The position numbers and the translations under genes are program-made. A stretch of 64,000 nt of DNA, taken from Thiomicrorhabdus sp. Kp2. Lineage in GTDB: Bacteria > Pseudomonadota > Gammaproteobacteria > Thiomicrospirales > Thiomicrospiraceae. The stretch is from assembly GCF_000478585.1 (NCBI RefSeq), contig NZ_ARWI01000001.1, positions 2,170,001-2,234,000 of the forward strand, written 5' to 3'. Shown one piece after another: positions 1 through 64,000 of the stretch. The notes under the pieces were generated by a model that was given only the letters and a program-made list of their open reading frames with translations, was not told the DNA's origin and searched no databases. How positions within the stretch are numbered: position 1 is the first letter of the stretch; the number at the start of each line of letters is the position of its first letter.

Positions 1-56
1 GGTTTAGCCCGGTTTTTTATTGTCTGGAATAAATGGATTTTTGAGGGGGGGTGAGT

Positions 57-344
57 ATGAAAATTTTACGTTTTATGGCGCTATTAGAGGGAACCTCTTT
101 GCTGTTGCTATTGTTTGTAGCAATGCCGTTGAAGTATAGCTACGGTATGCCAGAGGTGGTGAGTTGGGTAGGCCGTGCACATGGTGGGCTGTTTATCGCC
201 TTTAATATTGTGCTTTTTTACCATGTTTTTAAAGGGCATCTTTCTGAGGTCAAAGGCTTTTTAGGATTTTTAGCATCACTACTGCCGTTTGGTACTTTTT
301 ATTACAAAGCAAAAGTACTTAATAAGTCATTTAGGAGTGAATAA
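57..344 (+). CDS. DUF3817 family small integral membrane protein
   Basis: About 95 residues with three hydrophobic segments. It matches the DUF3817 pattern: an LLEGTSLLLLLFVAMPLKY-like first segment, a central VGRAHGGLF motif and a final ASLLPFGTFYY segment. The family sits in the inner membrane and its function is unknown. The ATG at 57 is preferred over the in-frame GTG at 51 because the purine-rich GAGGGGG stretch then lies at a normal ribosome-binding distance. It converges with the next gene, with a copy of the 12-bp palindrome between them. Family call is firm; biochemical role cannot be given. Confidence 0.8.
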   Translation: MKILRFMALLEGTSLLLLLFVAMPLKYSYGMPEVVSWVGRAHGGLFIAFNIVLFYHVFKGHLSEVKGFLGFLASLLPFGTFYYKAKVLNKSFRSE

Positions 345-347
345 TCA

Positions 348-359
348 ACCAGGCCTGGT
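348..359. repeat. ACCAGGCCTGGT palindrome, copy 1 (intergenic, convergent)
   Basis: Perfect 12-bp palindrome in the 39-bp space between two convergent genes. Confidence 0.9.
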
Positions 360-383
360 AGGTTTATATTTGCTAAGTTTGCC

Positions 384-815
384 TCAGTTGCTTTGAAATT
401 CTAGAGTTGAAACCACTTCTTGAAACTTTTCTGTTCCCAGCACTTTTTTAAGATTAAAAGCGCACTCAACCGTTAATGTTAGACGTTTTCTATCGAGTTC
501 TGCAAGCTCTTTAACAATGCTTAACGCGCGGCTACGATCTTGGTTGTGTGTGTCTAGCAGTATCTCTTTAAGCTCCGTTTTAAGATTGTGGTATTCAGCA
601 TTAATAAAGTCGATTTTAGGGGTGCTTGAACGAGAAATTTCTCTTATTTGGTTGAGTTGCTGTTTGCTTAGTCCTAGTACGTCTAAATTCTCTATTACGA
701 TTGGCATTAAAGTCACTACTGGACTAGATGGCTTAAAGTCATCTGCCGCTTGTGAACTGAGTGTTAGGCTAAGTAGCAAGCTTGTAAATGCTGTTTTGAA
801 TAAGGGTTTTATCAT
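384..815 (-). CDS. small secreted protein, Spy/CpxP-like in outline
   Basis: 143 residues. It starts with a cleavable signal peptide (hydrophobic LLLSLTLS, then SSQAA cleavage region near residue 23), so the product is probably periplasmic. The mature part is mostly charged and helical, with a LGLSKQQLNQIREI stretch that recalls the LTxxQ helices of Spy/CpxP-type periplasmic chaperones and metal-resistance proteins. Only one cysteine is present (near residue 117), and no catalytic motif is seen. It is a single gene, tail to tail with the DUF3817 gene and downstream of the acetolactate synthase-like gene on the same strand (32-bp gap), so the two may be co-transcribed. The Spy/CpxP resemblance is weak, so treat it as a hypothetical periplasmic protein. 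Confidence 0.6.
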   Translation of the reverse strand: MIKPLFKTAFTSLLLSLTLSSQAADDFKPSSPVVTLMPIVIENLDVLGLSKQQLNQIREISRSSTPKIDFINAEYHNLKTELKEILLDTHNQDRSRALSIVKELAELDRKRLTLTVECAFNLKKVLGTEKFQEVVSTLEFQSN

Positions 816-847
816 TTTATCTCGGCTCTTTTTATAATAATGGTACG

Positions 848-2479
848 TTAAGTTGGGCAGATCATTTCACCGAGTTCTTCAGTGAGTTTAAGGTTTTCAG
901 AATAATCTACGGGGCAATCAATTAATACCACACAGTTGTCGGCTATGGCTTGTTTTAGGGTTGGCAGTAAGTCCTCGGTGTGCTCTATTTTATAGCCTTT
1001 TGCACCAAAGGCTTCGGCCAGTTTAATAAAGTCTGGATTGGTGAAGGCGATATTGCTTTCACGCCCAAACTGATTCATCTGTTTCCATTTTATTAACCCA
1101 TATTCTTGGTCATTCCAAATCAGCACAATAATGGGAATATTCAAACGTACTGCGGTTTCAATTTCTTGCACATTCATTAAAAAACCCGCATCGCCAGTTA
1201 CCGCCACACAGACCTGTTGTGGTTTGGCGAGTTTTGCGGCAATCGCCCCTGGTAATGCAATGCCCATTGAGGCAAAGCCATTGGAGATAATGCAACTATT
1301 AGGTGCTTGCGCTTGATACATTCGGGCAATCCACATTTTATGTGCGCCAACGTCAGAAATGACGATGTCTTCAGCTTGCAGTACTTTGCGTAAATCGGTC
1401 AAGATTTTTTGTGGTTTAACGGGGAAATCTTGGTTGTTATCGAGCTTGTGAAAGGTCTCTTCGATACGTTGTTTTAGGCCTTGATAGGGTGAACCAGTGT
1501 GGCGTTTGCTAATGGCGGCCACACTGGATAAAGCTTGCCCAATATCACCAATTAAACCTGCCGATACAATGTAAAATTCATCCACTTCTGCTGGTTGAGT
1601 GTCAATGTGAATGATTTTGGTTTCTGGATTTCGGTTCCAAAGGTGGGGGTGATATTCGACGATATCGTAACCTACGCAGACCACCACATCGGCTCGGTCA
1701 ATGCCACACGAGATATAGTCGTGCGCCTGTAAACCAATGGTTCCTAATGAGAGTTCATTACTGCATGGCAGAACACCTTTGGCCATAAAGGTCGTTGCCA
1801 CGGGGATATTGAGTTTTGTGGCAAATTCAAACAGCGCTTCACTCGCCTTTGAACGCACGACACCATTACCCGCAATAATAATAGGAAACTTGGCTTCAGA
1901 GATAATATCTGCGGCTTGCTGAACTTTGATTGGGTTTACGTAAGAGGGCAGCGGGCTCTGTTTTTTTAATGGAACTTTATCAAGCAATTTTTCGGCAATA
2001 TTTTCTGGAAAATCAATAAAGCTACAGCCTGGTTTTTCTACTTGAGCGACTTTAAAGGCTTTGCGAACGACTTCTGGAATAACCTCAGGGGTGAGGATTT
2101 GGGTGCTGTATTTGGTAATGGGTTTAAATAAATTGACTAAATCTAAAACCTGATGACTCTCTTTGTGCAGACGATTGGTACTCGCTTGCCCCGCTATGGC
2201 TACCACGGGCGCTCTGTCCATATTAGCATCGGCCACACCTGTGACCAAGTTTGTCGCGCCTGGGCCTAATGTCGCTAAACAGACACCTGCATGACCCGTT
2301 AAACGCCCATAAACATCCGCCATAAAAGCCGCACCTTGTTCATGGCGTGTCAAAATAAATTTAATATTGCTGTCGAGAAGGGCATCCATTAAATCCAGGT
2401 TTTCTTCACCTGGAATACCAAAGATATACTCCACCTCTTCATTTTCTAAACATTTAATAAACAGTTCAGCCGCTTTCAT
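848..2479 (-). CDS. acetolactate synthase-like thiamine diphosphate enzyme
   Basis: 543 residues from the chosen ATG, which follows CAGGT at good spacing and begins MKAAELFIKC as relatives do; an upstream in-frame start would add 12 residues. The domain order is typical of the ThDP decarboxylase family: an N-terminal pyrimidine domain with the FGIPGEENLDL glutamate and RHEQGAAFMAD, a central domain, and a C-terminal ThDP domain with GDAGFLMNVQEIETAV and WNDQEYGLIKWKQ. The last two motifs are those of AlsS-type acetolactate synthases, which join two pyruvates to acetolactate. No small regulatory subunit (ilvN/ilvH) lies beside it, which fits a catabolic or stand-alone enzyme rather than the branched-chain pathway enzyme. 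Substrate is inferred. Confidence 0.8.
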   Translation of the reverse strand: MKAAELFIKCLENEEVEYIFGIPGEENLDLMDALLDSNIKFILTRHEQGAAFMADVYGRLTGHAGVCLATLGPGATNLVTGVADANMDRAPVVAIAGQASTNRLHKESHQVLDLVNLFKPITKYSTQILTPEVIPEVVRKAFKVAQVEKPGCSFIDFPENIAEKLLDKVPLKKQSPLPSYVNPIKVQQAADIISEAKFPIIIAGNGVVRSKASEALFEFATKLNIPVATTFMAKGVLPCSNELSLGTIGLQAHDYISCGIDRADVVVCVGYDIVEYHPHLWNRNPETKIIHIDTQPAEVDEFYIVSAGLIGDIGQALSSVAAISKRHTGSPYQGLKQRIEETFHKLDNNQDFPVKPQKILTDLRKVLQAEDIVISDVGAHKMWIARMYQAQAPNSCIISNGFASMGIALPGAIAAKLAKPQQVCVAVTGDAGFLMNVQEIETAVRLNIPIIVLIWNDQEYGLIKWKQMNQFGRESNIAFTNPDFIKLAEAFGAKGYKIEHTEDLLPTLKQAIADNCVVLIDCPVDYSENLKLTEELGEMICPT

Positions 2480-2682
2480 TGTTTTTACCTGCTTTAGTCT
2501 TTTGCTGCTTTTCAAATTAATAGAAAGTAGATGCCCGAAAAACTTTCAATAGATTGCCGTTTTATAGTGTCACATCGGGCTGTTTTTAGAAAATAAAATC
2601 CTTTTAGAGTAGCCCAATTAAATAGGTATGATGATTGGGGTTTGATACAATTCATCGATTAATATCAACTTTGGAATCGGTT

Positions 2683-4215
2683 TTGAAAAGAATCATTAAA
2701 GCGACCGCAACTGTGGGCGGCATGACGATGATTTCTCGCATTTTAGGCTTTGTGCGTGATGTGATTATTGCCCGCTACTTTGGTGCCAGTATGGGGGCTG
2801 ATGCCTTTTTTGTGGCTTTTAAAATCCCCAACTTTTTTCGTCGTTTATTTGCAGAAGGGGCGTTTTCTCAAGCGTTTGTTCCTGTTTTAGCGGAGGCCAA
2901 AGAGAAGCGTGGTCAAGAGGCTGTTAAACATTTAGTCAATGCCATTAGTTTTAGACTTGGCGGAATCTTATTGTTATTAACCGCATTCGGTGTGTTTGGT
3001 TCTTCTTTATGGATGATGGTGTTTGCACCAGGTTTTATAGATAATCCAGAAAAGTTTAATCTTGCCGCTGATATGTTGGCGATTACTTTTCCTTATCTGT
3101 TGTTAATCTCTTTGGTGGCGTTTTCGTCAGCCATTATGAATACCTATAACCAATTTGCAGTACCCGCTTTTACACCCGTGTTTTTAAATTTGGTGTTGAT
3201 TACTTTTGCCGTTTGGGTTGCACCTTTAATGGATGTGCCAGTCATGGCATTGGCTTGGGGCGTATTGGTTGCGGGCGTGGTTCAACTTTTATTTCACCTG
3301 CCATTTCTCTATAAATTAGGTTTGCTACCACACCCCACCACAAAATCGGATGAAGGTGTCGGTGAGGTCAAGCGCTTAATGTTGCCTGCTTTATTTGGGG
3401 TTTCCGTGGCACAAATCAACTTATTGGTCGATACCATTTTGGCTTCGTTTTTGGTTACAGGCTCGGTCTCATGGCTCTATTATTCCGACCGTTTAATGGA
3501 GTTTCCGTTAGGCGTGTTTGGTGTCGCTTTAGCTACCGTGGTTTTACCAGGCCTGTCAAAAAAAGCCGCCAATGAAAACTGGCAAGGTTTTCAACAAGAC
3601 ATTGATAGTGCATTACGATTGGTGTTAATTATTGGTTTGCCAGCGACCTTAGGTTTATTAATTTTGGCAGAGCCACTCATCACTACGCTCTTTTTCTATG
3701 GTGCATTTACGGCACATGATGCCACTATGTCGAGCATGAGTTTAATGGCTTACTCTTTTGGTTTATTAGGCTTTATTTTGGTGAAGATTTTAGCGCCCGC
3801 TTTTTATTCACGCAAAGACATGAAAACCCCTGTTAAAGTGGCCGTGATCGCTTTGGTGACCAATATTATTTTAAATTTAATATTAATTGGCCCGTTTGCA
3901 CATGTGGGGTTAGCCGCTGCCACGACTATTTCAGCCTTTGTAAACTCAGGTTTACTGTACTGGTATTTAACCAAACAAGCTGTGTTTAAACCACTCAGTG
4001 GTTGGCCAAAATTGTTTATGCAAACCCTCTTTGCAAACAGTGTATTAATTGCCTTTTTATTATTTGCTTCACCTTCAATAGAGAGCTGGCATGCTTTTGA
4101 TGTTTGGTTAAGAATGGCTTGGTTATTCGGTTTGGTAATAGGGTCGATTGTTATTTACGGGTTGGTTCTGGTTTTAGTAGGGCTTAACCCAAAAAGATTG
4201 GTCAGTAAAAGTTAA
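2683..4215 (+). CDS. murJ: lipid II flippase MurJ
   Basis: Integral membrane protein that moves the peptidoglycan precursor lipid II across the inner membrane. The sequence has the family N-terminus (TVGGMTMISRILGFVRDVIIA and then DAFFVAFKIPNFFRRLFAEG) and about 14 hydrophobic segments. The TTG at 2683 gives 510 residues, close to the 511 of the E. coli protein, and starts just before the conserved block; a TTG at 2635 would add 16 residues with no family similarity. It heads the usual murJ-ribF-ileS-lspA order. A partial palindrome (CCAGGCCTG) lies inside the gene near 3549, encoding Pro-Gly-Leu. Confidence 0.9.
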   Translation: MKRIIKATATVGGMTMISRILGFVRDVIIARYFGASMGADAFFVAFKIPNFFRRLFAEGAFSQAFVPVLAEAKEKRGQEAVKHLVNAISFRLGGILLLLTAFGVFGSSLWMMVFAPGFIDNPEKFNLAADMLAITFPYLLLISLVAFSSAIMNTYNQFAVPAFTPVFLNLVLITFAVWVAPLMDVPVMALAWGVLVAGVVQLLFHLPFLYKLGLLPHPTTKSDEGVGEVKRLMLPALFGVSVAQINLLVDTILASFLVTGSVSWLYYSDRLMEFPLGVFGVALATVVLPGLSKKAANENWQGFQQDIDSALRLVLIIGLPATLGLLILAEPLITTLFFYGAFTAHDATMSSMSLMAYSFGLLGFILVKILAPAFYSRKDMKTPVKVAVIALVTNIILNLILIGPFAHVGLAAATTISAFVNSGLLYWYLTKQAVFKPLSGWPKLFMQTLFANSVLIAFLLFASPSIESWHAFDVWLRMAWLFGLVIGSIVIYGLVLVLVGLNPKRLVSKS

Positions 4216-4227
4216 AAATTGTAATCT

Positions 4228-4239
4228 ACCAGGCCTGGT
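4228..4239. repeat. ACCAGGCCTGGT palindrome, copy 2 (murJ-ribF gap)
   Basis: Perfect 12-bp palindrome 12 bp after the murJ stop. The rest of the 164-bp gap is AT-rich and carries a TATAAT at 4328-4333, about 47 bp before the ribF start, a possible -10 box without a clear -35 partner. Confidence 0.9.
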
Positions 4240-4379
4240 CAACTTATTAACCAATTAAAAGCATTGAATAGGCTAAAAATAAGTGAATTTTCAGTATATT
4301 TACAAAAAGTTAGCGCCACCAATAGGCTATAATTTACGGTTTGCTTTTAGCTAATAAAAATCGAACTAGATAGGGAAAC

Positions 4380-5354
4380 ATGCAGTTAATTCGTGGCTTA
4401 CACAATTTAAAACGATTTGATGCGCATTTAGCCAAGGGATGTGTATTAACCATTGGCAACTTTGATGGCGTGCATTTGGGACATCAGCAGGTTTTACAGG
4501 CTGTAAATAGACAAGCTAAAATGTTAGATTTACCGAGTGTAGTGATGATTTTTGAGCCACTGCCGATTGAGTTCTTTGCGCCACAACAAGCCCCTGTGCG
4601 TTTAATGAATTTGCGTGAAAAATTGCAAGCGTTTCAACAGACCGATATTGATTATGTGTTGTGTGTACGTTTTAATGCCGATTTTGCCGTTTTAACGGCA
4701 CAGCAGTTTGTTGATAGGATTTTGCTCCAAGGCCTAAAGGTTAAACATTTGGTGGTTGGCGATGATTTTCGTTTTGGTCAAAAACGTCAAGGTGATTTTG
4801 CTTTTTTAAAACAAGCAGGCCTGGTCAATGGGTTTACAGTGACCGATATGCCAACCTTTGGTGTTGATCAACAACGAGTGAGCAGTACACGTATTAGAAC
4901 CGCTTTATTAAAAGATGGCGCGAGTGAACCAAACTTAGCACAAGCCAAAGCGTTAATGGGCAAAGATTTCAGTTTTAATGGTCGTGTTATTCACGGCCAA
5001 AAGCTGGGTAGAACCATTGGCTTTAGAACTTTGAATATCAACCCTAAGCGTTCGCAAATGCCTGTTCAAGGCGTGTTTGCGGTAACGGTAGATGGTATTG
5101 CCAATAAGCCGTGGCCAGGTGTGGCTAATTTAGGGTTACGTCCTACCGTGGATGGTGTAAGACCTTCAATTGAAGTGCATCTGTTTAATTGGGATAAAGA
5201 TGTGTACGGCCAACATGTGCAAATCACATTAGAAGCTTATATAAGACCAGAAATGAAGTTTAATGGTTTAGATGCTTTAAAAGAACAGATTGCCCAAGAT
5301 GCCCAACAGGCCAAACAGTATTTTAAGCTTTCAGATTTATCTGAAGGTGAATAG
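4380..5354 (+). CDS. ribF: bifunctional riboflavin kinase / FAD synthetase RibF
   Basis: 324 residues, cytoplasmic. It phosphorylates riboflavin to FMN and adenylylates FMN to FAD. The N-terminal FAD synthetase domain carries LTIGNFDGVHLGHQQVL (residues about 23-40), the nucleotide-binding motif, and VVGDDFRFGQKRQGD. The C-terminal kinase domain has FNGRVIHGQKLGRTIGFRTLN and GVANLGLRPTV. The ATG follows GGGA at a good distance. It lies between murJ and ileS as in many gammaproteobacteria. A half-copy of the palindrome (CAGGCCTGGT) is embedded at an Ala-Gly-Leu-Val sequence near 4816. Confidence 0.95.
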   Translation: MQLIRGLHNLKRFDAHLAKGCVLTIGNFDGVHLGHQQVLQAVNRQAKMLDLPSVVMIFEPLPIEFFAPQQAPVRLMNLREKLQAFQQTDIDYVLCVRFNADFAVLTAQQFVDRILLQGLKVKHLVVGDDFRFGQKRQGDFAFLKQAGLVNGFTVTDMPTFGVDQQRVSSTRIRTALLKDGASEPNLAQAKALMGKDFSFNGRVIHGQKLGRTIGFRTLNINPKRSQMPVQGVFAVTVDGIANKPWPGVANLGLRPTVDGVRPSIEVHLFNWDKDVYGQHVQITLEAYIRPEMKFNGLDALKEQIAQDAQQAKQYFKLSDLSEGE

Positions 5355-5421
5355 ATTTTAAATTTTAATTAAGGGTTTTGGATCTTTTCTCCTAACCCTC
5401 TCAACTTAGTGAAGTTATCGA

Positions 5422-8256
5422 ATGACAGACTATAAACCGACTTTGAACTTACCTGAAACAGATTTTCCAATGCGAGGAAATCTACCTAACCGTGAGCCTG
5501 CGCAAGTAGAAGCCTGGTTATCAGATTCGTTATACCAAACTGTACGTGAACACATGGCAGGTCGCCCAAAGTTTATTTTGCATGATGGGCCTCCGTACGC
5601 AAACGGCGATATTCACATTGGTCACGCGGTTAATAAAGTCTTAAAAGACATGATTGTTAAGTCAAAAGGTTTAAGTGGCTTTGACGCGCCATTCGTGCCT
5701 GGTTGGGACTGCCACGGTTTACCCATCGAGCTAAATGTTGAGAAAAAGAAAGGTAAAGTTGGCCAAAAAATTGGTGCCACAGAGTTCCGTGAAGAGTGCC
5801 GTATTTACGCCCAGAAACAAGTAGAAGGTCAAATGGCTGACTTTCAACGTTTGGGCATCATGGCCGATTGGGAAAACCCATACCTAACCAAAGACTTTAA
5901 ATTTGAAGCCAATGAAATCCGTGCTTTAGCAAAAATCATTGAAAACGGTCACTTGGTAAAAGGCACAAAGCCAGTTTACTGGTCTGTTGGTGGTCGTTCT
6001 GCCTTGGCAGAGGCGGAAGTAGAATATGAAAACAAACGTTCAAAATCGATTGATGTGCGTTTCCCAATCATTGATGAAGAAGCGTTTTTTAAACGTTGTC
6101 ACCATGTAGAAGATCATACGGGTGAAGGGCCTCTTTCTGTGGTCATTTGGACAACCACACCTTGGACATTACCGGCTAACCAAGCGGTTTCAATCAATCC
6201 AGAACTAGAATATTCAGTGGTTCAAGTACAGGGTGAAAACGGTCCAGAACGTCTGTTTTTAGCCGAAGCGATGATTAAAGATTCTATGGATAAATGGGGC
6301 TTTGATAAATACAACGTCATCGCTTATGGCCGTGGTGAACAGTTTGACTTGATCCGTTTACAGCACCCGTTTTATGACCGCATTGTGCCGTTAATTCTGG
6401 GTGACCACGTTACCACCGAAGCTGGTACAGGTTGTGTACACACCGCGCCTGGTCACGGGGTAGAAGATTTTCAGGTCGGTCTAAAATACGACCTAGAAGT
6501 CGATTGCCCAGTCGATGGCAATGGTAACTATGTAGCTGGTACGCCTTTGTTTGAAGGTGAAAACGTGCTTAAAGTCGATGACCACGTGATTGAAGTGCTT
6601 AAAGAGCATAAATCCTTAGTGCATATTGAAGTCATTGAACACAGTTATCCGCATTGCTGGCGTACTAAAACGCCGTTGATTTTCCGTGCCACGCCACAAT
6701 GGTTTATCTCAATGACCGAAGGTGGTTTGCGTGATAAAGCCATGGCCGCGATTCCAAAAGTGGAATGGGTTCCAGAGTGGGGTCAAAACCGTATTGAAGG
6801 TATGATTGATGGTCGTCCAGACTGGTGTATTTCACGTCAGCGTTTCTGGGGTGTGCCAATTGCAATCTTTGTGCATAAAGTCACGGGTGAAATGCACCCA
6901 CGCACCACTGAACTGATGGAAGACGTCGCTAAATTGGTTGAAGAAAAATCAATCGATGCATGGTATGACTTAGATATTGCTTCTTTACTGGGTGATGAAG
7001 CCAATGATTATGAGCAAGTAACCGATATCTTAGATGTATGGTTTGATTCAGGTATCTCTCATTTCACCGTATTAGGTCAGCGTGATGAGCTACAAGCGCC
7101 TGCCGATTTATACCTTGAAGGGTCAGATCAGCACCGTGGGTGGTTCCAGTCGTCTTTACTAACGGCTCTAGCAACCGATGGTCAAGCACCTTACAAACAA
7201 GTATTAACGCATGGTTTTACCGTAGATAAGGACGGTAAAAAAATGTCAAAATCAAAAGGTAACGTGGTTGCCCCGCAGCAAATCGCCAATAAGCTTGGTG
7301 CAGATATTTTACGTCTATGGATTTCAGCGGCTGACTACCGTTATGAGATGACCGTTTCAGATGAAATCATCAGCCGTACGGCCGATTCTTATCGTCGTAT
7401 TCGTAACACGGCACGTTTCTTATTAGCCAATATCAATGGCTTTAACCCAGAAACCGATATGGTCGCTTACCAAGATTTATTGCCATTAGATAAATGGGCA
7501 ATCGGTCATGCCGCTAAATTGCAAAAAGAGATTATTGAAGCTTACGATAGCTACAATTTCCACAGCATCTATCAAGCCATGACACACTTCTGTTCGGTTG
7601 AATTAGGTGCATTCTATTTGGATGTTATCAAAGACCGCCAATACACCTGTAAAACAGAAGGGCTAGCACGTCGTTCGGCACAAACGGCTCTATATCATAT
7701 TGTAGAAGCCCTAACCCGTTGGATGGCTCCAATCCTAAGTTTTACCGCTGAAGAAATTTGGCAAGCACTTCCAGGTGAACGTACACAGACTATCTTTGTA
7801 TCAACTTGGTATGAAGGTCTCACTGAGTTAGACGAATCAGCTGAGATGAACTCCGCCTACTGGGAAGAGATGATTGCCGTACGTTCAGCGGTAGCCAAAC
7901 AGCTAGAGCAGTTACGTGCCGATAAAGTCATTAAAGCCTCTCTAACGGCAGAAGTGACTTTATATTGTGACGATGAAATCTTCAATAAACTTAGCAAACT
8001 ACAAGACGAACTGCGTTTTGTACTAATTACCTCAGAAGCGACATTAAAATCATTAGCCGATAAATCTGATACAGCGATTGAATCAGAAATGCCAGGCCTA
8101 TGGATTGATGCGGGTGCTACTGACAAACCAAAATGTGCTCGTTGTTGGCATCACCGTGAAGAAGTAGGGCAAATTGCCGAGCATCCAGAGCTATGTCAGC
8201 GTTGTGTGGATAATATTGATGAAATAGGGAAAGGCGAAATCCGCCATTTTGCATAA
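5422..8256 (+). CDS. ileS: isoleucyl-tRNA synthetase
   Basis: 944 residues, class I aminoacyl-tRNA synthetase that charges tRNA-Ile. It shows the HIGH motif in [18 protein letters not shown] (residues about 56-73), the editing domain with [14 protein letters not shown], the catalytic-domain DVWFDSG and the [10 protein letters not shown] loop. The C-terminal zinc ribbon (CARCWHH and, further on, CQRC) is intact, so this is the zinc-containing bacterial type. Length equals the family norm. It lies 67 bp after ribF and is followed by a long hairpin before lspA. Confidence 0.97.
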
Positions 8257-8381
8257 AACCTGTTGCGAAGCTCAAATACTGCGTTAAAAAAGGCCAAAAA
8301 CGTGCTCATTTACTACGTGTAAACTGCGCATTTTTGGCCTTTTTTGCCTTGTCTTTAAGCTTCTCACGACGGTTTTATATC
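8254..8381. repeat. long imperfect hairpin, dispersed family copy 1 (ileS-lspA gap)
   Basis: An almost gene-gap-filling inverted repeat. Outer arms AAAACCTGTTGCGAAGCT and AGCTTCTCACGACGGTTTT pair imperfectly; an inner stem AAAAAAGGCCAAAAA pairs with TTTTTGGCCTTTTTT; the apex reads GTGCTCATTTACTACGTGTAA. The same layout recurs twice between purD and purH. The inner stem with a T-run could also end or pause transcription between ileS and lspA. Confidence 0.75.
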
Positions 8382-8413
8382 AAAATTGAATTTAGCTAAT
8401 GAATTAAAAAGAG

Positions 8414-8932
8414 ATGAAAATGCCAGAAACAAATTCAACAGCCATAAAAACGGTTTGGTTAGCGGTTTTAGTCATTATTATTGATCAAATAACCAAATAC
8501 ATTGCTGTTAGCAATCTGACCTTTGCAGAACCCGTTGCGGTTATGCCTTATCTAAACTGGACACTGGTTTACAATTACGGTGCGGCGTTTAGCTTTTTGG
8601 CGGATATGGGCGGTTGGCAACGTTGGTTTTTTGCAGGCCTAGCTATAGTGGTCAGTGCTATTTTAATGTTTTGGTTATCAAAACTACCCAGCAAAATCAC
8701 TGCAGAAGTTTGGGGTATTAACCTAGTATTAGGTGGAGCAATTGGTAATGTTATCGACCGCTTTCTAGCAGGGCGAGTCACCGATTTTGTCGATTTCTAT
8801 ATCGGCACTTGGCACTATGCCACTTTTAATGTGGCTGATGTTGCCATCACAGTCGGAGCAGGCCTGTTAATTCTTTCTGAGTTTGTTTTAAAACCAAAGC
8901 AAAAGAAGCAAGCAGAAGTCGCTGATTCATAA
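8414..8932 (+). CDS. lspA: signal peptidase II (prolipoprotein signal peptidase)
   Basis: 172 residues with four membrane segments. It cleaves the signal peptides of lipid-modified prolipoproteins in the inner membrane. The aspartyl protease motifs are present: GGAIGNVIDRF (first catalytic Asp) and FNVADVAITVG (second catalytic Asp), with the early NYGAAFSFL block. Neighbours and order (after ileS) are standard. Two partial palindromes lie inside (near 8635 and 8867), both at Ala-Gly-Leu. The lipoproteins in this window, such as the DUF302 protein and the RND adaptor, would be its substrates. Confidence 0.95.
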   Translation: MKMPETNSTAIKTVWLAVLVIIIDQITKYIAVSNLTFAEPVAVMPYLNWTLVYNYGAAFSFLADMGGWQRWFFAGLAIVVSAILMFWLSKLPSKITAEVWGINLVLGGAIGNVIDRFLAGRVTDFVDFYIGTWHYATFNVADVAITVGAGLLILSEFVLKPKQKKQAEVADS

Positions 8933-8973
8933 AGTCAGATTCATAAAGTTAGCTTCAATAATCCAATCATCTC

Positions 8974-9012
8974 AAAACGACCAACGTCTTACCAGGCCTG
9001 GTCGTTTTTTTT
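8974..9012 (+). terminator. lspA terminator enclosing the 12-bp palindrome
   Basis: A 9-bp perfect stem (AAAACGACC at 8974-8982 pairs with GGTCGTTTT at 9000-9008) followed by a T-run. The 17-nt loop ends in the left part of the ACCAGGCCTGGT palindrome, and the palindrome's last GGT forms part of the terminator stem. Confidence 0.8.
8991..9002. repeat. ACCAGGCCTGGT palindrome, copy 3 (inside lspA terminator)
   Basis: Perfect copy overlapping the right arm of the terminator hairpin. Beyond it, 9013-9270 is AT-rich sequence with no gene seen and only a degenerate copy (TAGGCCTG near 9194). Confidence 0.9.
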
Positions 9013-9272
9013 AAAAGTTAAGAGTAATTTAATTAGAGTGGAATTCAGTATTTATAATTGTTGAAGTTTTTTGATAAATTGAAGCTAGTTCAGTTGTGGA
9101 CTCAATAACTTGACTCAAATTATTGCACTTATCGTAAGTAAAAATTCTATACTTATTATTATTTTAATGTAAATTATATTGAAAGTTTTTTACTAGGCCT
9201 GAAAAGGCATGTAATACAAGATAACCTATAAAAGTGACAGGCTTTAATTAATACTAAGGCAAATAGTCCTGA

Positions 9273-9327
9273 AAACATTTTCAATCTAAAATATTCGGGC
9301 GAATATGCCTTATACTAAATGTTAACA
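9273..9327 (+). other. degenerate attC-like hairpin before the first cassette
   Basis: Imperfect inverted repeat: outer AAAACATTT pairs with AAATGTTAAC, and an inner perfect ATATTCG/CGAATAT stem has a GG loop, with an unpaired middle. The layout recalls an attC folded as single strand, and its right end supplies the G of the first cassette boundary. It could instead be a chance hairpin in AT-rich DNA. Confidence 0.35.
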
Positions 9328-10454
9328 CTACAAAAATATGGACCCATTAATACAAGACTCCAGAAAAATTATCGTAACCTTGGCGAATCTTTTTAAAAGA
9401 GAAAAACTTGTGCCTGAATTCCAGGTGCTATCTCAAGGAAAGGCAAATATTGAAGTGAGTGGGTACGATAATTGGAATGGAGGAACAACAATTTATGGAA
9501 TTTATTGTCGGGTACCATTGGAACTGTATTCAAACATCGAATTAGAAATTCAAGCAATTGAGCAAAGCATAAAAAACAAAGCTGAAACCTTGTTTCGGTC
9601 ATATCCAGATTCTTGGGTTGGTGAAGTAGTTATATCCCCCGAATTAGCTGACGAAATCCATGGAAAGGCATACAAAATATCACATGAAGAGCTAGTCAAG
9701 TTGCTTGAAAGTCAAAAGAGTGTAATGGTCTCAGTGTCTACTGGTGGTGCAAGAATTCAAGATGTAAATACTGAATATCAGTCAAATCTTTCAGAAATTT
9801 CTGAAGCCCTTAGAGAAAGAGGGTTGGTAAATCCTAATACATTTAAAGATTTATGGGAGTGGTATGGGAGGTGGAGCGATGGCTCTCTATCTACATACCA
9901 ATCAAGGAGAGCCTTTTTATCCGAGATGTTCACTCCCATAATTGAAACAATTAAAGGGATGAAATCCGCATCTGTAAATCCAGTATTTGAAGAGCCTACC
10001 GGTTGGAACCGGGTAGACCGAAGTATGGGAGAAATTAAGCTCCGCTTGGCTCAAGCAACTACTGAAGAGCAGTATCAAGGTATCGGGTTACTAGCAAGAG
10101 AAACCTTAATCTCATTAGCTCAAGCGGTTTACGACCCAGATTTACACCAGCCTACAGACGGTATAGTACCATCCAAAACCGATGCAAAAAGAATGCTTGA
10201 CTCATACATTTCGTCAGTATTACCTGCTAAAAGTAACGAAAATGTCAGACGTCACGCCAAAGCTTCTCTTGATCTTGCAAACGATCTAACTCATAGACGT
10301 ACTGCTGATTTTAGATTGGCCGCATTATGTGCAGAATCCATAAATGCGGTGGTGAATATATTATCCATAATCTCAGGGCGTCGAGATCGTGAGTAAAAGT
10401 GTTAACAAAACACTCAACCCGACCGCGCTAACGCGCGGCCGGTTAGCTTAAACG
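9322..10454 (+). mobile_element. integron gene cassette 1
   Basis: Bounded on the left by GTTAACA at 9321-9327 and on the right by an attC site. The attC R'' box TGTTAAC (10400-10406) is the exact reverse complement of the left boundary, as expected if the cassette was once a circle. It carries one gene starting 17 bp from the left end. No AGGCCT motif lies within it, unlike surrounding DNA. No integron integrase is present in the window. Confidence 0.7.
9338..10396 (+). CDS. cassette-borne protein of unknown function (possible defence gene)
   Basis: 352 residues, no signal peptide or membrane segment, so probably cytoplasmic. The N-terminal third is mixed alpha/beta. The C-terminal part is helical, with LLARETLISLAQAVYD and SLDLANDLTHRR followed by a predicted helix ending VVNILSII. 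This layout recalls C-terminal helical regions of some abortive-infection-type proteins, but no catalytic motif is recognised and the assignment is not secure. The gene fills a single cassette: it starts 17 bp after the left boundary and stops 3 bp before the attC R'' box. Codon use is less tuned to the host than in neighbouring genes and the gene lacks the AGGCCTG motif, both consistent with transfer. Confidence 0.75.
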   Translation: MDPLIQDSRKIIVTLANLFKREKLVPEFQVLSQGKANIEVSGYDNWNGGTTIYGIYCRVPLELYSNIELEIQAIEQSIKNKAETLFRSYPDSWVGEVVISPELADEIHGKAYKISHEELVKLLESQKSVMVSVSTGGARIQDVNTEYQSNLSEISEALRERGLVNPNTFKDLWEWYGRWSDGSLSTYQSRRAFLSEMFTPIIETIKGMKSASVNPVFEEPTGWNRVDRSMGEIKLRLAQATTEEQYQGIGLLARETLISLAQAVYDPDLHQPTDGIVPSKTDAKRMLDSYISSVLPAKSNENVRRHAKASLDLANDLTHRRTADFRLAALCAESINAVVNILSIISGRRDRE

Positions 10455-10460
10455 TTATGT
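10400..10460 (+). other. attC recombination site of cassette 1
   Basis: 61-bp site with R'' TGTTAAC, R' GTTATGT, and a stem CCGACCGCGC / GCGCGGCCGG around a TAAC loop, flanked by CACTCAA and TTAGCTTAAAC in the L'' and L' positions. It resembles short attC sites such as that of aadA cassettes in length, spacing and GC-rich centre. Confidence 0.75.
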
Positions 10461-10952
10461 AGCTTATAAATTACTGAATAGAGAATAAGATGCCGAGAAG
10501 ACTTACTCAAACTAAACCACATACCCATCAAACTTTAAAGAATATGAGTTATGAAAGTATGGTGATTAGTTGGCTCATGTACGATGGCTGGCAAGTGTTC
10601 ATCCCCATACTAGATAACGGACATCAAACAGACATATTGATTTCTGACGGACCTAACTATTTTAGAATTCAAATAAAAACCGTTGAAGCTAGTGGAGAAG
10701 ATCATTCTGTTGAAAATCGCTGGGAGGATATCAATGTAGATTATGTAATTTATTTTGCGAGAAACTCCACATGGGGTTACATATCACCTGCATTTTCAGA
10801 CAAAAAAAGACCACTAAACCACAATGAACATGTGCGTTTTGAATCCAATAGTCGCACACAATTTTTGAAGGCTCTTCATAAAATATGATAAACCCAAACT
10901 ACATAACAAAACACTCAAGCCGACTGCGCTGATGCGCAGCCGCTTAGTTCAA
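10455..10952 (+). mobile_element. integron gene cassette 2
   Basis: Starts with TTATGT, the second half of the previous attC R' box. Its own attC R'' box, ACATAAC at 10901-10907, is the exact reverse complement of GTTATGT, showing that the 5' end and the attC belong to the same cassette. It has one gene of 132 codons. Cassette array without integrase (CALIN-like). Confidence 0.7.
10490..10888 (+). CDS. PD-(D/E)XK nuclease-fold protein, cassette-borne
   Basis: 132 residues, cytoplasmic. The core fits the small PD-(D/E)XK fold seen in group I intron-associated and other endonuclease-like proteins: a glutamate in the first helix (SYESMVISWLM), then GHQTDILI with the metal-binding Asp, then FRIQIKTV giving the QxK catalytic half-motif. 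The C-terminal part (DYVIYFARNSTWGYI) continues the sheet. It could be a DNA nuclease, a Holliday-junction-type resolvase relative or a degraded restriction enzyme; no methyltransferase lies beside it. The gene lies in an integron cassette, starting 36 bp after the cassette boundary with GAGAATAAG as ribosome-binding region. Fold call is reasonable; activity is inferred. Confidence 0.7.
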   Translation: MPRRLTQTKPHTHQTLKNMSYESMVISWLMYDGWQVFIPILDNGHQTDILISDGPNYFRIQIKTVEASGEDHSVENRWEDINVDYVIYFARNSTWGYISPAFSDKKRPLNHNEHVRFESNSRTQFLKALHKI

Positions 10953-10958
10953 TTAACT
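10901..10958 (+). other. attC recombination site of cassette 2
   Basis: 58-bp site with R'' ACATAAC, stem GACTGCGC / GCGCAGCC around a TGAT loop, L' CTTAGTTCAA and a terminal ATTAACT in the R' position. It shares the AACAAAACACTCAA left side with the first site. The R' box lacks the initial G, so this copy may have decayed or mark the end of the array. Confidence 0.7.
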
Positions 10959-11043
10959 AAAAGGGGTCAAAGCCGTTTTTTCTGGATAAAGTTGATGAAT
11001 TCACCATTCTCATGCTTACAGTTCCTGGCTGTTTAGTGGACAT

Positions 11044-11055
11044 ACCAGGCCTGGT
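11044..11055. repeat. ACCAGGCCTGGT palindrome, copy 4
   Basis: Perfect copy in the spacer between the cassettes and the BCCT gene; core extended to TACC...GGTA (14 bp). Confidence 0.9.
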
Positions 11056-11130
11056 AAAACTCTAATAAATTGATTTTAGTAATTGTTGAGAAGCCTTTTT
11101 AATATTTATAGGTCTTTAATTTCATGACTC

Positions 11131-11651
11131 TGGCTTCCCGTCACTTTTTCTCGTCTCTGCAGCCGAGTTCTTCGGTTGCTGTTCGGCAAAAAGTAACCAA
11201 AAAACGAACCCCGCTGACGAAACCGGTTTTACTAAGTTTGTCTGCTGAGATTCCCATAACTCGCTACGCAGGCTTCGCTCAAACAATGGAAATCTTTAAC
11301 CGCATCCTTCACTAAGTAAAAGAGCGATTCCTTACAGAGGGGAGGCTTTTTCTACGTTAATTCCGTATTTCTATTGTTTAGATTTTCTTGTGCTGTACTT
11401 TTTCACCAGGCCTGGTAAGTTCTGTTTTATTCTGTAAAGCCAACCTCAAACGCCAAAATTCCCCTTGGAATAGATTGTGCAAAGTTCTTAACGAAAAGAA
11501 CGATTAAAAATCCCGACTGTTCGAAGCTGAGCTTGCTCAGCAAGTTGCGGGATTTCAGTGAATGAGTTTTAGAACTTGCCAATATATGGAGCGGGGTGCC
11601 CTTTTTCTGGTTACTCTTTTTAGGCAAGTAAAAAGAGTAACGGGAAGCCTA
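11131..11651. repeat. inverted pair of GGCTTCCCGT repeats in a 1-kb gene-free spacer
   Basis: The left end reads GGCTTCCCGTCACTTTTT and the right end is the reverse complement of GGCTTCCCGTTACTCTTTTT. Each is followed inward by a matching AAAAAGTAACC / AAAGAGTAACC block and a CCCCGCT stretch, so the same element sits twice in opposite orientation. The spacer (10959-11987) holds no convincing gene; the short ORF over the left copy is repeat-derived. Confidence 0.65.
11405..11416. repeat. ACCAGGCCTGGT palindrome, copy 5
   Basis: Perfect copy lying between the two halves of the inverted GGCTTCCCGT repeat pair. Confidence 0.9.
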
Positions 11652-11987
11652 AAAGCCATTATTAAAGGTGTATAAATATCTGTAAAGGCTTATCAATAGC
11701 TAAGATAAGTTAAACCTTAAAACCAGTTTGTATGTCCTGTGGCTATCTTTACAGCGTGTGATAAAAGGGGTTAAAGCCACTGCTGACCCACTTTTCACGC
11801 TTTCAGAGAATGTCTAAAATCATGGGTTATAAATGGGTGTTTGTATTTGTTTTTGTCCTAGTATTTGGCTTATCTAATCAAGTGTAACGCCATGTAGATA
11901 AAATAATCTATTCAAGAACTGTGCTAGAGACTTGAAAAGAAACTCAGTTTTGTTAAGGTTTGAGTAATTTTCCAAAGAGCGCTATCT

Positions 11988-14066
11988 ATGCCTACTTCTG
12001 AAACCTCTCGTTTTCAATCTACAATATTACTCCCTGTTTTTATTCCCGCAATTGTGGTGATTTTTTTTACCATTATAGGAACCCTTAGCAACCCTGATTT
12101 TGCGGGGGAGCTTTTTTCACAAGCTCAAGCGGAAATTACTCAAAATTTCAGCTGGTTCTATATGCTTGTTGTGGCTATTTTTTTAGTTTTTATTATCTCT
12201 ATTGCCATTTCGCCTTGGGGAAGAATCAAACTTGGGCCTGATGATTCTGAGCCTGATTACACTTTTACGGCCTGGTTTGCGATGCTGTTTTCGGCAGGTT
12301 ATGGAATTGCACTGTTGTTTTTTGGGGTGGCCGAGCCTGTACTTCATTATGCTACGCCACCCGAAGGGCCTTCAGAAACCGTTGGGGCTGCTAAAGAAGC
12401 GATGCAAATTGCCTTTTTTCATTGGGGGTTTCATATTTGGGCTATTTACGGTTTAGTTGGGCTGGTTTTAGCCTATTTTTCTTTTAGGCATAAATTACCG
12501 CTTTCAATGCGATCAACCCTTTACCCTTTAATTGGTGATCGTATTTATGGGCCAATTGGTCATAGCGTAGACACTTTTGCGATTTTGGGTACGGTATTTG
12601 GCCTAGCAACCACACTGGGCTTGTCTGTTACTCAAATTAATGCAGGGGTTCACTATTTAATGCCATCTATTCCCAATAATACAACGGTACAAATTGTAGC
12701 CATTGCCGTTATTACTGGTTTAGCGACTTTTTCAGTTGTAGCAGGGATGGATAAAGGAATTAAACGGCTTTCTTTACTTAATATTGGCTTGGCGATGGTG
12801 TTAATGTTATTTGTTTTTGTCACTGGGCCAACCATCTTTATTTTAGAAACATTTTTGCAAAATACGGGTAGCTATTTAGGCAATATTGTAGAACGTACCT
12901 TTAATTTACAGGCCTACTCTTCTAGCGACTGGATTGGTAATTGGACGATCTTTATCTTTGCTTGGACGATTGCTTGGGCGCCATTTGTTGGGCTGTTTAT
13001 TGCCAAAATCAGTAAAGGTAGAACGATTCGTCAGTTTGTTTTGGGGGTGATGATTGTTCCTACGATGTTTACCTTTTTTTGGTTTTCTGTTTTTGGCGAT
13101 ACGGCTTTGCATTTGATTATGAAAGAGGGTTATCAAAGCTTTATTCAAGCGGTACAAAACGATCACGCCATTGCACTGTTCCAACTGTTTGAACATCTGC
13201 CTTTAAGTAGCATTATGTCTGCTTTAGCGGTCTTTTTAATTATTACCTTTTTTGTAACCTCAGCCGATTCAGGGGCTTTAGTGTTAGATTCACTGGCCTC
13301 AAATAGTAGCACTGCACCGCCTGTTTGGCAGCGGGTTTTTTGGGCAGTTCTTTTAGGAACTGTGGCGGCTGTTTTGTTATTGGCGGGTGGCTTAAAAGCG
13401 CTTCAAACCGCCTCGATTGCCAGTGCTTTGCCGTTTGCTGTGATTATGTTAATTGCCATGGTGGGCATTTGGCGCGCTCTGATTATTGAAAGTAAAAGAG
13501 ATGTCAGTCTTAAAAATGCGGTGCGTAACAGCGGCAAAACGCTTGAGCAGGATGGAAGCAACTGGAAGGATCGATTATCAAAACTGATTGAGTACCCAGA
13601 TAAAGAAGAGGTTTCTGAATTTATTAACGATATAGCTTATAAAAGTATGCAAACCGTGCAGTTGGAGCTTAAACGTCGTGGTTGGGAGTCGAGTGTCTAT
13701 ATTGATTCTGACCCGCTTAGAGCACGTATTGAAGTGGTAAAGTCTGAACAAATGCCATTTATTTATGAAGTGCGTTTATGCGAACGAATCATCCCTGGTT
13801 TTGCCTTCTCAGAAATACTGTTAGAGCAAGAAAACCAAGCAGAAGAACAGGTGTCGTATTACTATCGAGCAGAAGTTTTTTTAAGAGAAGGTGGCGAAGC
13901 TTATGATGTATTTGGTTACAGTCGACATAATATGATTACCGACATACTTAATCATTTTGAGCACTACTTACACAAATTACATCACTCGGCAGAACTGCTC
14001 CCTTGGGAAGTTGAACAACGTGAACAGCAGTTAAAACCTAACTTAAATCTCAACGAAGAAGCTTAA
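11988..14066 (+). CDS. BCCT-family transporter, BetT-like
   Basis: 692 residues, inner membrane. It belongs to the betaine/choline/carnitine transporter family: about 12 membrane segments, the FGVAEPVLHY motif of segment 3-4, and the tryptophan-rich FAWTIAWAPFVGLFIAKIS segment with the following KGRTIRQF loop. A long cytoplasmic C-terminal part of about 170 residues after the last segment is as found in BetT-type choline transporters, where it helps sense osmolarity. Substrate (choline, glycine betaine or another) cannot be told from sequence; no choline oxidation genes lie nearby, so uptake as a compatible solute is a reasonable guess. It is a single gene after a repeat-rich spacer, with weak ribosome-binding sequence. 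Confidence 0.85.
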   Translation: MPTSETSRFQSTILLPVFIPAIVVIFFTIIGTLSNPDFAGELFSQAQAEITQNFSWFYMLVVAIFLVFIISIAISPWGRIKLGPDDSEPDYTFTAWFAMLFSAGYGIALLFFGVAEPVLHYATPPEGPSETVGAAKEAMQIAFFHWGFHIWAIYGLVGLVLAYFSFRHKLPLSMRSTLYPLIGDRIYGPIGHSVDTFAILGTVFGLATTLGLSVTQINAGVHYLMPSIPNNTTVQIVAIAVITGLATFSVVAGMDKGIKRLSLLNIGLAMVLMLFVFVTGPTIFILETFLQNTGSYLGNIVERTFNLQAYSSSDWIGNWTIFIFAWTIAWAPFVGLFIAKISKGRTIRQFVLGVMIVPTMFTFFWFSVFGDTALHLIMKEGYQSFIQAVQNDHAIALFQLFEHLPLSSIMSALAVFLIITFFVTSADSGALVLDSLASNSSTAPPVWQRVFWAVLLGTVAAVLLLAGGLKALQTASIASALPFAVIMLIAMVGIWRALIIESKRDVSLKNAVRNSGKTLEQDGSNWKDRLSKLIEYPDKEEVSEFINDIAYKSMQTVQLELKRRGWESSVYIDSDPLRARIEVVKSEQMPFIYEVRLCERIIPGFAFSEILLEQENQAEEQVSYYYRAEVFLREGGEAYDVFGYSRHNMITDILNHFEHYLHKLHHSAELLPWEVEQREQQLKPNLNLNEEA

Positions 14067-14243
14067 TGGTTTGTTGAACGAGAGCAAAAATAATCAAACA
14101 TAAACAAGGTTTTTAAGGAGTGAATGGATGATGTAGCAGGGTTGAGAGAGTTGGCTGTTTAACCGAAAAATGAGCCGTTTTTTGCAGGTAAGCAAGCTCA
14201 TCGTAATAATGGTTCAGGAGCTGTTTTGGATTGTAGCTACTGG

Positions 14244-14261
14244 TTTACCAGGCCTGGTAAA
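14244..14261. repeat. ACCAGGCCTGGT palindrome, copy 6 (18-bp version)
   Basis: Perfect 18-bp palindrome TTTACCAGGCCTGGTAAA in the 275-bp gap between the BCCT gene and the PqiA-like gene; the rest of the gap shows no gene. Confidence 0.9.
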
Positions 14262-14341
14262 TGTTCATTTTTTGGGTAAATTTACCCGAGCGACTTTACA
14301 TCGTATAATCCACATTCTTCTATACTTGGAAAGTTATTATT

Positions 14342-14965
14342 GTGCTATATCGTCAATCATTTGGTTTTATTGTTCTTGTTGCGGCTTATATTTTATTAAT
14401 TCCAGGTTTAACCGAGCCCGTTCTTCACCTTACCACAATGCTTGATAAGGGCGAATTGACGGTTTTAGGCAAAGAGGCTATTTTAAACAGTGGCACAATT
14501 CCCAATTTTTTAATGCCTGTCACCATGGAGGTGTTAAATCAAATACATGCAACAGGCACGGTGGTCATTCAGGATACCTCTAAGAGTATTTTGGATACAG
14601 CTAAAACGTTGTGGCAAGACGGTAATCGGTTAGTGGCGTTTTTGATTGTGTTTTTTAGTGTGTTTGTACCTGCTTTAAAACTGGCTTTATTGGCAAGTTC
14701 TTATCTATTTAAACGCTTTGTAAAACACTTAGCATTAAGCAGTGCTCTACTCAGTAAATGGTCAATGGCGGATGTATTTGTAATGGCGTTGATTATTGCC
14801 TTTTTGGCGATTAAAGCCAGTTCGGGTAATTCGGCCTTGCTGCAAACCAATATTGAACTTGAAGCGGGCTTTTATTTCTTTTTAGGTTATTGTTTATTGT
14901 CGATTTTATCGAGTCAATTATTGGCAAGAGATTTTAGTGCAGAGTCAAAAACACAAAACGATTAA
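14342..14965 (+). CDS. paraquat-inducible protein A (PqiA/YebS)-like membrane protein
   Basis: 207 residues with four membrane segments. The second half carries the PqiA-type block LSKWSMADVFVMALIIAFLA, and the first has the periplasmic loop between segments 1 and 2 typical of one PqiA module. PqiA/LetA proteins work with MCE-domain partners in lipid transport across the envelope, but no MCE gene follows here, and the protein has only one module and no zinc-ribbon cysteines. The start is GTG, with GGAAAG eight bases upstream. It overlaps by 4 bp, tail to tail, the next gene on the other strand. Family call is good; function uncertain. Confidence 0.75.
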   Translation: MLYRQSFGFIVLVAAYILLIPGLTEPVLHLTTMLDKGELTVLGKEAILNSGTIPNFLMPVTMEVLNQIHATGTVVIQDTSKSILDTAKTLWQDGNRLVAFLIVFFSVFVPALKLALLASSYLFKRFVKHLALSSALLSKWSMADVFVMALIIAFLAIKASSGNSALLQTNIELEAGFYFFLGYCLLSILSSQLLARDFSAESKTQND

Positions 14966-15213
14966 ACGTAATCCATGTCTTTTGAAGGTTGGTTGGTAAT
15001 CGGTGGTTTTTGAGAGGATGATTCAATAATCAGTTTCTTTTCTAAGCGCAAACGATTGGTCAGTTTAGCGAGTCGGCTTTGAACTTTCCAAAACAGGTAG
15101 GCTGGTTCATCACAGATGAGTTTATGGTTTGGCGCAGACACAATCAAGTGCGAAGCATCTAACAGGTCTGGCTTCAGATTATGGGTTTGCTTGTCATAAT
15201 CCTTTGTATCCAT
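14962..15213 (-). CDS. small hypothetical protein
   Basis: 83 residues, charged, without signal peptide or membrane segment. No family recognised. A clear AAGGAA ribosome-binding site precedes the ATG, and the gene lies 11 bp after the lytic transglycosylase gene on the same strand, which suggests co-transcription and a real gene. The C-terminus overlaps the stop of the convergent PqiA-like gene by 4 bp. Confidence 0.5.
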   Translation of the reverse strand: MDTKDYDKQTHNLKPDLLDASHLIVSAPNHKLICDEPAYLFWKVQSRLAKLTNRLRLEKKLIIESSSQKPPITNQPSKDMDYV

Positions 15214-15224
15214 TAAATTCCTTG

Positions 15225-16481
15225 TTACTTACTCTCAGTTTGAACTTGTTGTAGTTTTTCTAACATTTTAACGCTGGCAAATCCATCCGCAGGTAACTTA
15301 TGTTTGGCTTGAAAATCGCGAAGTGCATTGCGCGTTTTGCTTCCAGCAATGCCATCAGGTTTACCTACGTTATAACCCATCTCATTTAAGAGTGATTGAA
15401 TCTCTTTGATTTGTGCATAACTCATGCCTTTGTCATCTTTAGGCTTTTGTTTGCTGAGTGGTGGAAGTTTAACGATTCGGTCTGCTAAATGGCCAACCGA
15501 TAGGGCATATTTATCGGCATTGTTCCAACGTTTAATGACTTTAAAGTTGTCATAGACTAAAAAAGCAGGCCCTTGATAATCACTGGCTAAAAGTAACTTT
15601 GCTTGCATATCTTCATTAGGAATTTCTCTACCATCAGCAAGGGTGATGCCGAGTTTCTTCCAGTCATTTAACGGACGTGCTGTTTTGTTATCGGCTAAGG
15701 CGTAATCAAAGTCTTTGGGTAGAGCGACTTCACGTCCCCAGTTTTCTTGTGCTTGCCAACCCAGTTGATTTAAGAAGTTACCTGCTGAGTAAAACACGTC
15801 TGGCAAGCTATCCCATAAATTGATTTTGCCATCACCATCACCATCTACCGCATATTGCAGGTAGTTAGATGGCATAAATTGGCACTGTCCCATCGCTCCT
15901 GCCCAAGAGCCTTTCATCTGTTCTAAAGAGACATGACCTCTATCTAAAATGGTTAAGGCACTCATAAGTTGAGTGCTAAAGAATTTACTGCGGCGTGGAT
16001 CGTAAGCCAAGGTGGCAAGCGATTCAATAATTGGAAGATTACCCGTATAGCTACCGTAATTGGTTTCTAGCCCCCAAAACGCCACAAGAAAACGACCAGG
16101 CACACCGTATTTTTTGGTGACTTCATCTAGTAGGGGTTTATTGGCTTCATAATTTTTTAGACCGTTTTCAACACGACTCTCGCTGACCGCACGGTTAAAG
16201 TAGTCAAAAAAAGTTTTAGTGAATTCGGGCTGCTTTTTGTCCGATTCAAGCACTTTTGCATTGAGTTTTACATTCTTAAAGGCTTGGTCAAGCGTTGACT
16301 GTGAAATGCCTTCATTATGTGCCTGCTTTTTAAAGTCACTTAGCCAAGCATTAAAGTCCGCTTCGGAGGCTTTAAAAGGCTCTGATTGTGCCTGGCCATT
16401 AAGAGAGGTGGCCATAATCAATGAGGCGAATAAAAGTTTAATGTAACGGCTTGTGGTGTTATGCATAGTCAACTTTGGCAT
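15225..16481 (-). CDS. lytic murein transglycosylase, MltB/SltB family, with peptidoglycan-binding domain
   Basis: 418 residues from the ATG preceded by AGGCAAAC; a longer frame upstream has no family similarity. A signal peptide (hydrophobic LLFASLIMATS, ending near GQAQS) sends it to the periplasm. The catalytic domain cleaves the N-acetylmuramic acid-N-acetylglucosamine bond of peptidoglycan, with the essential glutamate in VAFWGLETNYGSYTG and the following AMGQCQFMPSNY block. The C-terminal 60 residues form a PG_binding_1 domain (IQSLLNEMGYNVGKPDGI, then RNALRDFQ), as in the SltB/MltB3 type rather than E. coli MltB. There is no lipobox, so it is probably soluble. Confidence 0.9.
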   Translation of the reverse strand: MPKLTMHNTTSRYIKLLFASLIMATSLNGQAQSEPFKASEADFNAWLSDFKKQAHNEGISQSTLDQAFKNVKLNAKVLESDKKQPEFTKTFFDYFNRAVSESRVENGLKNYEANKPLLDEVTKKYGVPGRFLVAFWGLETNYGSYTGNLPIIESLATLAYDPRRSKFFSTQLMSALTILDRGHVSLEQMKGSWAGAMGQCQFMPSNYLQYAVDGDGDGKINLWDSLPDVFYSAGNFLNQLGWQAQENWGREVALPKDFDYALADNKTARPLNDWKKLGITLADGREIPNEDMQAKLLLASDYQGPAFLVYDNFKVIKRWNNADKYALSVGHLADRIVKLPPLSKQKPKDDKGMSYAQIKEIQSLLNEMGYNVGKPDGIAGSKTRNALRDFQAKHKLPADGFASVKMLEKLQQVQTESK

Positions 16482-16650
16482 TGTTTGCCTAATTTTATGA
16501 GTGTTAAACGGTATTCTACCGAAACTATGCAAAAGTTGAAGGCAAAACAGTTTAAAATTAGCAGATATTTTAAAGGCTCTTTTTTTAACGTATTTGTGAA
16601 TCGAATGCGCAATAAAATAGACCAACAATCAATATGATAATGGATGTTTA

Positions 16651-18864
16651 ATGATGAAATTTTTTGCCACAGCCCCAGGCGGATTAAGTGAGTTGCTAAG
16701 AGAAGAGTTAATGTCTTTTGGAGCAACCGAAGTAAAAGCTCAACCGCGTGGTGTGACTTTTGAGGGCGATTTAGAAGTCGCTTACCGAAGTTGTTTGTGG
16801 TCACGTTTAGCGAACCGTATTTTTGTTACGGTGTTAGAAGTTGAGCTAGAAACTCAAGAAGAGTTGACCGAGCAAGTTGCCACGGTGGATTGGCAAACTC
16901 ACATGGATGAATTTGGTTCTTTTGCGGTGTCGTTTTCGGGTAAAGGCATGGGGATTGACCACAGCCATTACGGTGCGTTAAAAATCAAGGATGGAATTGT
17001 CGATTACTTTAGAGGCATTACCAATAACCGCCCAAAAGTAAATACTGAAGACCCTGAGTTAAGAGTTCATGGTCATCTTAATCGCAATCAACTCACTTTA
17101 AGCATTGATTTAGTGGGCTATAGCTTACATCAACGTGGTTACCGTGAAGGTCAGCAAGTTAAAGCGCCACTTAAAGAGAACGTGGCGGCAGCGTTATTAA
17201 TGCGTGCAGGTTGGCCAGAAATTGCCAAACAGGGCGGTTGTTTGTATGACCCAATGTGTGGTTCGGGTACGTTTTTGGTAGAAGGTGCCATGATGGCATC
17301 TGACCTAGCACCAGGCCTGGCAAAAGTGAATAGAATGTTATTAAATTCTTGGAAATTACATGATGCTAAATTGTGGAATAGCTTAATTGAAGAAGCTAAA
17401 GAACGTGAAGCTGAAGGGTTACGTAATTTGCCAGATATTTACGGTTCCGATGCCTCGCATAAGTCATTAGATATTGCTGAAGAGGCCATTCATAATGCGG
17501 GTTATTTAGACGCAATTGAAATTAAGCAAATGACCGTAGAGCAAGGTCGTCGTTGGGGCGATTGGCAACCAGGCCTGGTGATTTGTAACCCGCCATATGG
17601 TGAGCGTTTAGGTGAAATTGAAGAAGTTAAGGTGATCTATAACGACTTAGGTAAATACCTTAAAAATGAGTTTGATGGTTGGCAGGGGGCGGTACTAACT
17701 TGTAACCCAGAACTAGGTATGTATTTGGGTATTAAGGCTAAACGTAGTCATAACTTCTTTAACGGACCAATGGAATGTAAGTTATTCCGTTTTGATATTA
17801 CCGAAGAGTTTCATCGTGAACCATCATTGAAAGGTGGCGCTAATATTGTTCAAGAAGTGAGCACTGTGATGCCAGAGCTTGCCGAATCGCAAGGTGCGGT
17901 GATGGTGGCTAACCGTATTAAAAAGAATTTAAAACAGCTAAAAAAATGGGCTAAAACCAACGAAATAAACGCTTACCGAGTTTATGATGCCGATTTACCA
18001 GAATATGCTATCTCAATTGATTTATACCAAACGGAAGATGCGGGAGAATGGTTAATTGTAAATGAGTATGCCGCACCCAAAACGGTAGATAAAGCCAAGG
18101 CCAAAAAACGTTTGCATGAAGCCTTAGCGGCATTGCCGAATGTCTTTCCAACCGTACCAGTTGACCAAATTGTTTTTAAAGTGCGTAGCCGTCAATCGGG
18201 AACATCGCAATATGAAAAGTTGGACGATAGTCGTGACTTTTACACCGTAATAGAAAACGGTGCCAAAATTCGTGTGAACTTTACCGACTATTTAGACACA
18301 GGCCTGTTTTTAGACCATCGTGATGTACGTGCTTTAGTGGCACAAAAATCGGTTAGAAAATCACTGCTAAATCTTTTCTGTTACACCGCAACGGCAACCA
18401 TTGAAGCTGCTGTTATGGGTGCAAAAAGCAGTTTGAGTGTGGATATGTCTAAAACCTATTTGTATTGGGCAGAACACAACTTAGCGCACAATATGTCACA
18501 CAATAAAGACTCTGCTGAGCACAAGTTTTTGCAAGCCGATGTTTTAGATTGGTTGTCAAAAGAGAGTGAGAATCCAAGTGCTACATTTGATGTTATTTTC
18601 TTAGATCCCCCTTCCTTTTCAACTTCAAAACGTATGGATGGCACTTTAGATATTCAGCGAGATCATGTGGCTCTAATTGAACAAGCCATGAAACTACTTA
18701 ACCCTGGTGGCACCTTAATTTTCTCAAACAATATGCGTAAATTTAAGTTAGATACGGATGCATTGGCTAATTTGAGTATTGAGAATATTACTCAAAAAAC
18801 CATGCCAAGAGACTTCCAGCGTAACAGCAAAATTCACCAGGCCTGGTTAATTAGCAAAGGGTAA
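16651..18864 (+). CDS. rlmL: fused 23S rRNA methyltransferase RlmKL
   Basis: 737 residues with two methyltransferases in one chain. The N-terminal half (THUMP domain, then the NPPYGERLGEIEE motif) makes m2G2445; the C-terminal half (VNFTDYLDTGLFLDHRDVR, then LDPPSFSTSKRMDG) makes m7G2069 in 23S rRNA. The fusion is the gammaproteobacterial form. The gene contains two perfect copies of the 12-bp palindrome and two partial copies, the highest density in any gene here. It is transcribed divergently from the lytic transglycosylase gene. ATG at 16651 or 16654. Confidence 0.95.
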   Translation: MMKFFATAPGGLSELLREELMSFGATEVKAQPRGVTFEGDLEVAYRSCLWSRLANRIFVTVLEVELETQEELTEQVATVDWQTHMDEFGSFAVSFSGKGMGIDHSHYGALKIKDGIVDYFRGITNNRPKVNTEDPELRVHGHLNRNQLTLSIDLVGYSLHQRGYREGQQVKAPLKENVAAALLMRAGWPEIAKQGGCLYDPMCGSGTFLVEGAMMASDLAPGLAKVNRMLLNSWKLHDAKLWNSLIEEAKEREAEGLRNLPDIYGSDASHKSLDIAEEAIHNAGYLDAIEIKQMTVEQGRRWGDWQPGLVICNPPYGERLGEIEEVKVIYNDLGKYLKNEFDGWQGAVLTCNPELGMYLGIKAKRSHNFFNGPMECKLFRFDITEEFHREPSLKGGANIVQEVSTVMPELAESQGAVMVANRIKKNLKQLKKWAKTNEINAYRVYDADLPEYAISIDLYQTEDAGEWLIVNEYAAPKTVDKAKAKKRLHEALAALPNVFPTVPVDQIVFKVRSRQSGTSQYEKLDDSRDFYTVIENGAKIRVNFTDYLDTGLFLDHRDVRALVAQKSVRKSLLNLFCYTATATIEAAVMGAKSSLSVDMSKTYLYWAEHNLAHNMSHNKDSAEHKFLQADVLDWLSKESENPSATFDVIFLDPPSFSTSKRMDGTLDIQRDHVALIEQAMKLLNPGGTLIFSNNMRKFKLDTDALANLSIENITQKTMPRDFQRNSKIHQAWLISKG
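17568..17579. repeat. ACCAGGCCTGGT palindrome, copy 7 (inside rlmKL)
   Basis: Perfect copy in coding sequence, read as Gln-Pro-Gly-Leu-Val. A 10-bp version (CCAGGCCTGG) lies at 17311-17320 in the same gene. Confidence 0.9.
18836..18847. repeat. ACCAGGCCTGGT palindrome, copy 8 (inside rlmKL, near the stop)
   Basis: Perfect copy in a second reading frame, read as His-Gln-Ala-Trp-Leu, so it is not the protein motif that forces the sequence. Confidence 0.9.
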
Positions 18865-18967
18865 CTTCACCTATAAATCCATATTAATTGACCCTTTGCT
18901 GTGGGCTAAATGATGAATAGCAAATGTCAAAAATGACCTATTAAGAAAAAAATATGAAAAAAGAAAT

Positions 18968-20317
18968 ATGAACTTTATTAAAGAGATGATTGGTATATCG
19001 GTTATTGAAGGCCTTGAAATACAATCCAATAATGAATACCTCATGCTGCAAAAGCCTTTTTTTGAATCCGAATTCAACGACTGGTTACAACGGTTTAATT
19101 TTGAACAGAGCAATAGTAAACAGCTTTTTAGAGAGGACTTTTATACACTTTTTGTAGCAGCTGAACTCAATGAAGATTTTTATAGCGCTATGTATAACCA
19201 AACATTGGATTGGTATCGAGCGGGGCTTTCTCACAACCGTGTCATGCTAATACTGAGTAACTGCAGACAAGTATTTATTTTATTGGCAGAAAGAAAGGAC
19301 AATCCCCTTTTGGCAAAGGGGTTGTGTCATATCGTTGATTTGGTGCAGTCAGTCGTTAACTCAGTGTTTCAGCTACGCGAAACTCTCAATAACATGAAAA
19401 AGCGCTCTGAACTGGAAGTGGATAGAATGAGACGCTCTTTTCAGTTAATTGCAGCTGAAGCGCCAAAAGAGTTATTGCAAGCCTTTATTGATCATCAAAA
19501 TTGGAAAATTAGTGCCTATTCGGCTGCTTTGGGGGATATCCCTCAAGGGAACTTCCCTTTTTCTACCTCTGCGTGTCAGCTTGGAAAATGGCTTGAATCT
19601 GGTGGAATAAACAGCATTCCTCAAGAAGAAAGACCCGCTTTTATCCAAGCACATGAAAAAGTGCACAGTCTTGGCTTTATGGCTCTCAAAGAGGCTAAGG
19701 CACACCATCCAGAAAAAATTCTCGATTTTTTGTTTGAGATGGAAAACGCTTCCGACAGCGTTTGCAATGTTTTGCTAGAGCGTATAGATGAAGCTTTTGT
19801 AAAGGCCGCTACGATGGATTCTTTAACAGGATTGGCAAACCGCTGTGCCTTTGATGCACAGTTAAAACAGAACATTGCACTCTCTAAAAGACACAATTTT
19901 TGGCTTGGCTTAATTGTAATTGATATTGATTTCTTTAAGAGTCTAAACGACAACCACGGTCACGCCTATGGTGATCAAGCTCTTAAAGAAGTGGCTCAAG
20001 TACTGAGTCAATCTATAAGAACTGAAGATGATGTTTACCGTTGGGGTGGCGAAGAATTTGCGGTATTGACCGTTGATAAAGAGCCAACTGGAATAAGAAT
20101 TTTAGCCGAACGTATTAGAGCTTCAGTGGCCGAACATCCATTTTGTGCAACAACTGAAAATCTTGCCAAGTTAACTATTAGCCTAGGAAGCGTGGCCTTT
20201 CATCCCATGGTGGATAAAACCCCAAACGAAATTTTTGCACTAGTTGATGAGCAACTCTACCTCGCTAAACAAAACGGACGTAATAGAGTTAATGCACGAA
20301 CACTTGAGGCAGATTAA
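18968..20317 (+). CDS. diguanylate cyclase with CZB zinc-sensor domain (DgcZ-like)
   Basis: 449 residues, soluble. The N-terminal 150 residues are helical, without a named family, with weak globin-sensor-like spacing. A CZB domain follows (about 165-275): the first histidine in DHQNWKISAYSAA, CQLGKWLES and QAHEKVHSLGF carry the expected His-Cys-His zinc ligands. The C-terminal GGDEF domain has DSLTGLANR, the active-site YRWGGEEFAVL and an RTED inhibitory I-site at the right spacing, so it should make cyclic di-GMP and be product-inhibited. E. coli DgcZ shares the CZB-GGDEF pair. It is a single gene, 103 bp after rlmKL. Zinc control is inferred from the family. Confidence 0.85.
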   Translation: MNFIKEMIGISVIEGLEIQSNNEYLMLQKPFFESEFNDWLQRFNFEQSNSKQLFREDFYTLFVAAELNEDFYSAMYNQTLDWYRAGLSHNRVMLILSNCRQVFILLAERKDNPLLAKGLCHIVDLVQSVVNSVFQLRETLNNMKKRSELEVDRMRRSFQLIAAEAPKELLQAFIDHQNWKISAYSAALGDIPQGNFPFSTSACQLGKWLESGGINSIPQEERPAFIQAHEKVHSLGFMALKEAKAHHPEKILDFLFEMENASDSVCNVLLERIDEAFVKAATMDSLTGLANRCAFDAQLKQNIALSKRHNFWLGLIVIDIDFFKSLNDNHGHAYGDQALKEVAQVLSQSIRTEDDVYRWGGEEFAVLTVDKEPTGIRILAERIRASVAEHPFCATTENLAKLTISLGSVAFHPMVDKTPNEIFALVDEQLYLAKQNGRNRVNARTLEAD

Positions 20318-20363
20318 CTTTCAGTGACTGGATATCGATTAATATGCAGAGTTCTCACTAATA

Positions 20364-20524
20364 GAGACCTTTGCATGAGACCATGAACACATAAAAACAG
20401 CTATAATTCTCTATCTTCAAGCTAAAAAATCCGCCCAATAACTCGTTATTATGCGTATTTTTTAGCCTAAATCTAAAGAATTCTATCTTGTTTTTCTTAT
20501 GCCCCTGTCTCGTGCAAAGGTCAC
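20364..20524. repeat. MITE-like element, copy 1
   Basis: About 161 bp in a 301-bp gap, with terminal inverted repeats: ACCTTTGCATGAGAC at the left and the reverse complement of ACCTTTGCACGAGAC at the right. The interior contains AAAATCCGCCCAATAACTC and a stretch ending TTCTATCTTGTTTTTC; a second copy near 48.6 kb shares both. No coding capacity and no clear target duplication. Confidence 0.7.
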
Positions 20525-20618
20525 CAATAAAAACCTTTACCATGAGTAAAAATCCGACAAAAAGTCTGGATTAGACAGGTAAACAAAGTTATTAGCTAAG
20601 CCAAAAAATTAGGAATGA

Positions 20619-22004
20619 ATGATGGAACAGAAAATTCAATTTGATGAAGCGTTAATCAAACGTTATAACCAATCTGGTCCTAGATATACTTCCTACCCAA
20701 CAGCCGTTCAGTTTGATGAAACGTTTGGTATTGAAGATTATAAACAGGCGGTTGAACGCAGTAATGATTCAGGTCGTGGTTTATCACTTTATTACCATAT
20801 TCCGTTTTGCGATACCGTTTGCTTTTTTTGTGCTTGCAATAAAGTCTGGACTCGAGACCGTTCAAAAACCACGCCGTATTTAGATCGTCTGTTTAAAGAA
20901 ATAGAAATGCAGTCAGCGCTATTTGATAACAGTCGAAAAGTAGAGCAGCTGCATTTAGGCGGTGGCACACCAACGTTTATTAATAATGATGAAATGACGC
21001 AGTTAATGGAAAAAACGCGCCAACATTTCAACTTATATGACGATGATTCTGGCGAATACTCCATTGAAATTGACCCGCGTGAAGCGAATCGTGAATCGGT
21101 TAAATTATTGCGCGAACTCGGTTTTAACCGTATGAGTTTAGGGGTGCAGGACTTTGATCCAGCGGTACAAAAAGCGGTTAACCGCATTCAAACTCAGGCA
21201 GAAACCTTTGAAGTGTTAGAAGGCGCACGTGAAGCTGGATTTATGTCCGTTAATGTCGATTTGATTTACGGTCTGCCTCTGCAAACCGAAAAAGGCTTTA
21301 TTACCACTCTTGATAGAGTGTTAGAGGCTGAACCAGATCGTTTCTCTATCTTTAACTATGCGCACATGCCAAGTATGTTCCCAACACAAAAGAAAATGAA
21401 TGAAGCGGATATGCCTTCCGCCGATGAAAAGTTAGCCATTCTTCACGCTTCAACCGAACGTTTGCTTGAAGCAGGGTATGTGTATATTGGTATGGACCAT
21501 TTTGCTAAGCCTGATGATGAGCTGGCGATTGCCCAACGTAATGAAACCCTCTACCGCAATTTTCAAGGTTACTCGACTCATGCCGAATGTGATTTAGTGG
21601 GAATGGGGGCGACCTCTATCTCATTGATTAATAACACTTACGCGCAAAATCGTAAAGGTTTAGCCGAATATTATGAGGCAATTGATGCAGGTGATTTAGC
21701 TGTATTTAGAGGTGTGCAACTAAGCGAAGATGATGAATTACGCCGTGATGTGATTACGCGTTTAATTAGCCATTTTCATCTTAACTTTGCCAAGATAGAC
21801 CAGGCCTGGAAGATTCGTTTTAAAGAGTATTTTGCCAAAGAGTTACAAAACCTAATACCTATGGCCGAAGATGAACTGTTAACTATGACGGATGAGGATA
21901 TTTATATTACGCCAAAAGGGCGTTTATTGATTCGTAATATCTGTATGGTGTTTGATGCTTATTTAAAAGAGGGCACAGCCAACCGCTTCTCTAAAGTGAT
22001 TTAA
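20619..22004 (+). CDS. hemN: oxygen-independent coproporphyrinogen III oxidase
   Basis: 461 residues, cytoplasmic radical SAM enzyme that decarboxylates coproporphyrinogen III to protoporphyrinogen IX in haem synthesis without oxygen. The [4Fe-4S] motif is in PFCDTVCFFCACN (Cys64, Cys68, Cys71), preceded by YYHIPF. GGGTPTF and the C-terminal HemN domain are present, and length matches true HemN rather than the shorter HemW paralogues. It feeds haem to the cytochrome c system encoded 8-15 kb away. A 10-bp partial palindrome (CCAGGCCTGG) occurs near 21800 at Gln-Ala-Trp. Confidence 0.95.
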   Translation: MMEQKIQFDEALIKRYNQSGPRYTSYPTAVQFDETFGIEDYKQAVERSNDSGRGLSLYYHIPFCDTVCFFCACNKVWTRDRSKTTPYLDRLFKEIEMQSALFDNSRKVEQLHLGGGTPTFINNDEMTQLMEKTRQHFNLYDDDSGEYSIEIDPREANRESVKLLRELGFNRMSLGVQDFDPAVQKAVNRIQTQAETFEVLEGAREAGFMSVNVDLIYGLPLQTEKGFITTLDRVLEAEPDRFSIFNYAHMPSMFPTQKKMNEADMPSADEKLAILHASTERLLEAGYVYIGMDHFAKPDDELAIAQRNETLYRNFQGYSTHAECDLVGMGATSISLINNTYAQNRKGLAEYYEAIDAGDLAVFRGVQLSEDDELRRDVITRLISHFHLNFAKIDQAWKIRFKEYFAKELQNLIPMAEDELLTMTDEDIYITPKGRLLIRNICMVFDAYLKEGTANRFSKVI

Positions 22005-22028
22005 TTAACTCAATTAAGCAGAAAATTT

Positions 22029-22227
22029 AACCACGAAGACACGACGGCACGAAGTTTTTCAAGGTTACCAGGCCTGGTGATTAGTCATTTAAACTATCAA
22101 TTTTGTATTTAAATAGCCAACCATTAAAATCATTACTCTTAATAGAGTCAACTTATATTAGCTGCATAACATTCTACTCACTATGAAAGGCTTTCAAACC
22201 TTCGTGTCTTAGTGCCTTCGTGGTTAG
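22029..22227. repeat. CACGAAG inverted repeat pair around the palindrome (hemN-elyC gap)
   Basis: Left arm AACCACGAAGACACGACGGCAC... and right arm ...GTGCCTTCGTGGTTA, about 26-28 bp each and inverted, enclose a copy of the 12-bp palindrome at 22067-22078. Both flanking genes converge here. The same arrangement recurs upstream of prmA. Confidence 0.8.
22067..22078. repeat. ACCAGGCCTGGT palindrome, copy 9 (convergent gap)
   Basis: Perfect copy between the arms of the CACGAAG inverted repeat, 63 bp after hemN. Confidence 0.9.
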
Positions 22228-22255
22228 TAAACAAATCACGAAGGTGTTATAGCTA

Positions 22256-23056
22256 TTAAGGTTCTGGAAACCATTGATTGGTTTTACCTGTTAAATAATA
22301 GACTGTTAACCCTACCCATTCTCGCCATGCGGGTTCTAAAGCCTTTAGATGGTCAAAAAAGTCAAAATCAAAAATGCGTAGGTCATCTGAGTTGGTTCGG
22401 TAATCAACGGGATAAGCGATGACATTCACCCCTTGCATTCTTGCAATACCCACGGCTCTTGCCATATGAAAAGCTGAGGTGACGAGTAAATAAGTTCCAT
22501 CTGTTTTAGGTAAAAGAGGCTTGGTATATTTGAAGTTCTCATAGGTGTTTCGAGATTTGGATTCAATAATCAAACGTTGTTCAGAAATACCAATAGTGGT
22601 TAATAATGTTCTGGCCAATGCTCCTTCACCTGTGGTGTTTTGTAAACTCATTGAACCGCTACCACCCGTAAAAATAACGGGTGCATTTGGGTAGTAAGTT
22701 GCCAGGCCTGCTGTGCCAATATAACGGTCGCCACCCATGCCTAATTCAGCCACGTGCCAACTTAATGAACGTTTTAAATCTTCACCACCACCTAAAATTA
22801 TAATGCCATCAATCTTTGACGGTAGAGTTTGCGGTTTACTAAAACGACTCTCTAATGGTTTCATTACATAATCACTGATTGGGTAGGCCATCAATACAAA
22901 TGCCATTAAACCTGTAGGGATGAGGACTTTTTTAGCCGTAGAAATGCGATTAAAAAGTAAGAGCAGCACACCAAAAAATAGAAAAAATACCAATAGATTT
23001 CCAGGACTAAGAAAAGCCCAACCTATTTTTGAGGCAAGAAAAAAGAGTTCATCCAT
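22256..23056 (-). CDS. YdcF/ElyC-family envelope protein (DUF218)
   Basis: 266 residues. Two membrane segments at the N-terminus (residues about 15-55) anchor a DUF218 domain: GIIILGGGEDL, then VIFTGGSGSMS, ESKSRNTYENF and LVTSAFHMARA, which are the conserved stretches of the family. The length and two-segment start match E. coli ElyC, needed for cell-envelope integrity at low temperature and linked to undecaprenyl-phosphate metabolism; other members differ in role, so the gene symbol is not given. It is a single gene, convergent with hemN and 98 bp from the stop of the next cyclase gene upstream. Confidence 0.8.
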   Translation of the reverse strand: MDELFFLASKIGWAFLSPGNLLVFFLFFGVLLLLFNRISTAKKVLIPTGLMAFVLMAYPISDYVMKPLESRFSKPQTLPSKIDGIIILGGGEDLKRSLSWHVAELGMGGDRYIGTAGLATYYPNAPVIFTGGSGSMSLQNTTGEGALARTLLTTIGISEQRLIIESKSRNTYENFKYTKPLLPKTDGTYLLVTSAFHMARAVGIARMQGVNVIAYPVDYRTNSDDLRIFDFDFFDHLKALEPAWREWVGLTVYYLTGKTNQWFPEP

Positions 23057-23154
23057 AATCAGGTTCTTTCGCTTCTGTTGATTCCATTTATTTAAGGGTC
23101 TTGAATTATTGTCTAAGAGTCACTTGGACTCTCAGTCTAGCAGAATAAGGTTAA

Positions 23155-24441
23155 CTAGAAACTTTGTTCTTCACAAAATAGAGTTTGATTTCGTCCATTT
23201 TTCTTGGCTTGATATAACGCATAGTCAGCTTGTCTAAAAAGTGTCTCAAAATCTTCTGTAAAAGATTCGGTATTGCAGGAAACACCGATACTGACGGTCT
23301 GCTTTGGAAGGTCGAGTTCCTGCCAATTGGCCTCTTCAAATGCTTTATGAATACGGGCTGTTACCTGGGTTGCTTCATCGATTGTGGTGTTTGGAAAAAG
23401 ACATACAAACTCTTCACCACCCCAGCGATAAATGAGGTCAGCAGAACGCATAAGCTTTTGTAGAATGTCTGCGCTAAACTCTAATGCCTGATCGCCTTTA
23501 TGGTGGCCAAATTCATCATTTACCGTTTTAAAGAAGTCTAAATCAATCATCGCTAAACATAAGTGCTGTTTATGTTGAATGGCTTGCTCAATAAGTGCAT
23601 TGGCTTTTATTTCACCGCATCTACGGTTAGGCAGTTTGGTTAGAAAATCTTCAGAGGCTAGGTTTTCAAGCTGGTTTTCAAGTTGTTTTAATTTAGTGAT
23701 ATTGTGAACCATACCAACCATGATGCGGGGTTGACCATGTTCATCGCGCTCACAAATCTTACCTTTATCATGAACCCATAGATAATGACCATTACGGTTT
23801 TTTAATCGGTATTCATGTTCATAATGGGAGTATTTATCTTCAAGATGGTCATTAATGGATTGCATCACCCCCTCAAGATCATCGGGGTGAATATTATCAC
23901 TCCAGGTTTCAACGCTCGGTAGCATTTCATCAGGTCCGTAACCTAATATCTTTTTTAATTGCGGGCTAAAGAAAACGTGACCTGTGGTAATTTCCCACTC
24001 CCATAGTCCGTCAGAAGTTTCGTTGAAAGCAAATCGAATTCTTTGGTCTCGACTCTGTAAATCGTCTTCATGCTTTAAACGTTTGCCAATATTACGGGCA
24101 ACAGATAAAAAGTATTCACGATTTTGATGTTCAAAAACGGTTGTAATAACCTCTACTGAAATATCTCCGCCATTTTTATGCTGGTGATTACCTAAAAAGG
24201 TAAAAGATTTTTCTTTGCGTATGACTTCGGCCACTTCTTGCCATTGTGGAAGACCAATAACGTGTTTTTGTAGGCTTAACACCGAGTGGTTAAGAATTTC
24301 ATTCTTTTTATAGCCTAACTCTTCGTAGGCTGATCGATTACACCATAAAATATTAGATGATTCAGGATCCAAAAGGTATACGGAATCTTCCATGTGATTA
24401 AAAAGAATGTTTAAATTAAGTTGGTTAAATTCTTCAGGCAT
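23155..24441 (-). CDS. PAS-PAS-GGDEF diguanylate cyclase
   Basis: 428 residues, soluble. Two PAS sensor domains (about 8-125 and 135-255, the second of the PAS_3 type with the PAC stretch YEHEYRLKNRNGHYLWVHD) precede a GGDEF domain. The cyclase has DFLTKLPNRR, IDLDFFKTVND, active site IYRWGGEEFVCLF and an RSAD inhibitory I-site five residues before it, so it should make cyclic di-GMP and be product-inhibited. The ligand of the PAS domains is unknown. It is divergent from clpB. Confidence 0.88.
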   Translation of the reverse strand: MPEEFNQLNLNILFNHMEDSVYLLDPESSNILWCNRSAYEELGYKKNEILNHSVLSLQKHVIGLPQWQEVAEVIRKEKSFTFLGNHQHKNGGDISVEVITTVFEHQNREYFLSVARNIGKRLKHEDDLQSRDQRIRFAFNETSDGLWEWEITTGHVFFSPQLKKILGYGPDEMLPSVETWSDNIHPDDLEGVMQSINDHLEDKYSHYEHEYRLKNRNGHYLWVHDKGKICERDEHGQPRIMVGMVHNITKLKQLENQLENLASEDFLTKLPNRRCGEIKANALIEQAIQHKQHLCLAMIDLDFFKTVNDEFGHHKGDQALEFSADILQKLMRSADLIYRWGGEEFVCLFPNTTIDEATQVTARIHKAFEEANWQELDLPKQTVSIGVSCNTESFTEDFETLFRQADYALYQAKKNGRNQTLFCEEQSF

Positions 24442-24598
24442 TTTGCACGATACCTAGCTTGCTGGGTAGATGTTTAAAGGTTTTTACAGCGCCATATAAA
24501 GTGGGTTGAGTAAAAATGCTAGTGAGCTAATTTAGCACTTTTTTCTTTATATTCATACTTCTATACAAACCTTTTTTTTATAAATAATGTGGTCATCC

Positions 24599-24626
24599 CT
24601 TTTAACTGAGTAATTTATCCCTATAT
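24599..24626 (+). promoter_or_regulatory. candidate heat-shock (sigma-32) promoter of clpB
   Basis: CTTTTAA at 24599-24605, a 13-bp spacer, then CCCTATAT at 24619-24626, against the sigma-32 consensus CTTGAAA N11-15 CCCCATNT (5 of 7 and 6 of 7 defined bases). It lies 40 bp before the clpB start. clpB is a sigma-32 gene in other gammaproteobacteria. Confidence 0.5.
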
Positions 24627-24665
24627 GTAAAGTATCTACATACAAGTTTAAGGAGTTTGCCAATT

Positions 24666-27236
24666 ATGATGGACAAATTTACAACCCAGTTTCAAAGTGT
24701 TTTAGGGCAGGCGCAGTCGGATGCCGTGAGGCACGATAACCAATATATTGAGCCTGTTCATATTTTGTCAGCCTTGATTGATGAGTCAGGTAATTTATTG
24801 CAGTTAGCAAATGTCAATGTGCCCCTGTTAAAACAGACCGTGGCTGAAAAAATCAGCAGTTTGCCAAAAGTGTCTGGTGCAGGAGGTAATGTGCAATTGT
24901 CACAGGCATCAGGTAACGTTTTAAATTTAATGGATAAGCAAGCACAAAAAAATGGAGATGCTTATATTGCAAGCGAACTGTTTTATCCTGCGTTACTGGA
25001 AACCTCAGATTTCGCAGCAACTTTATTGAAAAAAGCGGGTGCAACTTCAGAAGCACTAAATAATGCGATTCAGAATGTACGAGGAGGCGAGAGCGTGCAA
25101 GATCAAAATGCAGAAGAGAATAGACAAGCGCTGGATAAATACACTGTGGATTTAACCGAACGTGCCGAATCAGGCAAGTTAGACCCAGTAATTGGACGTG
25201 ATGATGAAATTCGTCGTGCCGTTCAGGTGCTGCAACGTCGTACAAAAAACAACCCTGTATTAATTGGTGAACCAGGTGTCGGGAAAACCGCCATTGTAGA
25301 AGGTTTGGCGCAACGTATTGTGAATGGCGAAGTGCCTGAAGGTTTAAAAAACAAACGTTTGCTGTCATTAGACTTAGCAGGCCTGCTTGCAGGGGCAAAA
25401 TATCGTGGTGAATTTGAAGAGCGTTTAAAGTCTCTGCTTAAAGATTTAGAGAAGCAAGAGGGCAAAGTCATTCTGTTTATCGATGAGATTCATACTATGG
25501 TCGGTGCGGGTAAGACTGAAGGTTCTATGGATGCGGGCAATATGCTTAAACCTGCTCTGGCTCGTGGTGAGCTTCACTGTATCGGTGCGACCACTTTGGA
25601 TGAGTATCGTGAAAACATTGAAAAAGATGCCGCTTTAGAGCGCCGTTTTCAAAAAGTGATTGTGGATGAGCCAACCGAAGAAGATACCATCGCCATTTTA
25701 CGTGGTTTAAAAGAGCGCTATGAGGTGCATCATGGGGTCGATATCACTGACCCAGCGATTGTTGCGGCGGCTAAATTGTCTCAGCGTTACATTACTGACC
25801 GCCAATTGCCAGATAAGGCAATTGACTTGATTGATGAAGCGGCTTCGCGTATTCGTATGGAAATCGATTCTAAGCCCGAGGTGATGGATAAACTTGATCG
25901 CCGTTTAATTCAGTTAAAAATTGAACAAGTTGCCCTTAAAAAAGAGAAAGATGAAGCCTCTAAAAAACGTTTAGTGATTTTACAAGATGAAATCAAAAAG
26001 CTCGAAAAAGAGTATTCAGATTTAGAAGAGATTTGGAAAAAAGACAAAGCCGCCTTGCAGGGAGCTCAACAATATAAAGAGCAACTTGAAGCTGCACGTA
26101 TTGAGCTAGAAGCCGCAAGGCGTGCGGGTAATCTGGCTAAAATGTCAGAGATTCAATATGGCACTATTCCTGATTTAGAAGCTAAAATTCAAGCGGCTGA
26201 AATGGCCGAGAGTGAGGCTGAAGAGGGCGAAGGTTCACACCTATTAAAAAACAAAGTGACGGAAGATGAGATTGCTGAAGTGGTGGCTCGTTGGACAGGG
26301 ATTCCTGTCTCGCGCATGATGGAAGGTGAGCGCGATAAGTTATTGCGTATGGAAGAAGAACTCTCTAAAAATGTCATTGGACAAGATGAAGCGGTTAAAG
26401 CGGTTTCGGATGCTATTCGTCGTTCAAGAGCAGGCCTGGCAGATCCAAACCGACCCAATGGATCGTTTTTATTCTTAGGGCCAACAGGTGTCGGTAAAAC
26501 AGAGTTAACCAAATCTCTAGCTGACTTCTTATTTGATACCCAAGACGCGATTGTGCGTATTGATATGTCAGAGTTTATGGAGAAACATTCGGTTGCTCGT
26601 TTAGTTGGAGCACCTCCTGGTTATGTGGGTTATGAGCAAGGTGGCTATTTAACTGAAGCGGTTCGTCGTAAACCCTATTCGGTGATTTTATTGGATGAGG
26701 TTGAAAAAGCGCATCCTGATGTCTTCAATATATTATTGCAGGTATTGGATGATGGGCGATTAACGGATGGTCAAGGCCGCACGGTGGACTTTAAAAACAC
26801 GGTGATTGTCATGACCTCCAACTTAGGTTCTCAAGTCATTCAAGAGAAGGCAGGAGTGGCCACCTACGATGAAATGAAAACCGATGTGATGGAAGTGGTT
26901 GGTGGTTACTTTAGACCCGAGTTTGTTAACCGTATTGACGATATTGTGGTGTTCCATCCACTTGGAAAAGAGCAGATTCGCTCTATTGCCAATATTCAGT
27001 TACAGAGTTTACGTGAACGTTTAGCGCAAGCGGATTTAAGTTTAGAGGTAACCGATGGGGTTCTAGATGCGATTGGTGAACAAGGGTTTGACCCAGTATT
27101 TGGTGCTAGACCACTAAAACGTGTTATTCAGCAACGTATTGAAAACCCATTGGCACAAAAAATCCTTAAAGGAGATTACGCCCCTGGATCAACGATACAC
27201 ATTGAGATGCAAGGCGCAGAAATTACCTTTCAGTAA
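24666..27236 (+). CDS. clpB: ATP-dependent disaggregase ClpB
   Basis: 856 residues from the ATG preceded by AAGGAG; a TTG nine bases upstream is too close to that site. It dissolves protein aggregates with DnaK. An N domain ([16 protein letters not shown]) is followed by AAA+ domain 1 (Walker [16 protein letters not shown], Walker [16 protein letters not shown]), the long coiled-coil M domain (about 400-525) that distinguishes ClpB from ClpA and ClpC, and AAA+ domain 2 ([23 protein letters not shown]). There is no ClpP-binding loop, as expected. Two Ala-Gly-Leu sites carry partial palindromes. A strong terminator follows. Confidence 0.97.
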
Positions 27237-27258
27237 TCCAACTATTTAAGTAAGTCTA

Positions 27259-27299
27259 AAAAACAGCCATGCTCCTTTGGGAGGGTGGCTTTTTTTTAT
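27259..27299 (+). terminator. clpB rho-independent terminator
   Basis: Stem AGCCATGCTCC / GGAGGGTGGCT with a TTTG loop, followed by a run of eight Ts, 30 bp after the clpB stop. Confidence 0.8.
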
Positions 27300-27344
27300 C
27301 TATTAAAAACTATTTTGTTTAGGATTTTAGAAGTGTGCTTTGAA

Positions 27345-27373
27345 CAAAAAAAAGCCCCGCATTAAGCGAGGCG
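27345..27373 (-). terminator. fccB rho-independent terminator
   Basis: On the minus strand GCCTCGC pairs with GCGGGGC around TTAAT and is followed by eight Ts. It closes the fcc transcription unit. Confidence 0.8.
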
Positions 27374-27404
27374 AATTAGAACATTTGTTTAAGTTAATCT
27401 GAGA

Positions 27405-28697
27405 CTAACCAAAAACATCTGCTGTAATATTTTTGAACCAAGAGTGAGCGTATAGTTCTTCACGCTTACGTAGTTCAGCGTCATAAGCGCCTGTAAGACC
27501 ACCAGATCCTTTCACTTTAACGATTTTGCCATCTTCATAAGCATAAACCATGGCCACTGAAATACCGTCTCCTGGGGCAATCACTGAGTAACACGTGTTG
27601 ACCCATGAAGGTTCAACCATTGCCACACCATTTAGTAATGAAGCAACTGCAGCGGCACAAACTTTAGCTTGTGAGTTAGCTGAATAACCCGACTTAGGCA
27701 TAGGTGATGCAACAGATGAGTCACCCACAATGTGAATGTTTTTATGAATCGTTGACTCAAAAGTCTTATGGTCAATTGGACACCAACCTTTATCGTTAGT
27801 TAGGCCAGCATCAAAAGCGATTTTTCCTGCTTTCTGGTTAGGGATAATATTTAAAACATCCGCTTTAAATTCACCTGCACCACAAGTTACCGTTTTAGTT
27901 GCTACGTCTACTTTAGTAACCGTTCCACCTTCAGATTTCTTAATCCACTTAATCAGACTCTTATCTGTACCATAACCATAGTGACGTTTCCAGCCATCCA
28001 TAAATAACCCAAATTTAGAAAACTTCTCTTTAGGGTCAAGTACCACAATCTTAGAATTTGGTTTATGTTCTTTAAGGTAAGAAGCAATTTGCGATATACG
28101 CTCATAAGGCCCAGGAGGGCAACGGAAAGGGTTGTCTGGAGGGCAGATTACAACAGTTCCACCATCTTTCATATCAACTAACTGTTTACGTAACATCTCA
28201 GTTTGAGGACCTGCTTTCCAAGCATGTGGGATTGATGTATTAGCAACATCAGCAGAGTAGCCTTCAATAAGTTCATATTTGAAATCTACACCAGGAGATA
28301 CGATGCAACGATCATAAGCTAAAGATTGACCACCAGCGGTTTTCACTTTTTGACCCGCTGCATCAATGCCTGATACTTTATCAAAGATGACTTTGATACC
28401 TTTTGCCGTTAGGTTTTCATAAGTAAAGTGGATAGAGTCCATTTTACGGTGACCACCAATCACTTCATTACTCATAAAACAGGTGTAGTAATCTTTATTC
28501 GCTTCAACGATAGTTACATCGATGCTTGAATCCATTTTCTTTAGGTATTGCGCGGCCGTTGCACCACCGATACCGCCACCAACGATAACCACTTTTTTGG
28601 AAGCCGCATTAGCAGGAGACCATGCGCTTGAAGCTGCAACACCTACTGCACTCGCAGCAGAAGCTTTTAGAAGTGTTCTTCTTGAAATATTTGTCAT
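27405..28697 (-). CDS. fccB: flavocytochrome c sulfide dehydrogenase, flavoprotein subunit
   Basis: 430 residues. A twin-arginine signal (SRRTLLKASAAS) exports the folded, FAD-loaded protein to the periplasm. With FccA it oxidises sulfide to sulfur or polysulfide and passes electrons to cytochrome c. A Rossmann motif VVIVGGGIGGATAA starts the mature part. Cys73 in YYTCFMSNEV falls at mature residue 42 if cleavage follows ANA, the position of the covalent FAD linkage in the Allochromatium protein; Cys193 and Cys369 match the catalytic disulfide pair. The C-terminal FCSD dimerisation segment is present. fccA lies 11 bp upstream, in one operon. Confidence 0.95.
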   Translation of the reverse strand: MTNISRRTLLKASAASAVGVAASSAWSPANAASKKVVIVGGGIGGATAAQYLKKMDSSIDVTIVEANKDYYTCFMSNEVIGGHRKMDSIHFTYENLTAKGIKVIFDKVSGIDAAGQKVKTAGGQSLAYDRCIVSPGVDFKYELIEGYSADVANTSIPHAWKAGPQTEMLRKQLVDMKDGGTVVICPPDNPFRCPPGPYERISQIASYLKEHKPNSKIVVLDPKEKFSKFGLFMDGWKRHYGYGTDKSLIKWIKKSEGGTVTKVDVATKTVTCGAGEFKADVLNIIPNQKAGKIAFDAGLTNDKGWCPIDHKTFESTIHKNIHIVGDSSVASPMPKSGYSANSQAKVCAAAVASLLNGVAMVEPSWVNTCYSVIAPGDGISVAMVYAYEDGKIVKVKGSGGLTGAYDAELRKREELYAHSWFKNITADVFG

Positions 28698-28708
28698 GTT
28701 CTTTCCCC

Positions 28709-29299
28709 TTACTTGCTTGAGTAGAATTCAATAAGTTCATCTACACCGGCTTGACCGTGTTTTTCATACATAGCTTTTAGCTTTTTAGCCATCTTTTTAG
28801 GGGCTTCACGATTACCTGAAGTAAAGTCATGTAAATTATATTGTAGGTATGGTTTCCATTGTCCAGCTAGGATTCCAGCATCATCTTCTGATAAAGAACC
28901 ACCTTCAGAGTGGCATTTTTCACAATATTTATCATGAAGTTTGGCGCCTTTAGTTGAAAGCTTAGCGTCAGCTTGCTGTGGTGCAGAAGCAAATTTTTGC
29001 TTAGCAAAATAGTCTGCCATTGCTTCAATATCTTCTTCTGAATACCCTTTAGCAATTCGCATCATGATTGTTGATGGACGATCACCAGCGGCGTATGCAT
29101 TCATGGATTCGGTAAAGTAATCTTTTGAAATACCCGCAATACTAGGTGTTGCAGGCCCGTGGCTTACACCGTTAGGTCCATGACAGCCAACACAGGTATT
29201 TGCAAGCATTGTTCCACGGTCCATGCCTGCAAATGCAGTGCTTGAAGCTAGCATTGAACCTGCTAAAACGGCTCCTGCAATAATTTTAGCTTTCTTCAT
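28709..29299 (-). CDS. fccA: flavocytochrome c sulfide dehydrogenase, dihaem cytochrome subunit
   Basis: 196 residues with a Sec signal peptide (cleavage near AFAG, residue 24). Two class I cytochrome c domains carry haem motifs CVGCH (36-40) and CEKCH (126-130), each with a likely distal Met (residues in the ESMNAYA and KAMYEKH regions are candidates). It is the electron-accepting partner of FccB in the periplasm. A very strong GAGGAGGAG ribosome-binding site precedes the ATG. The haems would be attached by the Ccm proteins encoded just upstream on the same strand. Confidence 0.93.
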   Translation of the reverse strand: MKKAKIIAGAVLAGSMLASSTAFAGMDRGTMLANTCVGCHGPNGVSHGPATPSIAGISKDYFTESMNAYAAGDRPSTIMMRIAKGYSEEDIEAMADYFAKQKFASAPQQADAKLSTKGAKLHDKYCEKCHSEGGSLSEDDAGILAGQWKPYLQYNLHDFTSGNREAPKKMAKKLKAMYEKHGQAGVDELIEFYSSK

Positions 29300-29327
29300 A
29301 ATACTCCTCCTCAGAAGTGTTTAATTT

Positions 29328-29341
29328 CCAGTTATAACTGG
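29328..29341. promoter_or_regulatory. 14-bp palindrome upstream of fccA
   Basis: Perfect palindrome CCAGTTATAACTGG between the tetrahaem cytochrome gene and fccA, 29 bp before the fccA start. The centre TTATAAC resembles a -10 box, and its position suits a repressor or activator site. A few palindromes this long are expected by chance in 64 kb. Confidence 0.35.
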
Positions 29342-29397
29342 TTCTAGTTACTACTCATGGTGACAACTTTGTCCAGAAGTTATCACTAAGTATAGGG

Positions 29398-30006
29398 TTA
29401 ACGTTTTGGTAACAGCTCGCCAACCAAACCGTCACGATATTTTTCTTCAATTTCTTCTGGTTCGTCAGGCTCGGTGTGTGCGATTCCTTTATGACAATCG
29501 ATACAAGTTTGTCCTTTTGTCATGGCTCTTGGATGTTTATTAGCGGCTTGTTTACCTTGTTCTTCGGTATCCATCGCTATAAATGAGTGGCAAGTTCTAC
29601 ACTCTCTTGAGTCTGAATCCTGCATTTTTTTCCAAACCGAAGAAGCCATATCCCAACGGTGTTTGTCGTAGTGTTCTAAATACTTTTCTTGATTGGCTTT
29701 TAGTTCATCACTTACGGCAAAGTCACCCAGAAATTCATGGTAAACATCTTTAGCGGCAAATAATTTAGCTTGGATTTTTGGTAAAAATTCTTTAGGTACA
29801 TGGCAGTCTGCACATTCGGCACGAACACCAGAAGCGTTTTTATAGTGAATGGTTTCTTTATATTCTTCTAGATTGACGGTCATGCTATGACATGAAGTAC
29901 AAAATTCGGTGGTATTGGTATAAGAAAAGAAGGCATTCATGGCGCCGAATGAGGCAAAACCTAGTAGGAAGATAATAATGAATAGCCCAGTTTTTTTTGT
30001 GAACAT
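29398..30006 (-). CDS. NapC/NirT-family membrane-anchored tetrahaem cytochrome c
   Basis: 202 residues. One N-terminal membrane helix (residues about 7-28) anchors a periplasmic domain with four haem motifs: CTSCH (36-40), CADCH (65-69), CRTCH (136-140) and CIDCH (168-172). This is the NapC/NirT family, which normally takes electrons from quinol and hands them to periplasmic reductases. No nap or nir reductase gene lies near; instead fccAB follows 98 bp later on the same strand, so it may link sulfide oxidation to the quinone pool, or serve another partner encoded elsewhere. Partner is inferred from position only. Confidence 0.88.
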   Translation of the reverse strand: MFTKKTGLFIIIFLLGFASFGAMNAFFSYTNTTEFCTSCHSMTVNLEEYKETIHYKNASGVRAECADCHVPKEFLPKIQAKLFAAKDVYHEFLGDFAVSDELKANQEKYLEHYDKHRWDMASSVWKKMQDSDSRECRTCHSFIAMDTEEQGKQAANKHPRAMTKGQTCIDCHKGIAHTEPDEPEEIEEKYRDGLVGELLPKR

Positions 30007-30186
30007 ATTTTGCTTTCTTTAATCTATATCCCACTCTTCATTGAGTAGGAAAATGGTTGTTTTATTAACCTAACTTTTGAATCAGGTCTTAATTGAGTCG
30101 AAGCAATGATAGGTAAAAACAATTATGGGGTAAAGAAAAGAAATTTAATGGGTTATAGGCCTGTCTTATACAATAAAATACTTATA

Positions 30187-31242
30187 TTAGAATTTTATTA
30201 TGAGATTTAATTCCCCATTATTTTGAGTTTTAAGTTCTTTTTGGTACAAAATATTTTGACTGTTTGCATCACCTTGACTGATTTTTACGCCCAGAATCAA
30301 TGAGTTGAATTGTTTTAAAGTACGATTGGGGATGAGCTCATCTGCTTGACTTAGTACCACAGTATTTGGAAGGTTTTGCCCTTTAAGTCGTTTAGCCGCA
30401 ATTGGCATTGGCATACCTTGCGGCTGTTTTGCGTAAATAAAAACAGTTGCATTGGCTATTTTTTGTTTAGTTTGTGTGTCTATTTCAAAGGTGATTTTTA
30501 TTCCATCTTCAGTATTTTGATGATGGGGATGGATGTTTTGGTTTGTTTGGCTGGTTAATTTAGCCTCTTCTTCATCTCGTTTTTTGTTTATCAATTTATC
30601 TGTTTGCCCTTCTAGGCTAGCAAGCATTATTTGCACTTCGTTTTTATCCTTAGAGTTATTAGGAAGTTGCTGATATAAGGCTTGCCAATAGGTTTTTGCT
30701 AGTCCTGGATTGCCTTGTTGTTTTTCAGCCATGCCAAGTAGCCACAAGGTCATTTGGTTTTCAGGGGCAATAGAATAGGCTTTTAGGAGTAATTGATAAG
30801 GGCGTTCATTCAGCGAATTTGATTGGTGTGTCGCAATAGCATTCGCCAGAGGTAATAAAGCATTGAGGTTATTTGGTTGTAGAGCTAATGCCTTTTCAAA
30901 GGCGTGAATCGCTTTATTATGCTCTTCTGTCACACTGTAAGAACGACCAAGCAGTAACCAACCATCAAAATCGTTTGGTTTTTGTTTAAGTTTTGTTTCG
31001 AGCTTATCCACCAATGTTTGCATGGGAGCGGGGGCTTGCTTGCTTGCCACCTCTGCAAATTGAGGTGTGCCTAAAGCAAAATAAGTGGTTATTGAAAAGA
31101 TGGGAATAAATAGGCCAATAGCGATTAGGCTTTTTTGGGTGATTTTGTCTTTATTACCCCCACTTTTTTTCGCTAGAGGTATAAGTAAGAGGAGTAGGGA
31201 AATGATCAATAATAGGGCTAAACCCATGCTGAGCGTTGTCAT
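30187..31242 (-). CDS. ccmI: cytochrome c maturation protein CcmI (CycH-like TPR protein)
   Basis: 351 residues. Two N-terminal membrane segments (about 5-25 and 38-57) flank a short loop, and a periplasmic TPR region (about 90-200, with FDGWLLLGRSYSVTEEHNKA and similar repeats) should hold apocytochrome c for haem attachment. The C-terminal part (KITFEIDTQTKQKIANATVF) forms the second, CycH-type domain. It overlaps no gene but lies 4 bp after ccmH, ending the ccm operon. Confidence 0.88.
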   Translation of the reverse strand: MTTLSMGLALLLIISLLLLLIPLAKKSGGNKDKITQKSLIAIGLFIPIFSITTYFALGTPQFAEVASKQAPAPMQTLVDKLETKLKQKPNDFDGWLLLGRSYSVTEEHNKAIHAFEKALALQPNNLNALLPLANAIATHQSNSLNERPYQLLLKAYSIAPENQMTLWLLGMAEKQQGNPGLAKTYWQALYQQLPNNSKDKNEVQIMLASLEGQTDKLINKKRDEEEAKLTSQTNQNIHPHHQNTEDGIKITFEIDTQTKQKIANATVFIYAKQPQGMPMPIAAKRLKGQNLPNTVVLSQADELIPNRTLKQFNSLILGVKISQGDANSQNILYQKELKTQNNGELNLIIKF

Positions 31243-31246
31243 AAAT

Positions 31247-31684
31247 TTATTCTGCTTTATTGTCTTTTATTGATTGATTGGAGCGTTTGACTGTTTTTAT
31301 TAACCACCAAAAACCCAGCAGTAAAAACAGGAACGGGCCTGCCCAAAGTAGGTAGGTTTGGTTTTTTACGGGCGGCTTATACAGTACAAAATCACCGTAT
31401 CGACTGACCATATATTCCACCACTTCATCTCGGTTTTGGTTATTGGTAACCAGCATGCTATGTACCTGTTTTCTAAGGTCTTGAGCAAGCTCTGCATTTG
31501 AATCGGCCAGGTTTTGATTTTGGCAAACCAAACAACGCAGTTCATCAATTAATTGCTGGTAGTCTTGTTCTTGCTGAACAGAATGAAACGTGTATGTTTC
31601 AATCGCAGCATAACTAGGTATCGCCACGAGTAAGTAAAGAATAGTGGCCAGCGTTATGTGTAATGATTTTTGTAAAATATTCAT
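31247..31684 (-). CDS. ccmH: cytochrome c maturation thiol-disulfide protein CcmH
   Basis: 145 residues with a signal peptide, a periplasmic domain carrying the redox motif LRCLVCQNQNLADSNAEL (Cys pair CLVC), and a C-terminal membrane anchor (about 105-125). It keeps the CXXCH cysteines of apocytochromes reduced. This is the short CcmH, lacking the TPR part of the E. coli fusion, which is here the separate ccmI. Spacing to ccmG is 17 bp. Confidence 0.95.
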   Translation of the reverse strand: MNILQKSLHITLATILYLLVAIPSYAAIETYTFHSVQQEQDYQQLIDELRCLVCQNQNLADSNAELAQDLRKQVHSMLVTNNQNRDEVVEYMVSRYGDFVLYKPPVKNQTYLLWAGPFLFLLLGFWWLIKTVKRSNQSIKDNKAE

Positions 31685-31701
31685 TTATTGGGTCTCTGTG
31701 C

Positions 31702-32241
31702 TTAATCGCCAGTAGTCATTTTATTTTCTAGCTTTTTAAGTAAGGGGATTAACTCTTTATTTATCTGTTGTTGAGTGAGAGGCCCTGTAAATTTATGGCG
31801 AATAATGCCTTGTTGATCGATTACAAAGGTTTCAGGTACCCCATATACGCCCCAGTCGATGCCTGCCTGTCCATTGGTGTCTTGAACCACAAAAGTGTAT
31901 GGGTTACCTAAGGCTCTTAGCCAAGCTTTGGCTTCATTAGGTGTGTCTTTATAGTTAAGGCCTACAATGGTTGTAGGGTGTTTATTTGCAAAGGCCATTA
32001 AATTTTGATGCTCTTGTTTACAAGAGACACACCAAGAAGCCCAAATATTCAAGATCCAAGGTTGCCCTGCTAGCTGTTTAGCGGTAAGGCTTTGATGAGA
32101 AAAAAGCCTGGGTAAATCAAACTGCGCCGCAGGCTTGCCAATTAATGGCGAGGGAACACTCTTGGGGTCTAAGGTTAAACCAATCGCCAAAATAACTACC
32201 AGGCCTGCAAACAATGAGAGGGGAATCATCTGTTTTTTCAT
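31702..32241 (-). CDS. ccmG: cytochrome c maturation thioredoxin CcmG (DsbE)
   Basis: 179 residues. An N-terminal signal anchor precedes a periplasmic thioredoxin-like domain with active site WASWCVSCKQEH and the family's acidic GNPYTFVVQDTNGQAG stretch. It reduces CcmH and apocytochrome disulfides, fed by DsbD, whose gene lies at 46-48 kb. Its ATG overlaps the ccmF stop (ATGA). A partial palindrome is encoded at Ala-Gly-Leu-Val in the anchor. Confidence 0.95.
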   Translation of the reverse strand: MKKQMIPLSLFAGLVVILAIGLTLDPKSVPSPLIGKPAAQFDLPRLFSHQSLTAKQLAGQPWILNIWASWCVSCKQEHQNLMAFANKHPTTIVGLNYKDTPNEAKAWLRALGNPYTFVVQDTNGQAGIDWGVYGVPETFVIDQQGIIRHKFTGPLTQQQINKELIPLLKKLENKMTTGD

Positions 32242-34163
32242 TGGACGAACTCTTTATTGAGGGCATTACGTCTTTTCAATAACGTCATGATGCCTCCCAA
32301 TGCCATCAAAATAGCCCCTAACCAAATCCAGCGAATAAAGGGTTTATATTGAATGCGAATACTCCAGGCCTGGTCATCCAACTTCTCACCCAAGGCGACA
32401 AACAAGTCACGTGACAATTGGGCATCAATTCCAGCCTCTGTCATGGGCATGGCTTGGCTCATATAGGTACGTTTTTGTGGATGCAGTTCGGTTAAAAATT
32501 GATTATTTTCATAGACTTTAATGAGCCCTTCAGAGGCTAAATAGTTTTGGATTTGTTTTTGTTGGACACCTTTAAATTCAAAACGATATTGGTTGATTTG
32601 GTAACTTTGTCCAGGTTCGAGTCTTACATCTTTTTCAATAGAATAAATGGAGGTGATGGTAATTCCTGTTAAAGTCACAGCAAAACCGATGTGTGCCATA
32701 ACAGAACCGATTGTTTGAAAACTCGGTTTTACCAGGCCTGGTGAATTTGCTTTTAACAGGTAATGTAATGCGCTAAAAGCAATCCAGCTACTCATTAATA
32801 ATCCAATAACGGCTAATCCATTAAAATCGGGAAGCAGTAATAACGGCACTAAAAAAGCTACCAGTAAACTGCTGATTGCGGGAAGCCATAATCGTTGTAG
32901 TAAGCGTTTTGAACTGTCTTCACGCCAAAAGCTCGCAAAACCTAACCCCATAAAAATGGCTAAGGGGATAGTGAGGGGCAGCATGACCGAATTAAAATAA
33001 GGTGCGCCAACCGACAGTTTAGCAATTCCTAAGGCATCTAAAATAAGCGGGTACAGCGTACCAAGTAGAACCGTTGCCATCATGGCCATAAGAATGACGT
33101 TATTAAGCAACAGCAGAGTGTCTTTAGAGAGTAATTTAAACGCTTTAGTTTGAGTAACTTTATGAGCATGGCTCGCATATAACGAGAGTGATGCGCCGAC
33201 CACAATCACCAAGAAGATTAATATAAATACGCCACGCGAAGGGTCAGTAGTGAAAGCATGTACCGATGTGAGTACCCCAGAGCGTACTAAAAACGTACCT
33301 AATAGACTCAACGAAAAAGCCAAAATGGCCAACAGTAATGTCCAAGATTGAAATGTACCACGTGTGGCGGTAATGCTTAAAGAGTGAATCAGTGCCGTGG
33401 CTACAATCCAGGGGAGTAATGAAGCGTTTTCAACAGGATCCCAAAACCACCAGCCACCCCAGCCAAGTTCGTAATAGGCCCACCAGCTTCCTAAGGCGAT
33501 ACCGATGGTTAAGAATGCCCAAGCGATAATGGTCCAACTTTTAGCCCAACGCGCCCAGGTGAGTTCAAATTTGCCTTCAAGTAATACCGCCACCGCAAAG
33601 GCAAATGCAACGGCCATACCCACATAGCCCATATAGAGAACAGGAGGGTGAATGGCTAAACCGATATCTTGCAATAAAGGGTTTAAACTACGCCCTTCGT
33701 TTGGAATTTCAATTAAGCGTTCAAATGGATTAGAGGTCAAAAGTATAAAGAAAATAAATCCAATGGCCACCATGCCTAACACACTGAGCATTTTGCTATT
33801 GAGTGAGTCTGGCAGTGAGCGATTAAATAAACTAACGGCAAAGGTCCAGCCACTGAGTATGAGCGCCCATAATAATAAAGAGCCTTCATGCGCACCCCAA
33901 GTGGCCGAGATTTTAAAAATCAGTGGCAATTGCGTGTTTGAGTTGCTCGCAACATACTTGATGGAGAAGTCATCAACAATGAATCCATACAATAAACAAG
34001 CAAAAGAGATGGCTAAAAACAGAAACTGGCCAAGGGTAGCAGGCCTGGTAAGTTGCATTAAAGCCGAGTGTTTTTGGTAGCTTCCATAGAGAGGTGCAAC
34101 GGCTAAAACAAATGAGAAGGCAAGGGCAAGAATAAGAGAAAAAAGGCCAATTTCAGGAATCAT
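32238..34163 (-). CDS. ccmF: haem lyase subunit CcmF
   Basis: 641 residues, about 15 membrane segments. It forms the holocytochrome c synthase with CcmH and CcmI, moving haem from CcmE to apocytochromes. The WWD motif WGGWWFWDPVENASLLPW (residues about 235-252) and conserved histidines in AIHPP and TWGAHEGS are present. Start and stop overlap ccmE and ccmG by ATGA, indicating coupled translation. The gene holds one perfect palindrome and two partial ones (near 32363 and 34041). Confidence 0.96.
   Translation of the reverse strand: MIPEIGLFSLILALAFSFVLAVAPLYGSYQKHSALMQLTRPATLGQFLFLAISFACLLYGFIVDDFSIKYVASNSNTQLPLIFKISATWGAHEGSLLLWALILSGWTFAVSLFNRSLPDSLNSKMLSVLGMVAIGFIFFILLTSNPFERLIEIPNEGRSLNPLLQDIGLAIHPPVLYMGYVGMAVAFAFAVAVLLEGKFELTWARWAKSWTIIAWAFLTIGIALGSWWAYYELGWGGWWFWDPVENASLLPWIVATALIHSLSITATRGTFQSWTLLLAILAFSLSLLGTFLVRSGVLTSVHAFTTDPSRGVFILIFLVIVVGASLSLYASHAHKVTQTKAFKLLSKDTLLLLNNVILMAMMATVLLGTLYPLILDALGIAKLSVGAPYFNSVMLPLTIPLAIFMGLGFASFWREDSSKRLLQRLWLPAISSLLVAFLVPLLLLPDFNGLAVIGLLMSSWIAFSALHYLLKANSPGLVKPSFQTIGSVMAHIGFAVTLTGITITSIYSIEKDVRLEPGQSYQINQYRFEFKGVQQKQIQNYLASEGLIKVYENNQFLTELHPQKRTYMSQAMPMTEAGIDAQLSRDLFVALGEKLDDQAWSIRIQYKPFIRWIWLGAILMALGGIMTLLKRRNALNKEFVQ
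32731..32742. repeat. ACCAGGCCTGGT palindrome, copy 10 (inside ccmF)
   Basis: Perfect copy in coding sequence, read on the minus strand as Ser-Pro-Gly-Leu-Val. Confidence 0.9.
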
Positions 34164-34633
34164 TCAATCACCCCTTTCTCTGTTGCCAGAGAGTCAGCAA
34201 TCTCTTTCTCTTGGGCTTTTGCCAAAGAGTCTGCGACCTCAGGCGGCATATAATTTTCATCATGTTTTGCTAGCACTTCGCTGGCGATGAATGCGCCTTG
34301 TGGGTTTAGGTGACCCTTGGCAATAATGCCTTGGCCTTCTCTAAAGAGGTCGGGCAAAATCCCAGTATATTTCACCTCAATATTGTTGAGCGTATCTGTC
34401 AGTTGAAAGCGAACCGTTAAACTTTTGGGTTCTCTTATTACGCTGTTGTTGACGACCAGACCGCCTAGTCTAAAGTCGCGGTCTAAAGGGGCTTTACCTT
34501 GTTTTACTTCGCTAGTAGAAAAGAAAAACATCATATTTTGACTAAAGGCTTGCACAATTAAAGCGGTGGCAATACTGACGCCTAGCACTAAGAGTAACAC
34601 CATATACAATCGTTTTTTTCTTACTGGGCTCAT
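34160..34633 (-). CDS. ccmE: haem chaperone CcmE
   Basis: 157 residues, with a single N-terminal membrane anchor (about 10-30) and a periplasmic OB-fold domain. VLAKHDENYMPPEV holds the histidine that binds haem covalently; RLGGLVV and FREGQGIIAKG are conserved beta strands. It carries haem from CcmC to CcmF. It is followed by ccmF with an ATGA overlap. Confidence 0.95.
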   Translation of the reverse strand: MSPVRKKRLYMVLLLVLGVSIATALIVQAFSQNMMFFFSTSEVKQGKAPLDRDFRLGGLVVNNSVIREPKSLTVRFQLTDTLNNIEVKYTGILPDLFREGQGIIAKGHLNPQGAFIASEVLAKHDENYMPPEVADSLAKAQEKEIADSLATEKGVIE

Positions 34634-34684
34634 AGGTATTGGTTTCTTCTATTAATGGGTTTATGACTTGAAAGTACAAGTGCT

Positions 34685-34843
34685 TCAGTTAGATTCATCA
34701 CTGTGAAAATCATCGGCTTGTTTTAGTGCATTTTGATGATGAATAAAAGGCTCAAAAATGGCAATAATAATAACCAATGCTGTCAAACCAAAGGCGCTCC
34801 AAATGTAAAAAGCGTAACCGCCCATAGCCAAAAACTCTGACAT
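34685..34843 (-). CDS. ccmD: haem exporter protein CcmD
   Basis: 52 residues. It starts MSEFLAMGGYAFYIWSAF, has one membrane helix (GLTALVIIIAIF) and a charged cytoplasmic tail ending in DDFHSDESN. This matches CcmD, the small adaptor that keeps the CcmABC exporter and CcmE together. It lies between ccmC (3 bp away) and ccmE, exactly where it is expected, and is too short for a 60-residue ORF cutoff. Confidence 0.93.
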   Translation of the reverse strand: MSEFLAMGGYAFYIWSAFGLTALVIIIAIFEPFIHHQNALKQADDFHSDESN

Positions 34844-34846
34844 GAT

Positions 34847-35605
34847 TTAAAGCCCCTTTTGTTTGTCGAGTATGAGTTTTTTTACCCATCCCGAATGCAG
34901 ATCTTGTTCAACTAAATTTGCACGCATTTTGAGCAGTAGAACAAATAGGTACAAAAATTTGAATGCACTGGCCATTAAAATCAGGGGGATGAGCATGTCG
35001 ATATGAATGCTTGGTTTATCAAAAGCCGTGACCGTGGCCGATTGATGGAGAGTGTTCCACCAAATAACAGAGTAATGAATAATCGGTAAATTGACGACAC
35101 CCACCAAAGTCAAAATGCTCATTGCTTTGCCCGCGGTTTTTTTATCTTCAATGGCGTTATACAAAGCCATAATCCCTAAATAGATAAAAAGCAGTATGAG
35201 TTCCGATGTTAATCGAGCATCCCAAACCCACCAGGCTCCCCACATGGGTTTACCCCACAAAGCACCTGTTAACAGCGCGATTAATGCAAAGCTTGCTCCA
35301 ATGGGTACGCTCGAAATAATCATAATTTCAGCCATTCTTATGCGCCACACTAAAGCCACGACGGCGGCAACGGCCATGGCCAGATACACAAACATCGACA
35401 TCCAAGCCGCAGGCACATGCACATACATAATGCGAAACGAATCGCCTTGCTGGTAGTCAGCAGGAGCGGTAAAAAGCCCCATATACAGGCCTGGTAATAG
35501 TAAACCTAAAAATAACAGAGCCAGCCACGGAATGAGTTTGCCTGCTAATGGATAAAACCACAGAGGTGCGGCTAATCGATAAAACCATTTCAATAGAATA
35601 TTCAT
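34847..35605 (-). CDS. ccmC: haem handling protein CcmC
   Basis: 252 residues from the ATG that overlaps the ccmB stop (ATGA); a longer open frame upstream runs through ccmB and has no family similarity. Six membrane segments. The WWD motif WGAWWVWDARLTSELILLF and periplasmic histidines (YVHVPAAW and LHQSAT region) bind haem for loading onto CcmE. A partial palindrome (CAGGCCTGGTA) is encoded near 35487. Confidence 0.95.
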   Translation of the reverse strand: MNILLKWFYRLAAPLWFYPLAGKLIPWLALLFLGLLLPGLYMGLFTAPADYQQGDSFRIMYVHVPAAWMSMFVYLAMAVAAVVALVWRIRMAEIMIISSVPIGASFALIALLTGALWGKPMWGAWWVWDARLTSELILLFIYLGIMALYNAIEDKKTAGKAMSILTLVGVVNLPIIHYSVIWWNTLHQSATVTAFDKPSIHIDMLIPLILMASAFKFLYLFVLLLKMRANLVEQDLHSGWVKKLILDKQKGL

Positions 35606-36270
35606 TGCGAGACACTTACCTTTAATGCGGCTGCCACAGCAAATGGCGCGAGCGTGATGCCTAATACAAACAAACCAGCCAAAATGTAAAGTTGCCCTGC
35701 GGCAGACCAACCGTCAGCCGACACATCAACGGCACTGGCACCAAAAATTAAAATGGGAATGTAAAAAGGCAGTATTAACAGTGGTAACAAGATACTGCTG
35801 TTTTTTAAGCCTGTGGTTAAGGCCACACCAATGCCACCAATAAAGGTTAATAGGGGGGTGCCAAGTAATAGTGAAAAAATTAAGGTGAGTATCGCTTCAT
35901 TCGGTAAATTGAGCGACAGGGCAAATAAAGGCGCTAAAACAATCAATGGTACCGAGCTGATAAACCAGTGAGAGATTAATCTAGCAAAGGCAAAACTGAT
36001 TAAAGAGTGTTGGCTCAACGCCCATTGCTCAAGCGTACCGTCTCTGAAGTCCTCTTTAAACAAATTATCCAGAGAAAGCATGGTGGCTAAAAGTGCGGCA
36101 ATCCAAATTAAACCAGGGGCGATTTCAGCTAATAGTTTTTCTGAGGCGCTAATACCAATAGGGAAAAGTAGCACCACCAAAGCAAAGAAAAATACCGAGT
36201 AAAAAACTTCGCCACGTTGACGGTAGGCAAGTATTAAATCTCTGCGAACTAAACTCAAGAAACCATTCAC
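35602..36270 (-). CDS. ccmB: haem ABC exporter permease CcmB
   Basis: 222 residues, six membrane segments, with the CcmB start LVRRDLILAYRQRGEV and the conserved FKEDFRDGTLEQW loop. It works with CcmA and CcmC to release haem-loaded CcmE. It lies 1 bp after ccmA and overlaps ccmC. Confidence 0.95.
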   Translation of the reverse strand: MNGFLSLVRRDLILAYRQRGEVFYSVFFFALVVLLFPIGISASEKLLAEIAPGLIWIAALLATMLSLDNLFKEDFRDGTLEQWALSQHSLISFAFARLISHWFISSVPLIVLAPLFALSLNLPNEAILTLIFSLLLGTPLLTFIGGIGVALTTGLKNSSILLPLLILPFYIPILIFGASAVDVSADGWSAAGQLYILAGLFVLGITLAPFAVAAALKVSVSQ

Positions 36271-36271
36271 C

Positions 36272-36901
36272 TTATTTGAGCTCCCCAGTGATGCCTAACT
36301 GAAGTTTTTGAACCCGTTCTTCAGCAATGGAAAGCGGGTGGTGTGATGTCAAAATAATCATGCCGCCCATGTTTAAATGCGTTTCTGCAAGCTCTTCAAA
36401 TAATTGAACGCCTTCTCTATCTAAAGACGCTTGTGGTTCATCTAAGATCCATAAAGGAGCATCTGTAATCAACAGGCAGGCTAAAGATAAACGACGCTTC
36501 ATGCCTGCTGAGAAAGTTTTGACCAATATGTGTTTGCTCTGTCCTAAATGCACGGCTTTAAGCGCTTTTATTAAAGGGAGGTTGTTTCGGCTTTTTAGGT
36601 GGCTGAGTAACTCAAGGTTTTCTAGGGCGGTCTGTTCTTCTTTAAGTGGATTTTGATGACCAATCCAAGCGAGTTGGCTATGAAAAGCCGATTCGGGTTT
36701 TAAAATGTCGATGTTATTCCACAAGACTTGACCTTTATCGGGTCGACGTAGTCCTGTTAGCAATTTTAGAAGGCTGGTTTTTCCAGCACCATTTTTACCT
36801 TCAACCAGTAAAAGTTGACCTGAAGAGAGTTCAAATGAAATGTTTTTGAACAAGGTTTTATGGCTGCGTATGCAGCTAAGTTGGTTGGCTGTTAACCGCA
36901 T
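36272..36901 (-). CDS. ccmA: haem ABC exporter ATP-binding protein CcmA
   Basis: 209 residues from the ATG starting MRLTANQLSCIR; an upstream in-frame ATG would add 24 basic residues with no family match. Walker A EGKNGAGKTSLLKLL, signature FSAGMKRRLSLA and Walker B LWILDEPQASLD are intact. It powers release of haem-CcmE and is the first gene of the nine-gene ccm operon. The ribosome-binding site is weak for this start. The upstream region to 37142 is AT-rich and holds its likely promoter. Confidence 0.94.
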   Translation of the reverse strand: MRLTANQLSCIRSHKTLFKNISFELSSGQLLLVEGKNGAGKTSLLKLLTGLRRPDKGQVLWNNIDILKPESAFHSQLAWIGHQNPLKEEQTALENLELLSHLKSRNNLPLIKALKAVHLGQSKHILVKTFSAGMKRRLSLACLLITDAPLWILDEPQASLDREGVQLFEELAETHLNMGGMIILTSHHPLSIAEERVQKLQLGITGELK

Positions 36902-37142
36902 CTTTGTAGCACGTTTCTTTTTATTATTTTGTTTTACACAACGCTTGATTGACTTAGTTTGGCGTGTATTCAAAGTGAATGAAGTGTATCAAAGTTGATT
37001 AAAAAGAGTGTGTTTTGTGGCTAGGTAGTGGGGGTGATAATTTTTATAGGCAATTAAGCTATTTTATGAAAGCAAACGCTAATATTTTTTTGGTGTGATA
37101 GAGCAGAGATCCAAGTTAATACGGAGAGCTCTGCTTTTAAGA

Positions 37143-37415
37143 CTATTCGTCTTTGTGGTTTTCAAAACGTTTTACCTTTTTATAGGCTTTTTTAACCGCT
37201 TTTTTGACTTTTTGTTCCACTTCAATATGCTCTTCTACCGACATATAAAAAGACATATCAATGTCGTAACGAATATAGCGTGGCGGAATACGATTTAGTG
37301 CGATACAGGCCATATCTGCTAAGGCATTACTGTCCTCAAACTTATCAGAATAGTTATCTCTGATTTCATTAAAAACAAGTCTTTCAAAATAGTTATGTAC
37401 GCTGTCCATTGGCAT
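37143..37415 (-). CDS. ComFB-like protein
   Basis: 90 residues from the ATG preceded by AAGGAG. The pattern VHNYFERLVFNEI, then ADMACIALNRIPPRYIRYD matches the late-competence ComFB family, including the NxLPPRY block. The paired zinc cysteines seen in Bacillus ComFB are absent; only one cysteine remains. The basic C-terminal tail (VKKAVKKAYKKVKRF) could bind nucleic acid. ComFB-type proteins in some bacteria bind cyclic di-nucleotides; whether this applies here is unknown. It is a single gene between purD and ccmA. Confidence 0.7.
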   Translation of the reverse strand: MPMDSVHNYFERLVFNEIRDNYSDKFEDSNALADMACIALNRIPPRYIRYDIDMSFYMSVEEHIEVEQKVKKAVKKAYKKVKRFENHKDE

Positions 37416-37640
37416 GAGAGTCTCCTTACGGATGGTTCCTGGAATATACATTAATCATACTTCCTTTTCTTTGATCTACCTGAGACCTCTCTTGTTCAAG
37501 GGGCTCACCTAATAATAGCTTTAACTATACCGTGTTATATTTTGTGCCGTCAAGCAATCAACAGAGCGCTAAACTAAAAAAGTTTTATGAAGTGTATGGT
37601 GCAGTGACAATAGGAGGTGTATTAGAGATTCAATGAATAC

Positions 37641-37673
37641 AAAAAAGGCACACAGAAAAACTTCTGCATGCCT
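37641..37673 (-). terminator. purD terminator
   Basis: On the minus strand GGCATGCAGAA pairs with TTCTGTGTGCC (two mismatches) and is followed by six Ts. The 291-bp gap around it holds nothing else that can be named. Confidence 0.7.
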
Positions 37674-37706
37674 ATTTTAAAAGCTAAACGATTTACCTTG
37701 AATGGA

Positions 37707-38993
37707 TTATTTCTCTCTAGAAACCGCTCTATGTCCGATGTCGGTACGATAATAGGCTTCATCCCAGTTAATCATAGCCACGCCTTCATAGGCACGTTTT
37801 TGAGCAGCGGTAACGTTCTCTCCTAAAGCGGTAACACACAATACACGTCCACCAGATGTGGTGACTTCATTGTTTTCATTAACGGCAGTACCAGCATGAA
37901 AAACTTTTAAGTCCGAAGCGTTGGCCTTTTCAATGCCCGTAATCACATCGTTTTTACGATATTCATCAGGGTAACCACCCGCAGCCATCACAACACCTAA
38001 AGCCGCACGACTATCCCATTGAGCGGTAACGGTATCTAACTTGCCATCAATCGCCGCTAAACAAAGTGTATGTAAATCAGATTTTAAACGCATCATAATC
38101 GGTTGAGTTTCAGGGTCACCAAAACGACAGTTAAACTCTAACACCTTTGGAGCGCCTGAAGCGTCAATCATCACGCCAGCGTATAGAAAGCCCGTATAAG
38201 GTAAGCCATCTTTAGCCATGCCTTCAATCGTTGGGTAAATGACCTCTTCCATAATACGATTGTGAATGCTACGAGTAACAACTGGAGCAGGGGTGTAAGC
38301 GCCCATACCGCCAGTATTAGGTCCAGTATCACCGTTATTACGGGCTTTATGGTCTTGAGAGGTCGCCATAGGTAAAACATGTTTACCGTCAGCCATTACA
38401 ATAAAGCTTGCCTCTTCACCGACTAAAAATTCTTCAATAACAACTCGAGAACCCGCATCACCAAATTTATTGCCTGCAAGCATATCCGAAACCGCTTCTT
38501 TAGCTTCTTCTACTGTCTCTGCCAGAATAACGCCTTTACCAGCCGCTAAACCATCGGCTTTAATGACAATCGGTGCACCAACTTTATCTAGATAAGCGTG
38601 AGCAGGTTCAATTTCAGTAAATACATCATAAGCCGCAGTTGGAATATTGTGTTTGGCTAGGAAGTCTTTAGAAAATGCTTTAGACCCTTCTAATTGAGCT
38701 GCGCCAGCAGTAGGGCCAAAACATTTTAGACCTGCTTCTTTAAAAGCATCAACCACCCCTAATACTAAAGGCACTTCTGGGCCAACAATGGCTAAATCGA
38801 TATTGTTTTCTTGTGCAAAACTTACCAGGCCTGGTAAGTCTTCAACCGCAATATCTACATTGGTTAAATTTGGCTCTAAAGCTGTTCCTGCATTGCCTGG
38901 AGCAACAAATACTTGAGTTACCTCAGCTGCTTGGGCTGTTTTCCAAGCCAAGGCATGTTCACGGCCGCCGCCACCAATAATCAATACTTTCAT
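37707..38993 (-). CDS. purD: phosphoribosylamine-glycine ligase
   Basis: 428 residues, cytoplasmic ATP-grasp enzyme, second step of purine synthesis (phosphoribosylamine plus glycine to GAR). It has the N-terminal VLIIGGGGREHALAWK, the ATP-grasp stretch VIKADGLAAGKGVILA, EEFLVGEEASF and the metal-binding LEFNCRFGDPE. It lies downstream of purH on the same strand, as in other gammaproteobacteria, but a 388-bp repeat-filled gap separates them. A 20-bp version of the palindrome is coded near residue 55. Confidence 0.97.
   Translation of the reverse strand: MKVLIIGGGGREHALAWKTAQAAEVTQVFVAPGNAGTALEPNLTNVDIAVEDLPGLVSFAQENNIDLAIVGPEVPLVLGVVDAFKEAGLKCFGPTAGAAQLEGSKAFSKDFLAKHNIPTAAYDVFTEIEPAHAYLDKVGAPIVIKADGLAAGKGVILAETVEEAKEAVSDMLAGNKFGDAGSRVVIEEFLVGEEASFIVMADGKHVLPMATSQDHKARNNGDTGPNTGGMGAYTPAPVVTRSIHNRIMEEVIYPTIEGMAKDGLPYTGFLYAGVMIDASGAPKVLEFNCRFGDPETQPIMMRLKSDLHTLCLAAIDGKLDTVTAQWDSRAALGVVMAAGGYPDEYRKNDVITGIEKANASDLKVFHAGTAVNENNEVTTSGGRVLCVTALGENVTAAQKRAYEGVAMINWDEAYYRTDIGHRAVSREK
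38820..38839. repeat. ACCAGGCCTGGT palindrome, copy 11 (20-bp version inside purD)
   Basis: Perfect 20-bp palindrome ACTTACCAGGCCTGGTAAGT in coding sequence, read on the minus strand as Asp-Leu-Pro-Gly-Leu-Val-Ser. Confidence 0.92.
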
Positions 38994-39021
38994 TTTAATA
39001 TCTCGTTCCGTCGCTAGATAA

Positions 39022-39176
39022 TACTTTTGGGGATTTCTAAATCAGCCTATGCTGCGTTCACCCCTCGCCTACATAGTTTTATATGGACGAAGGGCATGAA
39101 AATGGTCACTTACAGTGTGTAAGCTCACATTTTTTGCCTTGCCTAGCCAGATTTATAAATACCCAAAAGCATTATA
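39022..39176. repeat. long hairpin, dispersed family copy 2 (purD-purH gap)
   Basis: Arms CTTTTGGGGATTTCTAAATC and the inverse of CTTTTGGGTATTTATAAATC pair over about 29 bp with few mismatches. CTGCGTT near the left arm, TCACTTACAGTGTGTAAG at the apex and GCCTTG near the right arm match the copy after ileS. Confidence 0.7.
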
Positions 39177-39267
39177 AATATTTTGTATTTAATTTATTCA
39201 TAAGCCAGTAGGCTTAATAAAAAATTAGGTTTTTTAAAACACTTTCTAAAATAGTAATGAGCGTTTT

Positions 39268-39355
39268 TTTCAAGTTTAAGGCGTAAGGAAAAACCGCAGC
39301 GGAGCGTACATTAAGTACGTGAGCAGCGGATTTTTTCTTAGAACGCAGAAATTGG
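39268..39355. repeat. long hairpin, dispersed family copy 3, likely purH terminator
   Basis: Stem AAAAACCGCAGC... / ...GCAGCGGATTTTTT with GTACATTAAGTAC at the apex; on the minus strand it reads CTGCGTT, stem, apex, stem, CGCCTT like the other copies. The T-run on either strand could stop purH transcription. The rest of the 388-bp gap is AT-rich. Confidence 0.65.
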
Positions 39356-39381
39356 AAAAATAAGCCATTACGGCCTTTACA

Positions 39382-40944
39382 TTAATGTTTGAAGTGTCTC
39401 ATCCCTGTGAATACCATCGCTATGCCATGTTCATCTGCAGCGTCAATGACTTCTTGATCACGCATTGAACCACCTGGATGGATTACTGCAGTAATCCCTG
39501 CTTCTGCGGCGGCATCAATACCATCACGGAATGGGAAGAAAGCGTCGGATGCCATCACTGAACCAGGTACTTCTAAACCTTCATCGGCGGCTTTGATACC
39601 TGCGATTTTAGCTGAGTAAACACGGCTCATTTGGCCAGCGCCTACACCAATCGTCATGCCATCTTTAACGTAAACAATGGCATTAGACTTAACAAATTTA
39701 GCGACTTTCCAGGCAAACATCAGGTCTTTCATCTGTTCTGCGGTTGGGGCTTTTTTGGTCACGACTTTTAGGTCATCTTCATCAACCATACCTAAATCAC
39801 GGTCTTGAACTAATAAACCACCTGTAACACGTTTATAGTCATAAGCAGGCTGTTGGCCATCTAATTCACCACAGGCTAATAGGCGTACATTCTGTTTAGC
39901 TTCAACCACTTCTTTGGCCTCATCAGAAACCGTTGGCGCAATAATCACTTCAACAAACTGACGTTCCACAATGGCCTTAGCTGTTTCAGCATCAAGCTCG
40001 GTATTGAAGGCGATAATGCCACCAAACGCAGAGGTTGGGTCTGTTTTGTAAGCGCGGTCGTATGCTTCAAACTGTGTTTCACCAATTGAAACACCACAAG
40101 GGTTAGCGTGCTTAACAATCACGCAAGCCGTCTCGGTGAATGTTTTCACTAATTCTAATGCGGCATCGGTATCGGCAATATTATTGAACGATAGCTCTTT
40201 ACCTTGAATTTGTGTTGCCGTAGAAATTGAGGCTTCAGACGGTGAACGTTCAGTATAGAAAGCGGCATTTTGATGAGGGTTTTCGCCATAACGCATAGAT
40301 TGTTTTTTAACAAACTGGGTATTGTAGGTGCGTGGAAAGGTATCGGCTTTATCTTCAGAGAACATGGTGCCAAAGTAATTTGAAATAGCACCGTCATAAC
40401 GGGCAGTTTGTTCAAATGTTTTAATGGCTAAATCAAAACGGGTGGCGTGAGACAGTTTACCTGCATTGATTTTTAGTTCATCCAAAATATGAATGTAGTC
40501 TTGTGGGTCGGTTACTACAGCAACATCTTTATGGTTTTTAGCCGCAGAACGTAACATCGTAGGGCCACCAATATCGATGTTTTCAACCGCATCTTCTAAT
40601 GTGCAATCTGGATTAGCTACAGTCGCTTCAAAAGGGTATAAATTTACGACCACCATATCAATCGCATCAATGCCGTGTTTTTGCATAATGGCATCATCGG
40701 TTCCACGACGACCTAAAAGCCCACCATGAATCTTAGGGTGTAAGGTTTTGACTCGACCGTCCATCATTTCTGGAAAACCAGTGTATTCAGACACTTCCGT
40801 GACTGCTAAACCCGCTTCAGAAAGGACTTTATAAGTTCCACCTGTTGAAAGAATGGCAATGTCCATTGCAACTAGGGATTTGGCAAATTCAAGAATGCCT
40901 GTTTTATCTGAAACGCTAATCAGAGCGCGACGTACTGGTTTCAT
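39382..40944 (-). CDS. purH: bifunctional AICAR formyltransferase / IMP cyclohydrolase
   Basis: 520 residues. It does the last two steps of IMP synthesis. The N-terminal cyclohydrolase domain begins [20 protein letters not shown] and holds [18 protein letters not shown]; the C-terminal formyltransferase has the catalytic [11 protein letters not shown] and [12 protein letters not shown]. Length is typical. fis lies 66 bp upstream on the same strand. Confidence 0.97.
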
Positions 40945-41010
40945 GGTTTTGGTTCTCCAAAATAAAATCGATTATGTAAATTTGTTGTTATCGTTTAGTA
41001 ACTTAAGGTT

Positions 41011-41277
41011 CTAAACGAGATTGTATTTCTGCATTTTCTTTTTTAAGGTATTTCGATTAATCCCTAAAATATTTGCGGCCTGACTTTGATTGTTTTCTGT
41101 TTGTTGTAGAACAAACTCAATCATCGGTTTTTCTACTTGCTGAATGACCATCTCATAGACATCGGTGGCATTTTCTTCCGCAAGCGTATCAAAATAGGCG
41201 TTTAGCATGAGTGTGACTTGATCACTTAAAGACAACGGAGGGGGTGTTTTGCGTCTTTCTACTTTAGGTTTTGTCAT
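41011..41277 (-). CDS. fis: Fis-family nucleoid-associated regulator
   Basis: 88 residues from the ATG; an alternative TTG start at 41334 would give 107 residues and overlap dusB by 20 bp. The C-terminal helix-turn-helix NQSQAANILGINRNTLKKKM is the Fis DNA-binding motif, preceded by the dimer-forming VYEMVIQQVEKPMIEFVLQQT. Fis bends DNA and tunes rRNA and supercoiling genes. The dusB-fis order is conserved in gammaproteobacteria. The start choice is uncertain because neither site has a good ribosome-binding sequence. Confidence 0.88.
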   Translation of the reverse strand: MTKPKVERRKTPPPLSLSDQVTLMLNAYFDTLAEENATDVYEMVIQQVEKPMIEFVLQQTENNQSQAANILGINRNTLKKKMQKYNLV

Positions 41278-41314
41278 GTCTAAAATTAAGCCTGCGTCAT
41301 TTTTTAAACAATAT

Positions 41315-42286
41315 CTAGGCTGGGAATTGCTCAAAATAGTCGTTAATTAGTAATAGTTGTTTATCAGCTGAATTGAGTTGATTAAACGTTTTACGAAGCT
41401 GATTGCCGTTAAGTAAATGTTGGCTGTACCAGCCAATATGCTTTCGAGCGATTCTTACCCCTAACATGTCACCATAGAGTTGGTGCAAGCCCTGAGTGTG
41501 ATTGAGCATAGTTTCTTTAAACTCAAGCGTATTCGGTTTTTCGTGTTGATTACCTGTTTTAAGGTAATGATTTATTTCACGAAATATCCAAGGGTAGCCT
41601 TGTGTTGCTCGTCCAATCATGATGCCATCAGCAGAGGTGTATTTTAATACAAAATCGGCCTGCTCGGGAGTGCAAATATCACCATTTGCAATTACTGGAA
41701 TATTTATCGCTTTTTTAACCTCTTTAATGGTGTCATATTCAGCGTTACCAGTAAATTTTGCTTCACGTGTTCTGCCGTGAATGGTAATGGCCTTTAGCCC
41801 TTCATCTTCGGAAATTTGGGCAATTTCAAGTGCATTTCTGTTTTCTGTATCTGTGCCAGTTCTTGTTTTAACCGTTACTGGAACATCAACAGCCGCTACC
41901 ACCGCCTGAAAAATCTCTCTCACTTTTTGCGGTTCGGACATGAGAGCTGATCCAGCAGAAACGCTACACACTTTTTTAGCAGGGCAGCCCATATTTAAAT
42001 CAATAATTTGTGCCCCTTGCGACACTTGCCAAGCTGCCGCATCAGCGAGTTCTTGAGGGTCTGTTCCAATAAGTTGCACCGCTCTTGGTTCAGGGTCATT
42101 GAGGTTTACGTGGCGAGTAGAGGATTTTTTGGATTGCCAAAGCTCTTTTTTAGAGGCCACCATTTCCGCTAAAGTATAACTTGCGCCATGAGAACGGCAT
42201 AAATCACGAAAAACAGCGTCAGTTATCCCTGCCATAGGTGCAAGCACAATATTGTGTTCAAATTGATAAGAGCCAATTTTTAGCAT
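41315..42286 (-). CDS. dusB: tRNA-dihydrouridine synthase B
   Basis: 323 residues from the ATG at MLKIGSYQF; an upstream ATG would add nine residues. FMN-dependent TIM-barrel enzyme that reduces uridine in the tRNA D-loop. It shows the start VLAPMAGITDAVFR, catalytic Cys in GCPAKKVCSVSAGSALM, IHGRTREAKFTG and GRATQGYPWIF. It precedes fis in a shared transcription unit. Confidence 0.95.
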   Translation of the reverse strand: MLKIGSYQFEHNIVLAPMAGITDAVFRDLCRSHGASYTLAEMVASKKELWQSKKSSTRHVNLNDPEPRAVQLIGTDPQELADAAAWQVSQGAQIIDLNMGCPAKKVCSVSAGSALMSEPQKVREIFQAVVAAVDVPVTVKTRTGTDTENRNALEIAQISEDEGLKAITIHGRTREAKFTGNAEYDTIKEVKKAINIPVIANGDICTPEQADFVLKYTSADGIMIGRATQGYPWIFREINHYLKTGNQHEKPNTLEFKETMLNHTQGLHQLYGDMLGVRIARKHIGWYSQHLLNGNQLRKTFNQLNSADKQLLLINDYFEQFPA

Positions 42287-42317
42287 GAAAAAATGTCTTT
42301 TGTTTGTTCTCAATGGG

Positions 42318-42337
42318 AGTTACCAGGCCTGGTAACT
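42318..42337. repeat. ACCAGGCCTGGT palindrome, copy 12 (20-bp version, dusB-prmA gap)
   Basis: Perfect 20-bp palindrome AGTTACCAGGCCTGGTAACT, 31 bp upstream of the dusB start and 15 bp beyond the prmA stop. Confidence 0.92.
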
Positions 42338-42352
42338 TTTAAATTTAGTCAA

Positions 42353-43231
42353 TTAAACCTGTTTTTTTCCAGACAAAAGACCCCATTCTTCTTTTGTTTC
42401 AAAAGTGTCTAGGGTGATTCCAATTGATTGATAGTGTTGGATTAATTCATCAGCTTGGGTCGCTAAAAGTCCAGACAAAGTTAAGGTTCCACCTGGTTTT
42501 AATAGGCGGTCAAACTCTGAAGAGAGTTCTTTTAATGGTCCAGCCAAAATATTAGCCACAATCACATCCGCAGGTTCGGCATTAAAATCTTTTACCAAAG
42601 CAAAAGGGATAGTTTCGTTATTACGTTTGGCATTTTCAATGCTGGCGGTAATCGCTTGTGGGTCAATATCGGTTCCTGAAACGGTTTTTGCCCCAAGTTT
42701 TTGGGCGGCTAAAGCTAAAATACCTGAACCACAACCATAATCTATCACGCTTAAATCTTTTGGAGCGTTGTGGTCTAACCAGGTCAAACATAAAGAAGTA
42801 GTAGGGTGAGTTCCCGTACCAAAGGCCATGCCAGGGTCTAAATAGAGGTTAACGGCGTCGGGTTGTGGAGCTTCTGTCCAGCTAGGCACTATCCAAAGGT
42901 TTTTACCAAACAGCATTGGTTTGAATTGATCCATCCAAGCTCTAATCCAATCCTTATCTTCAAGTTGCTCAACTTTAAATTGAGTCGTTTTCAGTTCAGG
43001 AACCATTTGCACCAGCATCTCAATAATGGCTTTGCTATCGACATCGGCATCAAATAAACCAATGACTTTGGTATTGCCCCAAATGGGGGTCGTGCCGATT
43101 TCGGGTTCATAAATGGGTTGGTCTTTGGCGTCTTCAAAGGTAACTGAAGCGGCGTTGGCTTCCATAAAAGCGTCTGATAAAGGTTCAGCAATTGCTTCTT
43201 GCACAACGGTATTAATTTGAATCCAAGCCAT
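42353..43231 (-). CDS. prmA: ribosomal protein L11 methyltransferase
   Basis: 292 residues from the ATG at MAWIQINTV, preceded by AGGATTTT; the open frame extends 48 codons upstream through repeat DNA without family similarity. It trimethylates L11 on several residues. An N-terminal substrate domain is followed by a SAM-binding fold with IDYGCGSGILALAAQKLGA and the NPPY-equivalent VANILAGPL. It precedes dusB and follows accC. Confidence 0.95.
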   Translation of the reverse strand: MAWIQINTVVQEAIAEPLSDAFMEANAASVTFEDAKDQPIYEPEIGTTPIWGNTKVIGLFDADVDSKAIIEMLVQMVPELKTTQFKVEQLEDKDWIRAWMDQFKPMLFGKNLWIVPSWTEAPQPDAVNLYLDPGMAFGTGTHPTTSLCLTWLDHNAPKDLSVIDYGCGSGILALAAQKLGAKTVSGTDIDPQAITASIENAKRNNETIPFALVKDFNAEPADVIVANILAGPLKELSSEFDRLLKPGGTLTLSGLLATQADELIQHYQSIGITLDTFETKEEWGLLSGKKQV

Positions 43232-43273
43232 AAAAAATCCTAAAGTTTGGTTTTTTGAAAATAAAAAAGTAAA

Positions 43274-43410
43274 AACCACGAAGACACGAAGGCACGAAGT
43301 TAAAAGATAGAACCTTTTAATATTAATAACAAAAATTATGAGTTTACCAGGCCTGGTAAAAACGTATATTTGCAATTAATTTTCTTCGTGCCTTCGTGTC
43401 TTCGTGGTTA
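43274..43410. repeat. CACGAAG inverted repeat pair around the palindrome (accC-prmA gap)
   Basis: Left arm AACCACGAAGACACGAAG... (43274-43299) and right arm ...GTGTCTTCGTGGTTA (43384-43410), almost exact inverted copies, enclose the palindrome at 43346-43357. Same layout as after hemN. Confidence 0.85.
43343..43360. repeat. ACCAGGCCTGGT palindrome, copy 13 (18-bp version)
   Basis: Perfect 18-bp palindrome TTTACCAGGCCTGGTAAA midway between the CACGAAG arms. Confidence 0.92.
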
Positions 43411-43432
43411 ATGATTAACGTAGGCGTATTAA

Positions 43433-44782
43433 TTAAACTAAATGTTCTAAACGCTCTTCTAAATAGTGAATGTTACGGCCACCATCTTGGAAGCCACCAT
43501 CATTCATAATTTCACGTTGCAGGTGAATATTGGTTTCAATGCCTTTGATTACCATTTCGCTCAATGCACTGTCCATACGGGCAATTGCGGTGTCACGACA
43601 ACTACCAAAACAGATTAGCTTACCAATCATTGAATCGTAGTGTGGCGGAATAGAATATCCAGTATAAATATGAGAATCCCAACGAACCCCTAAACCACCT
43701 GGTAAGTGTAATCTTTCAATTTTACCTGGTGATGGCATAAAGTTTTTAGAAGGGTTCTCAGCATTCACACGGCACTCAATTGCGTGGCCTGTTATTTTGA
43801 TATCTTCTTGCTTAAGCGTTAAAGGCATACCAGCAGCCACTTCAATTTGTGCCTTAACTAAGTCGATACCCGTAACCATCTCGGTAACGCAATGCTCAAC
43901 CTGTAAACGGGTGTTCATTTCAATGAAATAGAATTCACCGTTTTCATACAAGAATTCAAATGTTCCTGCACCACGGTAATTGATTTCGATACATGCTTTA
44001 ACGCAAGCAGCACCAATTCTTGCACGTTGCTCTTCAGTTACACCAGGAGCTGGGGCTTCTTCAACTACTTTTTGGTGACGACGTTGCATAGAGCAATCAC
44101 GTTCACCTAAATGAACCGCATTACCTTGACCATCGGCTAAAACCTGAATTTCAACATGACGTGGATTCTCTAGAAATTTTTCCATGTAAACTTCTGGGTT
44201 ACCAAAGAAACTGCCAGCTTCAGATTTGGTTAGCTGAATAGATTTAAGTAGGCTCGCTTCCGTATGCACCACACGCATACCACGACCACCACCACCGCCA
44301 GAAGCTTTGATGATAATCGGGTAACCAATCTGTTTGGCAATACGGTGGTTTTCTGCATCGTCATCGCCTAAAGGTCCACCAGAGCCAGGTACGGTTGGAA
44401 CACCTGCCGCTTTCATGGCACGGATGGCCGAAACCTTATCACCCATAATGCGAATCGTTTCCGCTTTAGGGCCAATAAAGGCAAAACCACTCTCTTCAAC
44501 ACGTTCTGCAAAGTCAGCATTCTCAGAAAGGAAACCATAACCTGGGTGTATTGCACTGGCATCCGTCACTTCAGCCGCAGAGATAATCGCCGCCATATTA
44601 AGGTAACTATTGGTTGATGCTGGCGGTCCAATACAAACCGACTCGTCAGCCAATAAAACATGTTTTAAATCGGCGTCAGCGGTAGAGTGCACCGCCACAG
44701 TTTTAATGCCTAATTCTTTACACGCTCTTAAAACACGAAGGGCAATCTCTCCACGGTTAGCAATTAGAATTTTATCGATCAT
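43433..44782 (-). CDS. accC: acetyl-CoA carboxylase, biotin carboxylase subunit
   Basis: 449 residues, cytoplasmic ATP-grasp enzyme that carboxylates biotin on AccB in the first step of fatty acid synthesis. Start [22 protein letters not shown] loop [14 protein letters not shown], and catalytic region ECRVNAENP and [14 protein letters not shown] are all present. accB lies 11 bp upstream on the same strand. Confidence 0.97.
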
Positions 44783-44793
44783 ATTGCTATTCC

Positions 44794-45255
44794 TTATTCG
44801 ATTACGAATAGAGTTTGACCAAATTCAACTGGCTCGCCATTTACGGCTACAATCTGTTTGACTGTTCCAGACTTATCCGATTCGATAGGGTTCATGATTT
44901 TCATCGCTTCAATAATGCAAAGTGTATCGCCTTCAGAAACCTTGTCTCCAACCTTAACAAAAGCACCTGCATCTGGTGATGGTGATGAGTAGAAAGTTCC
45001 TACCATAGGTGAAGTGACCTTATGGCCATTAACTTCAGTTGATACTGGCGCTTCTGCAGCGGCAGGTGCAACGGCTGCGGCTGCTGGAGCAGGAGCCGCT
45101 GCTACAGGTGCTGCCATGGCGGCTGGCGCTTGAACAACAACTTGTTCTTTACTGCGTGAGATACGGATGTTGTGTTCACCTTCTTTGATCTCAATTTCTG
45201 CAATATCTGACTGTTCTACAATTTCAATTAGTTTACGAATTGAACGAATATCCAT
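44794..45255 (-). CDS. accB: acetyl-CoA carboxylase, biotin carboxyl carrier protein
   Basis: 153 residues. An N-terminal helix, an Ala/Pro-rich linker (about 40-75), then a C-terminal biotinyl domain with [14 protein letters not shown], where the Lys carries biotin, and the thumb region [15 protein letters not shown]. It carries carboxybiotin between AccC and the carboxyltransferase. It heads accBC, 120 bp after aroQ on the same strand. Confidence 0.97.
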
Positions 45256-45375
45256 TATGTATCCTCTGGTCTTATTATTTTTAGCTTGCTCAACAAGCTA
45301 TTTGGTTTAAATTTGGTTTGATTTTTTATATTAAAAAATTAATTTTTGAACTTTAAGGTCTTTTTAGCTCTTAAT

Positions 45376-45816
45376 TTAGTCTTCTAACTTGTCCATGATC
45401 GCTTCAAAAGCAAGCTGATAACCTTTTGTTCCCAGGCCTGCTATTACGCCTTCTGCAAGGTCAGAAAAATAGGAGTGGCTTCTAAATGGCTCACGCTTAT
45501 GTATGTTAGACAAGTGAACTTCAATAAAAGGCACATTAATTGTGGCTAAAGCATCACGAATGGCTACGCTGGTATGGGTAAAGGCCGCAGGGTTAATGAT
45601 GATATAGCTGGTGCCATCGTCCATGGCTTGATGAATGCGCTCTACAATTTCATGTTCGGCATTACTCTGAAAATCAAAAAGACGCACATTGTAGTCGTCA
45701 GCAAGTTCAACAAGGCATTCAATAATGTCTTCAAGGGTTTCGCTTCCGTAAATTTCAGGTTCACGTCGACCCAGCATATTGAGGTTTGGACCATTAATCA
45801 GAAGAATTGTTGCCAT
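45376..45816 (-). CDS. aroQ: type II 3-dehydroquinate dehydratase
   Basis: 146 residues. It removes water from 3-dehydroquinate in the shikimate pathway. Catalytic Tyr and Arg sit in [17 protein letters not shown], His in [16 protein letters not shown], and [17 protein letters not shown] closes the site. It is upstream of accBC, the usual gammaproteobacterial order. A partial palindrome is coded at Ala-Gly-Leu near 45436. Confidence 0.96.
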
Positions 45817-45990
45817 AACTTGCCTTTTAGCTCAGTTTACAAGTAAATTTAATGCCTGGATTATAACGTAAGTGCTTTGATTTCTCTATGTAAATAACAA
45901 TAAAACTAAAAGGTTTTTACGTGAAATGATGCGTTCTGTATTGAAAAAGCTAGAAACTATATAAAAGTGAAGATTTGTTATGAGTGGGGA

Positions 45991-46025
45991 AGTCGCAGTT
46001 GCCTCAGAGCGAGGTAACTGCAACT
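45991..46025 (-). terminator. hairpin 3' of dsbD, possible terminator
   Basis: Fifteen-bp stem with two mismatches (AGTCGCAGTTGCCTC pairs with GAGGTAACTGCAACT) around AGAGC, 14 bp past the dsbD stop. It lacks a T-run, so termination is uncertain. Confidence 0.4.
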
Positions 46026-46038
46026 ATTGGATTGGACG

Positions 46039-48324
46039 TTATTGATAAGCTTTATTGATATTGTTAATAAAAGCGTCTGCTTTTTTAAAGCCAACCACTC
46101 GTTGGGCTTTTTGTTCAACGCCATCGGCAGTGAAGAACAAGATGGCTGGAGGGCCAATAATGCCAAACTGTTTCATAAGTGTTTTATCAATATCATCGTT
46201 TGCGGTCACGTCAGCTTGCAATAAAGTTACCCCTTTTAATGCACTATGCACGCCCGAATCAGTAAAGGTTAACGCTTCCATCTCTTTACAGCTTACACAC
46301 CAGTCCGCATAAAAATCGAGCATAACAGGTTGGCCTTTTGCCAGTTCTGCTTGTAAGTCGGCAGAGGACTTAATGGTTTTAAAGGTTAAATGTTCTGATT
46401 GAGCTTGGGTATGAGAGCCACCGCCTTGGAATACTTTTAACGGTTGAAACATCTGTGTACTTCCGCCGAGTAAACCAATAAGTATCATGGTGCCGTATAA
46501 GAATAGAGCTAAACCTAAGCCTTTGGTTAGTTTTAACCAGCCAGACTTTTCAGCGGTACTTTCAAATGCGCCTAAATAAACGGCCGACATAATGAATAGA
46601 ATTGCCCAGCTCAGCATCGCAACTTCAGCTGGCACAATACGTTCCACCATCCAGATAGCCACACCAATCAGCATAACACCAAATACGGCTTTTACATTAT
46701 CCATCCATGCGCCAGCTCTTGGCAGTAGTTTACCAGCAGAAGTACCAAGCAGTAGGAGCGGTAATCCCATACCCATACTCATGGCAAATAGAGCGGTTCC
46801 GCCTAAAAGTGCATCGCCAGTTTGGCCAATATAAATGAGTGCGCCTGCCAATGGTGGCGCAACGCAAGGGCCAACAATTAAGGCCGATAAAAAGCCCATT
46901 ACGGCGACACCCGTTAAGGTTCCACCTTGTTGTTTATTAGAGATATTGGTTAATTTAGTCTGTAGAGAGTTTGGCAGTTGTAATTCATAAAAACCAAACA
47001 TAGATAAGGCTAATAAAAGGAAAATAGCAGCGAAACTACCAATTATCCAAGGGTTTTGGAAAGCGGCTTGCAAGTTCTCGCCAAACATTCCTGCTAATAC
47101 ACCAGCAACGGTATAGGTCACTGACATAGCCAGTACGTAAACCAATGACATAACAAACGCACGTCTTGTGGTTAATTGATCGCCTTGACCAACAATAATG
47201 CTCGATAAAATGGGAATCATTGGGAATACGCAAGGTGTAAACGCCAGCAATAAACCAAAAATGAAGAAGGTGGCAATCACTATCCAAACACTACTGTTTT
47301 TAAGTGTATCTGCAATTTGATCACTTTCTGAAAGTGCTTCGGCATTAACAGAAGCCGTTGCGGTTTGGGTTGATGTGGTTACAGTTGCATTGGTGTTGAT
47401 GTTTGAGGCATCAATTGTAATTTGCTTCTTTACTGGGGGGTAACAAACACCCGAAGCGGCAGAACAGCCTTGGTATTCAACTTGAATGGTTGCGTTATTG
47501 TTGATTGCATTTACTGGAAGTTCAGCAGAAAAAGAACCATGATAAACCATGGTTTTACCAAATAATTCATCATCAATCAGTTCTGCTTTAGGTAAATTAA
47601 GTTGCCCTAAAGTGGCATCCCCGTTTAAAACAGAGACTTTGATTTTGTCTTGATATAGGTGATAGTCGTGAGCAATCGTCCAGTTCAGCTCCACTCGACC
47701 ATTTGCATTTATTTTGTGTGTGAAAGCAAAAGCGTCATCGGCGTCCAGTAACTCTGCTTGGCCGCTGTCTTCTTGTAAATAGTTGTTTAATGCAGAGAGT
47801 GAACCAAGGTTAGAATCCGTTGCAGCGGTTTTTTGAATAGGTAAATCGACCGTAAAGGTTCTGGTCTGTGGTGGGTAACAAACCCCTAATTTATCCGCAC
47901 AACCTTGATATTTAACGGTTAACTCAGTTTGCGTTGCATCGCCCGTGTATGGAATTGTCATAACGGCAGTGTGTTGAAAGACCTCACTCTTACCAAAAAG
48001 CGCATCATCTACCGTTTTAGATTTTGAGTACTGCGGAGCATCTAATGTGATATTAGTAGCATTAACAGACAGTTTGTCTTTATATAGTTTGTAGTCCTCT
48101 GCAATATCCCACTTTACTTCAATCGTTTGGTTATTGACGGTTGGCTGGTTTAAAACAAAAGCTTGATCCACTTCAAGTAATTCATCACTAGCGTGAGCGT
48201 TTAGAGAGGCAAATAAACCTAAGCTAACCATTAAGCTGGTAAACAGCGCTAATAAGCTACTCTTTAAAAAATAGAGCTTTGTCTTGTTTGGTCTGGAACA
48301 AATTGAATTCATAAGTTTTCTCAT
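46039..48324 (-). CDS. dsbD: thiol:disulfide interchange protein DsbD with duplicated N-terminal domain
   Basis: 761 residues, about 200 longer than E. coli DsbD. After a signal peptide (to about 46) there are two tandem alpha domains (about 47-165 and 192-305), each with its own cysteine pair in YQGCADKLGVCYPP and YQGCSAASGVCYPP. An eight-segment membrane domain follows (with PCVFPMIP and GPCVAPPL), then a C-terminal thioredoxin domain with FYADWCVSCKEM. It moves electrons from cytoplasmic thioredoxin to the periplasm, to CcmG and other partners. Single gene upstream of a hairpin; start could also be the ATG four codons later. Confidence 0.93.
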   Translation of the reverse strand: MRKLMNSICSRPNKTKLYFLKSSLLALFTSLMVSLGLFASLNAHASDELLEVDQAFVLNQPTVNNQTIEVKWDIAEDYKLYKDKLSVNATNITLDAPQYSKSKTVDDALFGKSEVFQHTAVMTIPYTGDATQTELTVKYQGCADKLGVCYPPQTRTFTVDLPIQKTAATDSNLGSLSALNNYLQEDSGQAELLDADDAFAFTHKINANGRVELNWTIAHDYHLYQDKIKVSVLNGDATLGQLNLPKAELIDDELFGKTMVYHGSFSAELPVNAINNNATIQVEYQGCSAASGVCYPPVKKQITIDASNINTNATVTTSTQTATASVNAEALSESDQIADTLKNSSVWIVIATFFIFGLLLAFTPCVFPMIPILSSIIVGQGDQLTTRRAFVMSLVYVLAMSVTYTVAGVLAGMFGENLQAAFQNPWIIGSFAAIFLLLALSMFGFYELQLPNSLQTKLTNISNKQQGGTLTGVAVMGFLSALIVGPCVAPPLAGALIYIGQTGDALLGGTALFAMSMGMGLPLLLLGTSAGKLLPRAGAWMDNVKAVFGVMLIGVAIWMVERIVPAEVAMLSWAILFIMSAVYLGAFESTAEKSGWLKLTKGLGLALFLYGTMILIGLLGGSTQMFQPLKVFQGGGSHTQAQSEHLTFKTIKSSADLQAELAKGQPVMLDFYADWCVSCKEMEALTFTDSGVHSALKGVTLLQADVTANDDIDKTLMKQFGIIGPPAILFFTADGVEQKAQRVVGFKKADAFINNINKAYQ

Positions 48325-48531
48325 TAGTTAACGCTTGAAAAACAAAAAGATAATCGCTATAAAAGGTTTATCGCCTTGTTAAAACGACTAGGTATTGCGT
48401 GTAAACACGCATCATTCTAAGTTGACTCAATTATAATCGTTTATTACTTTTAATAAAGTCAGCTTGGGGGTAAAAATCAAAGATTAACTATTTACTCAAT
48501 ACTTTCTGTTAAAGTTTGCGTTAAGTTGATT

Positions 48532-48687
48532 CCTTTGCACGAATCGAGGAACAGATAAAAACGTGTCTATAACCTATTCATCTTTAGGCCAAAAAAATCC
48601 GCCCAATAGCCTGCTGTTATGCGTGTTTTTAACCCAAATCTGAAGAGTTCTATCTCGTTTTTCTCAAGCCCCTGACTCGTACAAAGG
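48532..48687. repeat. MITE-like element, copy 2
   Basis: About 156 bp, ends CCTTTGCACGA and the inverse of CCTTTGTACGAGTC. The interior shares AAATCCGCCCAATA, TTATGCGTGTTTTTA and GTTCTATCTCGTTTTTC with the copy near 20.4 kb. It fills much of the 405-bp dsbD-fxsA gap; the remainder is AT-rich divergent promoter sequence. Confidence 0.7.
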
Positions 48688-48729
48688 CATTAATTTAGTT
48701 TTACCCAATTTAAATATAGAGACCTGTAA

Positions 48730-49206
48730 ATGCGAATTTTATTTCTCCTTCTGTTTGTTGTGCCATTAATTGAGTTGTATTTTTTGATTCAACTGGGTAA
48801 TGTAATTGGCGCTTTACCTACCGTGTTATTAACGATTTTTACTGCAATATTGGGTATAGCATTGATGAGAAGCCAAGGACTGGCGACCCTACAAAATGCC
48901 CAAATTGAAATGGCCACAGGCAAATCACCACAAAGCAGTATGTTGGAAGGGGTGTTTATCTTTTTAGGTGGTGTATTTTTGTTTTTTCCAGGTTTAATTT
49001 CGGATTCTATCGGTTTATTGTTTCTAGTGCCTTTTGTACGTCGTTTTTTAATAAATCAAAGTATGAGAGGGATGCAAACTCAAGGGCGTTTTCGATACCA
49101 AAAAGGGGATTCTGTCTATGAAGGCGAATGGGCTGAAAAGCAACAACAACCCCCAAAATCGTTAGAACATGATGTGTTGGAAGGCGAGTTTAAAGATAAA
49201 AAATAA
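48730..49206 (+). CDS. fxsA: FxsA-family membrane protein
   Basis: 158 residues. Three to four membrane segments at the N-terminus (FLLLFVVPLIELYFLIQLG and TVLLTIFTAILGIALMRSQG match FxsA) and a charged cytoplasmic tail. FxsA was named for overcoming exclusion of phage T7 by plasmid F; its normal function is unknown. ATG start follows AGAGACC. A single gene, divergent from dsbD. Confidence 0.88.
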   Translation: MRILFLLLFVVPLIELYFLIQLGNVIGALPTVLLTIFTAILGIALMRSQGLATLQNAQIEMATGKSPQSSMLEGVFIFLGGVFLFFPGLISDSIGLLFLVPFVRRFLINQSMRGMQTQGRFRYQKGDSVYEGEWAEKQQQPPKSLEHDVLEGEFKDKK

Positions 49207-49269
49207 TAAGTTACCAGAGTTACACGCTATCCTCTGGCTTGACTATGGAATTCTCTACGACAAAATAAG

Positions 49270-49292
49270 ATTATCGGGTCAAACCCGATAAT
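49270..49292. terminator. perfect hairpin after fxsA, possible terminator
   Basis: Ten-bp perfect stem ATTATCGGGT / ACCCGATAAT with a CAA loop, 63 bp after fxsA. No T-run follows, so its role is uncertain. Confidence 0.4.
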
Positions 49293-49351
49293 GATAAAAA
49301 CAACCACACCCCGCAAGGGTGTATAAAGGCCAGGTAAATCCCAAACCCCAC

Positions 49352-49800
49352 GTCATTACGAGCAAAGCGAAGTAATCCAGGGTTGTCGTCTAAACACCGT
49401 ACTTTGCCCAAAACGATGGATTATTCGTTACATTCACTCTTTAAGAGTCGTCTTAACAGGCAGCTTGTGCCAAGTTACGTCGCTCCTTGCAATGACAAAT
49501 CTTTCTTCCCGTCATTACGAGCAAAGCGAAGTAATCTAGGGTTGTCGTCTAAATGCATTACTTTACCCAAAACGATGGATTATTCGTTACACTCACCCTT
49601 TAAGAGTCGTCTTAACAGGCAGCTTGTGCCACGTTACGTCGCTCCTTGCAATGACAAGTCTTTCTTCCCGTCATTACGAGCAAAGCGAAGTAATCCAGGG
49701 TTAACGTCTAAATGCATTACTTTACCCAAAACGATGGATTATTCGTTACACTCACCCTTTAAGGGTCGTCTTGACCAGGGTTCTTATACGGTAAAAGAGA
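49352..49800. repeat. tandem array of GTCATT-type repeats, period 159 bp
   Basis: Three units starting at 49352, 49511 and 49670, exactly 159 bp apart. Each opens GTCATTACGAGCAAAGCG and closes with CTCCTTGCAATGAC, so a unit is an inverted pair of the widespread GTCATTGCGAG repeat. The period divides by three, which keeps a 146-codon frame open; that frame is not a gene. A related fragment lies at 49909-49963. Confidence 0.85.
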
Positions 49801-50075
49801 TTATCCAATCAAACTTGGATTAAGACGGAGGTGGAGAGGGTTATGACGTTATTGATAGGTTTTAGATGAGCTATGTTTCTAATAACGGCATTAAAACGTA
49901 GGCTATGGATTGCTTCGCTTTGTTCTCGTCTCTTCAGCCGAGTTCTTCGTTTCGCAATGACCAATCGTTTTAATGGTTATTTAAGAATATAACTTTTGGA
50001 TTACCAGGCCTGCTTACTTTAAAAAACTTTGAGACTTCGTGGTGAATCTTGTTAAATTAATGCGCCAAACGATTT

Positions 50076-50924
50076 TTAATCTAGCGTATCCAAAAGTGCA
50101 AGATAACCTGTTTGATAGTTAGGATAAATAAACTCATACCCTAAATTCACAATTCGGGCATTTGAAAGACGTTTATTACTACGCATTTGACGAGACGACT
50201 CTTTGGGTTCGATATGCTCCACATCAGGAACACATAACTGCTCTGCAAGCCAGTCATACACCTCGCATGAAAGGGTGGGTTCATTATCCACCCCAATGTA
50301 AATAGACTCCAAAGTATTCGGTTTTTCAATATCTTTATTTAATAAAAATGCCAACATAGCCGCACAATCCGCCGAATGAATGCGGTTACTCCATACATCA
50401 TCCATGCAGTGGGCTTTACCCGCTAAAACCAAATCAATTAAATGCGTTCTGCCTGGGCCATAAATACCACCAAAACGAATGACCGTAGCAGGGATTTTAC
50501 TGTTTAATGCCAACTCTTCACCTTCTAATAGTCGCTTGGTAGAAAAGTTTAAATCCGAAGTAGGGCTGTTCTCATTCACCTTTTCACCATCGGATTGACC
50601 AAATACTGAAGAGCTAGAGATAAAAAACAAACGTTTAATATTGTGGTTTTTTAATGCATTAATGGTGTTTTTTAAGCCATGAACATAGGCCTGATAATAG
50701 GCCGAATCCTTATATTTACCCGCCGAGGCAATATAGAACACATAATCGATCTCTTTAGGAAGTTCAGGAAGAGATGAAGAAAAATCCGCTTGAATAGGGG
50801 TGATGCTTTCAGGAAGCGCCTCAATGTTGCGGCGTAAGCCAAAAACATTATGGTCTTGCTGGTTCAAAATCAAACCTAACTGACACCCAATATCACCACA
50901 TCCAACAATCAAAATATTCGCCAT
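50076..50924 (-). CDS. SDR-family NAD(P)-dependent protein, YeeZ-like
   Basis: 282 residues, soluble. A Rossmann fold with N-terminal ANILIVGCGDIGCQLG (nucleotide-binding glycines) and middle FFISSSSVFGQSDG, followed by VIRFGGIYGPGRTHL, places it among atypical extended short-chain dehydrogenases/epimerases, closest in outline to E. coli YeeZ. The usual YxxxK catalytic pair is not clear: the Tyr position is not matched by a nearby Lys, which fits the atypical group. Substrate unknown. It is a single gene among repeat blocks. Confidence 0.78.
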   Translation of the reverse strand: MANILIVGCGDIGCQLGLILNQQDHNVFGLRRNIEALPESITPIQADFSSSLPELPKEIDYVFYIASAGKYKDSAYYQAYVHGLKNTINALKNHNIKRLFFISSSSVFGQSDGEKVNENSPTSDLNFSTKRLLEGEELALNSKIPATVIRFGGIYGPGRTHLIDLVLAGKAHCMDDVWSNRIHSADCAAMLAFLLNKDIEKPNTLESIYIGVDNEPTLSCEVYDWLAEQLCVPDVEHIEPKESSRQMRSNKRLSNARIVNLGYEFIYPNYQTGYLALLDTLD

Positions 50925-51028
50925 AAAATCACTTCCAAATTAGTAAGGTCACTTTTTGCAATGGTATGCATAAAAGCCCCAAAATACAATACGGAAAGAT
51001 GAAATATTTATCTCTTAATGAAAAAGCA

Positions 51029-51040
51029 ACCAGGCCTGGT
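51029..51040. repeat. ACCAGGCCTGGT palindrome, copy 14
   Basis: Perfect copy in the first duplicated unit. Confidence 0.92.
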
Positions 51041-51212
51041 AATAACGGTCATTGGCTCGCCTAAATTTTGAGCGAAGGAAAACTATTTTTAAAAAAGAGG
51101 TAACCACGAAGGCACGAAGACACGAAGTTGAAAGGGTTAGTTAAAAATTAAATGTACTCTGATTTTAATAAAGTAATAAAGGGCTCTGACCCCTTAATCA
51201 AATGAAAAAGCA

Positions 51213-51224
51213 ACCAGGCCTGGT
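51213..51224. repeat. ACCAGGCCTGGT palindrome, copy 15
   Basis: Perfect copy in the second duplicated unit; it shares origin with copy 14 and should not count as independent. Confidence 0.92.
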
Positions 51225-51393
51225 AATAACGGTCATTGGCTCGCCTAATTTTGAGCGAAGGAAAACTATTTTTAAAAAAGAGGTAACCACGAAGGCACGA
51301 AGACACGAAGTTGAAAGGGTTAGTTAAAAATTAAATGTACTCTGATTTTAATAAAGTAATAAAGGGCTCTGACCCCTTAATCGCTTTAGGAAA

Positions 51394-51428
51394 TAAAAAA
51401 GCCACGTTAGATAAACTAACGTGGCTTT
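51394..51428 (-). terminator. strong terminator of the FadL-type gene
   Basis: A 13-bp perfect stem (AAAGCCACGTTAG pairs with CTAACGTGGCTTT) around ATAAA, followed on the minus strand by Ts, 28 bp past the stop. Confidence 0.9.
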
Positions 51429-51456
51429 GAGTGTTAACTAATGATTCTATTAAGAA

Positions 51457-52758
51457 TTAGAAGTTATAGCGAACAGATACAGTATAAGCAGTTTGAGAGT
51501 GCTTAGTTGTATTGTCAGATGGTGCATATGTAGGTGAACCAGCTTGGATAGATGCAAATGCACTTGTTACAGAAGTCATATCAACTGTAGTTTTAACTTC
51601 AGGAACAATGACGACAGCAGCGTCAATTGCAACATTCTTAGTTAGGTTGTAACCTCCACCAAATGAGAAGTGCTGTTCTGTTGTTGCTGGGAAGAACACG
51701 TTATTGAACATGTTTTTAACGCCACCAGCATAAGACGTCATAGCAGCTTGTTCTTTGATTGGGTTATCGGCTTTATTATAACCAGCACCTAACCAGAAGC
51801 CATTTCCTTGGTATTTAGCACCAATAGAGAAAACATTTTGGTCTTCCCAACCGAAATCTTTATACCCTTTAGCATCACCCCATTTAATTTGTTTGAAGTC
51901 ACCAGTTAAAGTGATGTTGTTCATTTTGTATGCAATACCAGCTTTTAGTTCAGCAGGCTGTTCCAAGTGGTCGCCAAACGGTTCTGTAAAATCAGTTGCT
52001 GGGTTAACAAATGAAGTAGATGCAGTTGATAGTTGCCCATCATATTTCATGTCAATTGCAGAAGTATAGCTAGCTGCGATTGTCAAGTCTTCACTAACAT
52101 CGAAGTAACCACCAATGCTATAACCCATTCCTAGGTCAGAAGCCATTCCTTTGCCTACACTTTTTGAGTTACCCGTAAATGCTCCACCAGCACTGATTTC
52201 TGGCATAGTGTAGTTGATGTCTAATGCACCGTATTGAATAACTGGTGAGAAACCGATACCAAAGTTAGCTTCATTGTATGCAAGGGTAGGAACGAATCGC
52301 ATGATTTGTAAGTTTGACTGAGCTTCGAACTGGTCAAATTTACCAGTTGCCATATCAAAAGCATTATTTGAATAGTCAACACCCATACCTGAAGTACCGT
52401 ACATACCAATACCAAATGTTAATGAATCACTGATTCGGCTAGTTAAAGACACAGAAGGGATTACAAAAGTATCAGCAGAGCTTTTTTCAAAACTTTGACC
52501 ATTTGCGTCTAAGATACCATCATTGCTTACATCTGGCTTAAATAAAGTCCCGCCAAATGAAAATTCGGTGCCAGTTGATTTACCAATCATACCAGGGTTT
52601 ACAACTACGTTTTCTGCACCGTAGTATGCTGCAACACCTGTTCCACCCATAGCAGAAGATTGTGCGCCAACACCCGTCATATTTGTTCCGTTAGTTGCCA
52701 TCGCAGATGATGCGAAAACAGCTGTTGAAATTGCTAGAGCTAATTTAGTCTTTTTCAT
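51457..52758 (-). CDS. outer membrane channel, FadL/TodX (OMPP1) family
   Basis: 433 residues. After a signal peptide (to about AMA, residue 21) the mature start TNGTNMTGVGAQSSAMGGTG carries the NGxNxxGxGxxSxAMGG signature of the family, which plugs the barrel. Fourteen-strand beta-barrel alternation and a terminal aromatic (VSVRYNF) fit an outer-membrane protein. Family members move hydrophobic molecules such as fatty acids; substrate unknown, and no beta-oxidation genes lie nearby. It has a strong terminator and a long upstream AT-rich region (52759-53130) with a partial palindrome at 52819, probably its promoter and regulatory region. Confidence 0.88.
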   Translation of the reverse strand: MKKTKLALAISTAVFASSAMATNGTNMTGVGAQSSAMGGTGVAAYYGAENVVVNPGMIGKSTGTEFSFGGTLFKPDVSNDGILDANGQSFEKSSADTFVIPSVSLTSRISDSLTFGIGMYGTSGMGVDYSNNAFDMATGKFDQFEAQSNLQIMRFVPTLAYNEANFGIGFSPVIQYGALDINYTMPEISAGGAFTGNSKSVGKGMASDLGMGYSIGGYFDVSEDLTIAASYTSAIDMKYDGQLSTASTSFVNPATDFTEPFGDHLEQPAELKAGIAYKMNNITLTGDFKQIKWGDAKGYKDFGWEDQNVFSIGAKYQGNGFWLGAGYNKADNPIKEQAAMTSYAGGVKNMFNNVFFPATTEQHFSFGGGYNLTKNVAIDAAVVIVPEVKTTVDMTSVTSAFASIQAGSPTYAPSDNTTKHSQTAYTVSVRYNF

Positions 52759-53225
52759 TGTTTGTTTATTCTCTTTGTTTTTAGTTTTATTTAAACAGGC
52801 GTTGGTTTTAGTTTGTCTTTACCAGGCCTGTTTTCTTGTCGATTGCTACTATGCAATATTTATTTTTAGTTGGGTAATTAAAAAAATTTAACAAGCCATT
52901 AGTTTCTATATCAGAAGTTGGTAATACTTTAATATATGGGCATATAAAATTTATTATGGTTTATAACTTGTTGATAAAACGGGATAATATTATTTTCTAT
53001 ACGCAAATTAACTATTCTTATTAATTAGTATTAGATTCTTCTAATATATGGTTTTTACTTATGTTGTAATTTTGCAACACTTTTGCTAGGTGTGATGATG
53101 GGTTTGTTTTTTGGGTTATCACTTTTGCGTTATTGATTTGGGATTTTTAGGGTGGATCATGAAGGCACGAAAGCAGGAAGGTCTTTTTAGGTTAACCACG
53201 CAGGCATGATGAAATAAAAGGTATT

Positions 53226-54310
53226 GTCATTACGAAACAAAACACTCGGCTGTAGAGCTGAGAAACAAATAATCATTCGGTCATTGCGAAACGAAGAACT
53301 CGGCTGCAGAGCCGAGAAACAAGTAATTGGTCATTGCGAGCAAAGCGAAGCAATCCATGGTTAACGTCTGACTACAGCACTTTGCCGAGAGCCATGGATT
53401 GCCACGGTCTTCGACCTCGCAATGACAAAAAAAACAAAATCGAGTCCACGGTCATTACGAACGAAGTGAAGTAATCCATGGATAACGTCTGACTACAGCA
53501 CTTTGCCGAGAGCCATGGATTGCCACGTCGCCTTGCTCCTCGCAATGACAAACATCCGCCCGTCATTACAAGCGCAGAACGCCATTTATTCGCAACACAA
53601 GAGCTACACTTTAAATCCATATCCAAGCCCACGGTCATTACGAACGCAGTGAAGTAATCCATGGTTAACGTCTGACTACGGTGCTTTGCCGTGAGCCATG
53701 GATTGCCACGTCACCTTGCTCCTCGCAATGACAAACATCCGCCCGTCATTACAAGCGTAGAACGCCATTTATTAGCAACACAAGAGCTACACTTTAAATC
53801 CATATCCAAGCCCACGGTCATTACGAACGCAGTGAAGTAATCCATGGATAACGTCTGACTACGGTGCTTTACCGAGAGTCATGGATTGCCACGGTCTTCG
53901 ACCTCGCAATGACAAACCTTTCGCCCGTCATTACGAAACGAAGAACTCGGCTGAAGAGACGAGAACAAAGCGAAGCAATCCATGGTCATCGTCTCAATAC
54001 AGCACTTTACCGTGTGTCTTGGATTGCCACGTCGCCTTGCTCCTCGCAATGACAAACATCCGCCCGTCATTACAAGCGTAGAACGCCATTTATTAGCAAA
54101 CACAAGAGCTACACTTTAAATCCATATCCAAGCCCACGGTCATTACGAACGCAGTGAAGTAATCCATGGTTAACGTCTGACTACAGCACTTTGCCGAGAG
54201 TCCTGGATTGCCACGGTCATTACGAACGCAGTGAAGTAATCCATGGTTAACGTCTGACTACAGCACTTTGCCGAGAGCCATGGAGTATTCGCCTTGCTCC
54301 TCGCAATGAC
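53226..54310. repeat. array of GTCATT-type repeats, period about 183 bp
   Basis: A 1.1-kb block of inverted units. GTCATTACGAACGCAGTG begins units at 53634, 53817 and 54139, with an earlier one at 53451 (spacings 183, 183 and 322 bp), each joined to AACGTCTGACTACAGCAC, a CATGGATTGCC stretch and CTCCTCGCAATGAC, plus a GAGCTACACTTTAAATCC spacer. The array is related to, but distinct from, the one near 49.4 kb. Short reading frames across it are repeat-derived. A CACGAAG repeat flanks each side (53157 and 54329). Confidence 0.85.
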
Positions 54311-54434
54311 ATCAGTACCTTTTATTTCTTAGTGTCTTTGTGACTTCGTGGTTAATCTTTTTTAGCTGAGTTATTTGAATGTGCTTGTATTGGTGTAGCG
54401 AAACATAATCAAGCTTAACTGGATGTTTTGGGCA

Positions 54435-54474
54435 TAAAAAAACCGCGAGTTACTTTTGGCAATTCGCGGTTTTG
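54435..54474 (-). terminator. terminator of the DUF302 gene
   Basis: Stem AAAACCGCGA / TCGCGGTTTT with a 15-nt loop, then Ts on the minus strand; it lies beyond the palindrome copy at 54498. Confidence 0.8.
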
Positions 54475-54497
54475 AATTTTAAGCCTGATTAATTTTT

Positions 54498-54509
54498 ACC
54501 AGGCCTGGT
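54498..54509. repeat. ACCAGGCCTGGT palindrome, copy 16
   Basis: Perfect copy between the DUF302 stop and its terminator, so it lies within the transcribed 3' end. Confidence 0.92.
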
Positions 54510-54530
54510 AGTTCTGTAGGCTTTCTAAAA

Positions 54531-55100
54531 TTAGAATGCGCCAGTTTTACCTTTTTGTAGCATTTCCCACATGGTGTTACGTACTTGCATTGTAGCTTCT
54601 AGCAATTCTGGAGGCATTTTTTTACCCATTTTGATTGCCATATCCATGTTCATTGTGTAGATGTGTAGGCCATCTTCTTCTTCAATGATGTTTACACGAC
54701 AAGGAAGGAAACCACCCATTGCAGGAGAGAAGTCTACCATTTTACGAGCTGTTTCTGGGTTACAGAAAGACATTACGTGAATGATTTTAGAGTCAATACC
54801 ACGAGCTTTTAGTTCTTCTGAAAGCGGTAGTTCACCTACGTTTTTGATGTTGCTGTTGATACCAACGTTATTGATTGCATCAATTACGTCTTCAAGGGCA
54901 ACACCTTCGTCAACTTTTACTTCCCACATGGTTGCATCAGCGATATCGCCTTCTGCTTCAACCCATTTGTCCCAGATTTCCATGAATGTTCCGCCAGCAC
55001 CGTCATTTAGGTTGCCGATTGCGTTCATAGTTCCACAACCTGAAAGAGTTGTTACTGCCGCAGCTAAAATACCTGCTTTAAATAAGTTTGCTAATTTCAT
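54531..55100 (-). CDS. DUF302 domain lipoprotein
   Basis: 189 residues. The signal peptide ends in a lipobox (TTLSGC, Cys22), so the product should be lipid-anchored. The mature part carries the DUF302 pattern: DVIDAINNVGINSNIKNVGELPLS, then HVMSFCNPETARKMVDFSP and LPCRVNIIEEEDGL. Two further cysteines (in SFCNP and LPCRV) are conserved features of the domain. Function unknown; DUF302 lipoproteins are frequent in sulfur-oxidising bacteria. A single gene with its own terminator, set apart by a 1.7-kb gene-free region. Confidence 0.85.
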   Translation of the reverse strand: MKLANLFKAGILAAAVTTLSGCGTMNAIGNLNDGAGGTFMEIWDKWVEAEGDIADATMWEVKVDEGVALEDVIDAINNVGINSNIKNVGELPLSEELKARGIDSKIIHVMSFCNPETARKMVDFSPAMGGFLPCRVNIIEEEDGLHIYTMNMDMAIKMGKKMPPELLEATMQVRNTMWEMLQKGKTGAF

Positions 55101-55250
55101 TCTATTCTCCGTTCCATTTGGATGGTTTGAGCAAAATTGATTTCTGCTTCATTTTTTGGTCACGATGTAGATTACCGATTAATTTATTAAAAGCAAAACT
55201 AAAAAAATTGTTGGTTTGATAACATTATTTTATTAAGAGTTCCTAATACT

Positions 55251-56402
55251 CTAATATGATTGTTGGTTTTTTATCTTAAATCCTAGTGTTTCTAACAGGT
55301 TATTGGTTTTTTGGTTGTTGGTTTTGTAAACGGTATGTTGGTGCCATTCACGATAAATAGGGAAATTTCTTCTGTAATTTTCGTATTTGTTATGCACTTC
55401 TGCGATGTCTTTTGAGCGAATAGCTAGGTCGTCATGGGTAATATTGTGTGTTAATTGAAATAAATCATTAAGTGTAGCTTGTAGGCTTTTATGAATGGTT
55501 AAATCAATTGGTTGAGGTGCTGTGGGGAGCTCATTTTGCCAATCATTTTGCGGTTGCTCATTCCATTGTTTGCAGAGTGCTTGGTAAACCATGACGCTGC
55601 CTGCTATTTTGGCGTCTAATGAGTGGCCTGCTATATGTGGTGTGGCGATGAGTGCTGTTTGGTACAAAGATTCATTGATGTTTGGCTCGTTTTCCCAGCA
55701 GTCGATAATATTGCAAAGCGTGGGGGTTTTTACCCAGGCCTGTTCATTAATTATGCCACCGCGTGCGGCGTTAATAAGTATTTGATGGGGTTTAATCTGT
55801 TTTAGCTTTTCTGCGGATATCAGTTGGTGGGTGGCATATTGCCCCTGAAAAGTTAATGGGGTGTGTACCGTAATAATGTCTGCTTTTAGGCAGGTATCTA
55901 AATCAGTGAAGTCACTATTATTTGCCAGGCCTGGTTCTTTATCTATTCTGAGAGGGTCGTTTAATAAACATTTAATACCAAGAATTTGCGCTTTTTTATA
56001 CACTCGACTGCCCACATTACCCACCCCGATAATGCCAAGGGTTTTTTGACTTAAATCGAAATGAAATTGCTCAGCGAGTTGATATAGGATAGTAATAATA
56101 AACTCGGCTACTGAGTTTGCATTGCAGCCTTGGGCAGAGTAAAAGGTGATATTGTTGGCTTTTAAGTAGTCTTGATCTATATGGTCTAAACCCACAACGG
56201 TGCTACCAACAAAACTAATGGTACTGTCTTTTAGCAGAGATTGATCCACTTGAGTTCTTGAGCGAACAATTAGGGCATCAGCCTCTTTAACGGTTTCGGC
56301 ATTAATCGATTTTCCAGGAAGGGTAGTGACTTCACCAAGGTGAGAAAAAATCGATTGAGCATAAGGTACGGCATCATCAATAATGATTTTTTTGTTTTTC
56401 AT
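55251..56402 (-). CDS. pdxB: erythronate-4-phosphate dehydrogenase
   Basis: 383 residues, D-2-hydroxyacid dehydrogenase that oxidises 4-phosphoerythronate in pyridoxal phosphate synthesis. N-terminal IDDAVPYAQSIFSHLGEV, NAD motif LGIIGVGNVGSRVYKKA, INAARGGIINEQAW and catalytic His in IATPHIAGHSLDAK are present. The extra C-terminal dimerisation domain typical of PdxB accounts for the length. Two partial palindromes lie in the gene (near 55735 and 55926). It diverges from the hydrolase gene. Confidence 0.94.
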   Translation of the reverse strand: MKNKKIIIDDAVPYAQSIFSHLGEVTTLPGKSINAETVKEADALIVRSRTQVDQSLLKDSTISFVGSTVVGLDHIDQDYLKANNITFYSAQGCNANSVAEFIITILYQLAEQFHFDLSQKTLGIIGVGNVGSRVYKKAQILGIKCLLNDPLRIDKEPGLANNSDFTDLDTCLKADIITVHTPLTFQGQYATHQLISAEKLKQIKPHQILINAARGGIINEQAWVKTPTLCNIIDCWENEPNINESLYQTALIATPHIAGHSLDAKIAGSVMVYQALCKQWNEQPQNDWQNELPTAPQPIDLTIHKSLQATLNDLFQLTHNITHDDLAIRSKDIAEVHNKYENYRRNFPIYREWHQHTVYKTNNQKTNNLLETLGFKIKNQQSY

Positions 56403-56556
56403 ACATTCACTTTTAAGAGTCGTTTAGTTGGGTCTATTTTGCCATGTATTAACAGTGTGCGGTTAGCCTTAGGTTAAGTTTTAATATAAACCTTAATAGT
56501 AAGCTGTCAGAATAGCCAAAAATATAAATTAAATAGCAAAAGAGATAGAGAGTAAA

Positions 56557-57192
56557 TTGAGAAAGAAAGCAGAAACAAGATTAATTGAAGGTAGCGTTGG
56601 AAATATCGAGATAAGGGTGAAGCCCTCTACTGAAGTAGAGATGGCTAACTCAAAAAAACGCCTAGTTGTGATTAGTCATCCGCACTCATTGTATGGCGGT
56701 AGCATGGATAATAAAGTGGTGACGACTATGGAACGTGCCTTTTCACGTTTGGGTTATACCACCGTTGCCTATAATTTTCGTGGTGTTGGCCGTAGTCAAG
56801 GGGAGTACGACAATGGCTTAGGTGAGCAGCAAGATTTACAAGAAGTGCTGAATTGGGCAAGGGATCAGTTTGCGATTGAATATTCAGTTTTGGCGGGCTT
56901 CTCTTTTGGTAGTTATGTGGCATTAAAAGCGCAAGACGTTTGTAAAGTCGATGCGCTATGTACGGTGGCACCACCTGTTGGCTTGTATGATTTTTCAACC
57001 GTTGCTGAGATAGAGCTTCCCTGGGTGTTGATTCAAGGTGGTGAGGATGAGGTGGTTTCGGCAGAAGAAATTTTAGATTGGGCAATGAGTAGAGAGTTTA
57101 AACCTGATGTCTATTGGCGAAATCAAGCGAGTCATTTTTTTCATGGTGAGTTGATTTGGTTAAGAAAGGTTATTGAAGCGAGTTTCTCATGA
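56557..57192 (+). CDS. alpha/beta hydrolase
   Basis: 211 residues, soluble. The nucleophile elbow GFSFGSY (Ser about 117), catalytic Asp in GGEDEVV and His in ASHFFHG form an alpha/beta hydrolase triad; HPHSLYGGSMDNKVV and NFRGVGRSQG match the small hydrolase group often annotated as CocE/NonD-like or dienelactone-hydrolase-like esterases. Start is TTG, preceded by AGAGAG. Substrate unknown. It diverges from pdxB. Confidence 0.82.
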   Translation: MRKKAETRLIEGSVGNIEIRVKPSTEVEMANSKKRLVVISHPHSLYGGSMDNKVVTTMERAFSRLGYTTVAYNFRGVGRSQGEYDNGLGEQQDLQEVLNWARDQFAIEYSVLAGFSFGSYVALKAQDVCKVDALCTVAPPVGLYDFSTVAEIELPWVLIQGGEDEVVSAEEILDWAMSREFKPDVYWRNQASHFFHGELIWLRKVIEASFS

Positions 57193-57370
57193 GTTTCATT
57201 TTGATAAATCAAAAGATATATAAGGAATTGCTTATATGGTTAAAATCCTTATAATATCAGAAAATGCTTATATGTTAATAAGCTTGAGTTATGGCCAAAT
57301 AGTCGATAAGGTTACGTTATTTAAGTAGTTATAGAATATTTGCGTAGTTTATGAGAGATTTTGATGGTTA

Positions 57371-57396
57371 AAAAGGATGTTTATTCATCCTTTTTT
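57371..57396 (+). terminator. terminator between the hydrolase gene and the efflux operon
   Basis: Stem AAAAGGATG / CATCCTTTT around a short loop, continuing into Ts. The rest of the 270-bp gap is AT-rich and likely holds the efflux operon promoter. Confidence 0.7.
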
Positions 57397-57462
57397 GCTT
57401 TCTGAATGATGGCGGCCTCAAGCAAAGTTGACAAACAAAAAGCTTATTGAGCTGGAGTTAAA

Positions 57463-58866
57463 ATGGAACAAAAAAAAATGGTTAAACAGAAGATTACCGC
57501 ATTAATGCTGGCACTTTCTTTTACTGCACCGATGTCTGTGTATGCACAAAAATACGATTTTAAAGCTTGTGTAAATACCGCTTTAAACCAAAACCCAGAG
57601 ATGGAAGTGAGCGCCGCTAGAATTGAACAAGCGCAAGGGGCATTAACCAAGGCGGAATCAAGCCGTTTACCACAGATTACACTTTCGGTTACAGGGAGTA
57701 ATTCTGATAATGCTTTAAATGTATTTGGTATGAAATTGCAACAACGTCAAGCGAGTTTGGGTGATTTTGGTTTCGATACAGCCACCACTAATGAGTTTAT
57801 GTCTGGTAATTACGCTTATGAGCCCGATTCATTAAATAATCCAAAAGCGCATACCGATTTTAATACCCGTATTGAGATGCTGATTCCTGTTTGGAATGGT
57901 GGCAAAATCGGTAGTTATGAAGATCAAGCGCAAGCCATGATTGAAGCGGCAAAAAAAGGCGATTTAGCGGTCCAGCAGTTTTTAACCTTTAATGTTTATC
58001 AGGCTTATGAGGCGGTTCATGCGGCACGTTCGTTTATTACGGTGGCTAAACAAGCAAAAGAAACGGCGGATTCGTATGTAAAAACAACCCAAAACTTGGT
58101 TGAACAAGGAGTGGTGGTGCGTTCTGAATTTTTAAGTGCCAAGGTTAATCAGTCTGCAGCTGAGGTGGCGCTTTTAAAGGCTCAGGGGCATGAACAAATT
58201 GCGTTGGATACCTTGAAGATGTTAATGAGTGTAGATGCCGCCGCTGATATTGATGTGGCAAATCGCGTTGATTTGGAACTCCCTGTTTATAACGCAGAAG
58301 AGCTGTTAGCTATAGCGTTGAATAGTAACCATGAATTGGATGCGAAACGTAAAGAGGCCGCTTCAACGGCTTTTACGGTAGATGCGGCAAAAGCCGATTA
58401 TTATCCAAGTTTTAATCTGATGTTAAGACAAGATTGGAATGATGAGTCTTTAGCCTTAAGTAATGGCTCCTATACGATTGCAGGAGTGGTTTCTTGGAAA
58501 ATTACGGACTTTGGTGTAACGAGTAGCTCGGTTGATATGGCAAATGCTTCAGCGGCGCAGAAAAAAGCAGCCGTTAAGTCACAAGAAAATAAATTGCGTT
58601 TAGATGTGTTATCGACCTGGAGAAAGTTACAAATTGCAACCAAGCAGGTTGGTTCAAGTGTATTGGCGGTTCAACAAGCGAGTGAGGCGCAAAGCTTAAT
58701 TATGAAACGCTATAAAAATGGTGTATCGACCATTACTGAAGTTTTAGCGGGTGAAACGCAACTTGATAAGGCGCGTGCGGATTTGGTGTCGGCACGTTAT
58801 GACGTAAATGTATTAAAAGCCAAGTTGCTTTTACTGACTGGTCGTATGGATATTCAGCGTATATAA
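57463..58866 (+). CDS. TolC-family outer membrane efflux protein
   Basis: 467 residues, with a signal peptide (to about YAQK, residue 29). Two repeats of the OEP domain with long alpha-helical coiled coils (AARIEQAQGALTKAESSRLP and EGVVVRSEFLSAKVN-like segments) form the outer membrane tunnel of a tripartite pump. The gene begins the operon: the adaptor follows after 45 bp and the RND pump after that. Substrate unknown. Confidence 0.9.
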   Translation: MEQKKMVKQKITALMLALSFTAPMSVYAQKYDFKACVNTALNQNPEMEVSAARIEQAQGALTKAESSRLPQITLSVTGSNSDNALNVFGMKLQQRQASLGDFGFDTATTNEFMSGNYAYEPDSLNNPKAHTDFNTRIEMLIPVWNGGKIGSYEDQAQAMIEAAKKGDLAVQQFLTFNVYQAYEAVHAARSFITVAKQAKETADSYVKTTQNLVEQGVVVRSEFLSAKVNQSAAEVALLKAQGHEQIALDTLKMLMSVDAAADIDVANRVDLELPVYNAEELLAIALNSNHELDAKRKEAASTAFTVDAAKADYYPSFNLMLRQDWNDESLALSNGSYTIAGVVSWKITDFGVTSSSVDMANASAAQKKAAVKSQENKLRLDVLSTWRKLQIATKQVGSSVLAVQQASEAQSLIMKRYKNGVSTITEVLAGETQLDKARADLVSARYDVNVLKAKLLLLTGRMDIQRI

Positions 58867-58911
58867 CGCATAACTGAACATTAACAAATTGATAAAGAAT
58901 TGAGGCTCAAA

Positions 58912-60015
58912 ATGAAACAAATCTCTAAAGTCATTGGAATGTCACTTTTAGTGGCGAGCTTGGGGTTAACAGGGTGTGGTCAAGAAAATCAAAATGCCGA
59001 GCCAGTAACAGCGAGCGCAAAAACGGTTAAAGCGGATGTGTTTACCGTTACTTTAGGCTCTGTTCCGCTCACCGCGTTGGTACCTGGTGCGGTTGTGCCA
59101 GACCAAAAAGCACAAATTGCTTCACGTTTGATGGGGTACATCAAAAACTTAGATGTAACCGTGGGGCAAGAGGTAAAGCGTGGTGATTTATTATTCTCAA
59201 TTGATTCGGGCGATATTAAAAGTCAAATCTCACAGGCTAACTCGGGTTATCAACAAGCATTAGCTGCTTTAACGGATGCTCGTTTGGATTTTAATCGTTT
59301 TACCAAATTGTATAAAGAAGATTCGGTCTCTAAGCAGCAGTACGACAAAATTCGTTTGCAGTTGAGTGTTGCACAAGAAAACTTAGCATCGGCTAAGTCT
59401 GGTTTAGATCAAGCTAAAGCACAGTTGAATTATGCCAATGTTAAAGCGCCATTTGATGGGGTTATTGTGCAAAAAATGGCAGTGGCAGGCTCTTTGGCCG
59501 CGCCAGGTAACCCTGTTGTGGTAATGGAAAACTTAAAGTCTTTAAGTGTACAAACGCAAGTGTCGGCTGATTTATATGCGGTGTTACGTAATGGCGATAC
59601 TGCAGAAGTTTTAATTGATGGTATTGATAAGCCGTTTGTGGGAACTATCTATACTTTAGTGAGTGCGGCTGACCCTAAAAGTCGTACCCATACGGTTAAG
59701 TTGAGCTTGCCAGATGTAAATGATGTAAATAGCGGAACCTTTGCCCGTGTGAGCTTTAAGCGTGGTGAGCGTCAAACGATGATGCTGCCAACTACTGCTG
59801 TTGTAAATCGTGCTGGGATTGAAGGGGTTTTTGTTGTAGAAAATGGCCGTGCTTTCTTCCATATGGTTCGTACAGGAGCGGTAATTGGCGATATGGTTGA
59901 AGTTCAATCAGGTTTGGCATTAGGTGAGCAGGTGGTTGTGAATAACAATGAAGAGATGTTGAATGGCGACATTGTTGAATCAACAAAAGCTGTGAATGCG
60001 GCCGAAGGAGCTTAA
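58912..60015 (+). CDS. RND efflux periplasmic adaptor (membrane fusion protein), lipoprotein
   Basis: 367 residues from the ATG preceded by GAGG; a TTG twelve bases upstream is less likely. Lipobox GLTGC (Cys about 22) anchors it in the inner membrane. Barrel-sandwich domain (VPGAVVPDQKAQIASRLMGY and ANVKAPFDGVIVQKMAVAG), a helical hairpin (about 100-160) and a beta-barrel are in the usual order. It joins the RND pump to the TolC-type channel. It lies 2 bp before the pump gene. Confidence 0.9.
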   Translation: MKQISKVIGMSLLVASLGLTGCGQENQNAEPVTASAKTVKADVFTVTLGSVPLTALVPGAVVPDQKAQIASRLMGYIKNLDVTVGQEVKRGDLLFSIDSGDIKSQISQANSGYQQALAALTDARLDFNRFTKLYKEDSVSKQQYDKIRLQLSVAQENLASAKSGLDQAKAQLNYANVKAPFDGVIVQKMAVAGSLAAPGNPVVVMENLKSLSVQTQVSADLYAVLRNGDTAEVLIDGIDKPFVGTIYTLVSAADPKSRTHTVKLSLPDVNDVNSGTFARVSFKRGERQTMMLPTTAVVNRAGIEGVFVVENGRAFFHMVRTGAVIGDMVEVQSGLALGEQVVVNNNEEMLNGDIVESTKAVNAAEGA

Positions 60016-60017
60016 CG

Positions 60018-63000
60018 ATGGCTGAGAATCCAGTACCAGAACAGGCTAAGCCAGAGGCCGAATTGAATATTGCAGGTAAACTTGCTAAGGCTTTTATTCA
60101 TTCAAAAATTACCATGATGATGGTGATTGCAGTTACCCTTGCTGGGATTATGGCTTATTTGATTACCCCACGAGAATATAATCCGCAAATTGTGGTACCT
60201 GCGGCCAATATTATTGTGCCAAAAGCGGGAGCAACACCTGAAGAAGTCAACAATATGGTGGTTAAGCCATTAGAGACTATTTTGAGTGCTTTGCCAGGGG
60301 TTGATCACACCTTTGGTTATGCGTCTAATGATTTTGGTGTGGTCACCGTTCAGTTTGAGGTGGGTGAGAATCAGGTGGATAGTTTGGTTAAGGTTTATAA
60401 CCAGATTATGCAAAATATGGATAAGATGCCGCCTGATACACAACAGCCATTAATCAAACCAATCAATGTGGACGATGTACCCATTATGACCTTGGCGGTA
60501 ACGTCTAAAGAGTTATCTGGTTATGATTTGCGTGATATCTCTCTTAAATTGGTTGAAAACCTTCGCAACATTCCTGGGGTTTCATTTTCTGATGTGATTG
60601 GCGGTAAGCAGCGTGCGATTAATGTTTGGTTAGACGCACAAAAGATTGCATTAACTGGCCTCTCTTTAGAGCAAATAAGTGAAATGCTGCAAGGCAGTAA
60701 CGTTTCTCTACCCGTTGGTTCAGTGGTGAATAATAACCGCGACCGCATGATTCGTGTAAATGGTTATTTAGGGAATGCTCAGCAGGTGGGCGAAATTGTT
60801 ATTGGTGCGGATAATGGTCGTCCAATTTATTTAAAAGATATTGCTACGATCAATGATGGGCCTCAAGAGTCACAAAGCTATACTCGTTTAGGTTTTGGCC
60901 CAAGTTCAACGCTGAATGTTAATGGTGAGCAACAGGCGGTAACCATTACCTTAGCTAAAAAACCTGGAACCAATGCGGTAGATGTGGCGAATGCGGTGCT
61001 GAATCAATTGGCTGAGCTTAAAAAGTCTGTAATCCCCGCTAATGTTGATGTGGTTGTGACTCGTAATGATGGCGAGAAGGCCAATGCCGCGGTTAACTTA
61101 CTGATGGAGCATTTGCTTATTGCCGTTGGTTCGGTAGTGATTATTTTGGTGCTGTTTTTGGGTTGGCGAGAAGCGGGGATTGTTACCTTGACTGTGCCAT
61201 TAATTCTGTTTGTGGTGTTGTTTATTGGCATGATTGCTGAGCAAACCATTAACCGAATTACCTTGTTTGCACTCATTTTATCGTTGGGGCTTTTGGTGGA
61301 TGCCGCCATTGTGGTCATAGAAAATATTCACAGGCATATACATGATGGATTTGATCCAGAGAATTTTGATGAAGTTTTAATCAAAGCCACCAATGAAATT
61401 GGTAACCCAACCAATGTAGCTACAATTGCGGTTATTTTGGCTTTTATTCCCATGCTGTTTGTAACAGGTATGATGGGGCCCTTTATGGCGCCGATTCCAT
61501 TTAATGTGCCTGTGGCGATGATTGCTTCTCTAGTGGTGGCTTACATTCTTGTGCCTTATGCTGCTTATAGATTGCTTGGTAAAAAGGCAATTAAAGAGAT
61601 GCAGACGCGTGAGAGTCTAGAAACTCACCATGTTCAAAAAGAAGATTGGATGCAGAAGATTTACGTTAAGGCCATCAATCCAATGATTGAAAGCCGTACT
61701 AAACGTAATGTGTTTTTATTTGTGGTTTTACTGTCGTTAATTGCAGCGATGATTCAGCCAGCACTGCAATTTATCCGTGATGATGGTATGAATAACCCTC
61801 TTCATCCTGCAGGTGTAGAAGTAAAAATGTTGCCTTATGACAATACCAGTACCTTTTTGGTTCAAGTTGATATGCCAGAAGGCACAGCACTTGAAGCAAC
61901 CGACCGTGTGGTAAGTCATGTGGGTGAGCGTTTATCTAAAACTCAGTATGTGACAGACTATAGTGTGTATTTGGGGAATCATGCGCCTATTGATTTTGCC
62001 GCTTTGGTGCGTGGTGATTTAATTAAAGAGGGTGCTAACTTTGCTCAAATTAGAGTGAATCTAGTGAATAAACATCATCGTAATGTTTCATCGCATGAGA
62101 TTGTTGAACAATTTAATCTAGATTTAAATTCGTTACGCAAAACATTTCCTACGGCAAATATTAAGCTTTATGAAACACCTCCTGGGCCACCTGTAACCAC
62201 TCAAATTATGGCTGAATTATATGGCCCAGATTATGAGAAGTTGCGCGAAGCTTCTATTGAAGTTGGTAAGGCATTTAATCAGGTCTATGGTTTGATTAAT
62301 ATCGATGATTCGGTTACTGCAGATAACCTAAGTTACCAAATTAATATTGACCGTGAACAAGCCAATCTGTTGGGTGTTGCGCCTGCTCAGGTAGGTAAAA
62401 TGTTACGTGACTATATTAATGGTTTTGAGCTTGGTTACATGCACCTTGATAATGTGCGTGAACCCGTCGATATTATTGTTCGTTTGCCACGTTCAGAAAG
62501 AACAGTGGCTGAACAGATGATGTCGTTACAAGTCCAGTCACGTTCTGGAGCATCCGTTCCATTGTCTGCGGTCGCTAAAATAGAAGAGGTGTTATACGCC
62601 AAACCTGTTTTAGGTCGTGATCAGCATCAGATGGTAATGATTGGTGGTGAACTACTTCAATCAAGCCCCGTTTATGCGGTATTGTCTCTTGATAAAATGT
62701 TGGATGGTGTTAGGTTGCCTGAATCTGGTGTAACTTTCCATACAGCCAACTTAGGGTTTGTTCAGGCTCAACCTGATGATGTGATGAACTACACCATTTT
62801 ATGGGGTGGGGAGATGCGTTTAACTTTAGATGTATTCCGTGATATGGGAAGTGCATTTATTGTGGCATTGATCTTCATTTACCTCATTTTAGTTGGTTAT
62901 TATAAGTCGTTTATGATGCCTGTGATTGTAATGGGAGCTATTCCATTAACCATGATTGGGGTATTCCCAGGTCACTGGTTAACCGATCAAGCATTTACCG

Positions 63001-63353
63001 CGACATCCATGATAGGGGTCATCGCTTTAGCAGGGATAGTGGTTCGAAACTCATTACTATTGATTGACTTTATTCTGGAATATCGAGCCGAAGGCAAGTC
63101 TCTTAAAGATTCTGTTATTGAAGCAGGTAAGGTGCGTTTCCGTCCAATTCTGTTAACCGCTTTAGCGATTATGTTCGGTTCTATGATTATGATTACTGAT
63201 CCAGTATTTGGTGGGTTAGCAGTTTCATTAATCTTTGGTACGCTTTCATCAACCGTGTTAACGCTGTTGGTTATTCCATTGCTTTATTATATTTGGCAGT
63301 GGCATGGAGGCGTTAAACAGCAAGAAGCGTTGGAAAGAAAAGTGAATGCTTAA
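60018..63353 (+). CDS. RND-family efflux transporter permease
   Basis: 1111 residues, longer than AcrB. Twelve membrane segments in two halves with large periplasmic loops. The proton-relay segment reads SLGLLVDAAIVVIENIHRHI, with a single conserved Asp; the second half has AGIVVRNSLLLIDFI. The first loop (PREYNPQIVVPAANIIVPKAG, ATPEEVNNMV) and porter regions follow the HAE1-like pattern, but N-terminal NPQI and an extended loop mark a divergent group. A heavy-metal role is not indicated: the methionine triad of CusA is not seen. Substrate unknown. Confidence 0.9.
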   Translation: MAENPVPEQAKPEAELNIAGKLAKAFIHSKITMMMVIAVTLAGIMAYLITPREYNPQIVVPAANIIVPKAGATPEEVNNMVVKPLETILSALPGVDHTFGYASNDFGVVTVQFEVGENQVDSLVKVYNQIMQNMDKMPPDTQQPLIKPINVDDVPIMTLAVTSKELSGYDLRDISLKLVENLRNIPGVSFSDVIGGKQRAINVWLDAQKIALTGLSLEQISEMLQGSNVSLPVGSVVNNNRDRMIRVNGYLGNAQQVGEIVIGADNGRPIYLKDIATINDGPQESQSYTRLGFGPSSTLNVNGEQQAVTITLAKKPGTNAVDVANAVLNQLAELKKSVIPANVDVVVTRNDGEKANAAVNLLMEHLLIAVGSVVIILVLFLGWREAGIVTLTVPLILFVVLFIGMIAEQTINRITLFALILSLGLLVDAAIVVIENIHRHIHDGFDPENFDEVLIKATNEIGNPTNVATIAVILAFIPMLFVTGMMGPFMAPIPFNVPVAMIASLVVAYILVPYAAYRLLGKKAIKEMQTRESLETHHVQKEDWMQKIYVKAINPMIESRTKRNVFLFVVLLSLIAAMIQPALQFIRDDGMNNPLHPAGVEVKMLPYDNTSTFLVQVDMPEGTALEATDRVVSHVGERLSKTQYVTDYSVYLGNHAPIDFAALVRGDLIKEGANFAQIRVNLVNKHHRNVSSHEIVEQFNLDLNSLRKTFPTANIKLYETPPGPPVTTQIMAELYGPDYEKLREASIEVGKAFNQVYGLINIDDSVTADNLSYQINIDREQANLLGVAPAQVGKMLRDYINGFELGYMHLDNVREPVDIIVRLPRSERTVAEQMMSLQVQSRSGASVPLSAVAKIEEVLYAKPVLGRDQHQMVMIGGELLQSSPVYAVLSLDKMLDGVRLPESGVTFHTANLGFVQAQPDDVMNYTILWGGEMRLTLDVFRDMGSAFIVALIFIYLILVGYYKSFMMPVIVMGAIPLTMIGVFPGHWLTDQAFTATSMIGVIALAGIVVRNSLLLIDFILEYRAEGKSLKDSVIEAGKVRFRPILLTALAIMFGSMIMITDPVFGGLAVSLIFGTLSSTVLTLLVIPLLYYIWQWHGGVKQQEALERKVNA

Positions 63354-63465
63354 CAGCGATAAACTAACGTATAGCTAAGCAATTCTTTACTGTTAAACGT
63401 AAAATTAAGGCCGGGTTACATCATGTTTCCTGGTTTTTTTTATGTTTGAACGATATTAAGAAGTT

Positions 63466-63477
63466 ACCAGGCCTGGT
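63466..63477. repeat. ACCAGGCCTGGT palindrome, copy 17
   Basis: Perfect copy, 16 bp as TTACC...GGTAA, between the RND gene and the HbpS-like gene. No separate terminator is clear in this gap. Confidence 0.92.
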
Positions 63478-63592
63478 AAGTTGAGATTATTTGTGTCAAT
63501 TAAATGAATATTGTTTTCTTTTGAAGAGAACAATTAAACAGGTATACTCCTAATTCGAATGCTTTTTATACAACGAACAGAGGAGGTGAAAA

Positions 63593-64000
63593 ATGAAAAA
63601 AATAACGAAAGCACTTATGGTTGCAGGTTTAACGTTAACGGCGGCTTTGCCAGTACATGCTGAAGAGCCAATGACCGTAAATGTGGCACGTATTACAGCA
63701 GATACGGCTAATACGATTGCTGTAAATGCCATTAAAGCTTGTCGAGAAAAAGGTATTCCTATCAGTGTTACAGTTGTGGACAGAAATGGAATTGTTCAAG
63801 TACAGATGCGTGACACCATTGCGCCACCAGTTTCATTAAATATCAGTCAGAAAAAAGCCTACACATCGGTGATGTTTAATGTCAAAGGCTCACAATTAGA
63901 AGGTCGTGCTAAAGGTCCTTTACCAACGCTTGGTGAAGGTTTAGCGTTTATGGCAGGTTCTACTCCAATTACAGCGGGTGGTAAACTGTATGGGGCAATC
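63593..64000 (+). CDS. GlcG/HbpS-family protein, 3' end beyond window
   Basis: First 136 codons only; the gene runs off the window. A signal peptide (LTLTAALPVHAEE) is followed by the GlcG/HbpS fold: NTIAVNAIKACREKGIPISV, VTVVDRNGIVQVQMRD, SQKKAYTSVMF and PITAGGKLYGAI. The family includes the haem-binding, redox-sensing HbpS of Streptomyces and cobalamin-related paralogues, so haem binding is only possible. A perfect AGGAGGTG ribosome-binding site lies eight bases before the ATG. It follows the efflux operon by 239 bp on the same strand and may be its functional partner. Confidence 0.85.
   Translation, partial: MKKITKALMVAGLTLTAALPVHAEEPMTVNVARITADTANTIAVNAIKACREKGIPISVTVVDRNGIVQVQMRDTIAPPVSLNISQKKAYTSVMFNVKGSQLEGRAKGPLPTLGEGLAFMAGSTPITAGGKLYGAI

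Follow-up and report, generated by a model that had tools for sequence, protein, structure and literature searches.

A palindromic candidate DNA uptake signal with several dialects in Thiomicrorhabdus and its relatives

A repeated palindrome in the window and across the genome

The window, meaning the whole 64-kb stretch of DNA that was analysed, contains 17 exact copies of the 12-bp sequence ACCAGGCCTGGT, a perfect palindrome (Table 1) that was absent from all 100 dinucleotide shuffles of the window. All 17 lie where the original prediction had placed them, the longer perfect palindromes of 18 and 20 bp that it reported are present, and copies 14 and 15, which it traced to one duplication, both fall within a single direct duplication with a period of about 184 bp. 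Its division into 13 intergenic and 4 genic copies held in part: four are in long open reading frames (ORFs), namely those at 17568 and 18836 (rlmKL), 32731 (CcmF/NrfE-type heme lyase) and 38824 (ORF 37707-38993), but 11 rather than 13 lie clearly between ORFs, with those at 14247 and 43346 overlapping doubtful ORF calls or ORF ends. It had also counted about 25 further AGGCCT sites, nearly all continuing as AGGCCTG; there are 28, with 24 continuing in this way on either strand and 21 on the plus strand.

Table 1 Copies of the palindrome in the window, with the longer palindrome given where the 12-mer lies inside one.
Copy	Position	Context
1	348..359	Exact match to ACCAGGCCTGGT, directly 3' of ORF 51-344
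2	4228..4239	Exact match; intergenic, directly past murJ ORF 2635-4215
3	8991..9002	Intergenic; identical at the corresponding site of Thiomicrorhabdus sp. Milos-T2 (L009), sole relative with a spanning alignment
4	11044..11055	Exact match; intergenic
5	11405..11416	Exact match; intergenic
6	14244..14261	In 18-bp perfect palindrome; overlap with a doubtful ORF of 91 aa
7	17568..17579	Exact match; in rlmKL
8	18836..18847	In rlmKL 3' end; exact in 5 of 5 relatives with a spanning alignment (10 compared)
9	22067..22078	Intergenic, past hemN; inexact in 4 of 4 relatives with a spanning, gappy alignment
10	32731..32742	In CcmF/NrfE-type heme lyase ORF 32238-34163
11	38820..38839	In 20-bp perfect palindrome, within ORF 37707-38993
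12	42318..42337	In 20-bp perfect palindrome; intergenic
13	43343..43360	In 18-bp perfect palindrome; start of ORF 42353-43375 or upstream
14	51029..51040	First unit of direct duplication
15	51213..51224	Second unit of the copy-14 direct duplication
16	54498..54509	Exact match; intergenic
17	63466..63477	Intergenic, past RND-transporter-like ORF 60018-63353

The host is a Thiomicrorhabdus-like sulfur oxidiser with a 2.73-Mb genome (labelled G000), in which we found 557 copies of the 12-mer, or about 200 per Mb, and none of the reversed control. With an order-2 Markov model, fitted on 464 kb, about 0.3 copies would be expected genome-wide, which is the comparison that the original prediction had proposed. 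The copies are not confined to the window: 20-kb stretches were sampled at 20 other places in the genome, and each contained at least one. The observation is real and larger than first claimed. Counts per 20 kb were Poisson-like, and none of the 20 stretches was empty; the 464 kb read, out of 2.73 Mb, showed no large gap. The copies conform very tightly to the consensus: perfect sites outnumbered those with one mismatch in the 464-kb sample (96 versus 51), 50 of the latter 51 being altered within the two outermost positions on one side. Sequence identity among copies ends at the palindrome and its weak flanks.

Copies were concentrated between genes. In the G000 sample, 55 of 96 were intergenic, although only 15% of the sequence lies outside ORFs of at least 100 aa, and the 41 copies within genes used all three reading frames. 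Intergenic enrichment was also found in 9 of 10 other genome samples, the exception being that of G053 (0 of 7). This genome aside, the motif is kept in permissive regions in the manner of known uptake signals. A conjugative plasmid was depleted, with 2 copies in the 40 kb read compared with 11.5 expected (P = 8e-4). Two small contigs had no copy at all, a depletion that was not or barely significant.

Distribution and dialects among relatives

We investigated the distribution of the motif in the 62 genomes of the family, a set to which an order-level search added none. The 12-mer is present in 84-718 copies in 27 of the 62 (hereafter motif-rich), and each of 365 gammaproteobacteria sampled outside the family had at most five. 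Several relatives carry a different form. One (G027) has 1025 copies of ACCGGCCGGT and none of the 12-mer, three have an asymmetric, non-palindromic AATCTNCCAGGYTGGG (284 copies in G007, 283 in G008 and 338 in G013), and two (G024 and G053) have looser CAGGCCTG forms. On a ComEC tree of 56 genomes, these motif states require 9 changes, compared with a mean of 24 after shuffling. Motif searches in samples of few-copy genomes returned CRISPR-like arrays, longer repeats or nothing clear.

Several dialects share a core that takes the form of a half-site. In G000 and several relatives, the motif joins two copies of one such half-site, about AAnTT-ACCAGG, in head-to-head orientation. A half-site whose A's fall 10-11 bp from the dyad recurs in G000, G049, G061 and G027, and also as the left-hand part of the asymmetric dialect. 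It is clear in some dialects only, being weak in G021 and G053, and the outer flanks of G006 and G056 differ from it.

Motif-rich genomes aligned with one another had 68% flank identity and were identical at 52 of the 97 motif positions aligned, compared with 52 of 1105 controls; this figure may slightly overstate conservation in place, since alignments may pass more easily where the motif is conserved. In alignments with genomes of 0-2 copies, none of 22 motif positions was identical (controls, 1 of 233); these comprised 19 substitutions and 3 short gaps, with no clean 12-bp gap. The alignments thus point to an origin of sites by substitution rather than insertion, as for known uptake signals. 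In the window, the genic copies at 17568, 18836 and 38824 align with relatives without gaps. At the site of copy 7, the 12-mer is exact in L009, L010, L012 and L015, four of the 10 loci compared in relatives, and the other six show substitutions in ungapped alignments; at that of copy 11, it is exact in two (L009 and L012) of the four relatives with a spanning alignment. Large alignment gaps surround the intergenic copies at 4228 and 22067, where substitution and insertion cannot be told apart.

A probable uptake signal and competing explanations

We consider it probable that ACCAGGCCTGGT serves as the local dialect of a DNA uptake signal, comparable to the signals known from Pasteurellaceae and Neisseriaceae except that it is palindromic. 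DNA bearing the motif would be recognised by a cell-surface receptor belonging to the natural-transformation machinery, and DNA of the same or related species would be preferentially taken up and recombined in. Such a bias would push near-matches towards the consensus wherever selection permits, that is, between genes and in tolerant codons, a pattern that the copies display. The receptor may read the head-to-head half-sites as a dimer, or either half, and a shift in its specificity could drive the turnover of hundreds of sites into a new dialect of the kind observed here. More tentatively, these motifs may represent a further, independently evolved family of the type formed by the uptake signal sequences (USS) of Pasteurellaceae and the DNA uptake sequences (DUS) of Neisseriaceae, and the first with dyad symmetry. 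A dimeric receptor would act on AAnTT-ACCAGG and its variants, and lineages would have switched between symmetric and one-sided forms, rewriting hundreds of sites each time.

The uptake reading is supported by the family-limited copy number, the dialects, the half-site common to several of them, the tight consensus with hundreds of copies, the intergenic enrichment, the conservation in place and the sparsity on one conjugative plasmid, as well as by ComEC, which was found in 26 of the 27 motif-rich genomes. It is weakened by the lack of a receptor match, by a ComEC that does not discriminate, by PilQ below cut-off and by the description of known signals as not palindromic, in addition to the missing intergenic enrichment in G053 and the deviating flanks of G006, G056, G021 and G053.

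Of the 35 genomes in which copies are few or absent, 30 also have ComEC, which is therefore no predictor of the motif. The ComP model PF16732, which covers ComP only, had no match above cut-off in any of the 62 genomes. The GspH/FimT pilin model PF12019 matched in three (G040, G042 and G051), all with 0-2 copies. The one match of the three that we inspected (L167) presumably belongs to a type II secretion pseudopilin cluster, judging by gene names, and a link between PF12019 proteins and a receptor was therefore dropped. Pilin-like genes of G000 (L095) yielded only the N-methylation motif. Across the 62 genomes, these two pilin models thus returned no sequence-specific receptor of a known type, and the PilQ model TIGR02515 had no match above cut-off. 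Secretin matches were weak and mixed with other secretins, which makes them a poor guide to the presence of type IV pili, and the motif-rich G048 (86% complete) had none. The uptake receptor of Pasteurellaceae is itself described as only predicted (PMC12616744). Among the literature matches listed, judged by title and the start of the abstract, none reported competence in these genera and none reported the 12-mer, the string matches holding a 10-mer only; in the passages searched, PMC5217627 mentions neither Thiomicrospira nor CAGGCCTG.

The original prediction had suggested a binding site for a chromosome-organising protein. Sites of this kind, bound by a nucleoid-occlusion or related protein of the Noc, SlmA or ParB sort and kept by selection, are an unlikely explanation. 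A dimeric protein would match the dyad symmetry and its outer contacts, which lie about one helical turn away from the centre, and every part of the chromosome that was sampled has copies. The even spread in the samples, where no large gap was seen, fits less well, however, as do a consensus tighter than that described for regulatory binding sites (PMC1626085) and a wholesale change of motif in which hundreds of sites would have had to change jointly in G027 and in the asymmetric clade. We regard as somewhat less likely again a HIP1-like process, in which methylation-directed repair or another methyltransferase-linked bias makes or keeps the sites. The palindrome has a GGCC core and is swapped for another palindrome in a relative, as is HIP1 (PMC4390886), and G000 has one match to the C5 methyltransferase family PF00145 and two to the N4/N6 family PF01555. 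Of the 27 motif-rich genomes, however, 18 lack PF00145 and 11 lack both families, as do G027 and G007, and three relatives use a non-palindromic motif. As far as these two families are concerned, a methyltransferase origin was therefore rejected as a general cause, and the earlier idea of a protected modification site with an AGGCCT core fares poorly.

Some other sequence drive, such as a repair or recombination enzyme with this specificity, seems improbable. Any biased conversion would yield the same turnover and positional conservation, but there is no candidate enzyme, and Chi-like recombination sites act in an orientation-dependent manner, whereas ACCAGGCCTGGT is its own reverse complement and so has no orientation. 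Insertion of a small mobile or REP-like element would account for the high copy number and near identity, and copies 14 and 15 did arise by duplication. This explanation is nonetheless very improbable, given that identity stops at the palindrome and weak flanks, that none of the 22 positions aligned with few-copy genomes showed the clean empty site expected of insertion and that three genic copies in the window align ungapped. Of the 'selfish repeat spread by conversion' that had been proposed, the conversion component comes close to the suggested uptake drive. A general role as transcription terminator or RNA hairpin is similarly remote. One of four folded copies was well below shuffles (42312-42345, -12.6 kcal/mol, z = -2.8) and convergent genes flank 10 of the 49 intergenic copies scored, but the other three folded copies had z-scores of -1.6 to +0.3, divergent genes flank 3 of the 49 and 41 of the 96 sampled copies are in genes. 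It is possible, by analogy with DUS and USS pairs reported as terminators (PMC3630211, PMC5217627), that some copies are used in this way.

If the uptake reading is correct, free-living sulfur oxidisers would have a further uptake-signal family, whose dialects include symmetric, shortened and one-sided forms. Such a family would show how uptake signals originate and change, would provide natural pairs in which to look for the receptor and could make these chemolithoautotrophs accessible to genetics through transformation. If not, hundreds of sites in each genome are being rewritten by another process.

Comparison with known systems

The roles listed in the original prediction did not include DNA uptake signals, the closest known kind of sequence. 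Binding sites of Noc and SlmA are palindromic and dispersed over the chromosome, far fewer, and leave a gap around the terminus; the motif described here shares the dispersed palindromes but has far more copies and no gap in the 20 sampled stretches. HIP1 of cyanobacteria is described as an iterated palindrome that is replaced by alternate HIPs in relatives, and HIPs as accompanying matching methyltransferases, generally at 1000-2000 per Mb (Elhai, PMC4390886). Our palindrome is likewise over-represented, iterated and replaced by variants, and its sequence differs from HIP1, as had been noted. Unlike HIPs, it occurs at about 200 per Mb, is accompanied by neither of the two methyltransferase families searched for in 11 of the 27 motif-rich genomes and has one non-palindromic dialect.

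Uptake signals of this kind have been described in two families, Pasteurellaceae and Neisseriaceae, and as not palindromic (PMC1939737). The DUS of Neisseriaceae is reported to have several dialects with a constant core that track phylogeny (PMC3630211), and to be conserved in permissive core-genome regions but missing from genes acquired recently (PMC2397512). The motif resembles it in having dialects with a common core and in being kept in permissive DNA, and differs in being a palindrome and in the lack of an above-cut-off match to the ComP receptor model. The USS of Pasteurellaceae is described as having many copies, a very tight consensus, AT-rich flanks and two subclade dialects, and as having arisen by substitution, not insertion (PMC1626085). 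The perfectly palindromic form of our motif in the motif-rich species, its unrelated sequence and its still putative function set it apart from the USS, with which it shares many copies, a tight consensus, AT-rich flanks, dialects and an origin by substitution.

Abundance and distribution of the palindrome

All 17 copies of the 12-bp palindrome originally listed in the window were recovered as exact matches at their positions, and shuffled sequences contained none. The iteration extends over the whole genome. The single 2,725,706-base contig of Kp2 (G000) carries 557 copies, compared with approximately 0.3 predicted by an order-2 Markov model fit to 464 kb of it, and no copy of the reversed pattern. 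Twenty sampled 20-kb stretches held 1 to 9 copies each (variance/mean 0.92), and gaps between the first 100 sites were slightly evener than random (coefficient of variation 0.79). Copies 14 and 15 lie in a direct duplication (Table). The window also contains a second iterated word, found as GTCATTACGA (10 copies) and GTCATTGCGA (9 copies), each with 0.08 expected.

In Kp2, 55 of 96 copies were intergenic, compared with 14.8% of sequence lying outside ORFs of at least 100 amino acids (p ~1e-21). Enrichment was 2.2 to 4.5 fold in 9 of 10 other sampled genomes, with G026 borderline (p 0.05); G053 showed no enrichment (0 of 7 copies intergenic). In-gene copies occupy all three frames and encode different peptides, so the repeat is not explained by protein function.

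The RlmKL nearest to that of the window is from Thiomicrorhabdus sp. Milos-T2 (89% identity, best segment), which points to Thiomicrorhabdus as the probable genus; next come records under the names Thiomicrospira and Hydrogenovibrio and further Thiomicrorhabdus. Among 62 family genomes, 41 contain at least one copy of the 12-mer; 27 have 84 to 718 copies (motif-rich) and the remaining 35 have 0 to 38. Each of 365 class genomes outside the family had 5 or fewer (the sample of 369 included 4 family members, set apart). On a quick, midpoint-rooted ComEC tree of 56 genomes with some long branches, five motif states (at least 80 copies, rich; at least 10, weak) required 9 changes, compared with a shuffled mean of 24.0. 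Genera g2, g4 and g5, with 0-3 copies, fell outside the rest.

Dialects and half-sites

G027 has no copy of the 12-mer and 1025 of ACCGGCCGGT (reversed control, 1), a word with at most 15 copies in the other 61 family genomes, where the reversed control reaches 19. The whole genomes of G029 and G031 hold 15 each (reversed controls 3 and 2), which may be traces of the dialect of G027. G007, G008 and G013 also have no 12-mer and carry 284, 283 and 338 copies, respectively, of the non-palindromic AATCTNCCAGGYTGGG, which otherwise occurs as single copies in 3 genomes. A looser core, CAGGCCTG, is abundant in G024 (23 in 60 kb versus 1.7 expected) and G053 (43 in 100 kb versus 1.7). No clear motif was found in 20-100 kb samples of G025, G030, G031, G042, G050 and G051, nor did stretches of ~18-27 kb from G014, G037 and G044 show one. 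G tracts such as GGGGGGGAGA (7 in a pooled 45 kb versus 0.03 expected) are repeated in a palindrome-free clade, represented by L259, L260 and other small loci from G044, G037, G038 and G045. The first stretches of L037-L041 (G007, G008) and L048-L049 (G051) contain dense repeated-word arrays, probably CRISPR arrays.

In 464 kb of Kp2 there were 96 perfect copies versus 51 one-mismatch sites, and in 50 of the latter the mismatch falls at the two outermost positions on one side (over both strands, 102, of which 2 inside). The A's 10-11 bp from the dyad hold their place across the tabulated half-sites (Table), even in G027, whose core is shorter. The A-bearing half-site pattern is partial in G026 and weak in G021 and G053, and outer flanks differ in G006, where they are T-rich, and in G056 (ACCACCAGG). 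In the asymmetric motif the right half is different, such that this motif comprises one such half-site and an altered second half.

Half-sites read outward from the dyad, and located features
Feature	Genome	Coordinates	Half-site	Sites	Observation
Half-site	G000		AA.TTACCAGG	96
Half-site	G049		AATTTACCAGG	25
Half-site	G061		AAAATTAACCAGG	15
Half-site	G027		AAA.TTTACCGG	61
Left half, asymmetric motif	G007, G008, G013		AAAATCTRCCAGG	15, 14 and 7
rlmKL site	G000	window 17568			exact in 4/10 relatives, changed by substitution in other 6
rlmKL site	G000	window 18836			exact in 5/5 relatives whose alignment spans it
Duplication, copies 14 and 15	G000	window 51017-51382			period ~184 bp, 98-100% identity
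C5 methyltransferase	G000	L062:1276-2538			N-terminal MerR-type helix-turn-helix domain

Site turnover and mobile DNA

Between motif-rich genomes (flanks 68% identical), the exact motif was found in 52 of 97 directed comparisons, with substitutions in 30 and gaps in 15; of control 12-mers 30-90 bp away, 52 of 1105 were preserved. In comparisons to genomes that have 0-2 copies, the motif was preserved in 0 of 22 (controls 1 of 233), with substitutions in 19 and short gaps in 3. In these counts poor-flank comparisons were left out (12 and 2, respectively), one pair may enter in both directions and the conserved motif may itself help an alignment to pass, a possible bias. Given these comparisons and the rlmKL alignments (Table), in-gene sites come and go by point changes and are long retained in place; the picture is less clear for alignments between genes.

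The second contig of G021, a conjugative plasmid (L174) encoding a Rep3 initiator, F-type TraN and an EcoRI-type methylase, had 2 copies in 40 kb read versus 11.5 expected (p 8e-4). Contigs of ~16 kb had 0 copies in G059 (3.3 expected; p 0.04, or 0.19 with the doubled contig counted once) and in G060 (1.6 expected; p 0.20). L176 (G059:C2) is 16,016 bases long and encodes Rep3 and TrfA-like initiators; its ORFs recur every 8005 bases, so it is either a dimeric plasmid or a contig doubled in assembly. Motif density was roughly ordinary in the secondary contigs sampled from G032, G022, G009 (C4) and G060 (C2), which are presumably chromosome scaffolds. On L174, the adenine methylase gene adjoins a GmrSD/HNH nuclease gene.

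Methylation and DNA uptake as candidate explanations

A methyltransferase-linked origin, as for HIP-type palindromes, seems improbable from the two enzyme families searched. Of the 27 motif-rich genomes, 18 lack the C5 family PF00145, and 11 lack both it and the N4/N6 family PF01555 at E up to 0.001 (G006, G010, G012, G022, G026, G048, G049, G057, G058, G060 and G061), as do G027 and G007, which use other dialects; some of these genomes are drafts. The HIP-type model as outlined in its source (PMC4390886) also does not readily account for the non-palindromic dialect.

We consider it reasonably probable that the palindrome is a DNA uptake signal. ComEC was found in all motif-rich genomes but G035, a draft of 82% completeness (26 of the 27), and also in 30 of the 35 other family genomes; it is thus necessary at best, and alone is no predictor of the motif. 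Searches in family genomes identified no uptake receptor, and those in all 62 gave no firm demonstration of type IV pili. For these reasons, we infer function from the pattern. For the uptake sequences of Pasteurellaceae (USS) and Neisseriaceae (DUS), the literature describes, in the aspects considered here, a very tight consensus, dialects, origin by substitution, permissive positions, in-place conservation and rarity in acquired DNA (PMC1626085, PMC3630211, PMC2397512), and sets regulatory sites apart by their looser consensus (PMC1626085). On these points the Kp2-type motif resembles USS and DUS, combining a likewise very tight consensus with dialects, origin by substitution, permissive positions, in-place conservation and scarcity in acquired DNA.
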